Origin: Actinophytocola xinjiangensis
GTDB taxonomy: Bacteria; Actinomycetota; Actinomycetes; Mycobacteriales; Pseudonocardiaceae
Length of the DNA stretch: 64,000 bases
Assembly: GCF_001921215.1 (NCBI RefSeq)
Contig: NZ_MSIF01000001.1
Span: 434,001 to 498,000, forward strand
Direction of reading: 5' to 3'
The notes under the pieces were generated by a model. That model saw nothing but the letters and a program-made list of their open reading frames with translations. It did no database searches and was not told the DNA's origin. This document shows positions 1 to 64,000 of the stretch, piece after piece. The translations under genes and the position numbers were made by a program. Positions within the stretch are counted from its first letter, which is position 1. Every line of letters begins with the position of its first letter.

Positions 1-77
1 GAGTGCCTTGCCAAGCACGTCCGTCCCCTGCACTGCCCGCGAGCACTGGTGCTGACACCGATAGGAGAAGCCGGGTC

Positions 78-1778
78 ATGAAGCGGATCGCCCTTGTGCT
101 GCCCTCCAGCGACGAAAAACGGTCCTCGGCCATCTCCCAGGCCGGTGCCGAACACCTCGGACTCGGCTACATCGCCGCCTACCTGCGCCAGCACGGCTAC
201 CACGTCGACGTGTTCAACATGCAGGTGGACAACTACCTGTCCTACTGGGAGCTCGCCGAGGACGGCCCGGCCAAGTCGGTCGAGGAGACCGTGGCGCAGA
301 TCCTGCGCGGCGAGCCGGACCTGGTCGGCATGTCGATCACCGGCATCACCATCAACCAGGCGCTGCGGATGAGCTACCGGATGAAGGAGCTGCGCCCGGA
401 ACTGCCGATCATCTGGGGCGGCCACCAGGCCTTCTACAGCGCCCGCGACCTGATGGAACGCGAACCGTGTGTGGACGCCGTGGTCGCCAGCGACGGCGAG
501 ATCACCATGGTGCGGGTGATGGAGGCGCTGTCCTCGGGCGGTGACCTCGCCTCGATCACCGGCCTGTACCTGCGCACGCCCGAGGGCCGGATGCGCTACA
601 CCGGTCCTCCGCCGGAGCCAGCGCTCGACGAGCTGCCCGAGCCGGCCCGCGACACCCTGGAGGAGATGATCGCGCGCGGCCTGCACGTCACCGACGCGCG
701 GATCACCACCAGCCGGGGCTGCCCGTTCAAGTGCACGTTCTGCGTCGACCCGTCGCTGGGCTACCGGGTGAAGTGGCGGGCGCGCAGCGCGGAGCTGGTG
801 GTGGCCGAGATGAAGAACCTGGTCGACCGGTACGGCATCGAGTTCTTCTGGTTCAGCGAGGACAACTTCATCCCGTCCACCCGCCGTGGCCGCGAGCGGG
901 CCTCCCGGATCGCCGACCTGATCATGGAGTCCGGGATGCGGATCGGCTACCGGGCACTGATGCGCGCCGACGCCATCGTCGGTGAGCGGGCGCTGATCGA
1001 GAAGATGATGGACAGCGGCCTGAGCTGTGTCTACATCGGCGTCGAGTCCGGTTCGCCGCGCCGGCTGGAGTACTTCAAGAAGCAGGAGTCGCCCGAGGAG
1101 TACCGCGAGGTACTGGAGATGCTCGCCCAGACCCGGGTGGGCCTGCAGATCGGGTTCATCATGTTCGACCCGCTGACCACCTGGGAGGACCTGCGCATCG
1201 ACGGCCGGTTCCTGCACTCCATCGGCCAGATGTACCTGTACTCCAACTACTGCCAGACGCTGGACGTGTTCCCCGGCACCGAGATGTCCATGATGCTCAT
1301 CCAGCGCAGGCTGCTGGCCGCCGACTTCAGCTACGACTCGCCCTACGACGAGTACGACTGGGAGATCCCGGCGATCGGTTCGCTGGGCCGGGCCTACATG
1401 AAGGGCTACACCGAGGAGCAGATCGAGGCGGACAAGCTGTTCCAGCGGTTCGCGGTGGTCGACGTGCCGGGGATCTGGCGGCAGGTCCGCGGCGGCGAGC
1501 GGCCGGAGAGCGTGGCGCTGCGCGTGCAGGAGATCGCCGACCGCCACCTCGGCGAGCTCAACGACGCCGGCCTGCGGTTCTTCGAGGACAGCCTCGACCT
1601 GGCGTCGTCGGCCTGGGACCAGGACTCTTTCGACGCCCGCCGTAAGCAGCACCTGGAACGCACGCTGGAGATCAGGGACCGGATGTGGGAGGACCTGCGT
1701 GAGCTGCCCTCGGACATGCTCGACGAGATCACCTGTCTGCGCGGCGCGAAGGTCGGCGCCCGGTCCGAGTTCTGCTAG
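78..1778 (+). CDS. B12-binding-type radical SAM enzyme
   Basis: Predicted cobalamin-dependent radical SAM enzyme of 566 residues. The first ~140 residues resemble a B12-binding Rossmann domain (GLGYIAAYLRQHGYHV near the start, with no DxHxxG motif visible). The radical SAM core follows, with C215-x3-C219-x2-C222 (CPFKCTFC) to hold a 4Fe-4S cluster. The ATG at 78 is chosen because AGGAGAAG ends 7 nt upstream; the frame stays open back to a GTG at 3, but that stretch reads like leader. Family members do methylations, ring contractions or other radical rearrangements, and the sequence does not say which. It is followed after 9 nt by a creatininase-fold gene and then a ferredoxin, which could be its dedicated electron donor. 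The first gene of the operon may lie outside the window. Confidence 0.85.
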   Translation: MKRIALVLPSSDEKRSSAISQAGAEHLGLGYIAAYLRQHGYHVDVFNMQVDNYLSYWELAEDGPAKSVEETVAQILRGEPDLVGMSITGITINQALRMSYRMKELRPELPIIWGGHQAFYSARDLMEREPCVDAVVASDGEITMVRVMEALSSGGDLASITGLYLRTPEGRMRYTGPPPEPALDELPEPARDTLEEMIARGLHVTDARITTSRGCPFKCTFCVDPSLGYRVKWRARSAELVVAEMKNLVDRYGIEFFWFSEDNFIPSTRRGRERASRIADLIMESGMRIGYRALMRADAIVGERALIEKMMDSGLSCVYIGVESGSPRRLEYFKKQESPEEYREVLEMLAQTRVGLQIGFIMFDPLTTWEDLRIDGRFLHSIGQMYLYSNYCQTLDVFPGTEMSMMLIQRRLLAADFSYDSPYDEYDWEIPAIGSLGRAYMKGYTEEQIEADKLFQRFAVVDVPGIWRQVRGGERPESVALRVQEIADRHLGELNDAGLRFFEDSLDLASSAWDQDSFDARRKQHLERTLEIRDRMWEDLRELPSDMLDEITCLRGAKVGARSEFC

Positions 1779-1787
1779 CGGGCCGGC

Positions 1788-2576
1788 ATGCCGCTGATCG
1801 ACGAGCTGAGCACGACCGAGGTCACCGACCTGCGCGCGCGGCGCGACCCGACGGCCGTGCTGGTCACGGGTTCCTGCGAGCAGCACGGCGCGCACCTGCC
1901 GCTGGACACCGACACCTACCTGGCCACCCAGGTGGCGACGGCGGCGTGCACGGTGACCGGGGACGTGCTGCTCCCGTCGCTGCCGTTCGGGTACAACGAG
2001 AAGGAGCTGGGTTTCGCCGGCACGGTGTCGGTGCCCGCGCGCCAGTACCTCGACCTGGTCGTCGGGATCGGGGAGTCGCTGCGCCGCTCGGGCTGGCGGC
2101 GGCTGGTGATCGTCAACGGGCACGGCTGGAACAACGACCTGCTGCGGGTGGCGACCCACGTGCTCAACGAGACCGCCGGCCTGACGGCGGCGTGCTGCTC
2201 GTACTGGAGCCTGTGTGCCGACGAGGTGGCCGAACTGCGGGAGTCGCCGGTGCCGGGCGGGATGGCGCACGCGTGCGAGTTCGAGACCTCGCTGATGCTG
2301 CACCTGCGACCCGACAGCGTCCGCACGGACCTGGTGGTGGACGAGATCAGCTACCGGCGGCTGCCCTCGACCCACCACGACCTGCTGCGCAAGTCGGCCG
2401 TCTGTCTGCCGGAGGATTTCGCCGTGCTGAGCACCAGCGGGGTCATCGGCTCGCCGTCGCTGGCCACGGCGGACAAGGGAAAACTGTGGTTCGACGCCGC
2501 GTCACGCCGGCTCGGCGAGTTCCTCGTCGCCTTTCGTGAGGAATTCCCCGGGTCCGAGTTGGAGAGGACACCATGA
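1788..2576 (+). CDS. Creatininase-family amidohydrolase
   Basis: Metal-dependent amidohydrolase of the creatininase/MftE superfamily, 262 residues, close to the usual ~240-260. Family metal-binding motifs are visible: [13 protein letters not shown] (Glu, His, Asp) near residue 31, NGHGWNN near 111, and HACEFETS near 163. Relatives hydrolyse small cyclic or peptide amides; MftE trims a radical-SAM-modified peptide in mycofactocin maturation. No mycofactocin precursor, MftC or MftD is nearby, so only the principle (radical SAM product followed by amide hydrolysis) carries over. The stop overlaps the next ATG (ATGA at 2573-2576), so the ferredoxin is translationally coupled. Substrate unknown. 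Confidence 0.85.
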
Positions 2577-2935
2577 CCTGGGTGATCACCCGGTTGTGCC
2601 GGGACTGTCTCGACCTGACGTGCCTTGAGGTGTGTCCGGTGAACTGCATTGTCGAGCGTACGGGTGAACCGTCGCCGGAATGGCCCAACCAGCTCTACAT
2701 CGTGCCCAACGAGTGCATCGACTGCGGCGCGTGTGAGCCGGAATGCCCGTACGAGGCCATTTTCGAGGAGGAGTCGGTGCCGCCCGAGGTGTCCGACGAC
2801 ATCGCGCTCAACTATCGCGTCGAGGACCATCGCGACGAGTTCGCCACGCCTCCTGGTTCGAGTGACGGCACGGTTCCCTCGCCGGAGGAAGTCGTGGCGA
2901 ACAAGGTGAAATGGGGTGTTCCGGAGAACTACTGA
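2573..2935 (+). CDS. Ferredoxin, 7Fe/8Fe type
   Basis: Ferredoxin of 120 residues with two cluster-binding motifs. The first is C9-x7-C17-x3-C21-P, as in FdxA-type proteins, with extra Cys at positions 12 and 25. The second is [12 protein letters not shown] (C-x2-C-x2-C-x3-C-P). The tail (~residues 80-120) is acidic and Pro/Ser-rich, with no recognised domain. Its position directly after a radical SAM and an amidohydrolase gene, coupled by ATGA, suggests it feeds electrons to the radical SAM enzyme or to the flavoenzyme downstream. Whether the first cluster is 3Fe-4S or 4Fe-4S cannot be decided by eye. Confidence 0.9.
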
Positions 2936-2943
2936 CACGGTGT

Positions 2944-2973
2944 TTGACAAGCTCCGGTCGGGTCCGGTAGTCA
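2944..2973 (+). promoter_or_regulatory. Candidate sigma-A promoter of the NRPS operon
   Basis: A consensus -35 hexamer TTGACA (2944-2949), an 18-nt spacer and TAGTCA (2968-2973) as -10. It lies in the only sizeable gap (121 nt) within the 19-kb biosynthetic locus, between the ferredoxin and the AMP ligase. It would drive the coupled run from 3057 to 19105. Seen by eye only; the start site is not proven. Confidence 0.5.
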
Positions 2974-3056
2974 TGGTGCAGGTCGTGTGCGAGCGCGCGC
3001 CGATCCGGGGACGACGCGGGGGTTTCCGTATGTCACGAAGTCCGATGTAGACAATC

Positions 3057-4547
3057 GTGCTGGTAACCTCGGAGCCGCGCACGATCCTGTCGGCGTTGGC
3101 CTCCCGCGACCCCGACGGTCCGGCTCTGGTCGACGCCGCCGGCACGGTCAGCCGTGCCGAACTGGCCGCCCTGGCCACGACCACCGCCGCCTGGCTGACC
3201 CGCCGGGGCGTGCGTCCCGGCGACCGGGTCCTGGTGCGGGCCGGCGCCCACCGCACGACCGTCGCCGCGCTGTTCGGCTGCCTGCGGGCCGGCGCGGTGT
3301 TCGTCCCCTACGCCACCGACACCACCGGCTACCAACTCGCGCACCTGGTGGCCGACGCCGACCCGGCGCTGCTGCTCACCGACGACCCCTCCGATCTGGA
3401 CAACGTTCCCGGCGTCGGAGCCGTTCCCGGTGCCCTGGTCGACGAACTCCGTGCCGCGGAGCCTGTTTCCGAGGCGCCCGACCCGCCGGTCGGGCCCGAT
3501 GACCTGGCGCTGCTGCTGTACACCTCGGGCAGTACCGCGCGACCCAAGGCGGTGGCCTGCACCCATGGCCAGGTCGCGTTCGCCGCGCGGGCCGTGGCGG
3601 CCAGGGTGCGCTACCGCGCCGAGGACGTCGTGCTGTGCCGGCTGCCGCTGTCGTTCGACTACGGCCTCTACCAGACGTTCCTGACCTTCCAGGCCGGCGG
3701 GACGCTGGTACTGGCCGACGCCACCCGCGACGCCCGGTTCCTGGTGGACCTCGCGGCCACCGGCGTGACCGTGCTGCCGCTGGTGCCCTCGCTCGCGACC
3801 ATGCTGCTGCGGCTGGCCACCCGCCGCGCCACGCCCGCGCTGACCTCGCCGCGCCTGGTGACCAGCACCGGCGAACACCTTCCGGCGGCGACGATCGCCG
3901 GGCTGCGGCGGGTGTTCCCGCGCGCCGGCGTGCAGATCATGTTCGGTACCACCGAGTGCAAGCGGATCACCGTGCACGAGGTGGACGGTGACCGGGACCG
4001 CCCCGGCTCGGTCGGCCGCCCGCTGCCCGGCACCAGCGTGCACATCCTCGACGACCAGGGCCGGGAGGTGCCGGCCGGCCGGTCGGGGCAGATCGCCGTG
4101 CGCGGCCCGCACCTGATGGCCGGCTACTGGCGCGCGCCCGAGCAGACGGCGGCGCGCTACCGCCGCGACGCCGGCGGCGGGCGGACGCTGCTCACCGGCG
4201 ACCACGGCCACCTCGACGCCGAGGGCTACCTGTACTTCGACGGCCGCCGCGACCACCTGTTCAAGCTGCGCGGTGTCCGCACGTCCACGGTGGAGATCGA
4301 GGACGCGGCCGGCCGCGTCCCCGGCGTCGACCAGGCCGTGGTCCTGCCACCGGACCAGAACCGGGAGGCGGTGCTGGTGGTGGTCGCCTCCGCCGGGCCG
4401 GAGCAGGTCCTGGCCGGGTTGCGCGCGTTGCTCGGCCCGGCCCGCACCCCGGCCACCTGCCGGGTCGTCGCGGCGATGCCGTTGACCGCCAACGGCAAGG
4501 TCGACCGGCGGGCACTGGGCCGGCTCGTGGACGGTGGTCGGTCGTGA
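3057..4547 (+). CDS. Free-standing acyl/aminoacyl-AMP ligase
   Basis: ANL-superfamily adenylating enzyme, 496 residues, with no fused carrier protein. Visible motifs: LLLYTSGSTARPKAV (A3, ~157-171), MFGTTECKR (A5 region, ~299), TGDHGH (A7, ~381) and LTANGKVDR (A10, ~477, with the catalytic Lys). The LPLSFDYGLYQ stretch is typical of discrete AMP ligases rather than modular NRPS A domains, so an eight-residue amino-acid code should not be read from it with confidence. The GTG at 3057 is the first in-frame start and lacks a clear ribosome-binding site. It overlaps the next gene by 4 bp (GTGA). It may activate an acyl or amino acid that the neighbouring flavoenzyme oxidises, but no partner carrier protein is encoded here. 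Confidence 0.85.
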   Translation: MLVTSEPRTILSALASRDPDGPALVDAAGTVSRAELAALATTTAAWLTRRGVRPGDRVLVRAGAHRTTVAALFGCLRAGAVFVPYATDTTGYQLAHLVADADPALLLTDDPSDLDNVPGVGAVPGALVDELRAAEPVSEAPDPPVGPDDLALLLYTSGSTARPKAVACTHGQVAFAARAVAARVRYRAEDVVLCRLPLSFDYGLYQTFLTFQAGGTLVLADATRDARFLVDLAATGVTVLPLVPSLATMLLRLATRRATPALTSPRLVTSTGEHLPAATIAGLRRVFPRAGVQIMFGTTECKRITVHEVDGDRDRPGSVGRPLPGTSVHILDDQGREVPAGRSGQIAVRGPHLMAGYWRAPEQTAARYRRDAGGGRTLLTGDHGHLDAEGYLYFDGRRDHLFKLRGVRTSTVEIEDAAGRVPGVDQAVVLPPDQNREAVLVVVASAGPEQVLAGLRALLGPARTPATCRVVAAMPLTANGKVDRRALGRLVDGGRS

Positions 4548-5710
4548 GCACGGACACGAGTGCCCGGGTGGCCGCCGTGCTGCCGGTGCTGCACGCGCAC
4601 GCCGGGGAGATCGACGAGCACGCCACGTTCCCCACCGCCGGACTCGACGCCCTGGCGCGCCAGGGCCTGCTCGGGCTGCTGGTCCCGGCCGAGCACGGCG
4701 GCCTCGGCGGCGACCTCACCGACCTGGTGGCGGTCGCCGCAGACCTGGCCGCCGGCTGCATGTCGACCGCGCTGGTGTGGGCGATGCACTGCCAGCAGAC
4801 CGACTCCCTGGTCCGGTTCGCCACCCCGTGGCTGGCCGGCCACGTGCTGCCCAGGATCGCCGCCGGCGAGGTCTACCTGGCATCGGTCACCACCGAGCCC
4901 GGCAAGGGCGGGCACCTGCTGACCGGGGTCGCGCCGCTGGAACGGACCGGCGACCTGCTGCGGCTGGACCGCGACGCCCCGGTCGTCACCGGCGGCCTGC
5001 ACGCCACCGGGTTCCTGATCACCATGCGCGCCTCGGACGAGGCGACCGCCAACCAGCTCAGCCTGGTCTACGCCGACCGCGACCAGCTCGACCTGACCCG
5101 CGCCACGGACTGGGACACCCTGGGCATGCGCGGCACCGAGAGCGTCGGGCTGAGGATCTCCGGGGCGGTCCCGGCGCACCAGGTCGTCGGCGAGCCGGGC
5201 GGGTTCCGCACGGTGGCGGTGGAGAGCATGGGGCCGGTCGGACACCTGGCGTGGGCGGCGTGCTGGCTGGGCACCGCGCGCGGCGCGTTCGCCGACCTGG
5301 TGTCCTGGCTGCGGTCGGACAGGCGTTCCCGGAGCATCGACCTGTCCTCGGACCTGGTGGCCGAGCGGCTGGCCCGCATCCGGATGGACCTCGAACTCGT
5401 CTCCGGCTACCTGCACCGGGTCACCGGCGAGATCACCGCCCTGCGCGCGGCGGGGGAGTCCCTGTCCGGGACCGACACCCAGATCCACCTCAACACCCTG
5501 AAGGTCACCTCGGCCGAGCTGACCTTCCGCGCGGTCGACCGCATGGTCGGGCTGGCCGGCCTGACCGCCGGGTATCGCCGCGACTCGCCGCTGGCCCTGG
5601 AACGCCGCTTCCGCGACCTGCGTTCCGCCAGCCTCAACTACGCCGACGACCGGCTGCTCACCTCGACCGGCGCGCTGACCGTGCTGGACCGCGCCGTGCG
5701 GCTCGCATGA
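4544..5710 (+). CDS. Acyl-CoA-dehydrogenase-fold flavoenzyme
   Basis: Flavin-dependent protein of the acyl-CoA dehydrogenase superfamily, 388 residues (normal length). N-terminal helical domain with GLLGLLVPAEHGGLGGD; middle beta domain with SVTTEPGKGG and DTLGMRGTES; C-terminal helical bundle. The C-terminal end lacks the YEGTSEI-type stretch that carries the catalytic Glu in ordinary fatty-acid enzymes (present in the unrelated paralogue at 62501-63724). It may therefore be a carrier-bound-substrate oxidase or a flavin hydroxylase of the same fold. It is coupled to the AMP ligase upstream, a pairing also seen in pathways that desaturate a carrier-bound amino acid. Its stop overlaps a possible ATG of the ABC transporter at 5707. 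Confidence 0.8.
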   Translation: MSTDTSARVAAVLPVLHAHAGEIDEHATFPTAGLDALARQGLLGLLVPAEHGGLGGDLTDLVAVAADLAAGCMSTALVWAMHCQQTDSLVRFATPWLAGHVLPRIAAGEVYLASVTTEPGKGGHLLTGVAPLERTGDLLRLDRDAPVVTGGLHATGFLITMRASDEATANQLSLVYADRDQLDLTRATDWDTLGMRGTESVGLRISGAVPAHQVVGEPGGFRTVAVESMGPVGHLAWAACWLGTARGAFADLVSWLRSDRRSRSIDLSSDLVAERLARIRMDLELVSGYLHRVTGEITALRAAGESLSGTDTQIHLNTLKVTSAELTFRAVDRMVGLAGLTAGYRRDSPLALERRFRDLRSASLNYADDRLLTSTGALTVLDRAVRLA

Positions 5711-5727
5711 CCGACGGGAGAGGGCCG

Positions 5728-7539
5728 ATGCCGGCTCGGCTGACGGAGTTCCTGGCGCGCCGGCGCCGGCTGCTGGCGCTGCTGGTCCACGCCGGCCCCG
5801 GCCCGCTCGCGGGGCTGCTGGCCGCCCACCTGGTGACCGCCCTGGCCGCGGCCGCCACGTCGGTGGCCACCGGCTGGCTGCTCACCGGCGCCCTGGCGAG
5901 CTCCGCGGTCGGCGAGATCCTGCTGCCGCTGGGGCTGGTGGCGGTGCTGGTGCTCGCCGGCCAGTGCGTCGAGATCGCCAGGGAACCGCTGGACCTGTTG
6001 GCGGCACGCCGGATCGACGGCGCGCTGCGGTCGGCGGTCCGGGACCGGGTGGCGCGGCCGAGCGGGATCGCGCACCTGGAGGACCTCGACCACGCCACCG
6101 ACGTCGCGCGGGTGTCGGAACTGGGTGGCTGGCGGACCAGGACCCCGGGCACCGGTGCGGTCGGCCAGCTCCTGCTGCTGGGCCGGTTGACCAGCGCGGT
6201 GCTGTGCGCGGTGGTCCTGGCCTGGTTCGCGCCGCTGCTGGCGGTGTGGCTGCTCGCCGTCACCCTGGTGATGCGGGCCGGTATCCGCCGGCACTGGGTG
6301 CGGCTGAGCCGGACCTGGGACGAGCACGCCGGCGCCCGGCGGCGGGCGGAGTACTGGGCCGACACGCTCACCGAGTCGCCCGCCGGCAAGGAGGTGCGGC
6401 TGTTCGGCCTCGGTCCCTGGCTGACCGAGCGGTACCGCGAGCAGGCGCGCGGCTGGCTGACCGAGATCTGGCGCGACCGCCGGGGAATCCTGCGCCGCCA
6501 GTGGTGGACGTTCCTGCTGGCACTGGCCGCCGGGTTCGCCGCCCTGTACGTGCCGGGCGCGGCGCTGGCCGCCGGGACAGTGGACTTCGGCGGGCTGATC
6601 ACGATGGTGCTCGCCGCGTGGGGCGTGTTCGCGGCCGGCGCCATGGGCCACGAGGCCTTCGACATCGAGTACGCCCTCGGCGCGCTGCGTGCCCTGGACC
6701 GGCTCGACCGGCACGTCGCCGTGCGGGCCGGCGGCGACCGGCCGGCGCCGGACTCCCCGGTGCGCCTGCGGTTCGAGCGTGTCGGGTTCCACTACCCCGG
6801 CGGTGACCGGCCGGTGCTCGACGGGCTGGACCTGGACATCGGCCCGGCGGAGGTACTGGCGGTCGTCGGCCGCAACGGCGCCGGCAAGACCACGATGATC
6901 AAGCTGTTGACCGGGTTGCACGAGCCGACCGGCGGGCGGATCACCCTCGACGGCACCGACCTCGCCGACGTCGACCTGACGTCCTGGCGTCGCCGGGTCA
7001 CGGCCGTGTTCCAGGACTTCGTGCACTACCCGCTGACCGTGCGGGAGAACGTCGCGCTCGGCGCGCCCGAGGCCGGCGCGGACGACGGTCCGATCCTGGC
7101 GGCGGTGGCCGCCGCCGGGGCCACCGGCCTCGTCGACCGGCTGCCCGACGGCCTGGACACCCTGCTCACCCGCGAACACTCCGGCGGGGTCGACCTGTCC
7201 GGCGGGCAGTGGCAGCGGATCGCGATCGCCCGGGCGCTGTTCGCGGTGGCCAACGGCCGGCAGGTGCTGATCCTGGACGAGCCGACCGCGCACCTGGACG
7301 TCCGCGCCGAGGCGGAGTTCTACGACCGGGTCATCTCGGCGGTGTCCGGGGTGACCGTCGTCCTGATCTCCCACCGGCTCTCGACCGTGCGCCGCGCCGA
7401 CCGGATCGTCGTGCTGGACAACGGCCGGGTCAGCGAGTCGGGAAACCACGGCGAGCTGATGGACCACGGCGGCGAGTACGCCGGGCTGTACCGGTTGCAG
7501 GCCGGGCGGTTCGCCGAGGACACCGAGGGGGCGGCGTGA
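5728..7539 (+). CDS. ABC exporter half-transporter (TMD-NBD) 1
   Basis: Fused membrane/ATPase half-transporter of about 603 residues. Several hydrophobic helices fill residues ~20-320. The ATPase carries Walker A GRNGAGKTT (~381), signature LSGGQWQRIAIAR (~490), Walker B VLILDEPTAHLD and the H-loop LISHRLST, all canonical. The start is set at ATG 5728 because GGGAGAGGG lies just upstream; an ATG at 5707 overlapping the previous stop (ATGA) is the alternative. It overlaps the next half-transporter by 4 bp, so the two probably form a heterodimer. The likely job is export of the NRPS product, or self-protection. Confidence 0.9.
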   Translation: MPARLTEFLARRRRLLALLVHAGPGPLAGLLAAHLVTALAAAATSVATGWLLTGALASSAVGEILLPLGLVAVLVLAGQCVEIAREPLDLLAARRIDGALRSAVRDRVARPSGIAHLEDLDHATDVARVSELGGWRTRTPGTGAVGQLLLLGRLTSAVLCAVVLAWFAPLLAVWLLAVTLVMRAGIRRHWVRLSRTWDEHAGARRRAEYWADTLTESPAGKEVRLFGLGPWLTERYREQARGWLTEIWRDRRGILRRQWWTFLLALAAGFAALYVPGAALAAGTVDFGGLITMVLAAWGVFAAGAMGHEAFDIEYALGALRALDRLDRHVAVRAGGDRPAPDSPVRLRFERVGFHYPGGDRPVLDGLDLDIGPAEVLAVVGRNGAGKTTMIKLLTGLHEPTGGRITLDGTDLADVDLTSWRRRVTAVFQDFVHYPLTVRENVALGAPEAGADDGPILAAVAAAGATGLVDRLPDGLDTLLTREHSGGVDLSGGQWQRIAIARALFAVANGRQVLILDEPTAHLDVRAEAEFYDRVISAVSGVTVVLISHRLSTVRRADRIVVLDNGRVSESGNHGELMDHGGEYAGLYRLQAGRFAEDTEGAA

Positions 7540-9320
7540 GGCGCGGCGGGGTGATCGGCGGGATGCTGCGGCTGGCGTACACGGCCGACCCCAGGGCGAC
7601 GGTGACCGCGCTGGTACTGGCGTCGGTCAACGCCTTCGCCGTCGCCGGGACGGGGCTGAGCGTGCGGGCGGTGGCCAACTCGACCGGGTCCGGCGGGCTG
7701 GTGCTGGCGGCGGGGATCGGCGCGCTGGCCTACGGGCTGATCGCCGCGGTGGGGCGGGTGCAGCACAACCTCCAGGTCGACCTCAAGGAGCGGGTGGACA
7801 TCGTGCTCTCCGCGCGCCTGTTCACCCTGACCTCGCGGATCCCGACGCTCCAGCACCTGGAGCGCACGGAGTTCCTCGACCGGCTGCGCCAGCTGCGCAC
7901 CAGCACCGAGACCCTGGCCGGCGCCTGCTGGGCGGCGGCCGCCGCGGTGTCCTCACTGGTCAGCCTGGGGCTGAGCGTGTGGCTGCTGGCCAGCGTGCAC
8001 CCGGCGCTGGGCCTGTTGGTGCTGCTGGCGGTGCCGCCGCTGGTGTTCTCCCGGCGCGCCACGGCGATCCTCGGCCGGGCCAGGGACGCGACCGCCGACG
8101 CCGACCGGCGCGAGGACCACCTGCACCGGCTGGGCACCCGGGCCGAGGCGGCGAAGGAACTGCGGATCAGCGGCAGCGACCGGACCGTCGACGCGCGGGC
8201 CGGCGCCTACTGGGACACCGTCACCGCCGGCCTGGTCCGGGGTCAGCGCCGGGCCGCGCTGTGGAAAGCCGCCGGCTGGGCCTGTTTCGCCGTCGGTTAC
8301 CTGGCGGCGCTGGCGTTCGTCGCGTACCTGGTCGCCCGGGGCGGCGCCGGTGCGGGCGACCTGCTGATGGTGGCCAGCCTGTCCGGCTACCTGCGCGCCC
8401 AGCTCCAGGACACGGTCTCCGGCGCGACCGAGCTGGCCGAGGGCCGGCACACCATGGGCCACCTGCGCTGGCTGGAGCGGCACGGGGCCGACGCCCGGCA
8501 CCCCGGCACCGAGCGGCCGCCGGACCGGCTGGCCGACGGGATCACGGTGCGCGGCGTCGACTTCACCTACCCGGGCACCGACGTGCCGGTGATGTCCGGC
8601 GTGGACCTGCACCTGCCGGCCGGCGCGGCGGTGGCGGTCGTCGGGACCAACGGCGCCGGCAAGACCACCTTGGTGAAGCTGCTGACCGGCATGTACGAAC
8701 CGACGGCCGGCGAGATCCTGGTCGACGGTGTTCCGTTGCGGCGACTGGACCTCGACCGGTGGCGGAGCCGGGTCAGCGCCGCGTTCCAGGACTTCAGCAG
8801 GTTCCAGGTACGCGCCGGGCACGCGGTCGGAATCGGCGACCTGCCGCGCGCACACGACCGGGAGGCGGTCGCCTCGGCGATCGAGCGGGCCGACGCCGGT
8901 CCGGTCATCGACCGCCTTCCCTCCGGTGTGGACAGCCAGCTCGGGTCGGTGTTCGGCGGCGCGGAGCTGTCCCACGGCCAGTGGCAGCGGCTGGCGCTCG
9001 GCCGGGCGGTGATGCGCCGAGACCCGCTGCTCGCGGTGCTCGACGAGCCGACCGCCGCGCTCGACCCCCAGGCCGAGCACGACCTCTACGAGCGGTTCGT
9101 CGGCGCCGGCCGCGACGGGCGGGCCGCCACCGGCGCGATCACCCTGCTGGTGTCCCACCGGTTCTCCACGGTGCGGATGGCCGACCTGATCGTCGTGCTG
9201 TCCCACGGGCGGGTCGTCGAGCACGGCACGCACGCCGAGCTGATGGCGCTGGGCGGCCAGTACGCCGACCTGTACGGCACCCAGAGCGCCGCGTACGCCA
9301 CCGGCCGGGACGGCTCGTGA
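7536..9320 (+). CDS. ABC exporter half-transporter (TMD-NBD) 2
   Basis: Second half-transporter, 594 residues, starting at a GTG that overlaps the previous stop. Membrane helices lie at ~15-300. ATPase motifs: Walker A GTNGAGKTT, Walker B LLAVLDEPTAALD and H-loop LVSHRFST. The signature motif is LSHGQ instead of LSGGQ, while partner 1 keeps the consensus. Heterodimeric exporters often carry one degenerate site, so the pair is probably asymmetric. It overlaps the condensation-domain gene by 4 bp (GTGA at 9317-9320). Confidence 0.9.
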   Translation: MRRGGVIGGMLRLAYTADPRATVTALVLASVNAFAVAGTGLSVRAVANSTGSGGLVLAAGIGALAYGLIAAVGRVQHNLQVDLKERVDIVLSARLFTLTSRIPTLQHLERTEFLDRLRQLRTSTETLAGACWAAAAAVSSLVSLGLSVWLLASVHPALGLLVLLAVPPLVFSRRATAILGRARDATADADRREDHLHRLGTRAEAAKELRISGSDRTVDARAGAYWDTVTAGLVRGQRRAALWKAAGWACFAVGYLAALAFVAYLVARGGAGAGDLLMVASLSGYLRAQLQDTVSGATELAEGRHTMGHLRWLERHGADARHPGTERPPDRLADGITVRGVDFTYPGTDVPVMSGVDLHLPAGAAVAVVGTNGAGKTTLVKLLTGMYEPTAGEILVDGVPLRRLDLDRWRSRVSAAFQDFSRFQVRAGHAVGIGDLPRAHDREAVASAIERADAGPVIDRLPSGVDSQLGSVFGGAELSHGQWQRLALGRAVMRRDPLLAVLDEPTAALDPQAEHDLYERFVGAGRDGRAATGAITLLVSHRFSTVRMADLIVVLSHGRVVEHGTHAELMALGGQYADLYGTQSAAYATGRDGS

Positions 9321-10564
9321 TCTCCGGCCCGCTGTGCTTCGGCCAGCGCTCGATCTGGCGGTCGATCCGGACCAACCCGCTGGTCGACGGCATCCGCTCG
9401 CAGCTCACCAGCCTGGAGCCGCTCCCGGTCGGGACCACCGGGGAACGGGTCCGCGCGGCGGTGGAGGCGTTGTGGCGCCGGCACGAGAGCCTGCGCACGA
9501 CGTTCGACACCACCGGCGAGGACGTGGCCCAGGTCGTCCACCCCCGGGCCCGCGACGTCCTGGAGGTCGTCGCCGCCGGCGATCGGGACGAGGCCGCAGC
9601 TCGCGCGCGGGAGCTGTTCGCGACGCCGCTGCGGCTCACCGGGGAGTTCGGCTGGCGGGTCCGGCTGATCACCGTGCCGCACGGCCCGCCGTCGCTGGCG
9701 GTCGCGGTGCACCACATCCTGGCCGACGGGTGGGCGCTGCGCCGGCTGCTGGCCGAGCTCACCGCCCTGTCCACCGACCCGGCGCCGCTCTCCCCGTCAC
9801 CGGTGGCGCTGGCCCGCGACCAGCACTCCGAGGCGTGGTCCGACCGGCGCGCGTCCGCGCGGACCTACTGGACGCGGCTGACCGACGAGTTCGGCGTGGC
9901 CGCCGAGGACCACCTGGCGGAGGAGCGGATCAGCGGCTCGGTCGACCTGGGCGGCGTGAGCGGTGTGGTCGCCGACCTGGTGCGCCGCCACCGGGTCGGC
10001 GCGCAGACGGTCGTGCTCGCGCTGTTCGCCCTCGGCGTCCGGGCGAGCACCGGCCGGGAGCGGATCCTGGTGCACCTGATGGTCGCCAACCGGCTGCGGC
10101 CCCAGTGGCGCGAGTACGTGACGTCGCTGAACCAGATCATCCCGGCCGGGATCGTGGTCGACGACGCCGACACGTTCGCCGGGCTGCTGCGCCAGGTCGA
10201 GTCCGCCGGGATGGCGGCGCTGCGCAACGGCTGCCACGACGTCGACGAGGCCGCCGCGATCACCGGGCGCCCACCGGGCTCGGTCGTCGACCACGTGCTC
10301 AACTACATGCTCCCCGCCTGGCCGGACCTGCCGGCCGATCCCGGCCCCGCGCCGGTGACCGTGACCGCCTCGACCCGCCCGGCGATCGCCGGGATCTACG
10401 GGGTGCTCACCCGGGGCGAGCGGCCGGTGCTGGACCTGCACGTCGACGCCCGGCGCTACCCCGAGCCCCGGTTGCGCGGCTTCCTGCGCGGCACCGAGAG
10501 GTCCCTGCGACTGCTCGCGACCCGGCCACAGGCCCGGGTCGGCGACCTGACCGGCCTGTACTGA
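9317..10564 (+). CDS. Free-standing NRPS condensation domain
   Basis: A single condensation domain of 415 residues, not fused to A or PCP domains. It opens with GPLCFGQRSIW, a version of the C1 motif, and keeps the catalytic HHxxxDG as HHILADG (~136-142). Later motifs are weak, which is usual for discrete C proteins. Such proteins acylate a peptidyl carrier, form an ester or amide with a soluble acceptor, or release the chain. Coupled to the exporter upstream and 4 nt before the first NRPS. Because the locus also has a free AMP ligase, it could join that ligase's product to the peptide, but the sequence does not decide this. Confidence 0.85.
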   Translation: MISGPLCFGQRSIWRSIRTNPLVDGIRSQLTSLEPLPVGTTGERVRAAVEALWRRHESLRTTFDTTGEDVAQVVHPRARDVLEVVAAGDRDEAAARARELFATPLRLTGEFGWRVRLITVPHGPPSLAVAVHHILADGWALRRLLAELTALSTDPAPLSPSPVALARDQHSEAWSDRRASARTYWTRLTDEFGVAAEDHLAEERISGSVDLGGVSGVVADLVRRHRVGAQTVVLALFALGVRASTGRERILVHLMVANRLRPQWREYVTSLNQIIPAGIVVDDADTFAGLLRQVESAGMAALRNGCHDVDEAAAITGRPPGSVVDHVLNYMLPAWPDLPADPGPAPVTVTASTRPAIAGIYGVLTRGERPVLDLHVDARRYPEPRLRGFLRGTERSLRLLATRPQARVGDLTGLY

Positions 10565-10568
10565 GGTG

Positions 10569-13500
10569 ATGCCGGTGCTGCCCCTGTCCTTCGCGCAGCG
10601 CCGGCTGTGGTTCCTGGACCGTCTCGCCGGGCCGTCGGCCACCTACAACCTGCCGCTGGCGCTGCGCCTGACCGGCGCGCTGGACGTGCCGGCCCTGCGC
10701 GCCGCGCTGGGCGACGTGCTCACCCGGCACGAGGCGCTGCGCACGGTCTTCCCCGACCGCGACGGCGAACCCCACCAACAGGTCCTGCCGCCCGACCCGC
10801 GCCTGACGGTCCGCCCGCTGCCGTCCGCCGACGTGCCGGCCGCCGCCGCGGAGCCGTTCGACGTGACGGCCGAACCGCCGCTGCGCGCGACCCTGTTCAC
10901 CGGCGACGCCGAGGCGCTGCTGCTGGTGGTGGTGCACCACATCGCCGCCGACGGCGTCTCGCTGGGGCTGCTGGTCCGCGACCTGGCGACCGCCTACCGG
11001 GCCAGGGCCGGGCACGGCGGGCCGCCGGCCTGGGCCGAACTGCCGGTCCAGTACGCGGACTACACGCTGTGGCAACGGGAACTCGTCGACAGCGTCCGTG
11101 ACGACCAGCTCGCCCACTGGCGCTCGACGCTGCGTGGTCTCCCCGAGATCATCACCGTGCCACCCGACCGGCCCCGGCCGGCGATGGCCAGCCACCGGGG
11201 CGCGCTGGTCCCGGTCGACCTCGGCGCCCGCCGGCACCGCGACCTGGCCGCCCTGGCGCGCCGGCACGACTGCACGGTGTTCATGGTGCTGCACGCGGCC
11301 CTGGTGGTGCTGCTCACCCGGCACGGCGCCGGCACCGACGTCCCGGTCGGCACGGTCGTCGCCGGGCGCACCGAGGCGGACCTGGAGGACCTGGTCGGGC
11401 TGTTCGTCAACACGCTGGTCCTGCGCACCGACACCGGCGGCGACCCCACCTTCGGTGAGCTGCTCGGGCGGGTCCGGCGGGTGAACCTGGCGGCGCTGGC
11501 CCACCAGGACCTGCCCTTCGACGTCCTGGTCGAGGCGCTGAACCCGCCGCGCCGCCTGGCCAGCCACCCGCTGTTCCAGGTGATGCTGGCGCTCGAACGG
11601 CACGACCCGTCGCCGCCCGACCTCGGGCCGGTCACGGCCGTGCGCCGGGACCTGGACGTGCCGGCCGCCAAGGTCGACCTGACCTTCCAGCTGCGCGAAC
11701 ACCGCGACGGTGTGGACGGTTTCCTGGAGTACGCCACCGACCTCTACGACGAGCCGACCGCCCGGGCGGTCGTGGACCGGTTCGTGCGGGTGCTGGACGC
11801 GGTCGTGGCTGACCCGGACCGCCGCGTCGGCCGGATCGGCCTGATCTCGGCCGCCGAACGCCGCCGGGTGCTCGTCGACTGGAACACCACCGGCCGCGAC
11901 GTCCGGCCGGGGCTGCTGCACGAGGCGGGCGGCCACCAGGGGATCGCCGTGGTGGCCGGCGACCGCCGGCTGACCCGCGCCGACCTGGACCGTCGCGCGG
12001 ACGCGTTGGCCCACCGGCTGGTCGAGGCCGGGGTGCGGCCCGGGGCGGTCGTCGGGGTGGCCCTGCCCCGGTCGCCGGAGTTCGTGATCGCGGTGCACGC
12101 CGTCCTGCGGGCGGGCGGCGCGTACCTTCCGCTCCCGCCCGACCACCCGCCCCAGCGCCTCGCGTACCTGGTCAGCGACGCCCGCCCGCGCTGCGTGGTG
12201 GGCGACCCCGCCCCGTTCCACGACGAGGTGACCGTCGTCGGCGTCGACGAGACCGCCGTCGCGCCCGGTGACCTGCCGCGACTCACACCGCACCATCCCG
12301 CCTACGTCCTGTACACCTCCGGGTCCACCGGCCGGCCCAAGGGTGTCGTGGTCTCCCACGGCGCGGTGGACAACCGGCTGCGCTGGGCGCAGGCCGAGCT
12401 GCCACTTGGACCGGCGGACCGGGTGCTGCACAAGACCCCGGCCGGGTTCGACGTCTCGGTGTGGGAGCTGTTCTGGCCGTGGCGCGCCGGCGCGACGCTG
12501 GTGCTCGCCGAGCCGGGCGCGGAGTGGGACCCGGCGCTGATCGCCGGGGAGATCGCGCGGCACGGCGTCACCGCCGCGCACTTCGTCCCGTCGATGCTGC
12601 GGGCGTTACTCGCTGAACCGCCGGTCGCCGCGCCGGCCCTGCGCCGGGTGCTCAGCAGCGGCGAGGCCCTGGCCGCCGACACCGCCGGGGCGTTCCATCG
12701 CCGCTACCCCGGGGTGGAGCTGGTGAACCTCTACGGCCCGACCGAGGCGGCCATCGACGTCACCGCACATCGTTGCGTACCAGGCGATCCACTGCCCGTC
12801 CCGATCGGACGTCCGGTGTGGAACACCCAGGTCCGGGTGCTGGACGACGGGCTGGCGCCGTGCCCGGTCGGCGTGCCGGGCGAGCTGTACCTGGCCGGCG
12901 CGCAGCTCGCCGAGGGCTACCTCGGACGCCCGGCGCTGACCGCCGGCCGGTTCGTCGCCGACCCGTACGGGCCGGGGCGTCTGTACCGCACCGGCGACGT
13001 CGTGCGCTGGCGCCGCGACGGCGAGCTGGAGTTCCTCGGCCGGGCCGACGACCAGGTCAAGCTGCGCGGCCACCGGCTCGAACTCGGCGAGATCGAGAGC
13101 CTCCTGCTGGCCGACGACTCGGTCGCCGACGCCCGCGCCACCGTCCACGACGGGCAGTTCCTCGCCGCCTACGTCACGCCGGCCCCCGGCCACCGGCCCG
13201 ACCCGGTGGCCCTGCGCGGTGTCCTCACCGCGCGCCTGCCAGCCGCGGTCGTCCCGCCGGTGACCGTCCTGCCGAGTCTTCCGTTGGGCCCCAACGGAAA
13301 ACTCGACCGGTCCGGGCTGCCGCCGCCGGCCGCCGCCCCCGCCGGCCGGCCGCCGGGCACCCCACGCGAGCGGGCCGTCGCCGCGCTGTTCGAACAGGTG
13401 CTCGGCGTCACCGGCGTCGGCCTGGACGACGACTTCTTCGCCCTGGGTGGCCATTCCCTGCTCCTGGTGCCCCTCGCCCGGCGCCTGCGGACGCGGTTCG

Positions 13501-14339
13501 GTGTCGACGTCGCGGTGCACGAGCTGTTCCTCGCCCCGACCGTCGCGGCGCTCGACCGCCGCCTGGCCGGGGCCGGTCATGACCCCGACGGGCACGCGCC
13601 GCTGCTCACGCTGCGCCCCGGCGGCGAGCGCCCGCCGCTGGTGTTCGTGCATCCCGCCACCGGGCTGAGCTGGTGCTACTCCCGGGTCCTTGACCACATC
13701 GACCCCGACCGGCCGGTGTACGGGCTCCAGGCGCGGACCGCGCACCCGCCCGGCTCGGTCGCCGAGATGGCGCAGGACTACCTGGCCATCGTTCGCGAGA
13801 TCCAGCCCAGCGGGCCCTACCACCTGCTCGGCTGGTCGTTCGGCGGCAACGTCGCGCACACCATGGCCGCCCGGCTGCGCGCGGCCGGCGAGCAGGTGGC
13901 GCTGCTGGTCCTGTTCGACAGCCACCCCACCCTCGTTCGCCGGTCGCCCCCCGAGCGGGAGCTGCTGGCGACCGCGCTGGAGAACCTGCTCGGCCGCCCA
14001 CCGGACCGGGTCGCCACCGACGCCGGCATGCTCGATGCCCTGCGGCGGGCGTACCCGCCGCTGGCCGACGCCACCGACGACCAGGTCCTGGCCGTGGTGC
14101 GGGCCGGCGCGCACCACGTGCGGTTGCAGGCCGGCGCCACCCCGGAGACCTTCGACGGGGACCTGACGGTGGTCGTCGCCGAACGCGACGGGCCGGGGGA
14201 GCGGTGGGACCCGTTCGTCACCGGTCAGACCACCGTCGTCGGGGTCGACGCCGGCCACCACGACCTGTTCTCCACGGCGGCCCCGGCGACCGGCGCCGCC
14301 CTGTCCGCGATCCTGCGCACCCCGGGGAAGGTTCGATGA
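10569..14339 (+). CDS. NRPS C-A(Ser)-PCP-TE termination module
   Basis: Terminal NRPS module, 1256 residues. Order: C domain (~5-440, HHIAADG at ~123); A domain (~445-930, LYTSGSTGRPKG at ~581); PCP (LGGHSLL at ~960, Ser for phosphopantetheine); thioesterase (~1005-1256, GWSFGG nucleophile elbow at ~1088, DAGHHD His near 1229). Aligning by eye to the GrsA pocket positions gives D-V-W-H-L-S-L-I-D plus the A10 Lys, the established L-serine code. The architecture and length match EntF, but no dihydroxybenzoate genes are present. A GTG at 10566 is an equally placed start. The stop overlaps the next gene (ATGA). By logic it acts last although its gene comes first. Confidence 0.95.
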   Translation: MPVLPLSFAQRRLWFLDRLAGPSATYNLPLALRLTGALDVPALRAALGDVLTRHEALRTVFPDRDGEPHQQVLPPDPRLTVRPLPSADVPAAAAEPFDVTAEPPLRATLFTGDAEALLLVVVHHIAADGVSLGLLVRDLATAYRARAGHGGPPAWAELPVQYADYTLWQRELVDSVRDDQLAHWRSTLRGLPEIITVPPDRPRPAMASHRGALVPVDLGARRHRDLAALARRHDCTVFMVLHAALVVLLTRHGAGTDVPVGTVVAGRTEADLEDLVGLFVNTLVLRTDTGGDPTFGELLGRVRRVNLAALAHQDLPFDVLVEALNPPRRLASHPLFQVMLALERHDPSPPDLGPVTAVRRDLDVPAAKVDLTFQLREHRDGVDGFLEYATDLYDEPTARAVVDRFVRVLDAVVADPDRRVGRIGLISAAERRRVLVDWNTTGRDVRPGLLHEAGGHQGIAVVAGDRRLTRADLDRRADALAHRLVEAGVRPGAVVGVALPRSPEFVIAVHAVLRAGGAYLPLPPDHPPQRLAYLVSDARPRCVVGDPAPFHDEVTVVGVDETAVAPGDLPRLTPHHPAYVLYTSGSTGRPKGVVVSHGAVDNRLRWAQAELPLGPADRVLHKTPAGFDVSVWELFWPWRAGATLVLAEPGAEWDPALIAGEIARHGVTAAHFVPSMLRALLAEPPVAAPALRRVLSSGEALAADTAGAFHRRYPGVELVNLYGPTEAAIDVTAHRCVPGDPLPVPIGRPVWNTQVRVLDDGLAPCPVGVPGELYLAGAQLAEGYLGRPALTAGRFVADPYGPGRLYRTGDVVRWRRDGELEFLGRADDQVKLRGHRLELGEIESLLLADDSVADARATVHDGQFLAAYVTPAPGHRPDPVALRGVLTARLPAAVVPPVTVLPSLPLGPNGKLDRSGLPPPAAAPAGRPPGTPRERAVAALFEQVLGVTGVGLDDDFFALGGHSLLLVPLARRLRTRFGVDVAVHELFLAPTVAALDRRLAGAGHDPDGHAPLLTLRPGGERPPLVFVHPATGLSWCYSRVLDHIDPDRPVYGLQARTAHPPGSVAEMAQDYLAIVREIQPSGPYHLLGWSFGGNVAHTMAARLRAAGEQVALLVLFDSHPTLVRRSPPERELLATALENLLGRPPDRVATDAGMLDALRRAYPPLADATDDQVLAVVRAGAHHVRLQAGATPETFDGDLTVVVAERDGPGERWDPFVTGQTTVVGVDAGHHDLFSTAAPATGAALSAILRTPGKVR

Positions 14340-17300
14340 CCAGCCTGTTCGACGCGTTCCAGGCGCAGGCGCGGCGCACCCCCGACGGGATCGCCGTCGA
14401 GTGCGCCGGCGAGCTGACCACCTACGCCGCGCTGGCCGCGCGGGCCGACGCGCTGGCCGCGCGGCTGGTCCGCTCCGGCGCCGGTCCGGACACCCTGGTC
14501 GCGCTGTCCCTGCCCCGGTCGACCGATCTGGTGGTGGCGCTGCTCGCGGTGACCGGCGCCGGCGCCGCCTACGTCCCGCTCGACCCGGCCCACCCGGCCG
14601 CCCGCAACCGGTTGATCCTCGACCAGGCCAGGCCGGTGACCGTGCTCGACCGGGTGCCGCCCGACGGTCCCACCGGGTTCGTCGCCGTGCCGCCGGCCGA
14701 GGAGACCCTGGCCTACGTGCTGTTCACCTCGGGCTCCACCGGCGTGCCCAAGGGCGTCGCGGTCACCCACGGCAACCTCGGCGCGCTGCTGCGGGGCTTC
14801 GCCGAACGGCTTCCACTGTCCACACAGGACCAGATGCTGGCGGTGACCACCGTCGGGTTCGACATCGCCGGGCTGGAGCTGTTCGGCCCGCTGCTCGCCG
14901 GCGCGCGGGTCGTGCTCGCCACCGCCGACGAACAGCGCGACCCGGTGCGCCTGGCCAGGATCCTGCGGCGGGGCGACATCACCGTCGCCCAGGCGACACC
15001 CCCGCTGTGGCAGGCGATCCTGGAGACCGGCGAGGCCGACCTGCGCGGCGTGCGGGTCGTGACCGGCGGCGAGGCGCTGCGGGAGAAGCTGGCCGCCGGC
15101 CTGCTGGCCGGCGCGCACACGGTGATCAACGGCTACGGCCCGACCGAGGCCACGGTCTACGCCACCGCCGCGACCGTGCACACCGCCGGGGACGCCGTCT
15201 CCATCGGCACCCCGGTCCCCGGCACCACCGCCCACGTCCTGGACGACGCCCTGCGCCCGACCGACACCGGCGAGCTGTACCTCGGCGGCGCCGGCATCGC
15301 CCGGGGTTACCTCGGCCGCCCCGACCTGACCGCGCAGCGGTTCGTCGCCGACCCGTTCGGCCCGCCGGGCGCGCGCCTGTACCGCACCGGCGACCTCGTC
15401 CGCCGCCGAGCCGGCGGCGACCTGGAGTACCTCGGGCGCACCGACTCCCAGGTCAAGATCCGCGGCTTCCGGGTCGAGCCGGGGGAGGTGGAGGCCGTCG
15501 CGAGCACCCTGCCCGGTGTCCGCGCCGCCGCGGTCGTCGCCCACGAGGACGACCTCGGCGGGCGGCGGCTGGTGCTGCACGCCGTCCTCGACGGTGACAC
15601 CGGTGACCTGCGCGCCCGGCTCGCCACGCTGCTGCCCGACCACCTGGTGCCCTCGGCCGTGGTCGGCCACGACCGGCTCCCGCTCACCCCGACCGGCAAG
15701 ATCGACCGGGCCGCGCTGCCCGCACCCGACTTCGGCCGCCCGGCCGGCGACGCGCTCCCGTCCGGCGTGCGCGAGGAGGCGTTGGGCGCGCTGTTCGCCG
15801 AGGTCCTCGGCGTCGACCGGGTCGGAGCCGAGGACGGATTCCTCGACCTGGGCGGGCATTCGCTGATGGCGACCCGGCTGCTCGGCCGGCTGCGCGCCGA
15901 CCTCGGCCTGGAGCTGACGGTCGGCGAGTTCTTCGCCGCGCCGACCGTGCGCGCGGTCGCCCGGCGCGCCAGGCCAGCGCCGCCGCTGCCGGCACCGGTC
16001 CGGCACCCCGACCGGGACCGCGTGCCGCTGTCGCACTCCCAGCGCCGGTTGTGGTTCCTCAACCAGTTGGAGGAGCGGGGCGCGACCTACACCATCCCGC
16101 TGACCCTGCACCTGCGCGGACCGCTGGACGTCGACGCGCTGCGCGCCGCGCTGGCCGACGTGGTCGAACGCCACGAGAGCCTGCGGACGGTGTTCCCGCA
16201 GTCCGAGTCCGGCGAGCCGTGGCAGCGGGTGCTGTCCGGGGTGGTCCCGGCGCTCCCCGTCGTACACGGCGACACCGCCTTCCCGCGCGAGGGCGTCGAC
16301 CTGGCCACGCAGATCCCGTTCCGCGCCGAACTCGTCGTCCTCGGCCGCGACGACCACCTGCTGCACCTGGCCCTGCACCACATCGCCGGCGACGGCTGGT
16401 CGCTGACCCCGCTGGTCACCGACCTGCTGGCCGCCTACGCCGCCCGCCGGTCGGGCAACCCGCCGGACCTCGCGCCGCTTCCCGTGCGGTACACCGACGT
16501 CACCCTGTGGCAGCGCGACCGCGACCACACGGCCGGCCTCGACCACTGGCGCGCGGTGCTCGCCGGGCTGCCCGAACAGCTCGACCTGCCCTACGACCGG
16601 CCGCGCCCCGCCCGCGCCTCCTACCGGGGCGACACGGTCACCGTCACCGTCGACGCCGCCACCCACGACGCGCTGGCCGCCCTCGCCCGCGCCGAGGGCG
16701 CGACGGTGTTCATGGCGGTGCACGCCGTGCTCGCCGCCCTGCTGACCCGCCTGGGCGCCGGCACCGACATTCCCGTCGGTACCCCGGTCGCCGGGCGCGA
16801 CGACGACGCGCTCGCCGGCCTCGTCGGGTTCTTCGTCAACACCGTCGTCCTGCGCGCCGACACCTCCGGCGACCCCGCGTTCCGCGCGCTGCTGGCGCGG
16901 GTGCGCGAGGTCGACCTTGACGCGTTGCGCCACCGGCAGGTGCCGTTCGAGCTGCTGGTGGAGGCGCTGAACCCGGCCCGGTCGCTGGCCCGCCACCCGC
17001 TGTTCCAGGTGCTGCTGGTCGCCCAGCACCCCGGGACGCCGTTCGCGGCGCCCGGCCTGGAGGTGCGGGCGAGCGAGCCGTCGCTGGGCGTGGCCAAGTT
17101 CGACCTGTCGTTCAGCCTGACCGAGAACCCGGGCGCGGGGATCGAGGTGGTGGTGGAGTTCGCCACCGACGTGTTCGACCGCGCCACCGCCGAGCGGATC
17201 GCCGGCTACTTCCTTCGCCTGCTGCGGGCCGCCGTCGCCGAACCCGACCGGCCCGTCGGCGCCCTGGACATGATGACCGCCGCCGAGCGCCGCCAGGTGC

Positions 17301-19105
17301 TCGCCGGGTGGAACGCCACCACCCACCCGGTGCTCGACCGGACCCTGCCCGACCTGCTGGCCGCGCAGGCCGCCAGGACCCCCGACGCGGTCGCCGTGCG
17401 GTACGAGGACGAGTCGGTCAGCTACGCCGACCTGGACGCGCGGTCCAACCGGATGGCCCGGCTGCTCGCCGGCCGGGGCGTCGGGCCGGAGACGGTCGTC
17501 GCGCTGGCCGCGCCGCGCTCGGTGGCCATGCTGGTCGGGATGCTCGGCGTGGTGAAGGCCGGCGCGGCCTACCTGCCGGTCGACCCCGACTACCCCGACG
17601 AGCGGGTCGCGTTCATGCTCGCCGACAGCGACCCGGTCGGCGTGCTCACCACCGCCGGCGGAACTCTGCTGCTCGACGGCCAACCTTGTGACCTGGCGAC
17701 CCACTCACCCGCTCCGGTCACCGACGCCGACCGGGTTCGGCCGCTGCGCCCCGACCACCCGGTGTACGTGATCTACACCTCCGGCTCCACCGGCCGTCCC
17801 AAGGGCGTCGTGCTGCCCGCCCGGGCCATGGTCAACCTGCTGGCCTGGCACGCGACGGTCATGGGCGGCGGGGTCGGTGTCACGACCGCCCAGTTCGCGT
17901 CGCTGAGCTTCGACGCCGCCGCGCAGGAGATCTTCTCCGCGCTGACCTCCGGCAAGACGCTCGCCGTGCCGCGCGAGGACGTCCGCAAGGACACCCAGCG
18001 GCTGGTGCGGTGGCTGGCCGGGCTGCGGGTCAACGAGCTGTTCGCGCCGACGCCGGTGGTGGAGGGCATCGGCGAGGCCGCGCGGGAGCTGGGCCTTGAC
18101 CTGCCCGACCTGACCGACATCGCCCAGGCCGGCGAGGCGCTGACCTTCCACCGCGCGGTCCGCGACTTCTGCGCCGCCCGGCGGGTGCACAACTACTACG
18201 GCCCGACCGAGACCCACGTCGTCACCGGCCTGACCGTCGCGGCCGAGACGGTCGAACGCGGTGACACCCCGTCGATCGGCGGCCCGATCTGGAACACCCG
18301 CTGCTACGTCCTGGATCCCGCGCTGCGCCCGGTCCCCGTCGGGGTGTCCGGCGAGCTGTACCTGGCGGGGCGGCAGAACGCGCGGGGCTACCTGCGGCGC
18401 CCCGGTCTCACCGCGCAGCGGTTCGTCGCCGACCCGTACGCCGGGCCGGGGGAGCTGATGTACCGCACCGGCGACCTGGCCCGCTGGCGCCCCGACGGCA
18501 CCCTGGACTTCCTCGGCCGCCGCGACTTCCAGGTCAAGATCCGTGGTTTCCGGGTGGAGCTGGGCGAGATCGAGGTGGCGTTGTCCCGCCGGCCCGAGGT
18601 CGCCCGGGTGGTGGTCGTGGCCCGCGAGGACCGCCCCGGCGACCGCCGCCTGGTCGCCTACGTCGTGCCGGCCGGCGTCCGTCCCGACCCCACCGCCCTG
18701 CGCCGGGCCGTGGCCACCGTGCTCCCCGAGTACATGGTCCCCGCCGCGGTCGTCGTGCTGGACACGTTCCCGTTGACCCCCAACGGAAAGCTCGACCGCG
18801 CGGCGCTGCCCGCCCCGGACTACACCCAGGTCTCCCGGGCCGTGCCGCCCTCGGGCGAGCGTGAGCACACCCTCGCCAGGCTCTTCGCTGACATCCTCGG
18901 CGTCCCGGCCGTCGGCGCCGACGACAACTTCTTCGAGCTGGGCGGCCACTCCCTGCTGGCGACCCGGCTGATCAACCGGATCCGCACCGAGACCCGGTGC
19001 GAGGTCACCATCATCGACCTGTTCGACAGCCCCACCGTCCAGGGCATCGCCCAGCGCCTGCGCGAACCGGCCCGCCCCCGCCCCACGCTGCGGCGCCGCC
19101 GCTGA
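14336..19105 (+). CDS. NRPS A-PCP-C-A-PCP
   Basis: Two-module NRPS of 1589 residues. Order: A1 (~1-490, TSGSTGVPKG at ~130), PCP1 (LGGHSLM, Ser ~509), C (~562-985, HHIAGDGWS ~681), A2 (~1003-1500, YTSGSTGRPKG ~1147), PCP2 (LGGHSLLATRL, Ser ~1539). There is no epimerase, methyltransferase or release domain, so the chain must pass to the C-A-PCP-TE protein encoded upstream. Pocket residues read by eye: A1 = D-I-L-Q-V-G-G-V-Y, nearest to the known glycine code at its first four positions but not a match; A2 = D-A-Q-F-A-A-Y-V-V, which I cannot assign. Starting with an A domain marks it as the initiating protein. No MbtH-like gene is seen nearby. Confidence 0.95.
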   Translation: MTSLFDAFQAQARRTPDGIAVECAGELTTYAALAARADALAARLVRSGAGPDTLVALSLPRSTDLVVALLAVTGAGAAYVPLDPAHPAARNRLILDQARPVTVLDRVPPDGPTGFVAVPPAEETLAYVLFTSGSTGVPKGVAVTHGNLGALLRGFAERLPLSTQDQMLAVTTVGFDIAGLELFGPLLAGARVVLATADEQRDPVRLARILRRGDITVAQATPPLWQAILETGEADLRGVRVVTGGEALREKLAAGLLAGAHTVINGYGPTEATVYATAATVHTAGDAVSIGTPVPGTTAHVLDDALRPTDTGELYLGGAGIARGYLGRPDLTAQRFVADPFGPPGARLYRTGDLVRRRAGGDLEYLGRTDSQVKIRGFRVEPGEVEAVASTLPGVRAAAVVAHEDDLGGRRLVLHAVLDGDTGDLRARLATLLPDHLVPSAVVGHDRLPLTPTGKIDRAALPAPDFGRPAGDALPSGVREEALGALFAEVLGVDRVGAEDGFLDLGGHSLMATRLLGRLRADLGLELTVGEFFAAPTVRAVARRARPAPPLPAPVRHPDRDRVPLSHSQRRLWFLNQLEERGATYTIPLTLHLRGPLDVDALRAALADVVERHESLRTVFPQSESGEPWQRVLSGVVPALPVVHGDTAFPREGVDLATQIPFRAELVVLGRDDHLLHLALHHIAGDGWSLTPLVTDLLAAYAARRSGNPPDLAPLPVRYTDVTLWQRDRDHTAGLDHWRAVLAGLPEQLDLPYDRPRPARASYRGDTVTVTVDAATHDALAALARAEGATVFMAVHAVLAALLTRLGAGTDIPVGTPVAGRDDDALAGLVGFFVNTVVLRADTSGDPAFRALLARVREVDLDALRHRQVPFELLVEALNPARSLARHPLFQVLLVAQHPGTPFAAPGLEVRASEPSLGVAKFDLSFSLTENPGAGIEVVVEFATDVFDRATAERIAGYFLRLLRAAVAEPDRPVGALDMMTAAERRQVLAGWNATTHPVLDRTLPDLLAAQAARTPDAVAVRYEDESVSYADLDARSNRMARLLAGRGVGPETVVALAAPRSVAMLVGMLGVVKAGAAYLPVDPDYPDERVAFMLADSDPVGVLTTAGGTLLLDGQPCDLATHSPAPVTDADRVRPLRPDHPVYVIYTSGSTGRPKGVVLPARAMVNLLAWHATVMGGGVGVTTAQFASLSFDAAAQEIFSALTSGKTLAVPREDVRKDTQRLVRWLAGLRVNELFAPTPVVEGIGEAARELGLDLPDLTDIAQAGEALTFHRAVRDFCAARRVHNYYGPTETHVVTGLTVAAETVERGDTPSIGGPIWNTRCYVLDPALRPVPVGVSGELYLAGRQNARGYLRRPGLTAQRFVADPYAGPGELMYRTGDLARWRPDGTLDFLGRRDFQVKIRGFRVELGEIEVALSRRPEVARVVVVAREDRPGDRRLVAYVVPAGVRPDPTALRRAVATVLPEYMVPAAVVVLDTFPLTPNGKLDRAALPAPDYTQVSRAVPPSGEREHTLARLFADILGVPAVGADDNFFELGGHSLLATRLINRIRTETRCEVTIIDLFDSPTVQGIAQRLREPARPRPTLRRRR

Positions 19106-19110
19106 GGTCC

Positions 19111-20613
19111 TCAGCCGCGGTCGCGCGTGGCCGCCCGACGGCGCAGGGCAGGCAGGGCCAACGACCCGATCAGCGCCAACGCCACCACCACCCACAGCAC
19201 GATGGTGATCCCGCCGGAGAACAGGATCGACGGGTCGCCCTCGGACAGGGTCAGGGCCCGGCGCAGCTGCTCCTCGGCGATCGGGCCGAGGATCAGACCG
19301 ACGACCGCCGGGGCGACCGGGATGCCGCCCAGGCGCATCAGCAGGCCCAGCAGACCCAACGCGGCCAGCACCAGCAGGTCCACCGCCGTGCCGCCGGCCG
19401 CGAACGTGCCCAGGGTGGCGAACACCAGCACCCCGGCGTAGAGGCCGTAGGAGGGGATCGTCAGCAGCCTCGCCCAGACCTTGGCCAGCGGCAGGTTCAG
19501 CAACAGCAGCATCACGTTGCCGATGTAGAGGCTCGCGATCAGCGTCCACACCAGCGGTCCGGACTCGCTGAACAGCTGCGGACCCGGTTGCAGGCCGTAG
19601 GACTGGAACGCGGTGAGGATCACCGCGGCCGTCGCGGAGGTCGGCAGGCCGATCGTCAGCAGCGGGACCAGGACACCGGCCGCGGCGGCGTTGTTGGCCG
19701 CCTCCGGCCCGGCGACGCCCTCGATCGCGCCGTGGCCGAACTCCTCGGGGTGCTTGCTGAGCTTCTTCTCCGTGGCGTAGCTGAGAAAGGTCGGGACCTC
19801 GGCACCGCCGGCCGGCAGGCTGCCGATCGGGAAACCCAGCGCCGTGCCGCGCAGCCACGCCGGCCACGAGCGGCGCAGGTCCGACCTGGACAGCACCGCC
19901 CGCTCGCGCAGCGGCGCCACGGTGGTGTGCCCGGTGCCGGTCAGCAGGTGGCCGAACGCCTCGCTCAGCGCGAACAGCGCGATCACGACGATCACCACGT
20001 CGACCCCGTCGAGCAGCGAGTCGATGCCGAAGGTGAGACGGGGCTGGCCGGTCTGGGTGTCGATGCCGATCAGGCCGATGGTCACGCCGACCAGCAGGCT
20101 CGCCACGCCCTTGAGCAGGCTGCGGCCCAGCAGCGCGCTGACCGTCACGAACGCCACGGCCATCAGCGCCACGTACTCCGGCGGGCCGAAGCTGGTCGCG
20201 AAGTCGGCCACCACCGGCGCCAGGAACGTCAGCGCGACCGTACCGATGGTCGCGGCGACGAAGCTGCCGATCGCGGCGGTCGCCAGGGCGGCGGCAGCGC
20301 GGCCGGCCCTGGCCATCTTGTTGCCCTCCAGCGTCGTGATCATCGACGCGCTCTCGCCGGGCGTGTTGAGCAGGATCGCCGTGGTGGAGCCGCCGTACAT
20401 GCCGCCGTAGTAGATGCCGGCGAACATGATCAGCGCGTTGGCGGGGTCGAGGCGGAAGGTGATCGGCAGCAGCAGCGCCACGGTCAGCGCCGGGCCGACC
20501 CCGGGCAGCACGCCGACCGCGGTGCCGATGGTGACGCCGATCAGCGCCCACAGCAGGTGTTCGGGGGTCACCGCGGCGGCGAACCCGTCCATCAGCAGGC
20601 CGAAGGAGTCCAT
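19111..20613 (-). CDS. tctA: Tripartite tricarboxylate transporter, large membrane subunit TctA
   Basis: Large integral-membrane subunit of a tripartite tricarboxylate transporter, 500 residues, the usual length, with about 11-12 hydrophobic segments. Family landmarks: the N-terminal [17 protein letters not shown] and [18 protein letters not shown], and later [20 protein letters not shown]. It imports a di- or tricarboxylate with TctB and the periplasmic-type binding protein TctC, all encoded in order C-B-A on this strand with 1-4 nt gaps. It converges on the NRPS operon with only 5 nt between stops and no visible terminator. Confidence 0.95.
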
Positions 20614-20614
20614 C

Positions 20615-21100
20615 TCAGAACCCCCACGGCCCGGTCGGCAGGCTCAACCCGATCACCCGGTCGAACACCAGGAACACGATCGCCGCCAGCGCCCAGCCGT
20701 AGGCCACCGTGCGCCAGAAACTGGGCGCCCCCAACAACATCGCCGCCGCGACGAACAGGGCCGTCGAGGTGAGTACGTAGCCGAGGACCGGCAGCAGCAG
20801 CGCGAACGCCACCAGCGCGGCGACCATCCCCAGCACCCGGGGCCCGGCCCCGCGCTGCCACGGTTCGCCGTCGGCCGCCCGCGCGAGTTGGAGTCGCGCC
20901 TGCACCAGCAGCCCGCCGCCGACGACCCCCAGCAGGACGCCGACCGGCAGCGGAACGGCCGCCGGCCCGACCGCCCCGGAGGTGTCCGGCAGCCGGACCG
21001 CGTCCACGATCACCAGCACCGACGCCACCAGCATCACCGCGCCGAACGCGCCGGAGGAGAGCACGGTGCGCCGGTCGGGCGCCGGTTCGGTCTCGGTCAC
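20615..21100 (-). CDS. tctB: Tripartite tricarboxylate transporter, small membrane subunit TctB
   Basis: Small membrane subunit, 161 residues, four hydrophobic segments ([69 protein letters not shown]). TctB proteins are poorly conserved, so the call rests on length, topology and position between tctC and tctA. It starts at GTG 21100, 4 nt after the tctC stop, and ends 1 nt before tctA. Confidence 0.9.
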
Positions 21101-21104
21101 CTGA

Positions 21105-22100
21105 TCACCCCAGCCCGATCTCGGCCAGCACCTGGGACACCCGTTCCTGCTCGTCGCGGACGAACCGCTCGAACTCCTCGCCGGCCAGGGTCGCCTCGCC
21201 CCAGCCGCGTTCGGCCAGCGCCGAGCGCCACGCGTCGGTCTCGGTCATGTCGACCAGCAGGTCCTCCAGGGCCTGCTCCTGTTCGGCGGTGATCCCGCGC
21301 GGGGCGACGACACCGCGCCAGTTCTGCAGCTCGACGTCCATGCCGGCCTCGCGCATGGTCGGCACGTCGGGCAGCGAGTCCAGCCGCGAGGGGCTGGACA
21401 CCGCCAGCGCCCGCACCGTGCCGGCCTCGATCTGCGGCGCGATCTCCGAGACCCCGGAGATCGCGATCGTCGAGCGGCCGGAGAGCAGGGTGCTGAGCAT
21501 CTCGCCGCCGCCGGAGTGCGCGACGTAGCTGACCTGGGCGGGGTCGGCGCCGGCCGCCTTGGCCATCAGGCCGGCGAGGATGTGCTCGGCGCCGCCGGCC
21601 GAGCCGCCGGAGATCGACACCGCCGGCAGGTCGGCGCTCATGGCGGCGGAGACCCCGGCGAGGTCGGTCAGCTCGGAGTCGGCGGGCACCACGATCACCT
21701 GGTAGTCGGTGGTCAGCCGGACCAGCGGGGTGGTGTCCTCCAGCGAGTACCGCGACTCGTTGGCCACGACCGCGCCGACCATGATCAGTCCGGTGGCCAT
21801 CAGTTGGCTCGGGTCGCCGTCGTAGCGGACGAACTGGCTCAGGCCGATCGTGCCGCCGGCGCCGGAGACGTTGTACACCTCGGTGCGCCCCACCAGCTCG
21901 CGCAGTGACTCCTGCATCTCGCGGGTGGTCTGGTCCCAGCCGCCGCCGGGGGAGGCCGGGGCCATCAGCCGCAGCTGCCGCTCGCCGAGCACGTCCCGCG
22001 CGGTCGACCCGGCGTGGCCGTCCTCCGGCGCGGTGAGCACCACCGTCACGGTGGCCAGTACCGCGACCGCGGCGGGCAGCCACCGGCGTATCCGTCCCAT
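21105..22100 (-). CDS. tctC: Tricarboxylate-binding protein TctC/Bug family
   Basis: Extracytoplasmic solute receptor of 331 residues. Residues 1-30 form a secretion signal (RR, then AAVAVLATVTVVLTA). The mature part shows Bug/TctC family stretches: PASPGGGWDQTTREMQ near the start, VSISGGSAGGAEHILAGL and VSYVAHSGGGEMLSTLLSG in the middle. It captures the carboxylate for TctAB. The ATG at 22100 has AGGGA 6 nt upstream. Transcribed divergently from the TcuA-like flavoprotein, which suggests import and first oxidation of the same acid. Confidence 0.92.
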   Translation of the reverse strand: MGRIRRWLPAAVAVLATVTVVLTAPEDGHAGSTARDVLGERQLRLMAPASPGGGWDQTTREMQESLRELVGRTEVYNVSGAGGTIGLSQFVRYDGDPSQLMATGLIMVGAVVANESRYSLEDTTPLVRLTTDYQVIVVPADSELTDLAGVSAAMSADLPAVSISGGSAGGAEHILAGLMAKAAGADPAQVSYVAHSGGGEMLSTLLSGRSTIAISGVSEIAPQIEAGTVRALAVSSPSRLDSLPDVPTMREAGMDVELQNWRGVVAPRGITAEQEQALEDLLVDMTETDAWRSALAERGWGEATLAGEEFERFVRDEQERVSQVLAEIGLG

Positions 22101-22133
22101 CGAACATCCCTTGGTCGATGCGCTGTCGACACT

Positions 22134-22141
22134 TGTATACA
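22134..22141. promoter_or_regulatory. TGTATACA palindrome in the tct/tcuA divergent promoter
   Basis: A perfect 8-bp palindrome in the 80-nt gap between divergent tctC and the TcuA-like gene. Cores of this kind (TTGTATACA) are typical operators of FCD-type GntR regulators of carboxylate genes. It also supplies a TATACA -10 element for the + strand, with a TTGGTC at 22111-22116 as a distant -35. No regulator gene is adjacent. Confidence 0.35.
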
Positions 22142-22180
22142 GTGGCTGGCGGGGTCAGCACAAGGAACGATGGAGGGCAC

Positions 22181-23635
22181 ATGCCGGCCGAGGAAACCGA
22201 CGTCGTGGTGGTCGGTGGGGGAAATGCCGGGTTCAGCGCCGCGCACGCCGCCGCCGAGCGCGGCCGGCGCGTGCTGCTGCTGGAAAAGGGCGAACCCGAC
22301 CAGGCCGGCGGCAACAGCTACTACACCGCCGGCGCGTTCCGCGTCGCCCACGACGGCCTCGCCGGGATCACCGGCCTGCTCGACCACGACGACCGGCACG
22401 CGCACACCGTCCTCGCGCCCTACCCGGCCGAGGAGTTCGCCGCCGACCTGGCCGCGGTGACCGGCGGACGCAACGACCCCGCCCTGTCCGCCGCGCTGAT
22501 CGACGACAGCCAGGACGTGCTGCGCTGGCTGCACGGCAAGGGCCTGCGCTTCCGCCTCATGTACGAACGCCAGGCCTACCCCGACGCCCGGGGCCGGCAG
22601 GTGTTCTGGGGCGGGCTGACCGTCGGCAGCACCGGCGGCGGCCGGGGACTGGTCGAACAGCACACCGCCGCCGCCCGCGACGCCGGTGTCGTGCTCCGCC
22701 ACGGCGTGCGGGTCACCGACCTGGTCGTCGAGCACGGCCGGGTCACCGGCGTCGCCTGGGCCGGCGGCACCGTGCGCGCCGAGTCGGTGGTGCTGGCCGC
22801 CGGCGGGTTCGAGGCCAACCCGGACCTGCGGGCCACCCACCTCGGCGAGGCCTGGCGGCACGCCAGGGTCCGCGGCACCCCGCTCAACACCGGCGACCTG
22901 CTGGTCGCCGCGCTCGCCGCTGGCGCCGCCCGGCACGGAGACTGGCGCACCTGCCACAGCGTGGCCTGGGACGCCTGGTACCCCGGCAACGAGAGCAACC
23001 GCGCGCTGACCAACCAGCTGACCAGGGGCGGCTACCCGCTGGGCATCGTGGTGAACAACCGGGGCGAGCGGTTCCTCGACGAGGGCCGCGACTTCCGCAA
23101 CTACACCTACGCCGAGTACGGCGCCCGCATCCTCGAACAACCCGGCGGCGTGGCGTTCCAGCTCTTCGACGCCACCACCCGGCCGATGCTGCGTGCCGAG
23201 GAGTACGACATGCCCGGCGCGTCGGTCGTCGTCGGCCAGACGCTGGCCGACCTGGCCGCCGGTGCCGGCATCAACCCCACCGCGCTGGCCGCGACCGTCG
23301 CCGCCTTCAACGACTCGATCGACCGCTCGGTGCCGCTGGACATCGCCGTGCGGGACGGCCGGTCGGCGTCGGCCGACCCGCCCAAGTCGCACTGGGCGAT
23401 CCCGCTGGAACGTCCGCCGTACCACGCCTTCCCGGTCACCTGCGGGATCACCTTCACCTTCGGCGGCCTGCGCGCCGACGTCCACGGCCGGGTGCTCGAC
23501 GAGTCCGGCGCGCCGCTGCCCGGCCTCTACGTGTGCGGCGAGATGCTCGGCGGGCTGTTCAGCGGCAACTACCCCGGCGGCAGCGGGCTCACCGCCGGCG
23601 CGGTGTTCGGGCGTCGCGCCGGCCGACTCGCCTGA
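22181..23635 (+). CDS. tcuA: FAD-dependent tricarballylate dehydrogenase-like protein (TcuA)
   Basis: Flavoprotein of the fumarate reductase/succinate dehydrogenase fold, 484 residues. N-terminal dinucleotide motif VVVVGGGNAGFSAAHAAAERG; family stretches GGNSYYTAGAFRVAH and, at the C-terminus, GEMLGGLFSGNYPGGSGL followed by TAGAVFGRRAG. TcuA oxidises tricarballylate to cis-aconitate. The tct transporter opposite it supports a di/tricarboxylate substrate, but no tcuB electron-transfer partner is present, so the exact acid is inferred. The ATG at 22181 is chosen because GGAGGG ends a few nt upstream. Confidence 0.85.
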   Translation: MPAEETDVVVVGGGNAGFSAAHAAAERGRRVLLLEKGEPDQAGGNSYYTAGAFRVAHDGLAGITGLLDHDDRHAHTVLAPYPAEEFAADLAAVTGGRNDPALSAALIDDSQDVLRWLHGKGLRFRLMYERQAYPDARGRQVFWGGLTVGSTGGGRGLVEQHTAAARDAGVVLRHGVRVTDLVVEHGRVTGVAWAGGTVRAESVVLAAGGFEANPDLRATHLGEAWRHARVRGTPLNTGDLLVAALAAGAARHGDWRTCHSVAWDAWYPGNESNRALTNQLTRGGYPLGIVVNNRGERFLDEGRDFRNYTYAEYGARILEQPGGVAFQLFDATTRPMLRAEEYDMPGASVVVGQTLADLAAGAGINPTALAATVAAFNDSIDRSVPLDIAVRDGRSASADPPKSHWAIPLERPPYHAFPVTCGITFTFGGLRADVHGRVLDESGAPLPGLYVCGEMLGGLFSGNYPGGSGLTAGAVFGRRAGRLA

Positions 23636-23670
23636 CGTGTAGGAACCGGGCCGCCGGGTACGACCCAGCC

Positions 23671-23868
23671 ATGGCACACCCCACGACGGCGGCCCGCGCG
23701 TACACCGGCAAGGCCGGCGACGACGACCGGATCCACCTGGTCGACGCGCCGGAGCACGTCCTGATCGACCCCGCCCCCTACCGGACCCGGTGCGGTGAAC
23801 GGGTGTTCGAGGTCTTCAACACCCCGTTCACGGTCACCTGCCAGACCTGCCTGGCCACCGAACGGTGA
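23671..23868 (+). CDS. Small conserved-looking Cys protein, unknown function
   Basis: 65-residue protein that I do not recognise. It has three Cys in its second half (TRCGERVFEVFN, then TCQTCLATE), a possible metal or disulfide site. No signal peptide or membrane segment. It lies between the TcuA-like gene and a secreted protein gene. The reading frame has normal high-GC third-position bias, which supports it being real. Confidence 0.6.
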   Translation: MAHPTTAARAYTGKAGDDDRIHLVDAPEHVLIDPAPYRTRCGERVFEVFNTPFTVTCQTCLATER

Positions 23869-23975
23869 CGGTGAACTGACGGCATTCGGCGGCCGTCGGC
23901 GGTCCCGCGCTGGGCTATCGTGTCCGTGCCGGTGCGCTGGGACACCGTGAGACACCGCGAGGCTGGGAGGGCGCG

Positions 23976-26225
23976 ATGCCGCGTCGTCGGTTCACCGTTG
24001 TCGCGGCCCTGGCCGTCGCCGGCCTGCTCGCCAGCGGGGTCGGCGCCGCGAGCGCGGCCCCCGGCGGACGCCACCACGGGCTCGCGGTGGAGACACTGTC
24101 CGGGCCGGCGCGCTACGTCAGCGGCGACGCGGCCAGGATCCGGGTCACCGTGCCCCGGTCGCTGCCGCTGGACCGGGCACGCGTCACCGTCAACGGCAGG
24201 GACGTCACCGCCGCCTTCACCCCGGACGACCAGGCGCCGCACGCGCTGGAGGGCGTGGTGCGCGGGCTGCCGGCGGGACAGAGCACGGTCGAGGCGCGGG
24301 CCGAGCGCGAGCGCACCAGCCTGCGGCTGGTCAACCACCCGGTCACCGGCCCGATGTTCTCCGGCCCCCAGCAGCCCGACTTCTTCTGCTCCACGCCCCA
24401 ACACCTCGCCGGCTTCGACCTGACCGGCCCGTTCCTCGACGAGGACTGCTCGCTGCCGACCGTCACCAGCCACTACTACCGGACCACCGGCGGCGCGTGG
24501 CGGCCCTACGACCCGGCGGCGCCCCGACCCGAGGACCTGGCCACCACCACGACCGCCGACGGACACGAGGTCGACTTCGTCATCCGCTGGGAGCGCGGCA
24601 CCATCAACCGGTTCGTCTACACGATCGCGGTGCTCGACCCGGAGGCGAGCGGGCCGGCCGACCTGCCGCACTGGAACCGCAAGCTGATCTACCACTTCGG
24701 CGGCGGCGTGGCCATCGGGCACTACCAGGGGTCCAACAACCAGGGCGAGTCCCGGTACGTGCACGGTCTCGGGCAGGGCTACGCGATCGCCTGGTCCACC
24801 GGCACCAAGACCAACACCCACTACAACATGGTGCTCGGCGGCGAGACCGCGATGATGGTCAAGTCCCGGTTCGTCACCGAGTACGGCGACCCGGTGTACA
24901 CGGTGGGGCTGGGCGGTTCCGGCGGCGGCATCCAGCAGTACCTCTACGGCCAGAACCACCGCGGCCTGCTCGACGGCGCGATCCCGCAGTACTCCTACCC
25001 GGACATGGTCACCCAGACCATCCACGTCGGGGACTGTGAACTGCTGGAACGGTGGATGGACCGCAAGGTGATCGCCGATCCCACGTCGAAGTGGCGGACC
25101 TGGACCAACCGCACGCTGCTGGAGGGCCTGGCCTCCTCGGACACCGTCGCCAACCCCTACCAGCAGCTGACGCCGTGGATGCCGAGCCCGGGGTCGAGCG
25201 AGTGCGTCAACGCCTGGCGCGGGCTCTCGCCGCTGACGCTGAACCCGAAGTACGGCACCGTTCCCGGGATCACGCCCGAACAGCAGGCGAAGGTCGAGTG
25301 GACCCACTGGAACGACGCGGTCAACGTCTACGGCCGCGACCCGCTCACCGGCTACGCCAGGTCCACCTGGGACAACGTCGGTGTCCAGTACGGACTCCAG
25401 GCGCTGCGCGACGGTCAGCTGACGCCCGAGGAGTTCCTCGACCTCAACGCGACCGTCGGCGGCTGGAAACCACCGCAGGACGCCGTCCAGGAGGGCTGCC
25501 CGTTCATCGAGACGGCCTGTCCCGGTGACGTGGACGTGTGGAGCGTGCGCAACCAGACCGTGCCGGGGGCCAACGGCGTCGCGCCCCGGACCGAGGGCAG
25601 CGTCGAGGCGATGCGCGCGGTCTACCGCTCGGGCATGGTGTTCGACGGTGACATCGACATCCCGGTGATCGACTGGCGGCACTACCTGGACGCCGAACTG
25701 GACATGCACAACGCGCGCCAGTCCTTCGCCTCCCGCCAGCGGATGCTCGACCGCGACGGCTCGGCGGCCAACCAGGTCGTGTGGTTCACCGACGCCCGCC
25801 CGGCCCGCGCGTTCGACCAGACACCGCAGGCGCTGGCGGTGATGGACCAGTGGCTGACCAACCTGGCGGCCGACCCGGCCGGGGGAGTGGTCGCCGCCAA
25901 GCCGGCCGAGGCCGTCGACAGCTGTTTCGCCACCGACGGAACCCCGCTGTACCGGGGCGCCGACGCCTGGCGCGGGATCATCGACTCGCGCGCCGATGGC
26001 CCGTGCACCGCACGGTTCCCGATCAACGGCACGTCCCGCACGGTGGCCGGTGGCCCGTTCGACGAACAGCACTACAAGTGCGCGCTCCAGCCGGTGCGCG
26101 CCGCGCTGGGCAAGGGCGTGTACGGCGACTGGCGGCCCTCGCGTGCGGAGCTGGCCCGGTTGGGCGAGATCTTCCCGTCCGGGGTCTGCGACTACCGCAG
26201 GCCCGACGTCGGCCGCCCGCGCTGA
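23976..26225 (+). CDS. Secreted DUF6351-type protein
   Basis: Large exported protein, 749 residues. A signal peptide covers residues ~1-30 (RRR, hydrophobic AALAVAGLLASG, cleavage after ASA). The rest resembles actinobacterial proteins annotated as DUF6351, of unknown function. The GGSGGGIQQYLYGQNHRG stretch (~310) resembles a hydrolase nucleophile elbow (G-x-S-x-G as GGSGG), so an alpha/beta-hydrolase-like activity is possible but unproven. The start ATG 23976 has GGGAGGG just upstream. It converges with the TetR gene with 8 nt between stops. Confidence 0.85.
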   Translation: MPRRRFTVVAALAVAGLLASGVGAASAAPGGRHHGLAVETLSGPARYVSGDAARIRVTVPRSLPLDRARVTVNGRDVTAAFTPDDQAPHALEGVVRGLPAGQSTVEARAERERTSLRLVNHPVTGPMFSGPQQPDFFCSTPQHLAGFDLTGPFLDEDCSLPTVTSHYYRTTGGAWRPYDPAAPRPEDLATTTTADGHEVDFVIRWERGTINRFVYTIAVLDPEASGPADLPHWNRKLIYHFGGGVAIGHYQGSNNQGESRYVHGLGQGYAIAWSTGTKTNTHYNMVLGGETAMMVKSRFVTEYGDPVYTVGLGGSGGGIQQYLYGQNHRGLLDGAIPQYSYPDMVTQTIHVGDCELLERWMDRKVIADPTSKWRTWTNRTLLEGLASSDTVANPYQQLTPWMPSPGSSECVNAWRGLSPLTLNPKYGTVPGITPEQQAKVEWTHWNDAVNVYGRDPLTGYARSTWDNVGVQYGLQALRDGQLTPEEFLDLNATVGGWKPPQDAVQEGCPFIETACPGDVDVWSVRNQTVPGANGVAPRTEGSVEAMRAVYRSGMVFDGDIDIPVIDWRHYLDAELDMHNARQSFASRQRMLDRDGSAANQVVWFTDARPARAFDQTPQALAVMDQWLTNLAADPAGGVVAAKPAEAVDSCFATDGTPLYRGADAWRGIIDSRADGPCTARFPINGTSRTVAGGPFDEQHYKCALQPVRAALGKGVYGDWRPSRAELARLGEIFPSGVCDYRRPDVGRPR

Positions 26226-26233
26226 CCCCGGAC

Positions 26234-26782
26234 CTACCGCACGGCCGCCGCGACCGCCTGGATCGCCTCGCGCAGGTCGTGACCCGACGGCGGGCTGTCC
26301 CGGTCGACCAGTGACAGCGCGGCCAGGCCGCCGATCAGTGCCTGGAACAGCGCGCCGACCGCGTCACCCTCGACCCCGAACAGGGTCGCCAGCTCCGCCT
26401 GCGCGCGCCGGTTGGCCTCCGCGAACACCTCTCTGAGCTCCGGTTTCCGGTCGAGGCTGGCCAGCAGTTCGAACTGGATCGCCCACAGCCGGTGGTTGTC
26501 GGTGAACGAGCTGATCACCCTGTTCCACGTCTGCTCGAACCGTTCGGCCGGGGTGAGGTCGGGGCCGGCCGAGGTGAGCGCGGCGGCGAGGTCGTCGCCC
26601 CAGTCGGCCATGGCCTGCTGGAGCGCGGCGTTGAGCAGGTCGTCCTTGGTGCCGTAGTGGTAGCCGATCGCGGCCAGGCTCACCCCGGCGGCGGTGGCGA
26701 TGTCACGCGCGGTGGTGCGCGCGTAGCCCTTCTCGTGCAGGCAGTGCAGCGCGCCGGCGAGGAGGTCCTCCCTGTTACCCAT
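26234..26782 (-). CDS. TetR-family repressor
   Basis: TetR/AcrR regulator of 182 residues. The HTH lies at residues ~20-55 (TTARDIATAAGVSLAAIGYH), followed by a helical ligand-binding domain. Start ATG 26782 is preferred over a longer frame upstream because a TACAGT -10 element ends exactly 6 nt before it, fitting a leaderless transcript. It is divergent from the FAD monooxygenase and probably represses it and itself through the inverted repeat between them. The inducer is probably the monooxygenase substrate. Confidence 0.92.
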   Translation of the reverse strand: MGNREDLLAGALHCLHEKGYARTTARDIATAAGVSLAAIGYHYGTKDDLLNAALQQAMADWGDDLAAALTSAGPDLTPAERFEQTWNRVISSFTDNHRLWAIQFELLASLDRKPELREVFAEANRRAQAELATLFGVEGDAVGALFQALIGGLAALSLVDRDSPPSGHDLREAIQAVAAAVR

Positions 26783-26788
26783 GAGACA

Positions 26789-26835
26789 ACTGTACAACAC
26801 AAACGTCTTGCACAAGTGTCTAACACGGTTGTACC
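26789..26835. promoter_or_regulatory. TetR operator and overlapping divergent promoters
   Basis: Inverted repeat GTACAAC (26792-26798) and GTTGTAC (26828-26834). The left arm overlaps the -10 TACAGT of the tetR gene (minus strand, 26794-26789). The right arm overlaps a + strand promoter: TTGCAC (26808-26813), 16-nt spacer, TGTACC (26830-26835). A repressor on both arms would shut both genes. Seen by eye; binding not shown. Confidence 0.5.
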
Positions 26836-26844
26836 GTCGCTCTC

Positions 26845-28065
26845 GTGAAGAACACCACGGTCCTTGTCTCCGGTGCCGGCGTCGCGGGCATCACCCTCGC
26901 CCACTGGCTGCGCCGCCACGGCTGCACGCCGACGGTCGTCGAACGGGCCGCCGGCCCGCGCGACGGCGGCTACAAGATCGACATCCGGGGCGCGGCACTG
27001 CGCGTGGTCGAGCGCATGGGCCTGCTCGACCAGATCCGCGCCCACGCCACCGGCGTGCGGTCGGGCACCGTCGTCGACGGCCGGGGCCGGCGGGTCGCCA
27101 GCATGGACGGCGACACCTTCGGCGGCCGCGACAGCGGTGGCGACGGTGGCGGCGGCGATGGCGGTGGCGACGCCGAGATCCTGCGCGGCGACCTGCACCG
27201 CCTGCTGCTCGAGGCCACCGAGGGCGTGGAGTTCCTGTGGGGCGAGGAGATCGCCGGCCTGAACCAGGCCGGCGACCACGTCGACGTGACCTTCGCCGGC
27301 GGGGCCACCAGAGCCTTCGACCTGGTCGTCGGCGCCGACGGGATCCACTCGACGACCAGGACCATGGCCTTCGGCCCCGGCGACCACGTGCGCGACCTCG
27401 GCTACCGGGTGTCGATCTTCAGCGTGCCCAACCACCTCGGCCTCGACCGCGAGGAGATCACCTACGTCAGCCCCGACCACACCGTGCTGGTGTACTCGAC
27501 CGCCCGGGAGGCCGGCGCCAAGGCCATGTTCCTGTTCGCCGACGACACCCCGCTGCCCGCCGACGGCCGGCGCCACCTCGTCGAGCACTACCGGGACCAG
27601 GGCTGGGAGGTGCCGGCGCTGCTGTCCGAGATCGGCGAGGACTTCTACCTCGACTCGCTCAGCCAGGTCCACCTCGACCACTGGTCGACCGGCCGGATCG
27701 CCCTGGTCGGCGACGCCGCCCACTGCGCGTCCGTCGCCTCCGGACAGGGAACCAGCCTGGCGCTGGTCGGCGCCTACGTGCTGGCCGGCGAACTGGCCGC
27801 CGCCGCCGACCACACCGAGGGCTTCGCGAACTACCAGGCCGCGCTGCGCGAGTTCGTCGCCACCAACCAGAAGCTCGGTCCGGCCAACGTGCGCCGGATG
27901 GTGCTGGGCAGCCGCGGCCAGGTCCGCGTGTCGATGGCGCTGCTGTCGCTGCTGTCCCGGCTGCCCGGCCGCGAGCGACTGCTGGCCAAGGCCGTCGCAC
28001 CGATCCACCGCGCCGCCAACGCCATCGACCTCAAGGACTACCCCGTCGGCGAGGTCGCCCAGTAG
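26845..28065 (+). CDS. FAD-dependent aromatic-ring-hydroxylase-type monooxygenase
   Basis: Class A flavin monooxygenase of 406 residues. Motifs: VLVSGAGVAGITLAHWLRR (FAD Rossmann, residue ~5), VGADGIHS (DG motif, ~160) and ALVGDAAHCASVASGQGT (second FAD motif, ~289). The closest named relatives are TetX-like and PHBH-like enzymes that hydroxylate drugs or phenols. GTG start at 26845, close to the promoter. A low-complexity Gly/Asp insert (residues ~98-109), encoded by a 9-bp tandem repeat, sits between two conserved parts. Controlled by the divergent TetR gene, so a detoxification or drug-modifying role is likely. Confidence 0.9.
   Translation: MKNTTVLVSGAGVAGITLAHWLRRHGCTPTVVERAAGPRDGGYKIDIRGAALRVVERMGLLDQIRAHATGVRSGTVVDGRGRRVASMDGDTFGGRDSGGDGGGGDGGGDAEILRGDLHRLLLEATEGVEFLWGEEIAGLNQAGDHVDVTFAGGATRAFDLVVGADGIHSTTRTMAFGPGDHVRDLGYRVSIFSVPNHLGLDREEITYVSPDHTVLVYSTAREAGAKAMFLFADDTPLPADGRRHLVEHYRDQGWEVPALLSEIGEDFYLDSLSQVHLDHWSTGRIALVGDAAHCASVASGQGTSLALVGAYVLAGELAAAADHTEGFANYQAALREFVATNQKLGPANVRRMVLGSRGQVRVSMALLSLLSRLPGRERLLAKAVAPIHRAANAIDLKDYPVGEVAQ
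27136..27171 (+). repeat. Four tandem 9-bp units within the monooxygenase gene
   Basis: Units GGTGGCGAC, GGTGGCGGC, GGCGATGGC and GGTGGCGAC in a row, in frame, coding a Gly/Asp run. The first and last units are identical and the middle two differ at one to three positions. The 9-bp period keeps the frame, so copy-number change would alter loop length without breaking the gene. Confidence 0.75.
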
Positions 28066-28077
28066 GGAGCGCTCCCA
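28064..28077. promoter_or_regulatory. CebR-like 14-bp operator
   Basis: AGGGAGCGCTCCCA, with a perfect 12-bp palindrome at 28065-28076. It differs by one base from TGGGAGCGCTCCCA, the operator known for the cellobiose repressor CebR (LacI family) in Streptomyces. It overlaps the TAG stop of the monooxygenase and precedes the secretion-gene operon by about 115 nt. No sugar gene is nearby, so it may serve another LacI-type regulator or be a chance palindrome. Confidence 0.4.
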
Positions 28078-28190
28078 CCTGCGGAGAAGGGCCGATCCAA
28101 GGTTCGTCCCAGGTCTGTCCAATGCCCGTGGGGCACCGTTTCGAGGCAGTGCGGGTCAGTGCTGGCCAGGATCGGCGGGAGGGAGCGGAC

Positions 28191-28520
28191 GTGGCCGGGT
28201 TCATGGTCAACGAGCAGAACGTCCTGGAGATCGGCAGGGCGTTCGAGGCGGAAGCCGGACGGATGGAGCAGCGGCTCGTCCGGCACGAGGCACGGATGCG
28301 GACGGAGGCGGCGCTGGGCGACCCGGCCAGCCGCGACTTCGCCCCGGCGCTCAACCAACTCCTGGTCGAGGGCCAGGACTCCTACCTCAACCGGGCGCGG
28401 GCCTACGTGGCGGAGCTGCTGGGGGTGGCCCGGCAGTGCCGCGACGCCGCCCTGGCCTACGGCTACACCGAGGACGAGATCGCCCAGGCGATGCGAGGGA
28501 TCGGGGGCTACCGTGTCTGA
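28191..28520 (+). CDS. PE-like/WXG100-size type VII secretion substrate
   Basis: 109-residue, all-helical protein without a signal peptide. Size and helical hairpin pattern fit PE/WXG100-type partners. Near the C-terminus AYGYTEDE contains Y-x3-[D/E], the known type VII export signal of the second helix. The GTG at 28191 follows GGGAGGGAG with proper spacing. It overlaps the next gene by 8 bp, and PE and PPE partners are usually encoded as such pairs. Family assignment is by pattern only. Confidence 0.65.
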   Translation: MAGFMVNEQNVLEIGRAFEAEAGRMEQRLVRHEARMRTEAALGDPASRDFAPALNQLLVEGQDSYLNRARAYVAELLGVARQCRDAALAYGYTEDEIAQAMRGIGGYRV

Positions 28521-29877
28521 CTCCGGCCAGCTCCCCGAACAGTCCGGCCCCGCCGGTTTCGGCCTGGGCATCGGCTTCTACCAGTACGAGGGTTTCCCGC
28601 TCGAACAGAAGATCAGCTGGATGGCACAGGGCCCCGGCGCCTCGGTGCTCGCCGAGGCGCAGGCGGCGGTCGTCGACCTGGGCAATGACCTGATCGAGAG
28701 CGAACAGACGCTGCGCGACCTGGTCAACCGGCTCGGCGGCGAGTGGACCGGGTCCGCCGGCGGCGCGGCCGGGCGGTCGATGGTGACCGCCGCGAGCTGG
28801 TCGGCCGGCTCGGCGCCGGTCACCGGGGAGGCCGGCTCCCAGGTGGGGCTGCAGGGCGAGTCGGTCGAGCGGACCCGCTACGGCATGCCCGGCGCGGCAC
28901 CGCGCCCGGAGTACGGGTTCGGCGACGCGTTCGGCGACGCCGTCAACCTGACCACCGGCAACCTGTTCGACGTGCAGACCGACTTCGACGAGCAGGTCGC
29001 CGCCCGGCGCGCCGCCGACGACGAGGCCAACCGGCTGCTCTACGCGCACGAGCAGGCCACCCGGACCAACCTGGCCGCCATTGCGCCGCTGGCCCGGATC
29101 GAGCCGATCACCGTCAGGGCCGACGTGCCGCCGACGACGCCACTGGTCGCCCGCGAGACCACCGAGAACCGGATCACCGAGATACCGCGGGTCCGCCCGA
29201 ACGAGCGGACCACGGACCGGACCCCCGACCGGACTCCCGACCGGAACGAGCGGGAACCCGAGCAGAAACCGGACCAGAAACCGGAGGACCAACCGAGGAA
29301 TCAGCAGGACGACCGACCGGAGCAGCGCGAACCGCTGGACCAGCGACAGACCCGACCGGAACAGGCCCCGGAGACGGACCAGCGGGTCCCCTCCCCGCCG
29401 GAGCCGACGACCACGCCGAACCACAGCGGCGTGACCCCGTCGAGCTTCGTGCCGGAGGCGGACCGCCCGTATCCCGGGCCGGCCAACCCGCGCGGGGGCT
29501 TCGGCCCGACCGGCGTGGGCGGTGGGGGAGTTGGTGGTGTGGGTGTCGGCGGTGTGCCCGGTGGGTTCGTGGGCGGAGCGGGGGGCTTCGTGCCCGGCGC
29601 GGAACCGGTGGCCGGGCGGGCCCCGGGAGCCGCGGCGGGCGCGGTGCCGCCAGGGGGAAGCCGCACCGCCCCGACGGGTGCCCGTGCGGCCGGGGTTCCC
29701 GGCCGCACGGGCGGTCCCGGCTCGCTGATGGGTCCGGCCGCCGGTGGTGCCCGGGGCACCGGCGACGACGACGCCGAGCACACCGACCGGTACTTCAGTG
29801 ACACCGACGAACTGTTCACCACCGACGACATCCTGGTGCTCAACCACTCGGTCATCGGTGACGAGAGAAGGGCCTAG
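28513..29877 (+). CDS. PPE-like protein with disordered charged and Gly-rich tail
   Basis: 454 residues. The first ~180 residues are helical and include GEWTGSAGGAAGRSM (a W-x-G-like turn), compatible with a PPE/WXG fold paired to the upstream small protein. Residues ~220-310 are highly charged and repetitive (RTPDRTPDRNERE, KPDQKPEDQP), then Pro- and Gly-rich (GVGGGGVGGVGVGGVPGG), surely disordered. The acidic end (DDDAEHTDRYFSDTDELF) is conserved-looking and could dock EspG or another partner. Start GTG 28513 lies within the preceding gene. It may be secreted or act as a surface scaffold. Confidence 0.65.
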   Translation: MSDSGQLPEQSGPAGFGLGIGFYQYEGFPLEQKISWMAQGPGASVLAEAQAAVVDLGNDLIESEQTLRDLVNRLGGEWTGSAGGAAGRSMVTAASWSAGSAPVTGEAGSQVGLQGESVERTRYGMPGAAPRPEYGFGDAFGDAVNLTTGNLFDVQTDFDEQVAARRAADDEANRLLYAHEQATRTNLAAIAPLARIEPITVRADVPPTTPLVARETTENRITEIPRVRPNERTTDRTPDRTPDRNEREPEQKPDQKPEDQPRNQQDDRPEQREPLDQRQTRPEQAPETDQRVPSPPEPTTTPNHSGVTPSSFVPEADRPYPGPANPRGGFGPTGVGGGGVGGVGVGGVPGGFVGGAGGFVPGAEPVAGRAPGAAAGAVPPGGSRTAPTGARAAGVPGRTGGPGSLMGPAAGGARGTGDDDAEHTDRYFSDTDELFTTDDILVLNHSVIGDERRA

Positions 29878-29879
29878 CC

Positions 29880-30635
29880 ATGCCGGTCACCACGCCCGAC
29901 ACCGTCGCACTGTCCGTCGTGGAGTTCGAGGTGTGCTGGGAGCTCGCCGGTCTCGGCGCGCTGCCGCTGGTACTGGACCTGCCGCGCCAGGGCCGGACCC
30001 CGGCCGAACGGCAGCGGGTCGTCGCCGAGGTGCTGGCCGGACTGCGGGACCGGGGCCTGGCCGGCCGCGGCGGCCCCCGGCCGGAGCTGGTCCGCGACCT
30101 CACCCGGCTCGCCCGGTTCACCTGGGCGGTCGACGCCAGGATCATCCGCACCGGCCTGGTCCGGGCACGCGGCGGCGCCCGGGCCGGCTGGGCGACGCTC
30201 GCCGTGCACGACGGCCCCGCCGTAACACTGTGGACGGTCCCCGAACACGCGCTGGTCGCCGAGGTCGTCGCGCTCGCCGGTCAGGCGCCGACCAGCCGCG
30301 TCGACTCGGTGAGCGTGCGGGCCGCCGCGCTGGACGGCGCGACCTCCCGCGCGGCCGGCGGCATGCACGCGTTCGCCGAGCGGCTGGCCGCCCTCGGCGA
30401 ACGCGTCACCGACGCCCGCGCGGTCGCCCGGGTGTGCGACGGCGCGCTCGCCAGAGGCCAGTTCGGGGTGCGCACCGGCGACACCGTCGGGTCGCGCCGG
30501 GTGATCGGCTACCACGACAGCGCCGCCGGCCGGTTCCTGCAACTGCGCCGCGACGGCTGGGTCACCTTCACCCCGGCCACGCAGGCCCAGCTGGCGGCCC
30601 AGATCAGCGGACTGCTCGACGAGGTACGGGGATGA
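29880..30635 (+). CDS. EspG-family ESX secretion-associated chaperone
   Basis: 251 residues, close to the EspG family length. The N-terminal stretch LSVVEFEVCWELAGLGALPLVL and the C-terminal YHDSAAGRFLQLRRDGWVT fit EspG proteins, which bind the tip of PE-PPE dimers in the cytosol and deliver them to the ESX machine. It lies 2 nt after the PPE-like gene and overlaps the next by 4 bp, the order expected for a chaperone beside its clients. Confidence 0.8.
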   Translation: MPVTTPDTVALSVVEFEVCWELAGLGALPLVLDLPRQGRTPAERQRVVAEVLAGLRDRGLAGRGGPRPELVRDLTRLARFTWAVDARIIRTGLVRARGGARAGWATLAVHDGPAVTLWTVPEHALVAEVVALAGQAPTSRVDSVSVRAAALDGATSRAAGGMHAFAERLAALGERVTDARAVARVCDGALARGQFGVRTGDTVGSRRVIGYHDSAAGRFLQLRRDGWVTFTPATQAQLAAQISGLLDEVRG

Positions 30636-31525
30636 GTGGGCCGATCCGGGGCATCGCCGACGCCGCCGACGCCGGCGAGGCGTACGTGCGCAAGTACGCC
30701 GAGGTCTCCTTCGGCCAGGAGGGCCTGATCCTTGACCTCGTCGGCCCGCACGACCACGCCTACGCGGTGGTGCACGGGGCGATGACCGCGATCGCGCGGA
30801 TCACCGAGCGGACCGGCGCGGCCGTCGACGCGCTGGCCGCGCGGCTCGACGAGCCGGCCGAACCCGACCAGGTCCGGCCGGTCACCGACCCGACCGTCCA
30901 CTTCCGCGATGCCGACCAGGCCGGTGACGGTGTCGGGTTCGACCTGGACGGTGACCCGCTCAGCCCGCCGGCCGTCATCCGCGAGGTGGTGTACCAGCTG
31001 GCCGGCGTCGACCCGTTCGTGTGGATGGTCGGCTGGCTGCGCGGGGACTGGGCGGCCTACCGGACCTGCGGCACGGCCTGGGAGCACGTCGCCGACGCCT
31101 GCCCGGACTTCGCCACGAACCTGACCAGGGCGGCCGGCGACACCCCCGGGCGGTACCGGGAACCGCTGAGGCTGCTCGCCGCAGCCGTCGAGGAGATCCA
31201 GTTGACCTGCGAGGTGCTGGCCGAGAACTACCGGGCGGCGGCCGAGGTGGCCAGCCAGCTCCACGAGGCGCTGACCGTGGTCGCCGGGGAGATCGTCGAC
31301 ACGGTGCTGATGGCCATGGCCGCGGCGGCCGTCGGCGACGCGACCGTCGAGACGGCTGTCGGCCCGGTCACCGGGTACGGGGCGGCGGCCTACCACGCCC
31401 GACAGGTGCTCGACCTGATCAACGAGGCGGTGACGCTCTACGGGCGGTCCAGGACGGTCGTCGCCGGCATCACCACGACCGTGCGCGACCTCGACGCGAT
31501 CACGGTCCAGGAGGAGGGGAACTGA
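30632..31525 (+). CDS. Helical type VII secretion-associated protein, unknown role
   Basis: 297 residues, predicted all-helical, no signal peptide. Residues ~125-260 contain WLRGDWAAYRTCGTAWEHVA and long amphipathic helices, as in long WXG/LXG-type N-terminal domains of secreted effectors. No toxin domain is recognisable at its end. Coupled to espG (ATGA). Could be a substrate or an adaptor. Confidence 0.6.
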   Translation: MSGPIRGIADAADAGEAYVRKYAEVSFGQEGLILDLVGPHDHAYAVVHGAMTAIARITERTGAAVDALAARLDEPAEPDQVRPVTDPTVHFRDADQAGDGVGFDLDGDPLSPPAVIREVVYQLAGVDPFVWMVGWLRGDWAAYRTCGTAWEHVADACPDFATNLTRAAGDTPGRYREPLRLLAAAVEEIQLTCEVLAENYRAAAEVASQLHEALTVVAGEIVDTVLMAMAAAAVGDATVETAVGPVTGYGAAAYHARQVLDLINEAVTLYGRSRTVVAGITTTVRDLDAITVQEEGN

Positions 31526-31526
31526 C

Positions 31527-31850
31527 ATGCCACGGGACTCGATCGACGCGGGGGTACTGCGGCACCTGGAGCGCGCCGACCAGGACCCCGCGATCCGGGA
31601 ACTGGCCAGGGATCTGCTCGCCGGCCGGCTCACCCCGCGCGGTGCGCTGCGGTCCCACGCCGGACCACTGGCCGCCCTCGGCGAGCGGGCCATGGCGAAC
31701 TGGCGCTCGCTCACCCCCGAGGAGCTGCGCCACCACCAGGAACAGGCCGCCGCCCTGACCGGAGCCGGCCGGCGACCACCGCCGCCACCCCGTCACCCGG
31801 CCCGTGAGCCCGGCCAGGACGCCTGGGTCGACCGGGGCCTGTTCGGCTGA
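31527..31850 (+). CDS. Small hypothetical protein closing the secretion operon
   Basis: 107 residues, Ala/Leu/Arg-rich helices followed by a Pro-rich, disordered tail (RRPPPPPRHPAREPG). The ATG at 31527 is 1 nt after the preceding stop. Not recognised. Conserved position at the end of such operons would suggest an accessory role. Converges with the DNA glycosylase gene 1 nt away. Confidence 0.6.
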   Translation: MPRDSIDAGVLRHLERADQDPAIRELARDLLAGRLTPRGALRSHAGPLAALGERAMANWRSLTPEELRHHQEQAAALTGAGRRPPPPPRHPAREPGQDAWVDRGLFG

Positions 31851-31851
31851 C

Positions 31852-32643
31852 CTACGCCGGCCCCGGCTGGCAGCGCGGGCAGTGGTAGGCGATCCGCTCC
31901 CGCGTGCCGCTGCCCTGCACACCGGTCAGCACCGGCCCGCCGCAGCGCAGACAGCCGAGCCGGTCCCGGCCGTACACCCACAGCTCCCGCCCGCGCCCCG
32001 GCTGCCCGGTGGTCGACCGCTGTCGCCGATCGGCGTTGTCCACCAACAGTTTCCGGCACAGCTCGACGGTCTCCACCGGGTCCACCCCGGACACCGGTGT
32101 CCACGGGGACACCCCGAGCAGGAAACACACCTCGGTCTTGTACACGTTGCCGACACCGGCCATCACGTGCTGGTCGAGCAGGGCGAGACCCAGCTCGCGG
32201 TCCGGGTCGGCGGTGAGCCGGCGCCGGGCCAGCTCGGCCATCTCCGGTGACCAGTCCGGGTCGAGCAGGTCGGGTCCGAGGTGGGCGACCAGCCCGGACT
32301 CCTCACCGGTGGGCACCAACGCCAGTCGCAGCAGCCGCTGACCGAGGGCGAGGCGGGTGTCGGTCTGCAACAGGACACGGGTCCAGTGGCCGACGGGGGC
32401 GCGCCGGCCGGGGTCGTGGAAGGTCCACGAGCCGTCCATCCCGAGGTGGCTGTGCAGGCTCAGGTCGCCGCCGAAGCGCAGGAACAGGTGCTTGCCGACC
32501 GACCGGGCGCCCTCGACGGTGCGGCCGGTGAGGTCGGCGGTGGCCAGCCGGGGGTGGCGCAGCTGCGCCCTGCGCAGGGTCGCGCCGCCGAGTTCCCTGG
32601 TCAGGGCCACGGCGGTCTGGCGGACGGTGTCACCCTCGGGCAC
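31852..32643 (-). CDS. Endonuclease VIII/Fpg-family DNA glycosylase
   Basis: Base-excision-repair DNA glycosylase/AP lyase, 263 residues. The mature N-terminus PEGDTV supplies the catalytic Pro2-Glu3 in Nei style. The H2TH region is seen as [15 protein letters not shown] (~155), and a C-terminal zinc finger as LRCGGPV and YHCPRCQ. It removes oxidised bases in the cytoplasm. Its start overlaps the end of the RNase Z gene by 14 bp, so the two are co-transcribed. Fpg versus Nei subtype is by the N-terminal motif only. Confidence 0.93.
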
Positions 32644-33580
32644 CCCGCCAACCTACGCCCGCCCCGGCTCGCCGGGGCGGGACAGGCACCCGGGTGAGGT
32701 CCTCGGCGACCACGATCGGGCCGTCGAACACCGCCGCCGCCTCCTCGTGGAAGCGGGTCGGGTCGGGGTAGCGGGCGGAGAAGTGCGTGAGCACCAGGCA
32801 CCGCACGCCGCTCTCGGCGGCCACCCGCGCGGCCTGCGCGGCGGTGAGGTGCCCGTAGTCGGCGGCGAGCCCGGCGTCCTGGTTGAGGAACGTCGACTCG
32901 ATCACCAGCATGTCGGCGTGCTCGGCGAGCGCGTACACGCCCTCGCAGAGCCGGGTGTCCATCACGAACGCGAACCGCTGGCCAGGGCGGTGCTCACTCA
33001 CCTCGGCCAGCGCCACGGACCGGTCGTCGCGGTGCAGCACGCCCTCGTGCAGCAGCCGGCCGACGTCCGGGCCGGTGATGTCCAGGCGGGCCAACGCCTC
33101 CGGCAGCATCCGCCGGCCGTCCGGCTCGACCAGGCGGTAGCCGAAGGAGTCGATGCGGTGGTCGAGCCGGCGGGCCTCCAGCGTGCCGAACGGGCCGGTG
33201 GCGACCGGTCCGTTGCGTTCGACGGGCTGCTCGACCAGGGTGGCCACCTCGTGAAAGGCGGCCGCGTAGCGCAGCCGCCGGAAGTACTCCGCGCCCGAGG
33301 CCGGGTAGTGCGCGTACACCGGTTTGTCGACCCGGTCCAGCGACAGTCGCTGCACGACACCGGGCACGCCGAGGCAGTGGTCGCCGTGGAAGTGGGTCAC
33401 GCACAGGTGGTCGATGGCGTGCGCGCTGACCCCGGCGTGCTGCATCTGCCGCTGGGTGCCCTCGCCGGGGTCGAACAGCACGCCGAGGCCGTCCCACCGC
33501 AGCAGGTAGCCGTTCTGGTTGCGGGTGCGGGTCGGCGCCTGGCTGGCGGTCCCCAGCACGACCAACTCGCGACTCGACAC
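32630..33580 (-). CDS. rnz: Ribonuclease Z (tRNA 3' processing)
   Basis: Metallo-beta-lactamase-fold endonuclease of 316 residues that trims tRNA 3' trailers. Metal site [10 protein letters not shown] (HxHxDH, ~62). Other family motifs: [12 protein letters not shown] (~37), FVMDTR (~205) and [10 protein letters not shown] (~265). Length is normal. Transcribed with the downstream DNA glycosylase. Confidence 0.95.
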
Positions 33581-33620
33581 CGGGGAACCATAGCCTGATC
33601 GTGATCGTCCACGCGCGGGT

Positions 33621-34790
33621 TCAGGAGGCGACGTAGCGGCACGCGGTGGTGCGCCGGACCGCGTCGGCCAGTTCCACCAGCCTGTCGGTGTCCGCGCGCA
33701 GCCCGCCCTCGCCCGGCACGGCGACCGGGATCGCCTGGGGCGGCACGGTTTTGCCGGCAGCGTGGTCGCGCAGCGCGTCGGCGAGCCGCCGGGCCAGCGG
33801 CTCCGGCTCGGCGAGGTCGCGTTCGGTGGCCAGGCTGGCCAGGTAGGGGCTGATCCGGACCAGCCCGTCGCGGCACTCGATGACCCGGCGGTAGTAGTGG
33901 CGGTGCACGCCGCGCAGCCGCAGCACGTCGCGCCACGGGCCGACCGGTGTGCGGTTGAGCGCGTCCTGCGGGAACCGCTCGTTCAGTATCGTCCACAGTG
34001 GACGTAGTCGGCGGTGGTCGCGGTGGTGCCGCAGCCAGACCCTGGCCAGCGGGACCGAGCCAGCCAGGGACGGGTGCGCCATGCCGGCGAAGAACACCAC
34101 CAGCCCGGTCAGGAACAGGAACGCGCTCGCGGCCACCACCGGCGCCGGGGCGGGACTGCCGGCCAGCCGGCTCAGATCGGTGAGCACCAGCACCGCGTCG
34201 GCCGTGGCGACCGCGGCCAACCCACCCGAGGCCACCCGCAGTCCCCGTCGCAGCCGGGGCTCGGCACCCTTGGCGTAACGCCTGGTCCACCGCCCGGTGG
34301 CCAGCGCGACGTACAGCAGATACCCGTTGGCCGCCATGTAGAACGCGGCCACCGCCGGTTCGCCGACCGGACCGTCGGCGGGGTCGACGGCGACCGTGGC
34401 CGCCGGGATCCGCAGCGCCTCCGGGATCGTCAGGCACGCCACGGTGAGCACCGCGAGCGCCACGACCACCACGGCCGCCTCCCGCGCCACCCGCCGCCGC
34501 GCCCGGTCGACCTCGGCGGCGGCGAACTGGAAGAAGCAGACCAGGCTGAACGCGGCCAGCAGCATCAGCACGTGTTCGGCGTAGCGGGCGGTCAGGGCGT
34601 CGGCGCCGAGGAAACTCGTGCCGGTACTCGCGGCCAGGCTCAGGGGGTAGGCCAGCGCCCAGCCGCCGATCAGTCCCACCGCCGACCACCGCCGAGCGTC
34701 GTAGGGGCGGCGGGCGAGCAGGCACACCGCCCCGCCGAGCACGGTGAGCGAGACGACCTCGTGGGCCACGTCGAGCCAGGTGTGGGTCAC
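33621..34790 (-). CDS. Seven-TM membrane protein, MAB_1171c-type putative transporter
   Basis: 389 residues. About seven hydrophobic segments fill residues ~5-235 (for example [20 protein letters not shown] and [20 protein letters not shown]), followed by a ~150-residue cytoplasmic domain ([16 protein letters not shown] onward). It resembles proteins annotated in actinomycetes as MAB_1171c family. GTG start at 34790 overlaps the stop of the ImmA-like gene by 4 bp. Such genes commonly follow an XRE regulator and an ImmA-like peptidase. Transport activity is unproven. Confidence 0.8.
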
Positions 34791-35338
34791 AGCCAGCCCC
34801 ACCGGGCGGTCAGCGCGTTGCCCATGCGCCGCGCGGTGTCGTCGGCGGAGGTGGCCGGCGGTCCGACCGACTCGAACACCGTCGCCCATTCCAGGATGAT
34901 CGTGGCCACCGTCTCGGCCGCGCGTTCCTGGTCGGAGTCGTAGGACGTGCGGTGCAGCGCCCGGCGCACCGCCTCCGGTGCCAGGTCGGGGTACCGGCGC
35001 GCCAGCGTGGGACCGTCGGCCGGGTCGAGTTGGGCGGGCAGGGTGTCGTCGGCCCGCTCGCAGCGGTGACCGGCCAGGATGTGGCCCAGCTCGTGCAGGA
35101 TGATGTGGTCCTGGTGGGCGCGGCTGGTCTCGCTCTGGTGGAGCAGGTAGTCGGCGGAGGCCGTGCTGACCCAGGCGCCGAACGGTCCCGGCACGGGGAT
35201 CGGGTGGGCCACCGGTCTTATCGGTTTGCCGCGTCGTTCCCCGACGCGCCGGCACAGCTCGTGCACGTCCAGCGGTGGGCGGATGCCCAGCTCGTTCAAC
35301 AACCCCCGGCAGTACCGGCGCAACTCGCGTTCGCGCAC
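34787..35338 (-). CDS. ImmA/IrrE-type zinc metallopeptidase
   Basis: About 183 residues from GTG 35338; an alternative GTG lies at 35362. The start is chosen for a GGGAGG about 9 nt upstream and because relatives begin RERELRRY. The zincin motif HELGHILAGH (HExxH) lies mid-protein. ImmA-type enzymes cleave or inactivate a partner XRE repressor. The XRE gene just upstream on the same strand is the obvious partner, and the 7-TM protein downstream completes the set. Confidence 0.85.
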   Translation of the reverse strand: MRERELRRYCRGLLNELGIRPPLDVHELCRRVGERRGKPIRPVAHPIPVPGPFGAWVSTASADYLLHQSETSRAHQDHIILHELGHILAGHRCERADDTLPAQLDPADGPTLARRYPDLAPEAVRRALHRTSYDSDQERAAETVATIILEWATVFESVGPPATSADDTARRMGNALTARWGWL

Positions 35339-35445
35339 GCCCCCGAACCTCCCCGCCCACACCCCCAGGGACCCTGTCCCGGCAGAGTTTCCCAGACCGG
35401 GGGTGGATCGCGGCAGGACCGGACGCCAGGTCGCCCGTGCTCCGT

Positions 35446-35901
35446 TCAGCCCTGCGGACCGCTGTCCCGCTCGGCCTGCTCCAGCCGGTGGACCACGTCG
35501 AGCAGGTCCATCACCTGGCGCCGTCCCCGGGGGGAGAGCTCGCCGGCTCGCAGGGCCATCAGCTGCGCGTCGCTGGAGTCCATGATCTCGGTCAGCCGCG
35601 CCTGCTCGGCCCGCAGCCGCACCAGCTGCTCGTCGACCCGGTCGGTCACCTCGTCGTCGAAGAAGTAGGAGACCGGCACACCGAAGAACGCGGCGAGCGC
35701 CTGCAGGTGCTTGAACGTCGGGTTGTCCTTGCGGCCCTTGCGCAGCTGCCAGATGTAGCTCTGCGAGATCGTCACCCCGGTGGCCACGATGGCCGAGGCG
35801 ACCTGTTCGTTGCTGAACTCCTGGCCGTTGCGGACGGTCATCCCGGCGAACAGGTGGTTCAACCTGTCGGCGAGGGTCCTGCCTGGCTCCCGTGCGACCA
35901 T
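35446..35901 (-). CDS. XRE-family helix-turn-helix regulator
   Basis: 151 residues. HTH at ~25-80 (NEQVASAIVATGVTISQSYI, GRKDNPTFKHLQALAAFFGV). The C-terminal half is a charged coiled-coil-like region. ATG 35901 follows GGGAGG with 6 nt spacing. Probable repressor of its own operon and possibly of the divergent diguanylate cyclase, and probable target of the ImmA-like peptidase. Confidence 0.9.
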   Translation of the reverse strand: MVAREPGRTLADRLNHLFAGMTVRNGQEFSNEQVASAIVATGVTISQSYIWQLRKGRKDNPTFKHLQALAAFFGVPVSYFFDDEVTDRVDEQLVRLRAEQARLTEIMDSSDAQLMALRAGELSPRGRRQVMDLLDVVHRLEQAERDSGPQG

Positions 35902-35960
35902 CACCGGCCTCCCGCCTGTACCCAGAGATAGCAACGCCGCTGAATGTCCATTTTTGTCAG

Positions 35961-35990
35961 TTGAAACGAGACAGTCAATCGGTCTACCCT
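35961..35990 (+). promoter_or_regulatory. Weak candidate promoter of the diguanylate cyclase gene
   Basis: TTGAAA (35961-35966), 18-nt spacer and TACCCT (35985-35990) in the A/T-richer divergent gap. It overlaps a short dyad TGTC (35955-35958)/GACA (35970-35973) that could be an XRE operator. Visual inspection only. Confidence 0.3.
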
Positions 35991-36028
35991 CGACAGAGAT
36001 CCACTTTGCTTCGGTTAAGGACTTCACG

Positions 36029-37045
36029 ATGCGGCTAGCTGGCACGGATGATGTCTTCTCCGGCCCAGGCTGTGCCACCTGTGGGCAACCCCTCGGGTTC
36101 CGCACCACCGACAAGCTGACCGGCATGCTGGACCGCTGGGGCTGGGAACGCGCCGCCGGTGAGGTCCTCGACCACGCCGGCAGCGGCCCCGCCGCGCTGC
36201 TGATGATCGACCTCGACCGGTTCAAGGAGGTCAACGACACCCACGGGCACCTCGCCGGCGACGCCGTGCTGCGCGCGGTGGCCTCGGTCGTGCGGGGCGC
36301 GACCCGCCAGGTCGACGTCGCCGGCCGCTACGGCGGCCACGGCGGCGACGAGTTCCTGGTGCTGCTGCCGGCCACCGACCGCGAGGGCGCCGAACGGGTC
36401 GCCGGGACCATCCTCACCCAGATCCGCGCGGTGGCCGTGCCGGCGCCCTCGGCGCGCGACGGGATCACCACGTTCACCGGCCTGACCGCCTCGATCGGGA
36501 TCGCCGTGCGCGAGCAGTGCGCCGACCACGACGTGGTGGCGCTGTTCCACGGCGCCGACGCGGCCCTGTTGCGCGCCAAGGACAACGGCCGCAACCGGTT
36601 CGTCACCGCCGAGGTCCGGCCCAGCGACGTGCCGCCGATCTGGCGCCTGCGCGGCAAGGGCCGCGACGCCGGTGGGCGGATCACCGACCTCACCTCCGAC
36701 TGGAGCTCCGAACTCGGCCACCCCGGGCCGGCCACCGACTACGAGACCGTGCTCGCCGAGCAACTGCGGGCGCTGCTGCGGGTCCTGCCCGACGACCACG
36801 AGCTGGACGTGCTCGCCGCGCTGTCCTGCGGCCCGCTGCCCTACCGCGACGTGCTCGACCTCGGCGAGTCGGCCGAGCGGACCGTGCGCCGGCTGGAACT
36901 GGCTGGTCTGGTGGTCTGCGACCGCGACGGCGCGACGGTCCGGACCTGTTCGCTCAGCGCCGCCGCGCGCGAACTGCTCGACCGGCTGCTGCCGGCCATC
37001 CAGTGGGCCGGCCGGATCAGCTCCGGCGGCGTCACCGGCGGCTGA
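36029..37045 (+). CDS. Diguanylate cyclase with 3-residue insert before GGDEF
   Basis: 338 residues. A GGDEF domain spans ~30-195 (LLMIDLDRFKEVNDTHGH at the metal/substrate site; LTASIGIAV). The active loop reads RYGGHGGDEF, that is, GGDEF preceded by an extra Gly-Gly-His. An RxxD (RQVD) lies where an inhibitory I-site would be, shifted by the insert. An N-terminal CATC pair (residues 14-17) could bind metal or form a disulfide. Residues ~220-338 are an unassigned, winged-helix-like domain. ATG 36029 follows AAGGA. Synthesis of c-di-GMP is likely if the insert is tolerated. Confidence 0.88.
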   Translation: MRLAGTDDVFSGPGCATCGQPLGFRTTDKLTGMLDRWGWERAAGEVLDHAGSGPAALLMIDLDRFKEVNDTHGHLAGDAVLRAVASVVRGATRQVDVAGRYGGHGGDEFLVLLPATDREGAERVAGTILTQIRAVAVPAPSARDGITTFTGLTASIGIAVREQCADHDVVALFHGADAALLRAKDNGRNRFVTAEVRPSDVPPIWRLRGKGRDAGGRITDLTSDWSSELGHPGPATDYETVLAEQLRALLRVLPDDHELDVLAALSCGPLPYRDVLDLGESAERTVRRLELAGLVVCDRDGATVRTCSLSAAARELLDRLLPAIQWAGRISSGGVTGG

Positions 37046-37050
37046 GGTTC

Positions 37051-37872
37051 TCACCCGTCGGCGGCACAGCGGAAACCGGTGTTGCCGGCCGTGCTGTCGG
37101 CGGTGTTGGCGGTGCGGGCGGCGACCCGGTAGCGGTTGCAGTACGAGTGGTGGCACAGGTACGAACCACCCCGGATGACCTTGGCGGCGTCGGGCGCGTC
37201 GGTGGTCCAGTCGTCGGCACACCACTCCCAGACGTTGCCGGCGACGTTGTACAGTCCGAAACCGTTGGGCGGGAAGGCATCCACCGGCGCCGTGGCCAGG
37301 AAACCGTCTTCCTCGGTGTTGTTCACCGGGAAACGGCCCTGCCAGATGTTGCACCGGTGCTCGCCGCCGGGCGTCAGCTCGTCGCCCCACGGGTAGCGGC
37401 GCTGTTCGAGCCCGCCGCGCGCCGCGTACTCCCACTCCGCCTCGGTCGGCAGCCGCCCGCCCGCCCAACGGCAGTAGGCGTCCGCGTCGCGCCAGGACAC
37501 GTGGACCACCGGGTGGTCACCGCGCCCGTCGAGGACGCTGCCCGGACCCTCCGGCTCCCGCCAGTACGCCCCGTTCACCCCGCACCACCACGGCGTGCCC
37601 TCCGGTCGCGGCGCGCCCCGGCGCAGCGCCCCCGGCAGCAGCCCGGCGAACACGTAGGACCAGCCGAACCGCTCGGCGTCGGTCTCGTGCCCGGTGTCCT
37701 CGACGAACCGGGCGAACCGCTCGTTGGTGACCGTGTACGCGCCGATCAGGAACGGCGCGACCGCGACCGGCCGGACCGGGCCCTCGCTGCCGTCGGCCGC
37801 CGCCTCCTGGTCGTCGGTGCCCATCAGGAACGTCCCGCCGGGCAGGGAAACCAGGTCGTCCGGGTGCGCCAT
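37051..37872 (-). CDS. Formylglycine-generating enzyme (SUMF1/FGE)
   Basis: 273 residues, single FGE-sulfatase domain. It has the full copper-site motif SYLCHHSYCNRYR followed by an Asn/Thr-rich stretch and GFRCA, as in human SUMF1 and bacterial FGE; most paralogues of this fold lack both Cys. It should therefore oxidise the Cys of a C-x-P-x-R sequence in sulfatases to formylglycine. Other family motifs: LPGGTFLMGTD at the start, HPVVHVSWRDADAYCRWAGG, RLPTEAEWEYAARGG. No sulfatase gene is seen nearby. It starts 1 nt after the end of the upstream membrane-protein gene, so both share a transcript. Confidence 0.92.
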   Translation of the reverse strand: MAHPDDLVSLPGGTFLMGTDDQEAAADGSEGPVRPVAVAPFLIGAYTVTNERFARFVEDTGHETDAERFGWSYVFAGLLPGALRRGAPRPEGTPWWCGVNGAYWREPEGPGSVLDGRGDHPVVHVSWRDADAYCRWAGGRLPTEAEWEYAARGGLEQRRYPWGDELTPGGEHRCNIWQGRFPVNNTEEDGFLATAPVDAFPPNGFGLYNVAGNVWEWCADDWTTDAPDAAKVIRGGSYLCHHSYCNRYRVAARTANTADSTAGNTGFRCAADG

Positions 37873-37873
37873 C

Positions 37874-39670
37874 TCAGCGCCACTCGATGAGGTCGTCGAG
37901 CGGCATCGGGTGCTCCGGGCCCTTGGCCGGCAGCCAGTGCATGGCCCCGCTGCGGTGCAGCACGACGATCCGGTTGTCGGCGTCGGCCGGGCCGACCACC
38001 ACGAAACCCGAGTCCGGAGCCACCCCGGCGTAGTCCCGGGCGACGTCGGTGCGCACCAGCCCGTTCACGCCGCCACCGACGACCGTGCCGGCGCCGTCCA
38101 CGACGACCACACAACGCACCGGGTCCTCGCGGTCGTGCGCCCAGCCGTAGAAGATCGGCGCCGGGTGGCCGTCGGCCAGCGGCGCGGGATCCACCGGCTC
38201 GACGGCGTTGACCGTGCCGGCCGCGCGCAGCGGACGTTTGTTGCCGCGCGCGGGCAGCAGGGGCTCCATGGCGCCGCGGTCCAGCCGCGACCCCAACTCC
38301 GGGCCGCCGCAGCCGAGGGTGAAGTCGTCGGTGAACGGGTAGTGGCCCAGCGCCCGCAGCCGGGGCACCAGGTCCTCGGCGGCCGGGTAGACGCGGTAGG
38401 CGTCGCTCAGGCCGGCGCGCAGCGCCACCGCCTCCACCTCGTGGATCCGCCCGGCCGTGCGTTCCTGCTTGGCGTAGGGCGCGCCGAGGGCGAACCCGAG
38501 CAGCCCGGTGAGCACCACCGCCACGGCGATCCGGTACCCGCGCAGGTCCACCTTCCGGTGGGCGACGGAGGCCACCATCACCAGCGCGGGGATCGACAGC
38601 AGCACCGACGCCGAGGTGTAGCGCGCGGTGTGCAGGCCGACCTCCTCGCCGTAGTCGACCCTGGCCAGCGCGATCATCCCGCAGTACAGCAGGGCGTGGC
38701 CGGCCAGCGCCCACCAGAACCACAGCCGGGGCTCGCGGGCCACCTTGCTGGTGGCGAGCGCGCCGTACACCGCGATGATCAGCGCGCCCGCGGCGGCGGC
38801 CACCCCGCCGTCCTCGGTGGTCCACAGCTTGCCGGCGATGGCGAGGAAGTAGTACAGCAGGCTGCCCAGGTCGCCGGCCGGCTGCCCGGCCAGCGGCGGC
38901 GACGGCCGGAAGTGCAGCCACACCAGCACGACCGTCACGCCCAGGACCAGCGGCAGGACCCGCTTCCACCAGACCTCGCGGCGCAGCAGGGCCAGCAGGG
39001 CCAGCATCGGCCAGACGGGGAACGCGGTGCCGTAGGTCAGGCTGCCCAGCAGCGCGAGCGCCAGCGCCGGCCACCACCGACCACGGCTGGCCAGCAGCAG
39101 CGACACGACCACGATCAGGTTGGCGGTCAGCCACGCGGTGCCGCTCATCGCCCGGGTGAAGTTCCACAGGCCGTGCAGGCTGAACACCAGGGCCGAGGCG
39201 GCCACCAGCAGCCCGGCCCTGACCAGCGGCGGCAGGTCGCGGGGCAGCGCGGCGCCCAGCGCCACGACGGTGAGCGCGGCGACCACCACGACGAACACGC
39301 CGAGCGTGCGGTTGTCCCCGGCGAACCATTCGATGTTGAGCCAGTAGAACAGCGTCGGCAGACCGAGCAGGTGCTCGTTGGAGAAGTAGTTCTGCAGGTC
39401 GAACGGCTTGAGGGTGCCGTCGGCGTTGGTGATCCTGGTGAGCTGGAACAGGTAGTCGATGTGCTGCAGGCGCCCGGCGCGGGTGACCTCCAGCAGCGTG
39501 GTGAGCGCCGGCACGGCGGCCAGCAGGGCTACCAGCCTGGGCAGCCACCGGCTCAGCGCCAGCCTTCTGGCGTACTCCAGCCAGGCAGGTCGGCCGGTGT
39601 GGACGGTCGACGCCGCCGGTTCGGGCGTCGGGTCCGGCACGGGATCGTTCCTCAACGCCGTGGTCGTCAC
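37874..39670 (-). CDS. Polytopic membrane protein, glycosyltransferase-like topology
   Basis: 598 residues. About 11-12 hydrophobic helices lie between residues ~40 and 400, followed by a ~190-residue soluble domain (from AKQERTAGRIHEVEAV to the end). Layout resembles GT-C-type lipid-sugar glycosyltransferases or the membrane proteins of surface-polymer loci, but no catalytic Asp motif is convincing. Linked to the FGE gene, which ends its operon. Function unknown. Confidence 0.8.
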   Translation of the reverse strand: MTTTALRNDPVPDPTPEPAASTVHTGRPAWLEYARRLALSRWLPRLVALLAAVPALTTLLEVTRAGRLQHIDYLFQLTRITNADGTLKPFDLQNYFSNEHLLGLPTLFYWLNIEWFAGDNRTLGVFVVVVAALTVVALGAALPRDLPPLVRAGLLVAASALVFSLHGLWNFTRAMSGTAWLTANLIVVVSLLLASRGRWWPALALALLGSLTYGTAFPVWPMLALLALLRREVWWKRVLPLVLGVTVVLVWLHFRPSPPLAGQPAGDLGSLLYYFLAIAGKLWTTEDGGVAAAAGALIIAVYGALATSKVAREPRLWFWWALAGHALLYCGMIALARVDYGEEVGLHTARYTSASVLLSIPALVMVASVAHRKVDLRGYRIAVAVVLTGLLGFALGAPYAKQERTAGRIHEVEAVALRAGLSDAYRVYPAAEDLVPRLRALGHYPFTDDFTLGCGGPELGSRLDRGAMEPLLPARGNKRPLRAAGTVNAVEPVDPAPLADGHPAPIFYGWAHDREDPVRCVVVVDGAGTVVGGGVNGLVRTDVARDYAGVAPDSGFVVVGPADADNRIVVLHRSGAMHWLPAKGPEHPMPLDDLIEWR

Positions 39671-39706
39671 GCGATTCCTGTTTCGTTCACTGCAATTTCG
39701 GACGGG

Positions 39707-39712
39707 AGTATA
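39707..39712 (-). promoter_or_regulatory. TATACT -10 element for the membrane-protein/FGE operon
   Basis: On the minus strand TATACT is a near-perfect -10 hexamer about 37 nt before the ATG of the 598-residue membrane protein, in an A/T-rich 121-nt divergent gap. No good -35 is visible. Confidence 0.4.
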
Positions 39713-39779
39713 ACCCCGGCTGAATTAATTGTTATTGGCAGGTCCCCATTCCTTGTTTCCCGCCATTTATCGATATCGC

Positions 39780-39785
39780 TAGGGT
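39780..39785 (+). promoter_or_regulatory. TAGGGT -10 element, leaderless start
   Basis: TAGGGT ends exactly 6 nt before ATG 39792, so transcription would begin at or next to the start codon. Actinobacterial leaderless genes have this TAnnnT-N6-ATG layout. No ribosome-binding site precedes this ATG, which fits. Confidence 0.45.
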
Positions 39786-39791
39786 TGCCGG

Positions 39792-40820
39792 ATGCGCGCA
39801 CTCGCCTTCGGGCTGGCCACGGTGATCGGCCTGCTGCTGCTGGCCACCGTGGTCCGCGCCACCGACGTGCTCGTCGGGCCGCCGGAGGCCGACCGGACCG
39901 GCACCGCCACGGTGACCGACTGCACCACCTACGGCCCGGTCGGCCGCTGGGGCGTCGGCACCTCCCACGAGTGCCGGGCCGACGTGCGCTGGGACGACGG
40001 CGTGACCGGGACGGTGACCTTCCCGCCCGGCCAGCTCGCGCCGGGGGAGCGGGACGTCGCCGTGTTCGACTCCGGTCGGTCCCCGGGCGCCAACGACAGC
40101 GCGCGGTGGACGCTGGCCGGTCCGGTCCTCTCGATCGCCCTTGGTCTGCTGACCGTGTGGTTCGCCGCCGCCACCATCGGCCTGCTGATCCCGCGCCGAC
40201 CCCGTGACCAGCGCCCCGACCGGCGCCGGGACAAACCCGATGAGCGGTGGCCGGTGACCAAGGCCGAGGTCGCGCGGGCGCCGGTGCCCCGGCGGGTGCG
40301 GCGGCTGCGGCTGATCGCGTGGCTGGGGCTGGGGGCCGGCGCGCTGGAGGTGCTGGCGTCCCTGCCGTTGTTCGACGCCCCGAGGCGGGTGGGCCCGTTC
40401 GTCTCGCCGTGGCCGGAGCTGGAGTCCGCGTGGCTGGTCGACCCGCCCTCCGGGGTGATCACCGGGTTCGGCGCGCTGGTCGCGGTGATCGCCGGCCTGG
40501 TCGCCTCGTCGGTGCACACCGACGTCGCCCGGATCGTGCGGTACGGGCAGCCGTACGTGGACTCCCGGCGGGTGCGGCCGGCGTCGGCCGGGCGGTGGTC
40601 GTGGGTGCCGGTGGCGGTGCTCGCCGCGCTGGGCGTGCTGGCCGTGGTGAGCGCGGTCGGTGCCCTCCCGGCGGACGCGCCGGCGGCGGTCGCGCTGGCC
40701 GCCGGACGGGACGCGATCCTGCTGTTCTCGCTGGTCGCGGTGGTGCTGGCGACCCGCCAGTCGGCACGGGAGATGGCCACCGAGGTGCTGCGGAATTCAT
40801 GGGAACCTGAAATCAGGTAG
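39792..40820 (+). CDS. DUF6346-type membrane protein
   Basis: 342 residues. An N-terminal membrane helix (FGLATVIGLLLLATVVRA), an extracytoplasmic ~80-residue beta domain with two Cys (DCTTYGPVGRW, HECRADVRWDDG), then further helices near 118-138, 175-195, 228-245, 273-293 and 305-322. It resembles DUF6346 proteins. Precedes the second type VII accessory block with 16 nt spacing. Unknown function. Confidence 0.75.
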   Translation: MRALAFGLATVIGLLLLATVVRATDVLVGPPEADRTGTATVTDCTTYGPVGRWGVGTSHECRADVRWDDGVTGTVTFPPGQLAPGERDVAVFDSGRSPGANDSARWTLAGPVLSIALGLLTVWFAAATIGLLIPRRPRDQRPDRRRDKPDERWPVTKAEVARAPVPRRVRRLRLIAWLGLGAGALEVLASLPLFDAPRRVGPFVSPWPELESAWLVDPPSGVITGFGALVAVIAGLVASSVHTDVARIVRYGQPYVDSRRVRPASAGRWSWVPVAVLAALGVLAVVSAVGALPADAPAAVALAAGRDAILLFSLVAVVLATRQSAREMATEVLRNSWEPEIR

Positions 40821-40836
40821 GTCCGTCCAACCGCCC

Positions 40837-41364
40837 ATGAATCTGGATGTAGGGGCCGGCGAGCGACGGCTCGCCGACTACATGCGACGGGTCGGCGAGA
40901 TCCAGCAGCGGGCCGAGCAGACCCAGGCCGAGCTCAGGACGCTGCGGGCGCGGGCCACCAGCCCCGACCGGGGGGTGTCGGTGGAGATGGCCCCAGGCGG
41001 CCGCCTTGAGCGGCTGGTCATCACGCCGGAGGCCATGCGCAACGGCCCCGACCAGCTCGCCGCGATGATCACCGAGACCATCCGGGGCGCGCACGCCGCC
41101 GTCGCCGAGCAGATGCAGCAGACACTCCAGCCGCTGATCGGCGACTCCCCGGCCATGGACTTCCTGCGCGACCAGATCGAGGTCGCCCAGCGCGAGGACG
41201 ACGACGAGCCGGACCCCACCGACCCCAGCCCCGGGCCGGTGACCGGGGACGAGCGGGAACCCGAGGCCCCGCTGCGCTCCGAGGCCCCCGCCGCCCGCCC
41301 CCGCCGCACCGACGCCGAGGACGACGAGGGCTTCGACTCGGTCTGGGGGGACGACCGTGGGTGA
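40837..41364 (+). CDS. YbaB/EbfC-family nucleoid-associated protein
   Basis: 175 residues. The first ~95 fit the YbaB/EbfC fold (helix, beta strands MAPGGRLERLVITPEAM, long helix AAMITETIRGAHAAVAEQM). The rest is an acidic, Pro-rich disordered tail ending DDEGFDSVWGDD. In actinobacteria such YbaB variants often sit in type VII substrate operons, and DNA binding there is not established. It overlaps the next gene by 8 bp. Confidence 0.8.
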   Translation: MNLDVGAGERRLADYMRRVGEIQQRAEQTQAELRTLRARATSPDRGVSVEMAPGGRLERLVITPEAMRNGPDQLAAMITETIRGAHAAVAEQMQQTLQPLIGDSPAMDFLRDQIEVAQREDDDEPDPTDPSPGPVTGDEREPEAPLRSEAPAARPRRTDAEDDEGFDSVWGDDRG

Positions 41365-41665
41365 CTTCGAGATGGTCCCCGCCGACGTGACCGGCCACGC
41401 CGGCAGCGTCGACGGCTTCGGAACGGCCCTGAGCGCCGCCGGAGCCAAGGGCGCCGGCGTCGACCTGGGCATCGAGACCTACGGGATCATCGGCCAGGTC
41501 TTCAGCGGGTCCGCCAGGGTGCAGATCGCCATGACCGGCAACTCCATCTCCGAGATGGCCTCCTCCCTGCCCGACATCGCCGACGCGTTGCGCGACTGCG
41601 CCGACTCCACCACCCAGACCGACGACGAGCACGCGTCCCTGTTCGAACAGTTCCTGGAGGACTAG
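41357..41665 (+). CDS. EspC-like/type VII secretion target protein
   Basis: 102 residues, two-helix pattern with VPADVTGHAGSVDGFG at the start, as in short proteins annotated as type VII secretion target or EspC family. No W-x-G motif and no clear Y-x3-D/E signal in its tail (LFEQFLED). GTG 41357 overlaps the YbaB gene. Probably a co-secreted partner of the following protein. Confidence 0.65.
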   Translation: MGDFEMVPADVTGHAGSVDGFGTALSAAGAKGAGVDLGIETYGIIGQVFSGSARVQIAMTGNSISEMASSLPDIADALRDCADSTTQTDDEHASLFEQFLED

Positions 41666-41667
41666 CG

Positions 41668-42723
41668 GTGGTTGTCGAGGTCAACGCGGACAACGCGACC
41701 GACGGTGCCCGGATCGTCGACACGGTCTGGCAGTGCGCCCAGGATTTCAACAACCCGAGCGACTGGGCCTTCGACGGCGTCGCCCTGGGGCTCGACGTGC
41801 TCGGCTTCGTCGCCAACCCGCTGGGCATGCTCGTCGGCGGCGGCATCGGCTGGCTGATCGAGCACGTCTCCTTCCTCAAGGAGCCGCTCGACGACCTGGC
41901 CGGTGACCCCGGCGCGGTCAACGGCGTCGCCGCGACCTGGGGCGAGGTCGCCACGGAGTGCGCCAGGATCAGCCAGGAGTACGCCCAGGCCGCCACCAGC
42001 GAGACCGCGACCTGGAAGGGCGAGGCCGCCGACGCCTACCGTGCCGCCGCCACCCAGGTCGCCGAGCAGGTCGCGGCGCTGGAGGGCGCGGCGACGGCGG
42101 TGTCCACCGGCGTGCGCTGCACTGGCGTCCTGGTCGCCACCGTGCGCGGCATCATCCGCGACATCATCGCCGACGTCGTGGCGGAGTTCCTGATCGCAGC
42201 GGTGTCCGCGCTCGCGACCAGTTGGTGCAGCTTCGGTGCCTCGGTCGCCGCGTTCACCGGCTGGGCCGTGGCCCGCGCCGCCTCCACCGCCGGCAAGATC
42301 GCCGGCAAGGTCAGCAAGCTGCTGATGAAGCTGGCGATGGCCATTCGCAAGTTCGACAAGCTGCGCAAGGCGTCGGACGCGCTGGCCAAGGCGTCGGTGA
42401 AGGTCGGCAAGCGGGCCAAGGAGATGGGCCGGGCCATCGGCAAGCACCGCGACTCCCTGCGCCAGGTCGAAGGCGGCGTCGACCGGGCCAACAGCGCGAT
42501 CCGGGACCGGATCACCTTCGGCAACGACCAGCTCAGCCGAGGCGCCGAACGCGTCGACGACGTGATGTCACCGCGTGGCCGCGACGGCTTCGCCGACACC
42601 ATCAAACCGATCTCCCTGGCGCGTACCGGCGGTGCCGAGGCGTTCAAGGAGGTCGCGAACTGGGACGACAGCTACGAGGACGCCCAGCAGGAGCTCCAGG
42701 AGGAGGCCAAGCAGCAGCGGTAG
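41668..42723 (+). CDS. WXG-motif protein with membrane segments and Lys-rich tail
   Basis: 351 residues. A WXG-type helical hairpin at ~85-155 carries TWKGEAADAY (W-x-G). Hydrophobic stretches lie at ~35-60 and ~160-210, then comes a strongly basic helical stretch (KVSKLLMKLAMAIRKFDKLRK, then KASVKVGKRAKEMG). This is the layout of long type VII substrates that insert in membranes. GTG start 2 nt after the preceding stop. No recognised toxin domain. May form a channel or anchor. Confidence 0.7.
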   Translation: MVVEVNADNATDGARIVDTVWQCAQDFNNPSDWAFDGVALGLDVLGFVANPLGMLVGGGIGWLIEHVSFLKEPLDDLAGDPGAVNGVAATWGEVATECARISQEYAQAATSETATWKGEAADAYRAAATQVAEQVAALEGAATAVSTGVRCTGVLVATVRGIIRDIIADVVAEFLIAAVSALATSWCSFGASVAAFTGWAVARAASTAGKIAGKVSKLLMKLAMAIRKFDKLRKASDALAKASVKVGKRAKEMGRAIGKHRDSLRQVEGGVDRANSAIRDRITFGNDQLSRGAERVDDVMSPRGRDGFADTIKPISLARTGGAEAFKEVANWDDSYEDAQQELQEEAKQQR

Positions 42724-42782
42724 GTCCCTGCCGTTCGCCGAATCTCGTCCGGCGCGGGTGGTGATCAAACTGGAATCGGCCC

Positions 42783-43244
42783 GTGGCAACCCTGCACCAC
42801 GTGCTGGCCGGTCATCCGCCCGCGCCGGATCGAGGCATCCCCGCGACGGTCGCCTGCGAGCTGGTCACCGGTCTCGACGACACCTCCGTCCAGGACGCCT
42901 ACGAACGGTCCGGCGCCGCCGCGTACCTGGTGGCGCCCTATCCGCGGGTCCTGGGGGAGCGGGGCACCCGGCGGTTGGTCGTCGGCCAGATCAGGGTCGC
43001 GGTGACCTCCACCCGGGACGTCCGCCTCGCGCTCGGCGTCGAGGGCGCGTGGTCGGAGACCGGCGGCTGGCACCACGCGCTGTTGCCGATCGCGGCCACC
43101 ACGCTGATCGCCGGCGGCGTCGCCCTGCGCCGTTTGCAACGACCACGGGCGCGGCACTACGTGATCACCCTGTTGCTGGTGGTGGCGCTGCTCGCGGTGC
43201 TGTTACTGGCGGGTGCGCTGGTGCCGGCCGTGCTCAACCGCTGA
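42783..43244 (+). CDS. Two-TM hypothetical membrane protein
   Basis: 153 residues, soluble N-terminal ~95 and two hydrophobic helices (HHALLPIAATTLIAGGVAL; HYVITLLLVVALLAVLLLA). GTG start; no recognised family. The gap of 59 nt upstream shows no clear ribosome-binding site. Might belong to the preceding secretion block. Confidence 0.6.
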   Translation: MATLHHVLAGHPPAPDRGIPATVACELVTGLDDTSVQDAYERSGAAAYLVAPYPRVLGERGTRRLVVGQIRVAVTSTRDVRLALGVEGAWSETGGWHHALLPIAATTLIAGGVALRRLQRPRARHYVITLLLVVALLAVLLLAGALVPAVLNR

Positions 43245-43304
43245 GCCCACCGCCGCGGACCTCGGTCGCGGGGTGGTGACCGGTCAGCGGTGCGATGATG
43301 GGGC

Positions 43305-43562
43305 ATGGCTCAATGCGTCCATCTCGACCAGATCCACGACGTGTCACCGGACACGACCGAAGGGTGTGCGGACTGCCTGGCCATCGGCGGCCGGTGGGTC
43401 CACCTGCGGGAGTGCCTGACCTGCGGGCACGTCGGCTGCTGTGACTCCTCGCCGCACCGGCACGCCAGCGCCCACTTCGCGGCCACCCAGCACCCGATCG
43501 TGCGCTCGTTCGAACCGGGCGAGGACTGGCGGTGGTGTTTCGTGGACCAGACCATCGTCTAG
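43305..43562 (+). CDS. UBP-type zinc-finger protein
   Basis: 85-residue stand-alone UBP zinc finger. Zinc ligands are visible: C5/H6, GCADC, HLRECLTCGHVGCCD, then HRHASAH and HPIV. In eukaryotes the fold binds ubiquitin C-termini; in bacteria the partner is unknown. It stands directly before the response-regulator flavoprotein and histidine kinase, an arrangement I recall from other actinobacteria, so it may be part of that signalling unit. Confidence 0.88.
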   Translation: MAQCVHLDQIHDVSPDTTEGCADCLAIGGRWVHLRECLTCGHVGCCDSSPHRHASAHFAATQHPIVRSFEPGEDWRWCFVDQTIV

Positions 43563-43642
43563 CGGAGGAATGATCACCGGCGGGGCGGTGTTGGTCAGTT
43601 CCGTCGCGTCCGGCGTCGGCCGGACCTTGGGAGTGTGAACGA

Positions 43643-45298
43643 GTGAACAAGCCCGTCCTGCTGACCGTCGACGACGACGAGGGGGTCTCCCGGGCCGTGG
43701 CCCGCGACCTGCGCCGCCGCTACGGCGAGGGGCACCGGATCGTCCGCGCGTCCTCCGGCAAGGACGCGCTGGAGGCGTTGCGGGAGCTGAAGTTGCGCGG
43801 CGAACAGGTCGCCGCGATGCTCGCCGACTACCGCATGCCGGAGATGAACGGCATCGAGTTCCTGGAGCAGGCGATGGACCTGTTCCCGCGTGCCCGCCGG
43901 GCGCTGCTCACCGCCTACGCCGACACCGACGCCGCGATCCAGGCGATCAACCTGGTCGACGTCGACCACTACCTGCTCAAGCCGTGGGATCCGCCGGAGG
44001 AGAAGCTCTACCCGGTCGTCGACGCGCTGATCGAGCTGTGGTGCGACGTTGCCGTGCCGGCCGTCGAGGAGATCAAGATCGTCGGCCACCGGTGGTCGGC
44101 GCCGACGTTCACCGCACGGGACTTCCTGGCCCGCAACGCCGTGCCCTACCGCTACTACAGCATCGACGAGCCGGAGGGCCACCGGCTGCTCGACGCCGCG
44201 TCGGCCGACCCGACCGAGATCCCGGTGGTGATCACCCCCGACGGGCAGGCGCTGCGCTCGCCCACCGACGCCGAGATCGCCTCGGCCGTTGGCCTGACCG
44301 TCGACCCGGAGACCGACTTCTACGACCTGGTGGTCGTCGGCGGCGGCCCGGCCGGCCTCGGCTCGGCGGTCTACGGGGCGTCCGAGGGGCTGCGCACCCT
44401 GCTGGTCGAACGCCAGGCGGCCGGTGGTCAGGCCGGACAGAGCTCCCGGATCGAGAACTACCTCGGCTTCCCCGACGGCGTGTCCGGCTCGCAGCTGACC
44501 GACCGCGCCCGCCGGCAGGCGGTCAAGTTCGGTGCCGAGATGCTCACCGCGCGCGACGTGACGGCCCTGGAGGTGGCTGGCTCGGCCAGGACCGTGCGCT
44601 TCGGCGACGGCAGCGGCATCGCCGCGCACGCGGTCATCCTGGCCACCGGCGTCTCCTACCGCAGCCTCGACGCCCCCGGCGTCGAGGACCTCGTCGGCCG
44701 GGGCGTGTACTACGGCTCGGCGATGACCGAGGCGGCCGAGTGCGCCGACCGCGACGTCTACATCGTCGGTGGCGCCAACTCCGCCGGGCAGGCCGCGGTG
44801 TTCTTCGCCCGGCACGCCAGAACGGTCACGCTGGTCGTGCGCGGCCCGTCGCTGCGGGCGTCGATGTCGCACTACCTGGTCCAGCAGCTGGAGGCGATCG
44901 ACAACGTCCACGTGCGCACCGGCACGACCGTCGTCGAGGCGCGCGGCGGCGACCACCTCGAAGGGCTGCGGCTGCGCGCCACCGACGGCACCGAGGAGGT
45001 CGTCGACGCCCACCACCTGTTCATCTTCATCGGCGCCGCCCCCCGCACCGACTGGCTCGACGGCCTCGTGCGGCGCGACGAGCGCGGATTCGTGTGGACC
45101 GGCCCCGACCTGGTCGTGGACGGCTCGCGGCCCTCCGGCTGGACGCTGGACCGCGACCCGTACTACCTGGAGTCCAGCGTGCCGGGCGTGTTCGTCGCCG
45201 GGGACGTGCGCGCCCAGTCGGTCAAGCGGGTCGCCTCGGCGGTCGGCGAGGGCGCGATGGCCGTGACGCTGGTACACCGGTACCTGGAGGAGCGGTGA
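43643..45298 (+). CDS. Fused response regulator/thioredoxin-reductase-like flavoprotein
   Basis: 551 residues. Receiver domain at ~1-130 with the acidic pocket VDDDEG, phospho-acceptor Asp in ADYRMP (~61) and Lys in YLLKPW. A linker with a Trx-like piece (~140-220) follows. From ~225 there is a TrxR-type FAD/NADPH fold: VVVGGGPAGLGSAVYG and VGGANSAGQAAVFFA. Where thioredoxin reductases have CxxC the sequence is VYYGSAMTEA, so there is no redox disulfide and ordinary TrxR activity is unlikely. It overlaps the histidine kinase gene by 4 bp, so the two form a sensor/responder pair whose output is a flavin enzyme instead of DNA binding. Confidence 0.92.
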   Translation: MNKPVLLTVDDDEGVSRAVARDLRRRYGEGHRIVRASSGKDALEALRELKLRGEQVAAMLADYRMPEMNGIEFLEQAMDLFPRARRALLTAYADTDAAIQAINLVDVDHYLLKPWDPPEEKLYPVVDALIELWCDVAVPAVEEIKIVGHRWSAPTFTARDFLARNAVPYRYYSIDEPEGHRLLDAASADPTEIPVVITPDGQALRSPTDAEIASAVGLTVDPETDFYDLVVVGGGPAGLGSAVYGASEGLRTLLVERQAAGGQAGQSSRIENYLGFPDGVSGSQLTDRARRQAVKFGAEMLTARDVTALEVAGSARTVRFGDGSGIAAHAVILATGVSYRSLDAPGVEDLVGRGVYYGSAMTEAAECADRDVYIVGGANSAGQAAVFFARHARTVTLVVRGPSLRASMSHYLVQQLEAIDNVHVRTGTTVVEARGGDHLEGLRLRATDGTEEVVDAHHLFIFIGAAPRTDWLDGLVRRDERGFVWTGPDLVVDGSRPSGWTLDRDPYYLESSVPGVFVAGDVRAQSVKRVASAVGEGAMAVTLVHRYLEER

Positions 45299-46716
45299 CC
45301 ACCATCGAACCGTCGGCGCTGCGCGAGCTGTTCCTGTTCGAGCACCTGACCGACGAGCAGCTGGCCTGGATCTCGGCCACCGCCGACGTCGTCTCGTGCG
45401 CCGCCGGTGAGGTCGTCGCGCCGGAGGGCGATCCGGCGGAGTGCTTCTACGTGCTGCTGTCCGGCACGATCACGCTGACCCGCCGGGTGCGCGGCGACGA
45501 GGTGGAGGTGGTGCGCTCGGACTCCCCTGGCGTCTACGCCGGCGCCACCCAGTTCTACCTCGGCGACCAGGTCGACCAGCACTACATGGCCTCGCTCAAC
45601 GCGATCACCGACTGTGAGCTGCTGGCGTTGCCGGTGGCGGAGTTCGCGCCGAGGTTCGCCGAGTGGTTCCCGATGGCCGTGCACCTGTTGCAGGGCATGT
45701 TCGTCGGCATCCGCAACTCCGACGAGCTGGTCGCCCAGCGCGAACGGCTGCTGGCGCTGGGCAAGCTCACCGCGGGCCTGACCCACGAGCTGAACAACCC
45801 GGCGGCGGCCGCGGTCCGGGCGACCGAGACGCTGCGGGAGCGGGTCGCGGGCATGCGCCACAAGCTGGCGCTGCTGGCCGACGGCCACTTCGACGGCCTC
45901 CAGCTGCACCGGCTGACCAAGATCCAGGACAAGTTCGTCGACCGGATCGCCGAGGCGCCCAGGCTCACCCCGATCCAGGTCGCCGACCGCGAGGACGAGC
46001 TGGGGGAGTGGCTGGAGGACCGCGACGTCACCGGCGGCTGGGACCTCGCGCCGGTGTTCGTCACCGCCGGAATCACCGTCAGTGACCTCGACGAGCTGGC
46101 CGGTGTGGTGGAGCCGGACTTCTTCGAGCCGGCGCTGCGCTGGCTGGCCTACACGGTGGAGACCGAGAACCTGCTGCTGGAGATCAAGGACAGCACCGGC
46201 CGGATCTCCGCCCTGGTCGGCGCGGCCAAGCAGTACTCGCAGCTGGACCGCTCGGCCCACCAGACCATCGACGTGCACGAGGGCCTGGACGCCACCGTGG
46301 TGATGCTCGCCGGCAAGATCCCCGACGGCGTGCGGGTGGTGAAGGACTACGACCGTTCGCTGCCCAGGATCCCGGCCTACGCCGCCGAGCTGAACCAGGT
46401 GTGGACCAACCTGATCGACAACGCCGTGGACGCCGTCGACGGCGAGGGCACGATCACCCTGCGTACCGCCCTGGACGGCGACCGCGTGCTGGTGGAAGTG
46501 ATCGACACCGGCCCCGGTGTCCCGGCGGAGCTGCGGCGGCGGGTGTTCGAGCCGTTCTTCACCACCAAGGGCGTCGGCCAGGGCACCGGCCTCGGGCTGG
46601 ACGTGTCGTGGCGGGTGGTGGTCAACCGGCACGGCGGGGACCTGCGGGTGGTCTCCGCACCCGGCGACACGCACTTCCAGGTCCGGCTGCCCACGGAGTC
46701 CGCCGCCGGCCGCTGA
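45295..46716 (+). CDS. Histidine kinase with cNMP-binding sensor domain
   Basis: 473 residues. An N-terminal cyclic-nucleotide-binding-type beta-barrel (~1-130, EGDPAECFYVLLSG) precedes the kinase. The H-box is LTHELNNPAAAA (~162), and the ATPase motifs are NLIDNAVDAV (N), DTGPGVP (G1), FEPFFTTK (F) and GTGLGLDVS (G2). No membrane segment, so it senses inside the cell. It probably phosphorylates the receiver of the coupled upstream flavoprotein. The ligand of the barrel is unknown; family members may bind nucleotides, haem or nothing. Confidence 0.92.
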   Translation: MTTIEPSALRELFLFEHLTDEQLAWISATADVVSCAAGEVVAPEGDPAECFYVLLSGTITLTRRVRGDEVEVVRSDSPGVYAGATQFYLGDQVDQHYMASLNAITDCELLALPVAEFAPRFAEWFPMAVHLLQGMFVGIRNSDELVAQRERLLALGKLTAGLTHELNNPAAAAVRATETLRERVAGMRHKLALLADGHFDGLQLHRLTKIQDKFVDRIAEAPRLTPIQVADREDELGEWLEDRDVTGGWDLAPVFVTAGITVSDLDELAGVVEPDFFEPALRWLAYTVETENLLLEIKDSTGRISALVGAAKQYSQLDRSAHQTIDVHEGLDATVVMLAGKIPDGVRVVKDYDRSLPRIPAYAAELNQVWTNLIDNAVDAVDGEGTITLRTALDGDRVLVEVIDTGPGVPAELRRRVFEPFFTTKGVGQGTGLGLDVSWRVVVNRHGGDLRVVSAPGDTHFQVRLPTESAAGR

Positions 46717-46752
46717 CATGCGGGTGCCCGTGATCTGGGTGATGCTACGGGC

Positions 46753-49125
46753 ATGGCTGAGGCGTTGGCGGTGGAGCCGGGGCGCGACGTCCTGGGGTCG
46801 GTGGACGCGTACTGGCGGGCGGCGAACTACCTGTCGGTCGGGCAGATCTACCTGCTGGACAACCCGTTGCTGCGGGAACCGCTGCGGGTGGAGCACATCA
46901 AACCGCGACTGCTCGGGCACTGGGGCACCACGCCCGGCCTGAACTTCGTCTACGTCCACCTGAACCGGATCATCCGCGACCGTGGCCTGGACCTGATGTA
47001 CGTCACGGGTCCGGGCCACGGCGGCCCGGGTCTGCTGGCGAACACGTGGCTGGAGGGCAGCTACTCCGAGGACTACCCGGAGGTCGCCCGGGACGAGCGG
47101 GGAATGCGGGTGCTGTTCCGCCAGTTCTCCTTCCCCGGCGGGGTGCCAAGCCACGTCGCGCCCGAGGTCCCCGGCTCGATCCACGAGGGCGGTGAGCTCG
47201 GCTACTCGCTGGCGCACGCCTACGGCGCCGCGTTCGACAACCCCGACCTGGTGGTGGCGTGCGTGGTCGGCGACGGCGAGGCGGAGACCGGGCCGCTGGC
47301 CACCAGTTGGCACGCCAACAAGTTCCTCGACCCGGTGCACGACGGCGCCGTGCTGCCGATCCTGCACCTGAACGGGTACAAGATCGCCAACCCGACGGTG
47401 CTGGCCCGCATCCCGCACGAGGAGCTGGACGCGCTGCTGCGCGGCTACGGCTACGCGCCGCGCTACGTCACCGGCGACGATCCGGCGCGGATGCACCGCG
47501 ACATGGCGTCCACGATGGACGACGTGTTCACCGAGATCGCCGCGATCCAGCGCGCGGCGCGCTCGGGCGGGGTCGGCCGCCCCCGGTGGCCGATGATCGT
47601 GCTGCGCTCCCCGAAGGGCTGGACCGGTCCCTCCGATGTGGACGGTGTGCTGGTCGAGGGAACCTGGCGGGCCCACCAGGTTCCGCTCTCCGGCGTGCGG
47701 GACAACCCCGAGCACCTCGCGCTGCTGGAGCGGTGGCTGCGCTCCTACCGGCCCGAGGAACTGTTCGACGACAGCGGATGCCCGGTCCCGGAGCTGCTGG
47801 AGCAGGCGCCCACCGGCACCCGACGGATGGGCGCCAACCCGCACGCCAACGGCGGCCTGCTGCTCACACCGTTGGCACTGCCCGACTTCCGCGACTACGG
47901 CGTGCTGGTCGGCCAGCACGGCGGGTCCAGCTCCGAACCGACCCGCGAACTGGGCCGGTTCCTCTGCGAGGTCGTGCGGCGCAACGCCGTGAGCCGCAAC
48001 TTCCGGATCTTCGGCCCGGACGAGACCGCCTCCAACCGGCTCGACGCCGTCTACGACGCCACCGCCAAACAGTGGCAGGCGCAACTCCTGCCGGTCGACG
48101 AACACCTGGCCACCGAGGGCCGGGTCGTCGAGGTGCTCTCCGAGCACCTGTGCCAGGGCTGGCTGGAGGGCTACCTGCTCACCGGGCGGCACGGCCTGTT
48201 CTCCTGCTACGAGGCGTTCATCCACATCGTCGACTCGATGTTCAACCAGCACGCCAAGTGGTTGGAGACCAGCAAGAAGCTGGCCTGGCGGCGGCCGATC
48301 GCGTCGCTGAACTACCTGCTGACCTCGCACGTGTGGCGCCAGGACCACAACGGCTTCTCCCACCAGGACCCCGGCTTCATCGACCACGTGATGAACAAGA
48401 AGGCCGAGGTGATCCGGGTCTACCTGCCGCCGGACACCAACACGCTGCTCTCGGTCGCCGACCACTGCCTGCGCAGCCGCGACTACGTCAACGTCGTGGT
48501 GGCCGGCAAGAACGCCACCCCGGACTGGCTGTCGATGGACGAGGCCGCGCTGCACGCCGCCCGGGGCGCCGGGATCTGGGAGTGGGCCGGCGGCGAGACC
48601 GGCGACCAGCAGCCCGACGTCGTGCTGGGCTGTGCCGGCGACGCGCCGACGATGGAGGTCATGGCCGCCACCGCGCTGCTGCGCGAACACCTGCCGTCGC
48701 TGCGCGTGCGGGTGGTCAACGTCGTGGACCTGATGCGCCTGCAGCCGGACACCGAGCACCCGCACGGCATGACCGACCGCGAGTTCGACGCCCTGTTCAC
48801 CCGCGACCGGCCGGTCATCTTCGCCTACCACGGCTACCCGTGGCTGATCCACCGGTTGACCTACCGCCGCACCAACCACGCCAACCTCCACGTCCGGGGC
48901 TACAAGGAGGAGGGCACGACCACCACGCCCTTCGACATGCTGGTGCTCAACGACATGGACCGCTACCGGCTGGTCATCGACGTGCTCGACCGGGTGCCGG
49001 GGCTCGGTGAGCGGACCGCGCTGCTGCGCCAGCGGATGAGCGACGCCCGGATCCGCCACCACCGCTGGACCAGGGAACACGGCGAGGACCTGCCCGAGGT
49101 CCGCGACTGGACCTGGCCGTACTGA
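46753..49125 (+). CDS. xfp: Xylulose-5-phosphate/fructose-6-phosphate phosphoketolase
   Basis: 790 residues, normal for the family. TPP-dependent cleavage of xylulose 5-P or fructose 6-P to acetyl phosphate. Signature stretches: [19 protein letters not shown] (~78), [19 protein letters not shown] (TPP/Mg motif, ~175), [16 protein letters not shown], and [14 protein letters not shown] in the second domain. ackA follows after 10 nt and converts the acetyl phosphate to acetate with ATP gain, completing a bifid-shunt style bypass. Confidence 0.96.
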
Positions 49126-49135
49126 GGAGCCCGGC

Positions 49136-50278
49136 ATGAACGTGCTCGTGGTCAACGCCGGCTCGTCGAGCCTCAAGGTCCGGCTGCTCGACGACGCCGA
49201 CGACGTCGTCGCCGCCCTGGACCTCGGCCGCTGGTCGGGCGGGCGGGAGACCGACGAACTCGAACGGTTCGTCTCCGGGCTCGGCACGGTCGACGCCGTC
49301 GGCCACCGCGTCGTCCACGGCGGCTCCGAGTTCCCCGGTCCCGTCCGACTCGCCGGCGACGTGCGCGGGCGGATCGCGGCCCTGGCCGAGCTCGCCCCGC
49401 TGCACCAGCCGCGCGGCGTCGCCGGCATCGACGCGATCACCGCCGTGCTGCCCGACGTCGCGGCGGTCGCCTGCTTCGACACGTCCTTCCACCGCGACCT
49501 GCCGGCCGCCGCGGCCACCTACGCCCTGCCCCGCGACTGGAACGAGCGGTGGGGCCTGCGCCGCTACGGCTTCCACGGCCTGTCCCACGCCTACGCCGCC
49601 GGCCGCGCCGCCGAGTTCCTGCGTCGCGGCGACGCGCGGGTGGTGACCTGCCACCTGGGGGCCGGCGCCTCGCTGGCCGCCGTGCTGGCCGGCCGCTCGG
49701 TCGACACCACCATGGGCTTCACCCCGCTGGAGGGCCTGGTGATGGCCACCCGCCCGGGCAGTGTCGACCCCGGGCTGCTGCTGTGGCTGCTGCGCCACGG
49801 CGGGATGAGCGTGGCGTCGCTGGGCGACGCGCTGGAGCACGAGTCCGGTCTCGCCGGGCTCACCGGCGGCGACGGCGACCTGCGCGAGGTGCGGCAGGGC
49901 GTGGAGACCGGCGACGAGCGGGCGGTCCGCGCGTTCGACGTCTACACCCACCGGCTGCGCCGCGAGATCGCCGGCATGGCCGCGGCCATGGACGGGCTCG
50001 ACGCGCTGGTGTTCACCGGCGGGGTCGGCGAGCACCAGCCGCCCGTGCGGACCGCGGCCGCCGCCGGCCTCGGCTTCCTGGGGGTGCGCCTGGACGAGGA
50101 CGCCAACCGGGCCGTGGCCGGCGACCAGGTGACCGACACCGAGATCACGGCCGGCGGCGCCGCCGTGCGCACGTTCGTGGTCACCGCCAGGGAGGACCGG
50201 GAGATCGCCCGGCAGGTCCGTGAGCTGCTCGGACGGGGGCGCTCAGGTCGCGAGCGCCCCCGCGACCGCCGACAATGA
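49136..50278 (+). CDS. ackA: Acetate kinase
   Basis: 380 residues. Motifs: VLVVNAGSSSLKVRLL at the N-terminus, CFDTSFHRDLP (~113), RYGFHGLSHAYA (~143) and LVFTGGVGEH near 289. Makes ATP from acetyl phosphate supplied by the phosphoketolase just upstream. No phosphotransacetylase gene is adjacent, which fits the phosphoketolase route. The Arg-rich tail (RGRSGRERPRDRRQ) is encoded by a strong hairpin sequence. Confidence 0.95.
   Translation: MNVLVVNAGSSSLKVRLLDDADDVVAALDLGRWSGGRETDELERFVSGLGTVDAVGHRVVHGGSEFPGPVRLAGDVRGRIAALAELAPLHQPRGVAGIDAITAVLPDVAAVACFDTSFHRDLPAAAATYALPRDWNERWGLRRYGFHGLSHAYAAGRAAEFLRRGDARVVTCHLGAGASLAAVLAGRSVDTTMGFTPLEGLVMATRPGSVDPGLLLWLLRHGGMSVASLGDALEHESGLAGLTGGDGDLREVRQGVETGDERAVRAFDVYTHRLRREIAGMAAAMDGLDALVFTGGVGEHQPPVRTAAAAGLGFLGVRLDEDANRAVAGDQVTDTEITAGGAAVRTFVVTAREDREIARQVRELLGRGRSGRERPRDRRQ
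50235..50261 (+). terminator. 10-bp perfect hairpin at the end of ackA
   Basis: GGGGGCGCTC (50235-50244) and GAGCGCCCCC (50252-50261) around a 7-nt loop, inside the last codons of ackA. No T-run follows. It could partly terminate the xfp-ackA transcript before the stress-protein gene, or protect its 3' end. GC-rich hairpins also arise by chance. Confidence 0.4.
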
Positions 50279-50282
50279 GCCG

Positions 50283-51185
50283 ATGAGCACGCTTACCGGA
50301 GGACCGGTCGTCGTCGGGGTGGACGGGTCGGAACGGGCCACGAACGCGATCGCGTGGGCCGCCGAGGAAGCCGCGCGGCACGGCGTCGCGCTGCGGCTGG
50401 TGCACGCCTGCGAGGTGCCGTTGGGGTACCCGGGCGGCATCATCGACCCGCAGGTGCTGCGTACCGCGCTGGAGGAGCAGGGCCGGACCTGGCTGGCCGA
50501 GGGCACCCGTGTCGCCAGGGCGACGGCCCCCGACATCCGCACCGAAGAGGTCTTCGAGCTCGCCCCGGCCGTTCCGCTGCTGGTCAAGGAGTCCCGGCAG
50601 GCCTCGCAGCTGGTGATCGGCAGCCGGGGCCTTGGCGGGTTCACCGGCCTGTTGATCGGTTCGACCTCGGTGTCGCTGGCCGGCCGGTCGCTGTGCCCGG
50701 TGGTGGTCGTGCGTGGCCGGACCGCCGAGGACGCGCCGCCGACCGAGGGCTCGGTCGTCGTCGGCGTCGACGGCACCCCGGTGGGCGAGGCGGCGATCGC
50801 CTACGCCTTCGAGGCGGCCTCGATGCGCCGAACCGACCTGATCGCCGTGCACACCTGGACCGACCTGCTGCTGGAGGTGGCCTTCGCCGGCGGGACCGAC
50901 GCGCTGGACTTCAGCTCGCTGGCCGAGCAGGCGGGCGAGCTGCTCGGCGAACGGCTGGCCGGTTTCCAGGAGAAGTACCCGGACGTCCACGTGCACCGGG
51001 AGATCCGGCGGGAGCGGGCGACGCACGCGTTGCTGCGGGCGGCCAAGCACGCCCAGCTCGTGGTGGTCGGCAGCCGGGGCCGGGGCGGCTTCCGGGGGCT
51101 GCTGCTCGGGTCGACGAGCCAGCACATGCTCTACCACGCTCCGTGTCCGGTCGCCGTCGTCCGCACCACCGAGGACGAGGGCTGA
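50283..51185 (+). CDS. Universal stress protein, two tandem Usp domains
   Basis: 300 residues with two Usp domains, ~8-145 and ~155-295. Each has the ATP-type motif G-x2-G-x9-G-S/T: GSRGLGGFTGLLIGSTS and GSRGRGGFRGLLLGSTS. ATG 50283 lies 4 nt after ackA. A GACAAT sequence 6 nt upstream of the ATG may allow separate leaderless expression. The link with phosphoketolase and acetate kinase suggests a starvation or low-oxygen response. Confidence 0.92.
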   Translation: MSTLTGGPVVVGVDGSERATNAIAWAAEEAARHGVALRLVHACEVPLGYPGGIIDPQVLRTALEEQGRTWLAEGTRVARATAPDIRTEEVFELAPAVPLLVKESRQASQLVIGSRGLGGFTGLLIGSTSVSLAGRSLCPVVVVRGRTAEDAPPTEGSVVVGVDGTPVGEAAIAYAFEAASMRRTDLIAVHTWTDLLLEVAFAGGTDALDFSSLAEQAGELLGERLAGFQEKYPDVHVHREIRRERATHALLRAAKHAQLVVVGSRGRGGFRGLLLGSTSQHMLYHAPCPVAVVRTTEDEG

Positions 51186-51301
51186 TCTCGGGCGCCCGGG
51201 CATCCTGCCACGCTTCGCCGATCGGTTCACCGGCGACACGCCGGACCCAATTCGCTTGTACCGCAGCGAGATCGATGGAACGGTACCGCCCATCAACTCG
51301 T

Positions 51302-51394
51302 CTGAGTGATCATGCGCGTCGTGTGCCGAAAGGGCGGGTTCCAGCTGGTTTGATCAAGGCCATAACGGGGCAGCCGGGCGCGGCGATCACTCAG
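51302..51394. repeat. 10-bp inverted repeat upstream of the DUF4383 gene
   Basis: CTGAGTGATC (51302-51311) and GATCACTCAG (51385-51394), 73 nt apart, in the 228-nt gap between the stress protein and DUF4383 genes. The right arm ends 19 nt before ATG 51414. No target duplication flanks it. The rest of the gap shows no gene and no clear promoter. Confidence 0.4.
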
Positions 51395-51413
51395 TGAGAC
51401 CGGGGAGGTATCG

Positions 51414-51905
51414 ATGAGGGAGAAGACCGGGCGACTCGTGGTCGCGGTCATCGCGGTGGTGTTCCTGCTGGCAGGCGTGCTGGGACTGGCGGAGGGCACG
51501 GTGCTGCGCACCAGTGGCCTGAACTCCGTGGTGCACCTCGTCTTCGGGCTCACGGGGCTCGCTGTTGTACGCAGCGTGCGCGGTTCGCGACGCTTCCTCA
51601 TCGCCGGTGGCGTGCTGTACGTGCTGTGGCACTACGGCGCGGTCACCGTGCTGACCAGTGGGTCCGGCGGCGCGCTGAACACCGCCAACGACTGGCTCAA
51701 CCTGTGGCTGGCGGCCAGCATGATCGCGCTCGCCTGCATCGTCGGTGAGCGGCCGGCGCCGCGTCGCCGGCCGCGTCAGCTCGCCAGCGTCGAGGACCCG
51801 CTGCCGTGGCGCCGTGGGCGGGCCGCGGTGCCCAGTGCCCGGCCGCCGCGTCGGCGTCCGGCCGCGGGCAACCGCCCCAGGTTCGCCGGGGCGGTCAGCC
51901 GCTAG
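51414..51905 (+). CDS. DUF4383 membrane protein
   Basis: 163 residues, four hydrophobic helices (VVAVIAVVFLLAGVLGLA; VVHLVFGLTGLAVV; FLIAGGVLYVLWHYGAV; NLWLAASMIALACIV) as in DUF4383 proteins, then a basic Arg/Pro-rich tail. ATG 51414 has GGGGAGG upstream. Function unknown; relatives are often stress-linked. Confidence 0.85.
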   Translation: MREKTGRLVVAVIAVVFLLAGVLGLAEGTVLRTSGLNSVVHLVFGLTGLAVVRSVRGSRRFLIAGGVLYVLWHYGAVTVLTSGSGGALNTANDWLNLWLAASMIALACIVGERPAPRRRPRQLASVEDPLPWRRGRAAVPSARPPRRRPAAGNRPRFAGAVSR

Positions 51906-51929
51906 GCCCTGGTTGACCTACTGGTTGAT

Positions 51930-52091
51930 CTAGTCGACGGCACTGCGGAAGAAGGCGAAGACCGACTGGATGCCGTCCCCGATCCAGCCGAAGATCGACT
52001 GGACGCCGTCGCCGAGCTGGGTCGGGTGGGCGATGAGGGTGTACACCAAAACCGCGGCCGCTGACAGCAGGAGTGCCTTCTTGATGTTCAT
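51930..52091 (-). CDS. 53-residue membrane peptide with 11-residue tandem repeat
   Basis: Starts MNIKKALLLSAAAVLVYTLIA, a single hydrophobic helix or signal sequence. The rest holds two near-identical 11-residue units: GDGVQSIFGWI (27-37) and GDGIQSVFAFF (38-48). Each has the spacing of an amphipathic helix with aromatic residues on one face. ATG 52091 follows GAGGTG with good spacing, better than any longer reading. Faces the siderophore-interacting flavoprotein gene. Function unknown; it could be a small membrane-active or membrane-associated peptide. Confidence 0.7.
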   Translation of the reverse strand: MNIKKALLLSAAAVLVYTLIAHPTQLGDGVQSIFGWIGDGIQSVFAFFRSAVD

Positions 52092-52201
52092 GGGCACCTC
52101 AGTTCCTCGGCCCGGATGACGGCGTGCGCCATGCAGGATCCTTCCCCATTGGTTGTATCGAACGTAGGGCATCGCGCTCCTGGGCGCGACGACCACCGGC
52201 G

Positions 52202-52207
52202 TAGTGT
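52202..52207 (+). promoter_or_regulatory. TAGTGT -10 element, leaderless start
   Basis: Ends exactly 6 nt before ATG 52214, with no ribosome-binding site in between. Same layout as at 39780 and 54638. Confidence 0.4.
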
Positions 52208-52213
52208 CGCGGC

Positions 52214-53014
52214 ATGACCGAACCTCGCAGGACACCAGCCGGGGGAGCGCGCCGGGAGCGCAGGCCCAAGCAGGCCCGGGTGGTGCGGGTGGAACGCCTG
52301 ACCCCGCACCTGACCCGGGTCGTGCTCGGCGGTGAGGGCCTGGCGGAGTTCTCCGCGGGGGAGTTCACCGACCACTACATCAAGATGCTCTTCCCGGTGG
52401 ACGGCGAGGAGCGGCCGAGGATGCGTACCTACACCGTGCGCCGCTGGGACGCCGACAGCCGCGAGCTGAGCGTCGACATCGTGCTGCACGGCGACGTCGG
52501 CCTCGCCGGCCCGTGGGCGATGCGCGCCGCGCCCGGCGACGAGGTCCAGTTCATGGGGCCGGGCGGGGAGTACGCGCCGTCGGCCGACGCCGACTGGCAC
52601 CTGCTGGCCGGCGACGAGAGCGCGCTGCCGGCGATCGCCGCGAGCCTGGAGCGGCTGCCGGCCGGGGCGCGGGCCCACGTGTTCGTGGAGGTCGACGGGC
52701 CGCAGGACGAGCAGAAGCTGGAGACGCCCGGCGAGGCGAGCGTGACCTGGTTGCACCGGGGGTCCGAGCGGGTCGGTGTGCCGCTGGTGCGCGCGGTGGC
52801 CGACCTGGACTTCCCGCCGGGGGACGTGCAGGCGTTCGTGCACGGTGAGGCCGGCTTCGTCAAGGAGCTGCGGCGGTTGCTGCTGGTGGACCGGGGTGTG
52901 CCGCGGGCGCGGGTGTCGATCTCGGGCTACTGGCGGCTCGGGCACGACGAGGACCGCTGGCAGGCGACCAAGCGGGACTGGAACCGGCAGGTCGAGGAGG
53001 AGCAGGGGGCGTGA
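52214..53014 (+). CDS. Siderophore-interacting protein (flavin ferric reductase)
   Basis: 266 residues of the SIP/ViuB family. RTYTVRRWD binds FAD (~75), and GPWA follows. The NAD(P)H half carries DESALPAI (~138), HGEAGFVKELRR (~212) and the terminal GYWRLGHDED typical of SIP. It reduces iron in imported ferric siderophores in the cytoplasm. No transporter is adjacent. A basic N-terminal stretch (~1-22) is extra. A large hairpin follows its stop. Confidence 0.92.
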   Translation: MTEPRRTPAGGARRERRPKQARVVRVERLTPHLTRVVLGGEGLAEFSAGEFTDHYIKMLFPVDGEERPRMRTYTVRRWDADSRELSVDIVLHGDVGLAGPWAMRAAPGDEVQFMGPGGEYAPSADADWHLLAGDESALPAIAASLERLPAGARAHVFVEVDGPQDEQKLETPGEASVTWLHRGSERVGVPLVRAVADLDFPPGDVQAFVHGEAGFVKELRRLLLVDRGVPRARVSISGYWRLGHDEDRWQATKRDWNRQVEEEQGA

Positions 53015-53029
53015 CCGGCCCGAACAGGG

Positions 53030-53077
53030 GTCAGGTCCGGCGGTTCCACGACGAGATCGGGAACGTCCGGACCTGAC
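53030..53077 (+). terminator. Strong hairpin terminator after the SIP gene
   Basis: Perfect 11-bp arms GTCAGGTCCGG (53030-53040) and CCGGACCTGAC (53067-53077), with an inner pair GGTTCC (53042-53047)/GGGAAC (53059-53064). Starts 16 nt after the stop. No T-run, as is common in actinobacteria. Confidence 0.65.
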
Positions 53078-53200
53078 GGTGATCCCCGAGGTGCTCTCGC
53101 CGGGGGTCGCTGGGCGGCGTTGTTCACCTTCGCCGGTGGGCTGGTGACCGACCGGTGGGTCCTCTGCACGGCCTGCACGCCCAGTTGACTCCAGTCTGGA

Positions 53201-53214
53201 CCGAAACTTTCGGG
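53201..53214. promoter_or_regulatory. Xylan-box-like motif 1
   Basis: CCGAAACTTTCGGG contains CGAAACTTTCG, the sequence I recall as the conserved repeat upstream of Streptomyces xylanase genes. It lies 110 nt before the start of a secreted esterase with a cellulose-binding domain, which gives it a sensible target. Confidence 0.55.
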
Positions 53215-53267
53215 TGTTCCGGCGCCTGTCGGACGTCGGAATCGTCCACACTTTGGTTCTTGAGTTT

Positions 53268-53281
53268 CGGAAACTTTCGGA
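53268..53281. promoter_or_regulatory. Xylan-box-like motif 2
   Basis: CGGAAACTTTCGGA keeps GAAACTTTC from motif 1, 67 nt downstream of it and 43 nt before the GTG of the esterase. An overlapping TTTCGGAAA adds a second dyad. Confidence 0.5.
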
Positions 53282-53323
53282 ACAAGAATCGAGGTGTCGC
53301 GTTCCCCTGCCCGAGGAGTGCCC

Positions 53324-54589
53324 GTGAAGTTCCGCAGAAAGTTGTCGAGCTGGCTGGGCGTCGTCGCGCTCGTGCTCGCGGCGCTGGTCCGGCTGGAGGC
53401 CCCGGCCTCGGCGGCCTCGCTGGTGGAGATCACCAACTTCGGCACCAACCCCAGCAACCTGCGCATGCACCTCTACGTCCCGGACAACCTCCCGCCCCGG
53501 CCGGCGGTGCTGGTCGCCGTGCACTACTGCACCGGCTCCGGACCGGCCTTCCACAGCGGCACCGAGTTCGCCCGGCTCGCCGACCAGTACGGCTACATCG
53601 TGATCTACCCGTCGGCCACCCGCTCCGGCCAGTGCTTCGACGTCTACACCCAGGAGGCGCTGCACCGCGACGGCGGCAGCGACCCGGTCGGCATCCGCTC
53701 GATGGTCGGCTACGTCCAGCAGCGCTACGCCACCGACCCGACCCGGGTCTTCGTCACCGGCGCGTCCTCGGGCGGCATGATGACCAACGTCCTGCTCGGC
53801 AACTACCCCGACGTGTTCGCGGCCGGCGCGGCGTTCATGGGCGTCCCGTTCGGCTGTTTCGCCACCACCCCGCCCAACACCTGGAACAGCGAGTGCGCCA
53901 ACGGCCAGATCACGCGCACGCCGCAGCAGTGGGGCGACCTCGTCCGCGCGTCCTATCCCGGCTACACCGGTCCCCGGCCACGGATGCAGACCTGGCACGG
54001 CACGGAGGACTCGACGTTGCGCTACCCCAACTTCGGCGAGCAGATCAAGCAGTGGACCAACGTCCACGGCGTGAGCCAGACCCCGACCCAGACCGACAGC
54101 CCGCAGTCCGGCTGGACCAGGACCCGCTACGGCGGCACCGGCGCCACCGCCCCGGTCGAGGCGATCAGCCTGCAGGGCGTTGGCCACAACCTGCCGATGG
54201 GCGGCATGGCCGCGCGGGTGCTGGAGTTCTTCGGCCTCACCGACGGCGGCCCGACCGAGCCGCCGCCCACCGGCGGCTGCCGGGTGTCCTACGTCGTGAG
54301 CCCGTGGAACACCGGCCTGACCGCCGCCATCACCGTGACCAACACCGGCACCGCGCCGATCACCGGGTGGTCGCTGGAGTTCACCCTGCCCGGCGGGCAG
54401 GCGATCACGTCGGGCTGGGGCGCCAGCTACGCCCCGGCCAGCGGACGGCTCACCGCGAGCCCGGCGAGCTACAACACCACGATCAACCCGACCGCGTCGG
54501 TGGGCTTCGGATTCCAGGCCACGCACACCGGTGACACCGGTGAACCGGCGGCGTTCACGCTCAACGGGAGTACCTGTGCCGTGAGTTGA
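53324..54589 (+). CDS. Secreted CE1/PHB-depolymerase-type esterase with C-terminal CBM2
   Basis: 421 residues. Signal peptide ~1-32 (KFRRK, hydrophobic core, cleavage after PASA). Esterase domain ~33-310: nucleophile elbow TGASSGGMM, Asp in WHGTEDSTLRY, His in GVGHNLPMGG. A Pro/Thr linker is followed by a CBM2 (~320-421) with its conserved Trp residues and two Cys. Such enzymes remove acetyl or feruloyl groups from xylan, and the CBM2 anchors them to cellulose or xylan. GTG 53324 is chosen for GAGGAG 5 nt upstream and for the well-formed signal peptide. The two xylan-box-like motifs support this role. Confidence 0.92.
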   Translation: MKFRRKLSSWLGVVALVLAALVRLEAPASAASLVEITNFGTNPSNLRMHLYVPDNLPPRPAVLVAVHYCTGSGPAFHSGTEFARLADQYGYIVIYPSATRSGQCFDVYTQEALHRDGGSDPVGIRSMVGYVQQRYATDPTRVFVTGASSGGMMTNVLLGNYPDVFAAGAAFMGVPFGCFATTPPNTWNSECANGQITRTPQQWGDLVRASYPGYTGPRPRMQTWHGTEDSTLRYPNFGEQIKQWTNVHGVSQTPTQTDSPQSGWTRTRYGGTGATAPVEAISLQGVGHNLPMGGMAARVLEFFGLTDGGPTEPPPTGGCRVSYVVSPWNTGLTAAITVTNTGTAPITGWSLEFTLPGGQAITSGWGASYAPASGRLTASPASYNTTINPTASVGFGFQATHTGDTGEPAAFTLNGSTCAVS

Positions 54590-54637
54590 TCCGGAGTGTC
54601 GCACCCGGCCCGGGGGATGGATCACGGGCCGGGTCGC

Positions 54638-54643
54638 TACGGT
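54638..54643 (+). promoter_or_regulatory. TACGGT -10 element, leaderless start
   Basis: Ends exactly 6 nt before ATG 54650; no ribosome-binding site between. Same layout as at 39780 and 52202. Confidence 0.4.
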
Positions 54644-54649
54644 TGCGGT

Positions 54650-55471
54650 ATGGGCGGGCGGTTCTGGTCGTGGTTCCTGGATTTCGCCCCGGTGCGCGAG
54701 GCGGTGCGCCGGGACGTGCGGTCGGCGGTCGACCGTGTCATGGACGAGACCGAGCAGGCCCAGGGACGACAGCGGGAGCGTCACCGCGCGGAGTGGGCCC
54801 GCCAGGAGCGTGCGCTGACCGAACTCGGCACCACGGTGGAGGAGCTGACCAGCGAGAACGCCGAGCTGCTCGGCGCCAATGCCGACCTGCGGGGCCGGAT
54901 CGCGGAGCTGACCGACACCACCGAGAAGGAGGCGGCCGACCGCGAGGAGTTCGCCCGCCGGCTGGTCCGCGAGCAGGAGGCGGCCGTGGCCCAGCAGTGG
55001 CACGGCGCGACCACCGACGTGTTCTGCTGCCAGTCCTGCTGGGCGTTCTGGTTCCTCAGCACCACCCCCGACCGGGCCAGCTGCATGGTGCGCGGGCCGT
55101 TCGGCCGCGACGACGCCGGCTGCGCGGTGTGCGCCGACCCGCTGGTGGTGCTGCCGGCGGCCAAGAGCGTGGTGTACCGCAAGGGCGCCGAGGAGCGGGT
55201 CTGCCGCCCGGTCGCCGACGACGGCGTGCGCGGGGAGATCGGGCTGGCCGCCGCCGAGCTGGACGCGATCGCCGAGGGACTGTCCCGGCTGCCCAAGGTC
55301 CCCAGCCGCACCACCGCGTGGATCGCCGCCGACCTGACCGGGGCGCCGGAGCTGCCGGCGAAGGTGATCGGCGAGATCGCCGCCACGACGACGATGCCCG
55401 TGCCGCTGGAAGGGATCGTGGCCGGCATCCGGGCGTTCATCGAGGTCCGGGCGCCCCGCCAGCCGTCCTGA
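54650..55471 (+). CDS. Coiled-coil protein with Cys-rich segment, unknown function
   Basis: 273 residues. Residues ~20-110 are a long charged coiled coil (ETEQAQGRQRERHRAEW; TENAELLGAN-type heptads). A Cys segment follows (FCCQSCWAFWF at ~122, CAVC at ~161), possibly a zinc site, and then a mostly helical C-terminus. Not recognised. Its leaderless-type start separates it from the esterase gene 60 nt upstream. Converges with the SARP gene. Confidence 0.75.
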   Translation: MGGRFWSWFLDFAPVREAVRRDVRSAVDRVMDETEQAQGRQRERHRAEWARQERALTELGTTVEELTSENAELLGANADLRGRIAELTDTTEKEAADREEFARRLVREQEAAVAQQWHGATTDVFCCQSCWAFWFLSTTPDRASCMVRGPFGRDDAGCAVCADPLVVLPAAKSVVYRKGAEERVCRPVADDGVRGEIGLAAAELDAIAEGLSRLPKVPSRTTAWIAADLTGAPELPAKVIGEIAATTTMPVPLEGIVAGIRAFIEVRAPRQPS

Positions 55472-55474
55472 GGC

Positions 55475-56911
55475 TCAGCCCACGGGCGGGATCAGCCGGA
55501 ACACCTGACCGGCGCCGTCGGGCGTGCATGGCGCCTGGATGATGGGGGTCTCCTTGATCACTGAGGCGTTCTCGGCCATCAGACACATCCCGGAGTGGAT
55601 GGCGCGGATCAGGAACCCGTCCTTGACCGAGGGAAACGGCTCAACCGAGAACTCCTCGGCCGCTTCCAGGTCGCAGTAGTCGTTGTACACCGGGGCGCCC
55701 GGATCCTTGAGGGCCTTGCGGACGCCGAGACAACCCTCGCCGAACTGGGGGTGGTCGGACAGGATGCGATAGACGCCGGTGAGCCACGGCACCAGGGAGT
55801 ACACCGGGACGTCGGTGCGGCAGTCGGTCTGCATCACCTCTCCGTCCCCGCTGCTCTGGTCGGGCCGCTCCGACAGGCACAGCGACGAGTGCACCAGCTG
55901 GAAGTCGTAGACGGCGGGCTGGGGGATCCTCGGGTCGAGCGAGATCGACGGTGCGGGGCTCGACCCGGCGGTGTCGCTGGGGCTCGCGCCGGCCGGCGGG
56001 TCGTCCGGGCGCAGGGTCTGGGTGGCCACCAGGACGCCGGCCATCACCAGGATCAGCGCCGCGATGGAGACGATCACACCGGTCCGCGACCGCAGCGGTC
56101 CCGGCGCGGGCTTGACCTGGTCGGCGGTCGGCGCGTCCGGTGGCGGTTCGGCCGGTGCCGGTTCGGGTGTGCGCGGCTCGGGCGGGGAGTCGTTGGCCAG
56201 CATGAGCTGGAAGACCTCCTGCACGCGCGGGCCGGGGTCGACGCCGAGGTCGTCGGCCAGGCGCCGGCGCAGCCGGTGGTAGTGGTCGAGCGCGGCGGCC
56301 GAGCGGCCCGACCGGTGCAGCGCCAGCATCAGCTGGCCGGCGATCCGTTCGTCCAGCGGGTGTTCCTCGGCCAGCCGGAGCAGGTCGGGCAGCACCTCGG
56401 CGTGCCGGCCGTGGCCCAGGGCCAGGTCGTGGTGGTCGAGCCGGGCCTGCAGGTGGTCGTGGTCGAGGGTGTCGCGCACACCGTCCAGCCACGGGCTGGA
56501 GGTCCCGGCGAACGCCTCGCCGCGCCACAGGGCCAGGGCGTCGTCGAGCAGCGTCAGGCCGTGCCGGTCGTCGTCGGTGGCGCGGGCCGAGGCGACCAGG
56601 GCGCGGAAACGGTGCAGGTCAACGGTGTTCGGGTCGACCTCCAGCAGGTAGCCGCCGTCCTTGCGCTGGATGTCGGCGGCGCCGTCGAGCGCGGCACGCA
56701 GGTGGTGGATGTAGCCGTAGAGCGCGTTGCGGGCGCGGGCCGGGGCCTGGTCGCCCCAGACGCGGTCGACCAGCGCCGGGGTGTGCACCAGGCGGTTGGC
56801 GTCCACCAGCAGGACCGCGAGGACGCAACGTTGCCTGGCGTGCCCGAGATCGACCGGCTGGCCGTCGACGAGAACCTGAACTTCTCCAAGAAGGGTGAAC
56901 TCCGCCGGCAC
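55475..56911 (-). CDS. Membrane-anchored SARP/BTAD regulator with extracytoplasmic domain
   Basis: 478 residues. An OmpR-type winged helix (~1-90, EFTLLGEVQVLVDGQ, ARQRCVLAVLL) and a BTAD (~95-240) make a SARP-type activator. A Pro-rich linker follows, then one membrane helix at ~278-300 (VIVSIAALILVMAGVLVA), and ~178 residues outside. That outer part has several Cys and ricin-like repeats (HSSLCLSE, EGCLGVRK, HSGMCLMAE), hinting at a sugar-binding beta-trefoil. Start GTG 56911 is chosen because it opens the winged helix directly. Such a layout would pass an outside signal straight to DNA, as ToxR does. The target is probably local genes such as the PLP enzyme next to it. Confidence 0.88.
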   Translation of the reverse strand: MPAEFTLLGEVQVLVDGQPVDLGHARQRCVLAVLLVDANRLVHTPALVDRVWGDQAPARARNALYGYIHHLRAALDGAADIQRKDGGYLLEVDPNTVDLHRFRALVASARATDDDRHGLTLLDDALALWRGEAFAGTSSPWLDGVRDTLDHDHLQARLDHHDLALGHGRHAEVLPDLLRLAEEHPLDERIAGQLMLALHRSGRSAAALDHYHRLRRRLADDLGVDPGPRVQEVFQLMLANDSPPEPRTPEPAPAEPPPDAPTADQVKPAPGPLRSRTGVIVSIAALILVMAGVLVATQTLRPDDPPAGASPSDTAGSSPAPSISLDPRIPQPAVYDFQLVHSSLCLSERPDQSSGDGEVMQTDCRTDVPVYSLVPWLTGVYRILSDHPQFGEGCLGVRKALKDPGAPVYNDYCDLEAAEEFSVEPFPSVKDGFLIRAIHSGMCLMAENASVIKETPIIQAPCTPDGAGQVFRLIPPVG

Positions 56912-56954
56912 GTCGTTGATCCTACAAACACCTGTTGTCCGGCGGTGAAGTGCG

Positions 56955-58370
56955 TCAGCAGCGGTCACGCGGCGGCAGGCCGTCGGTGCCGGTGAGCCGG
57001 TCGCGGTAGGTGCGCTCGGTGAACTCGGCGAACCGTTCCACGTCACCGGCGGTGGAGGCGATGCCGAAGGAGACGCGGATCGCGCCGGCCGAGGGCAGGC
57101 CGAGCAGCCGCAGGTACTCCTCGAACGAGCCGGACGCCGACGTGCCGAGCGCGCGCAGCCGGTCCAGGCCGAGGCCGAAGGCGCCCTCGCCGACCCCGGG
57201 GTTGCAGAAACACCCGGTACGCAAGGAGATCCCGGCGGCCGAGGTCTCGGCGGCGACCAGCCGCTCGTCCACGATCCGGCCGGCCCGGTCGAGCAGGTTG
57301 AACGCGATCGTGCCGCCCCGGCCCTCGGTGGTCAGCGGCCCGTAGACCACCGCCATCGGGCTGCCGTCGCTGTGGCGCAGCGCGGTCAGCCGGTCGAGCA
57401 GCCAGCGGGTCAGGCAGCGCGCCCGGGTGCCGACCAGCTCGACTCCGATCCCCTCCAACCAGTCGAGTCCGAAGTGGACGTCCGGTATGGACAGGAAGTT
57501 GAGGGTGCCGTCCTCGAACGCCGACTCGTCGGGAGCCATGGCGTGCCACGGAGTTCCGACGGTGACCGCCTTGATCGTGCCACCGGAGAACCACGGCCGC
57601 CGCAGCTTCGCCAGCGCCTCCCGGCGCGCCACCAGGCACCCGACACCGGTCGGATAGCCGAACAGCTTGTACCAGCTGACGATCAGGAAGTCCGGGTGGA
57701 TCACCGACAGGTCCAGCCGTGCGGTCGGCAGGTAGGCCGCCGCGTCGAGCAGCACGTCGTACCCGAGGTCCCTGGCCAGACCCACCCACTCCAGCGGGTG
57801 GCGCACCCCGCTGAAGTTGCTCTGCGCCGGGTAGCCGAACAGGCCCCGGCGACCCCTGGTCAGCTCGGCGGTCAGCACCTCGGGGTCGACCCGCAGGTCC
57901 GGGGCGGTGCCCGGGACGTAGTCGGTGGTGGTCCGCGCGCACCGGGCGAACTCCCGCACCCCGTTGAGCGAGTTGTGGTTGTCGCAGGTCAGCACGAGCC
58001 GGGAGGCGCGGGAGAACGGATACGCCTCGCCCACCAGCCGGGCCGCGCCGGTCGCGTTCGGGGTGAAGACCGCGACGTACTCGTCGGGATCGGCGTTGAG
58101 GTGGGCCAGCACCCGCGCCCGGGTGCGCGCCACCATCTCGGTGGCCGCCGAACTGGTCGGGTTGACCGAGTGCGGGTTGCCGAACAGCGTGCCGGACAAC
58201 CGTGTCGCGTGCGCGGCGATCTGGGCGCGGGCCGCCAGCCCGGCGCCGGTGTAGTCCAGGTACACGTGCCCCTGCTCGTCGAGGTACCCGTACTCGGTCC
58301 TGCGCAGCTCGTCGAGCCGCGCCGTCGCCGCGTAGTCCGGGTCCGCACGCAGGATCCCCCCGGTGGTCAC
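56955..58370 (-). CDS. Class V aminotransferase-fold PLP enzyme (Mo-cofactor-sulfurase-like)
   Basis: 471 residues. The PLP Lys is in VSWYKLFGYPTG (~233). The late motif RTGCFCNPGVGEG carries paired Cys, as in the cysteine-desulfurase part of molybdenum cofactor sulfurases; a Cys there could carry a persulfide. HPLEWVGLARDLGYDVLLDAA marks the PLP Asp region. No MOSC domain is fused. It may mobilise sulfur or act as a lyase/transaminase in a small-molecule pathway. GTG 58370 has GGAGGA upstream. It ends 43 nt before the SARP start, same strand. Confidence 0.82.
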   Translation of the reverse strand: MTTGGILRADPDYAATARLDELRRTEYGYLDEQGHVYLDYTGAGLAARAQIAAHATRLSGTLFGNPHSVNPTSSAATEMVARTRARVLAHLNADPDEYVAVFTPNATGAARLVGEAYPFSRASRLVLTCDNHNSLNGVREFARCARTTTDYVPGTAPDLRVDPEVLTAELTRGRRGLFGYPAQSNFSGVRHPLEWVGLARDLGYDVLLDAAAYLPTARLDLSVIHPDFLIVSWYKLFGYPTGVGCLVARREALAKLRRPWFSGGTIKAVTVGTPWHAMAPDESAFEDGTLNFLSIPDVHFGLDWLEGIGVELVGTRARCLTRWLLDRLTALRHSDGSPMAVVYGPLTTEGRGGTIAFNLLDRAGRIVDERLVAAETSAAGISLRTGCFCNPGVGEGAFGLGLDRLRALGTSASGSFEEYLRLLGLPSAGAIRVSFGIASTAGDVERFAEFTERTYRDRLTGTDGLPPRDRC

Positions 58371-58418
58371 GGGTGAATCCTCCTCCTCGACGGCGCCGAG
58401 CAGAATCCCCGAAAAGGG

Positions 58419-61151
58419 TCAGAGTTGGTCCGCGGGCACCGGCCGGCCGAGGTGGTAGCCCTGCGCCAGGTCGCAGCCCAGCTCACGCAGGATCTCCAGC
58501 TGGTGCTCGTGCTCGACACCCTCGGCGACCACCGTCAGGTCCACCGCGTGGGCCATCGCGATGATGCTGGTGACGATCGCCTCCGCGTCCCGGGACTCAC
58601 CCAGGCCGGAGACGAACGTGCGGTCGATCTTGAGCGTGTCCAGCGGCAGGGTCATCAGCTGGGCCAGCGACGAGTACCCGGTGCCGAAGTCGTCGATCGC
58701 CAGCCGGGCGCCGAGTTCGCGCACCGCGGCCAGGGTGCGGCCGGCGGCGGTCGGGTCGAGCATCAGCGCGCTCTCGGTGATCTCCAGGCACATCGCGCTC
58801 GGCGGCAGCCCCGAGACCTGGCTCGCCTCCCGCACGGCCGGCACCAGCGCCGGGTCGTCGAGCTGGCGGGCCGAGAGGTTCACGGTGAGCTGTAGGCCGG
58901 GATAACGCTGGCGCGGCCCGAGGATCTCCTCGGTCGCCATGCGCAGCATGTGCCCGCCGATGAGGTTGATCAGGTCGCTGTCCTCGGCCAGCGGGATGAA
59001 CTCCGCCGGCGAGATGAGCCCGTAGCGCGGGTGGTTCCAGCGCAGCAGCGCCTCCACGGTCGTCGTCTCGCCCGTCCGCAGGTCCACGATCGGCTGGTAG
59101 GCCAGCCACAGCTGGCCCCGGCGCGGCGCCTCCCGCAGGTCCTGTTCGAGCTGGAGGCGGCGGTGGGTGCGCTCGCGCAGGTCGACGTCGAAGAACGCGT
59201 GCCGGCCCCGGCCCTTCGTCTTCGCCTGGTACATCGCCAGGTCCGCGTCGCGCAGCAGCTCGTCGCCCTGGCGGCCGTCGTCCTCGCCGGCGATCACGAT
59301 GCCCACGCTCGCGTCGATGTGCAGGCGCCGCCCGTCCACGGCCACCGGCCGGTTCAGCTCGGTGCGGATGTGCTCGGCCAGCCCGGTCGCCGCCTCCGGG
59401 CCGGAGATGTCGTGCGCGATCACGACGAACTCGTCGCCGCCCAGCCGGCCGACGATGTCGTCCTCGCGGGTGCTGCCGCACAGCCGCGTGCCGACGATCT
59501 GCAGCACCTTGTCGCCGATCGCGTGGCCCAGCGAGTCGTTGATGACCTTGAACTTGTCCAGGTCGATGAACAGCACCGCGGTCGAGCCCGAGCGCCGGAC
59601 GCGCTGCGCCGGGTTGAGCCGGGCGATGGCGACCGTGCGGTTGTACAGGCCGGTGAGCGCGTCGTGGGTGGCCTCGTACTCGCGCCTCCCGTCGATCATC
59701 CGCCGCTCGGTGATGTCGGTCATCGACACCACCACCGCCAGCGGCGGCTCGTCGTCCGGGTTGAGTGCCCGGCAGCTGACCGACAGCCACACCCGGCTGC
59801 CGTCGGGCTTGGTGGCGCAGACGATCTGGCCGTTGCGCGGCTGGCCGGTGCGGCGGGTGTAGGCGGTCGGGTAGCGCAACTGCGGCAGCCGCGCGCCGTT
59901 CTCGTCGTAGAGCTCGGCCAGCGAGGACGCCAGGCCGACCACGTCCTGGCCGGTGACCCCGAGGATGCGCTCGGCGGCCGGGTTGACCGACTCGATCCGC
60001 CCGGTCGCGCCGGTGACCACCACGCCCTCCTCGATGGCCGCCACCACCGAGGTGAAGTGCTGCTCGGCGCGGCGGCGGGCGGTCTCGTCGGCACAGATCA
60101 GCACGTAGCCGCCGTCCATGCTCGCCACCGACACCCGCACCGCGCGCAGCCGCCCGTCGGTGCCCCGGTGCACCGCCTGGACCACGCCGCCGGCGCCCAG
60201 GATCACCGCCGGGTCCAGCGGGGCGCCGACCAACTGGTCGATCGGCTGGCCGATCGCCTCGTACGCGTGGTGCCCGTAGACCAGTTCGGCGCTGGGGTTC
60301 CAGCTGGTGACGATCCCGTGCTCGGTGGTGGCGATCAGGGCGTCGCTGACGTGGGCCACCAGCGCCGCCTGGTAGCGCAGCGCGGCCTCGGCCGCCTTCT
60401 GCGCCGAGACGTCCCGCATGATCACCTGGTAGGCGGGGGTGCCCTCCCAGGTGATCCGCACCGCCACCGACTCGACGGTGATCGTGGTGCCGTCCACCCG
60501 CAGCAGCACGGTGTCCGACGCGCCGCTGGTCGCGCCGGGCTCGTCGAGCTGGGAGATGCGTTCGAGCAGGTCGGGCAGGGAGTCCGGGTGCACGAAGTCG
60601 ACGATCGGCCGGCCGACCATGTCCGAGGCGGAGGCCGCCCTGGCGAACCGCACGGTCGCCGGGTTCGCGTACACCAGCCGGCCGGCCTGGTGCACGACGA
60701 TCGCGTCCGGGGTCAGGTCGACCAGCAGGCGGTACCGGTCGCTGAGTTCCTGGCGTTTGTCGTGGCCGCTGCTCAGGTCGGTGGCCACGCCGATCAGCGT
60801 GCGGTTGTCCGACAGCGCGGAGACCCGCGCCCGGAAGCGGATCCGGCGCACGGTCCCGTCCGGCAGCGGGCACGGCTGCTCCAGCTCGTAGCCCTGCCAG
60901 GCCGGGTCGGTGCCCGCGGCGGTGACCAACGGGCGAACCAGCTGGGCCAGACGGGCGCGGACCTGGTCGTCCTCGGCGCCGGCCAGACCGATCAGGGCGT
61001 CCAGGCCGGGGGTCCAGGTGATGGCGGCGGTCCTGGGATCGAACGTCCAGACGATGGCGGACCCCGCCGAGAGGGTCAGTTCGGTTACCGCCTCATGGAC
61101 GATACCCGTGTCGCCCATTAGGCCGCTCATGTCCTGGCCGCCTGGCCCCAT
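58419..61151 (-). CDS. Multi-PAS GGDEF-EAL c-di-GMP signalling protein
   Basis: About 910 residues. Three to four PAS domains (~30-490, among them RYRLLVDLTPDAIVVHQAG and VVAAIEEGVVVTGATGRIESV), then GGDEF (LFIDLDKFKVINDSLGH, GRLGGDEF, with an RxxD I-site as REDD) and EAL (VEALLRWNHP, NLSARQL, EITESALM, DDFGTGYSSL, KIDRTF, EGVE, QGYHLGRP). All catalytic residues I can check are present in both domains, so it could make and degrade c-di-GMP. No membrane segment. Start uncertain: ATG 61151 is taken, ATG 61130 is possible, and an upstream TTG (61181) has a GATAAT just before it. Confidence 0.9.
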   Translation of the reverse strand: MGPGGQDMSGLMGDTGIVHEAVTELTLSAGSAIVWTFDPRTAAITWTPGLDALIGLAGAEDDQVRARLAQLVRPLVTAAGTDPAWQGYELEQPCPLPDGTVRRIRFRARVSALSDNRTLIGVATDLSSGHDKRQELSDRYRLLVDLTPDAIVVHQAGRLVYANPATVRFARAASASDMVGRPIVDFVHPDSLPDLLERISQLDEPGATSGASDTVLLRVDGTTITVESVAVRITWEGTPAYQVIMRDVSAQKAAEAALRYQAALVAHVSDALIATTEHGIVTSWNPSAELVYGHHAYEAIGQPIDQLVGAPLDPAVILGAGGVVQAVHRGTDGRLRAVRVSVASMDGGYVLICADETARRRAEQHFTSVVAAIEEGVVVTGATGRIESVNPAAERILGVTGQDVVGLASSLAELYDENGARLPQLRYPTAYTRRTGQPRNGQIVCATKPDGSRVWLSVSCRALNPDDEPPLAVVVSMTDITERRMIDGRREYEATHDALTGLYNRTVAIARLNPAQRVRRSGSTAVLFIDLDKFKVINDSLGHAIGDKVLQIVGTRLCGSTREDDIVGRLGGDEFVVIAHDISGPEAATGLAEHIRTELNRPVAVDGRRLHIDASVGIVIAGEDDGRQGDELLRDADLAMYQAKTKGRGRHAFFDVDLRERTHRRLQLEQDLREAPRRGQLWLAYQPIVDLRTGETTTVEALLRWNHPRYGLISPAEFIPLAEDSDLINLIGGHMLRMATEEILGPRQRYPGLQLTVNLSARQLDDPALVPAVREASQVSGLPPSAMCLEITESALMLDPTAAGRTLAAVRELGARLAIDDFGTGYSSLAQLMTLPLDTLKIDRTFVSGLGESRDAEAIVTSIIAMAHAVDLTVVAEGVEHEHQLEILRELGCDLAQGYHLGRPVPADQL

Positions 61152-61309
61152 GTTCCGTCCGTTCCGTTGTGGAATGACCAATGTGGATTATCCCCGTCAC
61201 GTTCGAGCCGTCCCACCTTAGTGGCGCGGTTATCATGGTTGGGTCGGCGCTGGTCATGGTGCCTTTCCCGTTGTGCGCGCCGGCCCGGCGAACGACGAGG
61301 GGAGCGTGG

Positions 61310-62464
61310 ATGGTTGCGCGGCACCTCGGCATCTGTGGAATCGGTGCGGTCAGCGGCTACGGCTGGGGCCGGGAGAACCTGTGGGACGGGTTGGTCTCCG
61401 GCACACCGGCCGCGCGGGCGCTGACCGACCCGGACTCCGGCGAACCGGTGTGGGCGGCCAGGGTTCCCGACGGCGGTGATCCCGAGGACGGCCAGACCAG
61501 GTTCGCCAGGGCCATGCGCGCCGCCGCCCGTGAGGCCATCCAGGACGCCGGGACCAGGGGTTGGCGGCCGGGCCGCCGGGTGGGTCTGCTGCACGCGGTC
61601 GTGCTCGGCGAGGTCGAGCTGTGGCGCGAGCTGTACACCGCCCGCGCCGGGAACCTGCCGGTGCACGAGTACCTGGCGCTGATGCCGTCCACGCCGATGA
61701 CCACGCTGATGCGCGAGTACGGCTTCCACGGCCCGGCGATGACCGTCTCGGCGATGTGCGCGTCCGGCAACGCGGCGTTGATCACCGCCAAGTCGTGGCT
61801 GGACACCGGTGTCGTGGACGACGTGGTGTTCGTGGCGACCGACCTGTCGCTGACCCCGGAGAACGTCCGGCACTTCGTGCGCCTGGGGGTGGCGGTGGTC
61901 GACGAGGAGCCGCTGGCGGCCTGCCGCCCGTTCCAGGAGGGCAGCCGGGGTTTCGTGGTCGGCGAGGCGTCGGTGGCGTTCGTGCTCTCCACCCGCTCCG
62001 ACCGGCCCTACGCGCTGGCGCTGGGCGGGGCGATGTCCCACGACGCGCACCACGTGACGTCGATCGACCCGGAGCTGACCCACATCATGGCCTGCGTGCG
62101 GGAGGCGTTGGAGACCACCGGGACCTCGGCCGCCGACGTGCGTTTCCTCAACGCCCACGGGCCGGGCACCGAGCAGTGCGACCGCGCGGAGACCGCCGTG
62201 CTGGAACAGATCTTCCCCGACGACACCGCCGTGTTCTCGGTCAAGCCGCTGACCGGGCACTGCCAGAGCGCGGCCTCGGCGATCGAGGTCGCGGTGAGCG
62301 CGTTGGGCTACGACCGGGGGCTGCTGCCGGCGCCGCCGACGGTCGCGCCCGGCCACCCCAACCTGCTCGACGGCCCGACCCCGATCTCCGGTGGGATCAC
62401 GGTCAAGTCCTCGATCGGGATGGGTGGCCACAACTCGGCGGTCGTGTTGGCCCCGCCCGCGTGA
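61310..62464 (+). CDS. Beta-ketoacyl-synthase-like enzyme
   Basis: 384 residues, thiolase/KS fold. All three catalytic positions are present: Cys in SAMCASGNAAL, His in NAHGPGTEQCD and His in KPLTGHCQSAA. Glycine-rich GMGGHNSAVVLA closes the protein as in FabF-type enzymes. It is a stand-alone KS without ACP or acyltransferase partners nearby, which points to a specialised condensation or acyl transfer. ATG 61310 is chosen for GAGGGGAG upstream; the long gap before it (158 nt) holds divergent promoters. It faces the acyl-CoA dehydrogenase gene with 36 nt between stops. Confidence 0.88.
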   Translation: MVARHLGICGIGAVSGYGWGRENLWDGLVSGTPAARALTDPDSGEPVWAARVPDGGDPEDGQTRFARAMRAAAREAIQDAGTRGWRPGRRVGLLHAVVLGEVELWRELYTARAGNLPVHEYLALMPSTPMTTLMREYGFHGPAMTVSAMCASGNAALITAKSWLDTGVVDDVVFVATDLSLTPENVRHFVRLGVAVVDEEPLAACRPFQEGSRGFVVGEASVAFVLSTRSDRPYALALGGAMSHDAHHVTSIDPELTHIMACVREALETTGTSAADVRFLNAHGPGTEQCDRAETAVLEQIFPDDTAVFSVKPLTGHCQSAASAIEVAVSALGYDRGLLPAPPTVAPGHPNLLDGPTPISGGITVKSSIGMGGHNSAVVLAPPA

Positions 62465-62500
62465 ACCCACCACCGGCATGGCGCGACCGTGCCCGCATGG

Positions 62501-63724
62501 TCAACGTTCTGTCAAGGCCCGGTTCCGTTCCGGGTTCGCCGGGGTGGCCCGGCGCGGGTCGATCGCGCTCGCGATGATCGTCTTCTGGATCTCGCTGGTG
62601 CCCTCGTAGACGCGCAGCGCCCGCACCTGGCGGTAGAGCCGTTCCGGCACGCTGCCGCTGACCAGACCGGCCGCGCCGAACACCTGGACCGAGGCGTCGA
62701 CGATCTCCTGGGCGGCCTCGGTGGCGTGCAGCTTGGCGATGCTGGAGTGCCGGGCGAAGCGCCGGTTGCCGGTGTCGGTCTCCCACGCCGCCCGCGCCAC
62801 CAGCAGCGCCGCGGCGTTGAGCTTGACCTCCATGTCGGCGAAGGTGGCCCGGATGGTCGGCAGGTCGAACAGGGTGGCCTCGCCCATCGGCCGGGCGCGT
62901 GCCCAGCCCAGCGCGGCGTCGGCGGCCCGCCGGGCGTAGCCGACGGCCGCGGCGCCGACGGTCATCCGGTAGCGGTCCAGCATGTCCATGGCCACGACGA
63001 ATCCCTGGCCGGGCCGGCCCAGGACACACTCGGCCGGCACCCGGCAGTCCTCGAAGTCCAGGTGGGCGAAGGCGCGCGGGGCGATGGCGGCGATCCGTTC
63101 GCGGACCCGCAGGCCGGGGCTGGCGCCGGGGACCAGGAACGCGGTCAGGCCCAGCGCGCCGGGGCCCTCGCCGGTGCGGGCGATCACGCACAGCACGTCG
63201 GCGATGGCGGCGTGGGCGATCCACGCCTTGTCGCCGTTGAGCACGTAGTCCTCGCCGTCGCGCTCGGCGCGCAGCCCGAGGCCGGCGATGTCCGAGCCCC
63301 GGTCCAGTTCGGAGAGCGCGAAGGAGGCGATCAGCTCGCCGCTGGCCAGGCCGGGCAGGTAGCGGGCCTTCTGGGCGTCGGTGCCGAAGCGGGTGATCGG
63401 GCGGGCGGCGAGGGTGTGCACGGCGAAGCAGTTGTCGGGGGTGTCGTCGGTGTAGGCGAGGATCTCGCGGCCAAGGCACAGCGTCCGGAAGTCACCGTCG
63501 GCCGGCCGTCCGTTGGCGGGGTCGAGGAAGCCGAACCAGCCGTCCTCGCCCAGGGCGCGCAGCGTGCGCCGCACGGCCTGCTCACGGAACTCGTCCTGCT
63601 CGTGCGGCACGTCCCACAGGTCGGTGTGCCCGGCGCACCAGCGGTCGAGGCGCTGCGCGTGGTCGAGGTGTCGCGGTTCGTAGAAGGGCAGGCCGAGGAT
63701 CTCCCGGTCGAAGGACGTGCTCAC
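62501..63724 (-). CDS. Acyl-CoA dehydrogenase
   Basis: 407 residues. Family motifs: SFALSELDRGSDIA (flavin/substrate loop), AFAHLDFEDCRVPAECVLG and VQVFGAAGLV, with the catalytic Glu in YEGTSEIQK near the end. GTG 63724 follows the upstream iron-enzyme gene by 1 nt, so they share a transcript. Acts on an acyl-CoA or acyl-carrier thioester; chain preference is not readable. Beside the KS-like enzyme it may belong to a small lipid- or polyketide-like pathway. Confidence 0.93.
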   Translation of the reverse strand: MSTSFDREILGLPFYEPRHLDHAQRLDRWCAGHTDLWDVPHEQDEFREQAVRRTLRALGEDGWFGFLDPANGRPADGDFRTLCLGREILAYTDDTPDNCFAVHTLAARPITRFGTDAQKARYLPGLASGELIASFALSELDRGSDIAGLGLRAERDGEDYVLNGDKAWIAHAAIADVLCVIARTGEGPGALGLTAFLVPGASPGLRVRERIAAIAPRAFAHLDFEDCRVPAECVLGRPGQGFVVAMDMLDRYRMTVGAAAVGYARRAADAALGWARARPMGEATLFDLPTIRATFADMEVKLNAAALLVARAAWETDTGNRRFARHSSIAKLHATEAAQEIVDASVQVFGAAGLVSGSVPERLYRQVRALRVYEGTSEIQKTIIASAIDPRRATPANPERNRALTER

Positions 63725-63725
63725 G

Positions 63726-64000
63726 TCAGATCACCAACTCGTTCGCGTTCTCGGCGGGGGCGTCGGCCACGGGGGTGTCGGTCAGCTCGGCCATCAGCTG
63801 GGGTTCGGCGAAGTAGGCGAAGGAGGCGTAGCCACGCCAGATCCGCCGCCACTCCGTGTCTACAGAGGACGGTCCGAGATCACGTCGGACGTCGTCGAGG
63901 TAGGAGGTGATCGCGTCCACCGCCTGCCGGGAGTGGCCGGCGGAGAAGTTGTCGATCGTCAGGTGCGCCTCCTCGTAGGCGGTGTCGAAACCGTGGTGGC
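63726..64000 (-). CDS. Haem-oxygenase-fold iron-containing redox enzyme, C-terminal part (partial)
   Basis: Open to the end of the window; 90 codons are visible and the start lies beyond 64000. Read from the edge, the protein has AYEEAHLTIDN then AGHSRQAVDAI, that is, acidic and His residues spaced like the metal site of iron-containing redox enzymes of the haem-oxygenase-like fold. That family includes non-haem diiron oxidases and oxygenases of secondary metabolism. A GTG at 63920 could be mistaken for the start, but the conserved residues precede it. Operon with the dehydrogenase that follows by 1 nt. Confidence 0.7.
   Translation of the reverse strand, partial: HHGFDTAYEEAHLTIDNFSAGHSRQAVDAITSYLDDVRRDLGPSSVDTEWRRIWRGYASFAYFAEPQLMAELTDTPVADAPAENANELVI

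Follow-up and report, generated by a model that had tools for sequence, protein, structure and literature searches.

Genes for a B12-type radical SAM enzyme, a creatininase-fold amidohydrolase, and a ferredoxin stand upstream of a nonribosomal peptide synthetase (NRPS) operon in Actinophytocola xinjiangensis, which raises the question of whether the two gene sets serve a single pathway, the first making or modifying a building block for the second. The window, i.e. the whole stretch of DNA analyzed here, comprises 64,000 nucleotides of contig NZ_MSIF01000001.1 (positions 434,001 to 498,000; Table 1). Pfam matches and translations both confirmed the three front-end genes, and their coupled or near-coupled arrangement was borne out by a 9-bp gap between the rSAM3 and creatininase genes and a 4-bp overlap between the creatininase and ferredoxin genes. 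The NRPS genes do follow on the same strand, with AMP-ligase, acyl-CoA-dehydrogenase-like (ACAD), exporter, and stand-alone condensation (C) domain genes in between; the intergenic gap between the ferredoxin and AMP-ligase genes is 121 bp. An ORF at 9334-10569 without any Pfam match was taken to be spurious, as the C domain lies in another frame.

Table 1. Features at the start of the window, with domain scores and amino acid identities to two relatives of the NRPS operon (G623 and G586)
Feature	Position	Strand	Remarks
Fe-S Old-Yellow-Enzyme-type (OYE) flavoenzyme, 3' end	1..81	+	622 aa, start upstream at L005:8213; PF00724 77.8 bits
rSAM3, B12-binding radical SAM enzyme, 566 aa	78..1778	+	third of three tandem paralogues
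creatininase-fold amidohydrolase, 262 aa	1788..2576	+	PF02633 204 bits
FdxA-like ferredoxin, 120 aa	2573..2935	+	Fer4 families (Pfam); FdxA_Actino 75.4 bits vs cut-off 125
free-standing AMP-binding ligase (Afree)	3057..4547	+	PF00501 270.7 bits; G623 71%, G586 59%
ACAD-like flavoprotein	4544..5710	+	PF02771, PF08028; G623 77%, G586 69%
ABC exporter half 1	5707..7539	+	G623 77%, G586 67%
ABC exporter half 2	7536..9320	+	G623 78%, G586 64%
stand-alone C domain	9320..10564, start approximate	+	PF00668 80.5 bits; G623 61%, G586 32%
NRPS C-A-T-TE, terminating module, Ser-like A code	10566..14339	+	G623 65%, G586 53%
NRPS A-T-C-A-T, initiating A1 + second module	14336..19105	+	G623 69%, G586 58%

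The preliminary description had treated the front end as a set of three genes. The genes themselves are present, but a simple three-gene unit is ruled out, as they form the tail of a larger cassette (six or more genes and, in addition, one that is GlmS-like) that extends upstream past the window. Position 78 lies mid-run: the rSAM3 ATG (78-80) overlaps the TGA (79-81) of the upstream OYE gene, and genes on the same strand continue for a further ~13 kb, encoding an M16 peptidase, a GNAT protein, a weakly NTP_transf_5-like protein, the GlmS-like protein, rSAM1, an rSAM2-kinase fusion, and the flavoenzyme. To the left of this M16-to-OYE run, on the other strand, are genes for an ABC transporter (three genes), an NTP_transf_5 protein, a PLP decarboxylase, and an 82-aa carrier protein, and further left are those for a SIS protein, a solute-binding protein, a PhyH dioxygenase, a transporter ATPase, a thymidylate-kinase-like protein, and two permeases. 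The composite cluster proposed below reaches ~25 kb upstream of the window. Scans for promoter-like and terminator-like sites were negative at window positions 2800-3300 and yielded one of each kind at L004:13300-13900. Because a promoter-like site (9/12) and a 262-bp gap precede rSAM1, transcription of the rSAM genes may be separate from that of the GlmS-like gene.

The gene order of the cassette is GlmS-like, rSAM1, rSAM2-kinase fusion, Fe-S OYE, rSAM3, creatininase, and ferredoxin. All three rSAM proteins scored above the Pfam cut-offs for both the B12-binding and Radical_SAM domains (PF02310 at 64.2 bits and PF04055 at 60.1 bits for rSAM3), as befits cobalamin-binding radical SAM enzymes, and the CxxxCxxC cysteines were invariant in all seven of the rSAM proteins aligned. 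A Foldseek search with the AF2 model of rSAM3 (pLDDT 82.7) placed OxsB first (TM by query length 0.64-0.67), followed by TokK, CysS, TsrM, and AprD4; the modeled fold is of the B12-dependent radical SAM type. Scores for named families fell far lower, with rSAM1, rSAM2, and rSAM3 reaching 74.2, 137.2, and 138.9 bits for ApyD (NF050148, cut-off 750) and 44.6, 59.1, and 64.3 bits for the PhpK P-methyltransferase (TIGR04479, cut-off 600), and all three being far under the cut-offs of the other named rSAM families shown. The kinase-like domain fused to rSAM2 was modeled with a pLDDT of 51. The creatininase-fold protein belongs to the creatininase superfamily (PF02633, cut-off 31.3) and scored under the NCBIfam cut-offs for both MftE (TIGR03964, 124.2 vs 172) and creatininase (109.2 vs 235). 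When aligned to PDB creatininase, it retains Glu, His, Asp, His, and a later Glu, which we take to include the metal ligands, and has Trp at aligned position 122, which is Glu or Gln in the two PDB entries compared. The GlmS-like ORF encodes 1143 aa, or 1112 aa from a Met-Cys-Gly-Ile start at residue 32, and its scores of 216.8 and 242.9 compare with NCBIfam GlmS cut-offs of 418.05 and 381, respectively. The Met-Cys start and the HTRWA, SQSGxTxD, and VASTKA motifs are retained in this protein and in its homolog from Micromonospora sp. C95, with exact HTRWA missing from that of G489. Since the Met-Cys-Gly-Ile start and the glutaminase and isomerase motifs are kept in the first two, the protein is probably an active amidotransferase. 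The C-terminal C..C..C-x9-C motif of the OYE is likewise present in both the A. xinjiangensis and C95 proteins. By eye, the N-terminus of the OYE had given the impression of an aldo-keto reductase, which neither Pfam nor BLAST supported.

To locate the cassette elsewhere, an alignment of the three rSAM proteins was scanned against the genomes of 84,980 species (one each), which yielded at least 586 pattern matches and 424 relatives; 79 loci were kept and three of these (L009-L011) were read. The best among the matches listed was Micromonospora sp. C95 (70%), in which the six genes from rSAM1 to ferredoxin occur in identical order and on the same strand as one another with 46-71% identity (rSAM1 70%, rSAM2-kinase 66%, flavoenzyme 46%, rSAM3 70%, creatininase 71%, ferredoxin 59%). 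Its GlmS-like gene (50% identity) is ~5 kb downstream of the cassette on the other strand, and a thymidylate-kinase-like gene directly follows the ferredoxin gene, succeeded by NagB-II-like, unmatched, and MurQ-NagK-like genes. The same contig also bears AMP-ligase, ACAD, LuxC/LuxE, and KS/ACP genes. Read from its sequence, the cassette is a unit, and as far as searched it was found in two genomes, A. xinjiangensis and C95. Further copies may exist, since only 3 of the 79 kept loci, drawn from at least 586 matches, were read. Individual members were similarly scarce. At 1e-50, rSAM3 was matched in one of 60 relatives, namely the A. xinjiangensis genome itself; at 1e-40 it was matched in 7 of 390 family genomes, with three matches found in this genome alone (up to three candidates scored per genome), the others being K. 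persicum at 47% and five at 31-33%. The kinase domain and the OYE N-terminus had no significant BLAST match among the K. persicum genes. The creatininase at 1e-65 was confined to this genome among 396 of the phylum (up to 6 candidates scored per genome), and the long GlmS-like protein at 1e-150 to this genome among 60 relatives. Within the genus of C95, 121 genomes searched at 1e-100 yielded three carriers of the GlmS-like protein, one being C95 itself (up to 6 candidates per genome); in the two other carriers rSAM3 was absent at 1e-30 and a NagB-II-like gene adjoins. A plasmid search returned 8 records, each below 60% identity. The combination of front end and NRPS had not been recognized from any named pathway, and a search of open-licence papers, judged from titles and the beginnings of abstracts, turned up no described pathway that we recognized either.

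The NRPS operon has a different distribution. The AMP-ligase was matched at 1e-95 in 92 of 390 family genomes (4 candidates scored per genome), and the neighborhoods of five of these were fetched (G623, G586, G774, G592, and G024, with that of G592 running to a contig end). G774, G592, and G024 were compared by BLAST to called genes only and G623 and G586 also by tblastn; the gene caller applies a GC3 filter that misses some genes, such as the G623 AMP-ligase. The whole operon was present in two of the five, with the seven right-hand genes at 61-78% identity in G623 and six of them at 53-69% in G586, where the stand-alone C domain has 32%. By the same kind of reading, the NRPS operon is also a unit, and the full scaffold was found in three genomes as far as searched (A. 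xinjiangensis, G623, and G586). At 1e-10, no cassette genes were present in the 40 kb read of either G623 or G586, and neither genome was among the 7 that were positive for rSAM3 at 1e-40 genome-wide. Conversely, the 147-kb contig of C95 holds no close AMP-ligase (best 33%) or NRPS (best 32%) and no close ACAD, decarboxylase, carrier, or NTP_transf_5 homolog, though it does encode an ABC exporter pair whose identity to the exporter halves of A. xinjiangensis is 40-43%. The preliminary description had looked to conserved co-occurrence of the front end with the NRPS genes as support and had named their independent occurrence as what would speak against it. Literally taken, the latter is what was found, in both directions and as far as searched, because G623 and G586 carry the scaffold without the cassette and the C95 contig carries the cassette without this NRPS. 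Co-occurrence is therefore removed as evidence for a joint pathway. A wider family was reached through the left-hand NTP_transf_5 protein, which at 1e-60 was matched in 3 of 392 genomes of another genus (35-38%; 4 candidates per genome). ACAD genes (52-60%) are near all three matches; the one in G1310 is also near an AMP-ligase (49%), a decarboxylase (47%), and ABC exporters (49%), and that in G1049 is near a TE-type NRPS (46%) in a region that includes an A domain whose code, DVWSISLVDK, is Ser-like. Neither RGCxxxCxFC nor EDKx5NS occurs in the stretches read around these three matches.

The arrangement of the locus itself tells against the NRPS and cassette being mere neighbors. The AMP-ligase and ACAD genes of G623 and G586 are adjoined by genes for a strong NTP_transf_5 match, a BtrK-like decarboxylase, and a small carrier protein. 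In A. xinjiangensis, the counterparts (L004:1245-3891) are separated from the AMP-ligase and ACAD genes by the cassette, with identities to G623/G586 of 62/57% for the carrier, 64/66% for the decarboxylase, and 53/58% for NTP_transf_5, and these left-hand genes overturned the neighbor reading, as they mean that scaffold genes bracket the cassette. The exporter permeases beside them have 47-49% identity to G623. Beyond them are importer/transporter and thymidylate-kinase-like genes with 42-58% identity to C95, where the importer is found ~9-13 kb beyond the GlmS-like gene; C95 is the one genome from which the link between importer and cassette derives. Scaffold and cassette genes are thus interleaved across ~44 kb, and because of this interleaving we read their independent occurrence elsewhere as an exchange of modules. 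The scaffold NTP_transf_5 ortholog is L004:2725-3891; a second NTP_transf_5-like gene at ~L004:8895-10025 was considered for this role and rejected, having no BLAST support and a Pfam score of 25.1 vs a cut-off of 31.2.

We also compared the adenylation (A) domain codes of the three loci and the genes upstream of each scaffold. The free ligase code is DYYSTTVECK in all three genomes. In the order A. xinjiangensis, G623, and G586, the codes are DAQPTIYVVK, DAQPLIYVVK, and DAQPTIYVVK for A2; DVWSLSLIDK, DVWSYSLVDK, and DVWSVSLVDK for A3, which we take to be close to the serine code; and DILLVGGVYK, DIISLGCVYK, and DILLLGAVWK for A1. With the two near-invariant positions of each ten-residue code left out, the positions constant across the three genomes number 3 of 8 for A1, 7 for A2, 6 for A3, and 8 for the free ligase. 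Whichever two genomes are compared, A1 also shows the lowest conservation of any A domain (66/56/59% vs 79/68/69, 71/60/63, and 75/65/69%). On this argument from three sequences, only the predicted A1 pocket differs much among the loci. The codes depend upon the alignment, as one alternative run changes letters in all four domains and another in A2 and the free ligase; the anchor sequence is a further source of uncertainty, and the genomes are compared like with like only in the joint three-genome alignment. The upstream genes differ as well. A PEP mutase carrying the EDKxxxxxNS motif, which marks C-P bond-forming enzymes, is encoded in G623 ~0.6-1 kb upstream of the scaffold NTP_transf_5 gene on the same strand. 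This motif occurs zero times in the 84 kb of L004 plus the window, in which no PEP mutase was found, and is absent from the G586 and C95 stretches. Upstream in G586 are genes for a ClpX-type ATPase, an M28 peptidase, a phosphodiesterase-type protein, and a protein without a Pfam match, with an enolase gene ~9 kb away; these are at most putative partners of the NRPS.

Taken together, we consider it likely, and at the most that, that the locus is one composite cluster of ~44 kb (G000 C1, ~408.7-453.1 kb), a judgment that also counts a peptide-tailoring role of the cassette. The cluster would consist of two exchangeable halves. The scaffold half would comprise NTP_transf_5, the BtrK-like PLP decarboxylase, the small carrier, the free AMP-ligase, the ACAD-like protein, the stand-alone C domain, the exporters, and the NRPSs, which, acting in the order A-T-C-A-T and then C-A-T-TE, would assemble a short peptide X1-X2-(Ser-like). 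This peptide would probably bear an acyl unit that would be built while bound to the small carrier protein, may be decarboxylated and possibly dehydrogenated there, and would then be attached by the stand-alone C domain. The cassette half, from the GlmS-like gene to ferredoxin, would make an unusual residue X1 for loading by A1, with the ferredoxin perhaps feeding the rSAM enzymes or the OYE and the creatininase-fold enzyme possibly opening an amide or lactam or trimming an intermediate. That the cassette product is residue 1 of the peptide seems to us evenly balanced. The original suggestion that the front end makes an NRPS building block thus gains indirect support from the interleaving and from the divergence of the A1 pocket, but none from co-occurrence. 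Our guess, in view of the OxsB-like fold and of the presence of a GlmS-like gene and a kinase gene, is that the cassette acts on a sugar- or amino-sugar-like substrate. The GlmS-like protein may be either a precursor-making enzyme or a self-protecting copy of the target of the product. Azaserine hinders hexosamine synthesis according to PMC10445470, which makes a protective GlmS copy conceivable, though it is not evidence for one here. A wider proposal, which we regard as doubtful, is that the scaffold is a delivery system that accepts exchangeable first residues from unrelated neighboring gene sets: the product of phosphonate chemistry in one genome, that of another set in a second, and here that of a pathway with three B12-radical-SAM enzymes whose starting point would be a precursor resembling an amino sugar or sugar phosphate, with the GlmS-like protein as the entry enzyme or self-protecting target copy.

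Several other accounts of the locus were weighed. The two gene sets could be separate clusters joined by rearrangement, with an unrelated rSAM cassette inserted into the NRPS scaffold and each half having its own product. The occurrence, within the range searched, of each half in the absence of the other, the 121 bp between the ferredoxin and AMP-ligase genes, and the different setting of the cassette in C95 all agree with this account, and yet A1 is precisely the divergent A domain, and more than one insertion would be needed because scaffold genes flank the cassette on both sides with C95-type genes beyond them. We therefore hold it to be unlikely. The cassette may also be a functionless insertion in the NRPS locus.

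Two further possibilities keep the cassette in the pathway but alter its role, and both appear improbable. The cassette might act upon a small ribosomal peptide, from which a released residue would feed the NRPS in the manner of PQQ, mycofactocin, or pearlin. A candidate is a 23-aa ORF (L004:6721-6792) that has a strong Shine-Dalgarno sequence and sits just before the M16 peptidase gene, an ORF of the kind seen in 25 of 3000 dinucleotide shuffles of the 276-bp gap (a post hoc comparison), and in B. stagnalis an M16 gene, a 55-aa ORF, and three distant rSAM paralogs (26-32%) are grouped. However, none of the five short ORFs with strong Shine-Dalgarno sequences at 44-76 kb of the C95 contig resembles it, and a conserved RiPP precursor was rejected because no related peptide was found on that contig. 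All five matches to M16 in the C95 genome are on contigs other than that of the cassette, the creatininase falls below the MftE cut-off, and the M16, GNAT, and second NTP_transf_5-like genes are unmatched in the stretches read of C95, G623, and G586. Alternatively, the cassette could tailor the finished or carrier-bound peptide instead of supplying a free building block. CysS and TokK, which are B12-rSAM enzymes solved with pantetheinylated substrates according to their entry titles, do match the rSAM3 fold, albeit below OxsB. A tailoring role sits poorly with a C95 contig on which the cassette occurs without this NRPS and with the variation of A1 among the loci.

If the composite cluster with a cassette-derived first residue is true, it would present a cassette of three tandem B12-dependent radical SAM enzymes plus a creatininase-fold hydrolase with a second natural copy in Micromonospora sp. 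C95, as well as a natural experiment in NRPS engineering, in which the gene sets upstream of a shared assembly line differ and its first adenylation domain has diverged.

Each of the known systems closest to this locus resembles a different part of it. In mycofactocin biosynthesis, the radical SAM protein MftC, a SPASM-type enzyme encoded beside the MftA precursor, acts along with the creatininase-fold peptidase MftE, and the present locus similarly has a radical SAM gene adjoining a creatininase-fold gene. The analogy drawn in the preliminary description did not survive closer comparison, however: the locus encodes three B12-binding rSAM proteins that lack SPASM domains by Pfam, a creatininase under the MftE cut-off, and an OYE and a GlmS-like protein in the same unit, and the C95 contig has no related precursor, such that neither MftE nor MftC is represented. 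OxsB of the oxetanocin A pathway is the best match of rSAM3 both by PDB sequence (58 bits) and by fold, but identity over the fold alignment is 16-17%, and OxsB works with the HD phosphohydrolase OxsA, whereas no HD protein is found among the cluster genes scanned. Butirosin biosynthesis offers a parallel in BtrK and BtrI, as the best PDB matches of the PLP decarboxylase are to BtrK (181.8 and 181.0 bits), a glutamyl-carrier decarboxylase, and a small carrier protein gene adjoins; butirosin uses the BtrJ ligase, unlike the free AMP-binding ligase here. As outlined in PMC10445470, the azaserine pathway employs the AMP-ligase AzsP, the carrier AzsQ, and the acyl-CoA dehydrogenase AzsF to produce an oxidized acyl unit. 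The azaserine and triacsin systems share with this locus a free AMP-ligase, a carrier, and an ACAD-type dehydrogenase ahead of a serine-using NRPS (PMC10445470), and differ in that a BtrK-like decarboxylase is present here and no AzsN-type cupin/tRNA-ligase protein appears in the Pfam scans of the cluster genes. Finally, the lack of the EDKxxxxxNS motif in the stretches scanned of A. xinjiangensis, G586, and C95 sets these loci apart from phosphonate peptide clusters, to which the scaffold is nevertheless tied by its relative in G623, where the NRPS operon adjoins the PEP mutase gene.

Surrounding genes differ between the two family genomes carrying the full NRPS scaffold. The PEP mutase gene and scaffold of G623 together represent a candidate phosphonate peptide cluster, and the enolase near the scaffold in G586 could be a self-resistance copy. 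This enolase is accompanied by a phosphodiesterase-type gene, as well as by nucleoside-diphosphate-kinase-like and PhyH-like genes, both of which were assigned by eye.

In Burkholderia stagnalis, a strong Shine-Dalgarno sequence precedes a 55-aa ORF situated between two of the B12-rSAM paralogues, and the gene content as a whole looks like that of a RiPP locus. In our own genome, an M16 peptidase gene lies directly 3' of a 23-aa ORF, for which a search of the contig of Micromonospora sp. C95, bearer of the second rSAM cassette copy, found no related peptide. The Kibdelosporangium persicum relative of rSAM3, the B12-binding radical SAM enzyme of the window, has a variant radical SAM gene nearby, along with one phosphoribosyltransferase-like and one aldo-keto reductase gene. 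A search for rSAM3 at 1e-30 found none in G489 and G500, two genomes of C95's genus having the long GlmS-like gene.

The right-hand boundary of the proposed composite cluster was set at the TctA-type gene, beyond which are two more opposite-strand ORFs reaching window 22100. For the PhyH-family dioxygenase at the left edge, the top PDB matches were SnoN and SnoK.

Features of the proposed composite cluster and related loci (L004 and L144, own-genome stretches upstream of the window; other L-numbers, other genomes; window position = L004 position minus 20000)
Feature	Position	Remarks
23-aa ORF	L004:6721-6792	Lys/Arg-rich, strong Shine-Dalgarno
PhyH-family dioxygenase gene	L144:18080-19054	flanked by importer genes; left edge
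TctA-type tricarboxylate transporter gene	window 19111-20613	strand opposite to cluster
PEP mutase gene, G623	L121:15473-16399	upstream of NRPS scaffold common to own cluster
NRPS scaffold region, G623	17031-37400 of L121+L122 joined	
Enolase gene, G586	L124:9901-11499	~9 kb from NRPS scaffold common to own cluster
B. stagnalis locus	L011 / L092-L093	P450, MFS transporter, M16 peptidase, three tandem B12-rSAM paralogues
Single rSAM3 relative (45%), K. persicum	L010:5502-12809	flanked by glycosyltransferase and APH-type kinase genes
Long GlmS-like gene, G489 and G500	L100/L101 + L102/L103	adjoins NagB-II-like SIS gene
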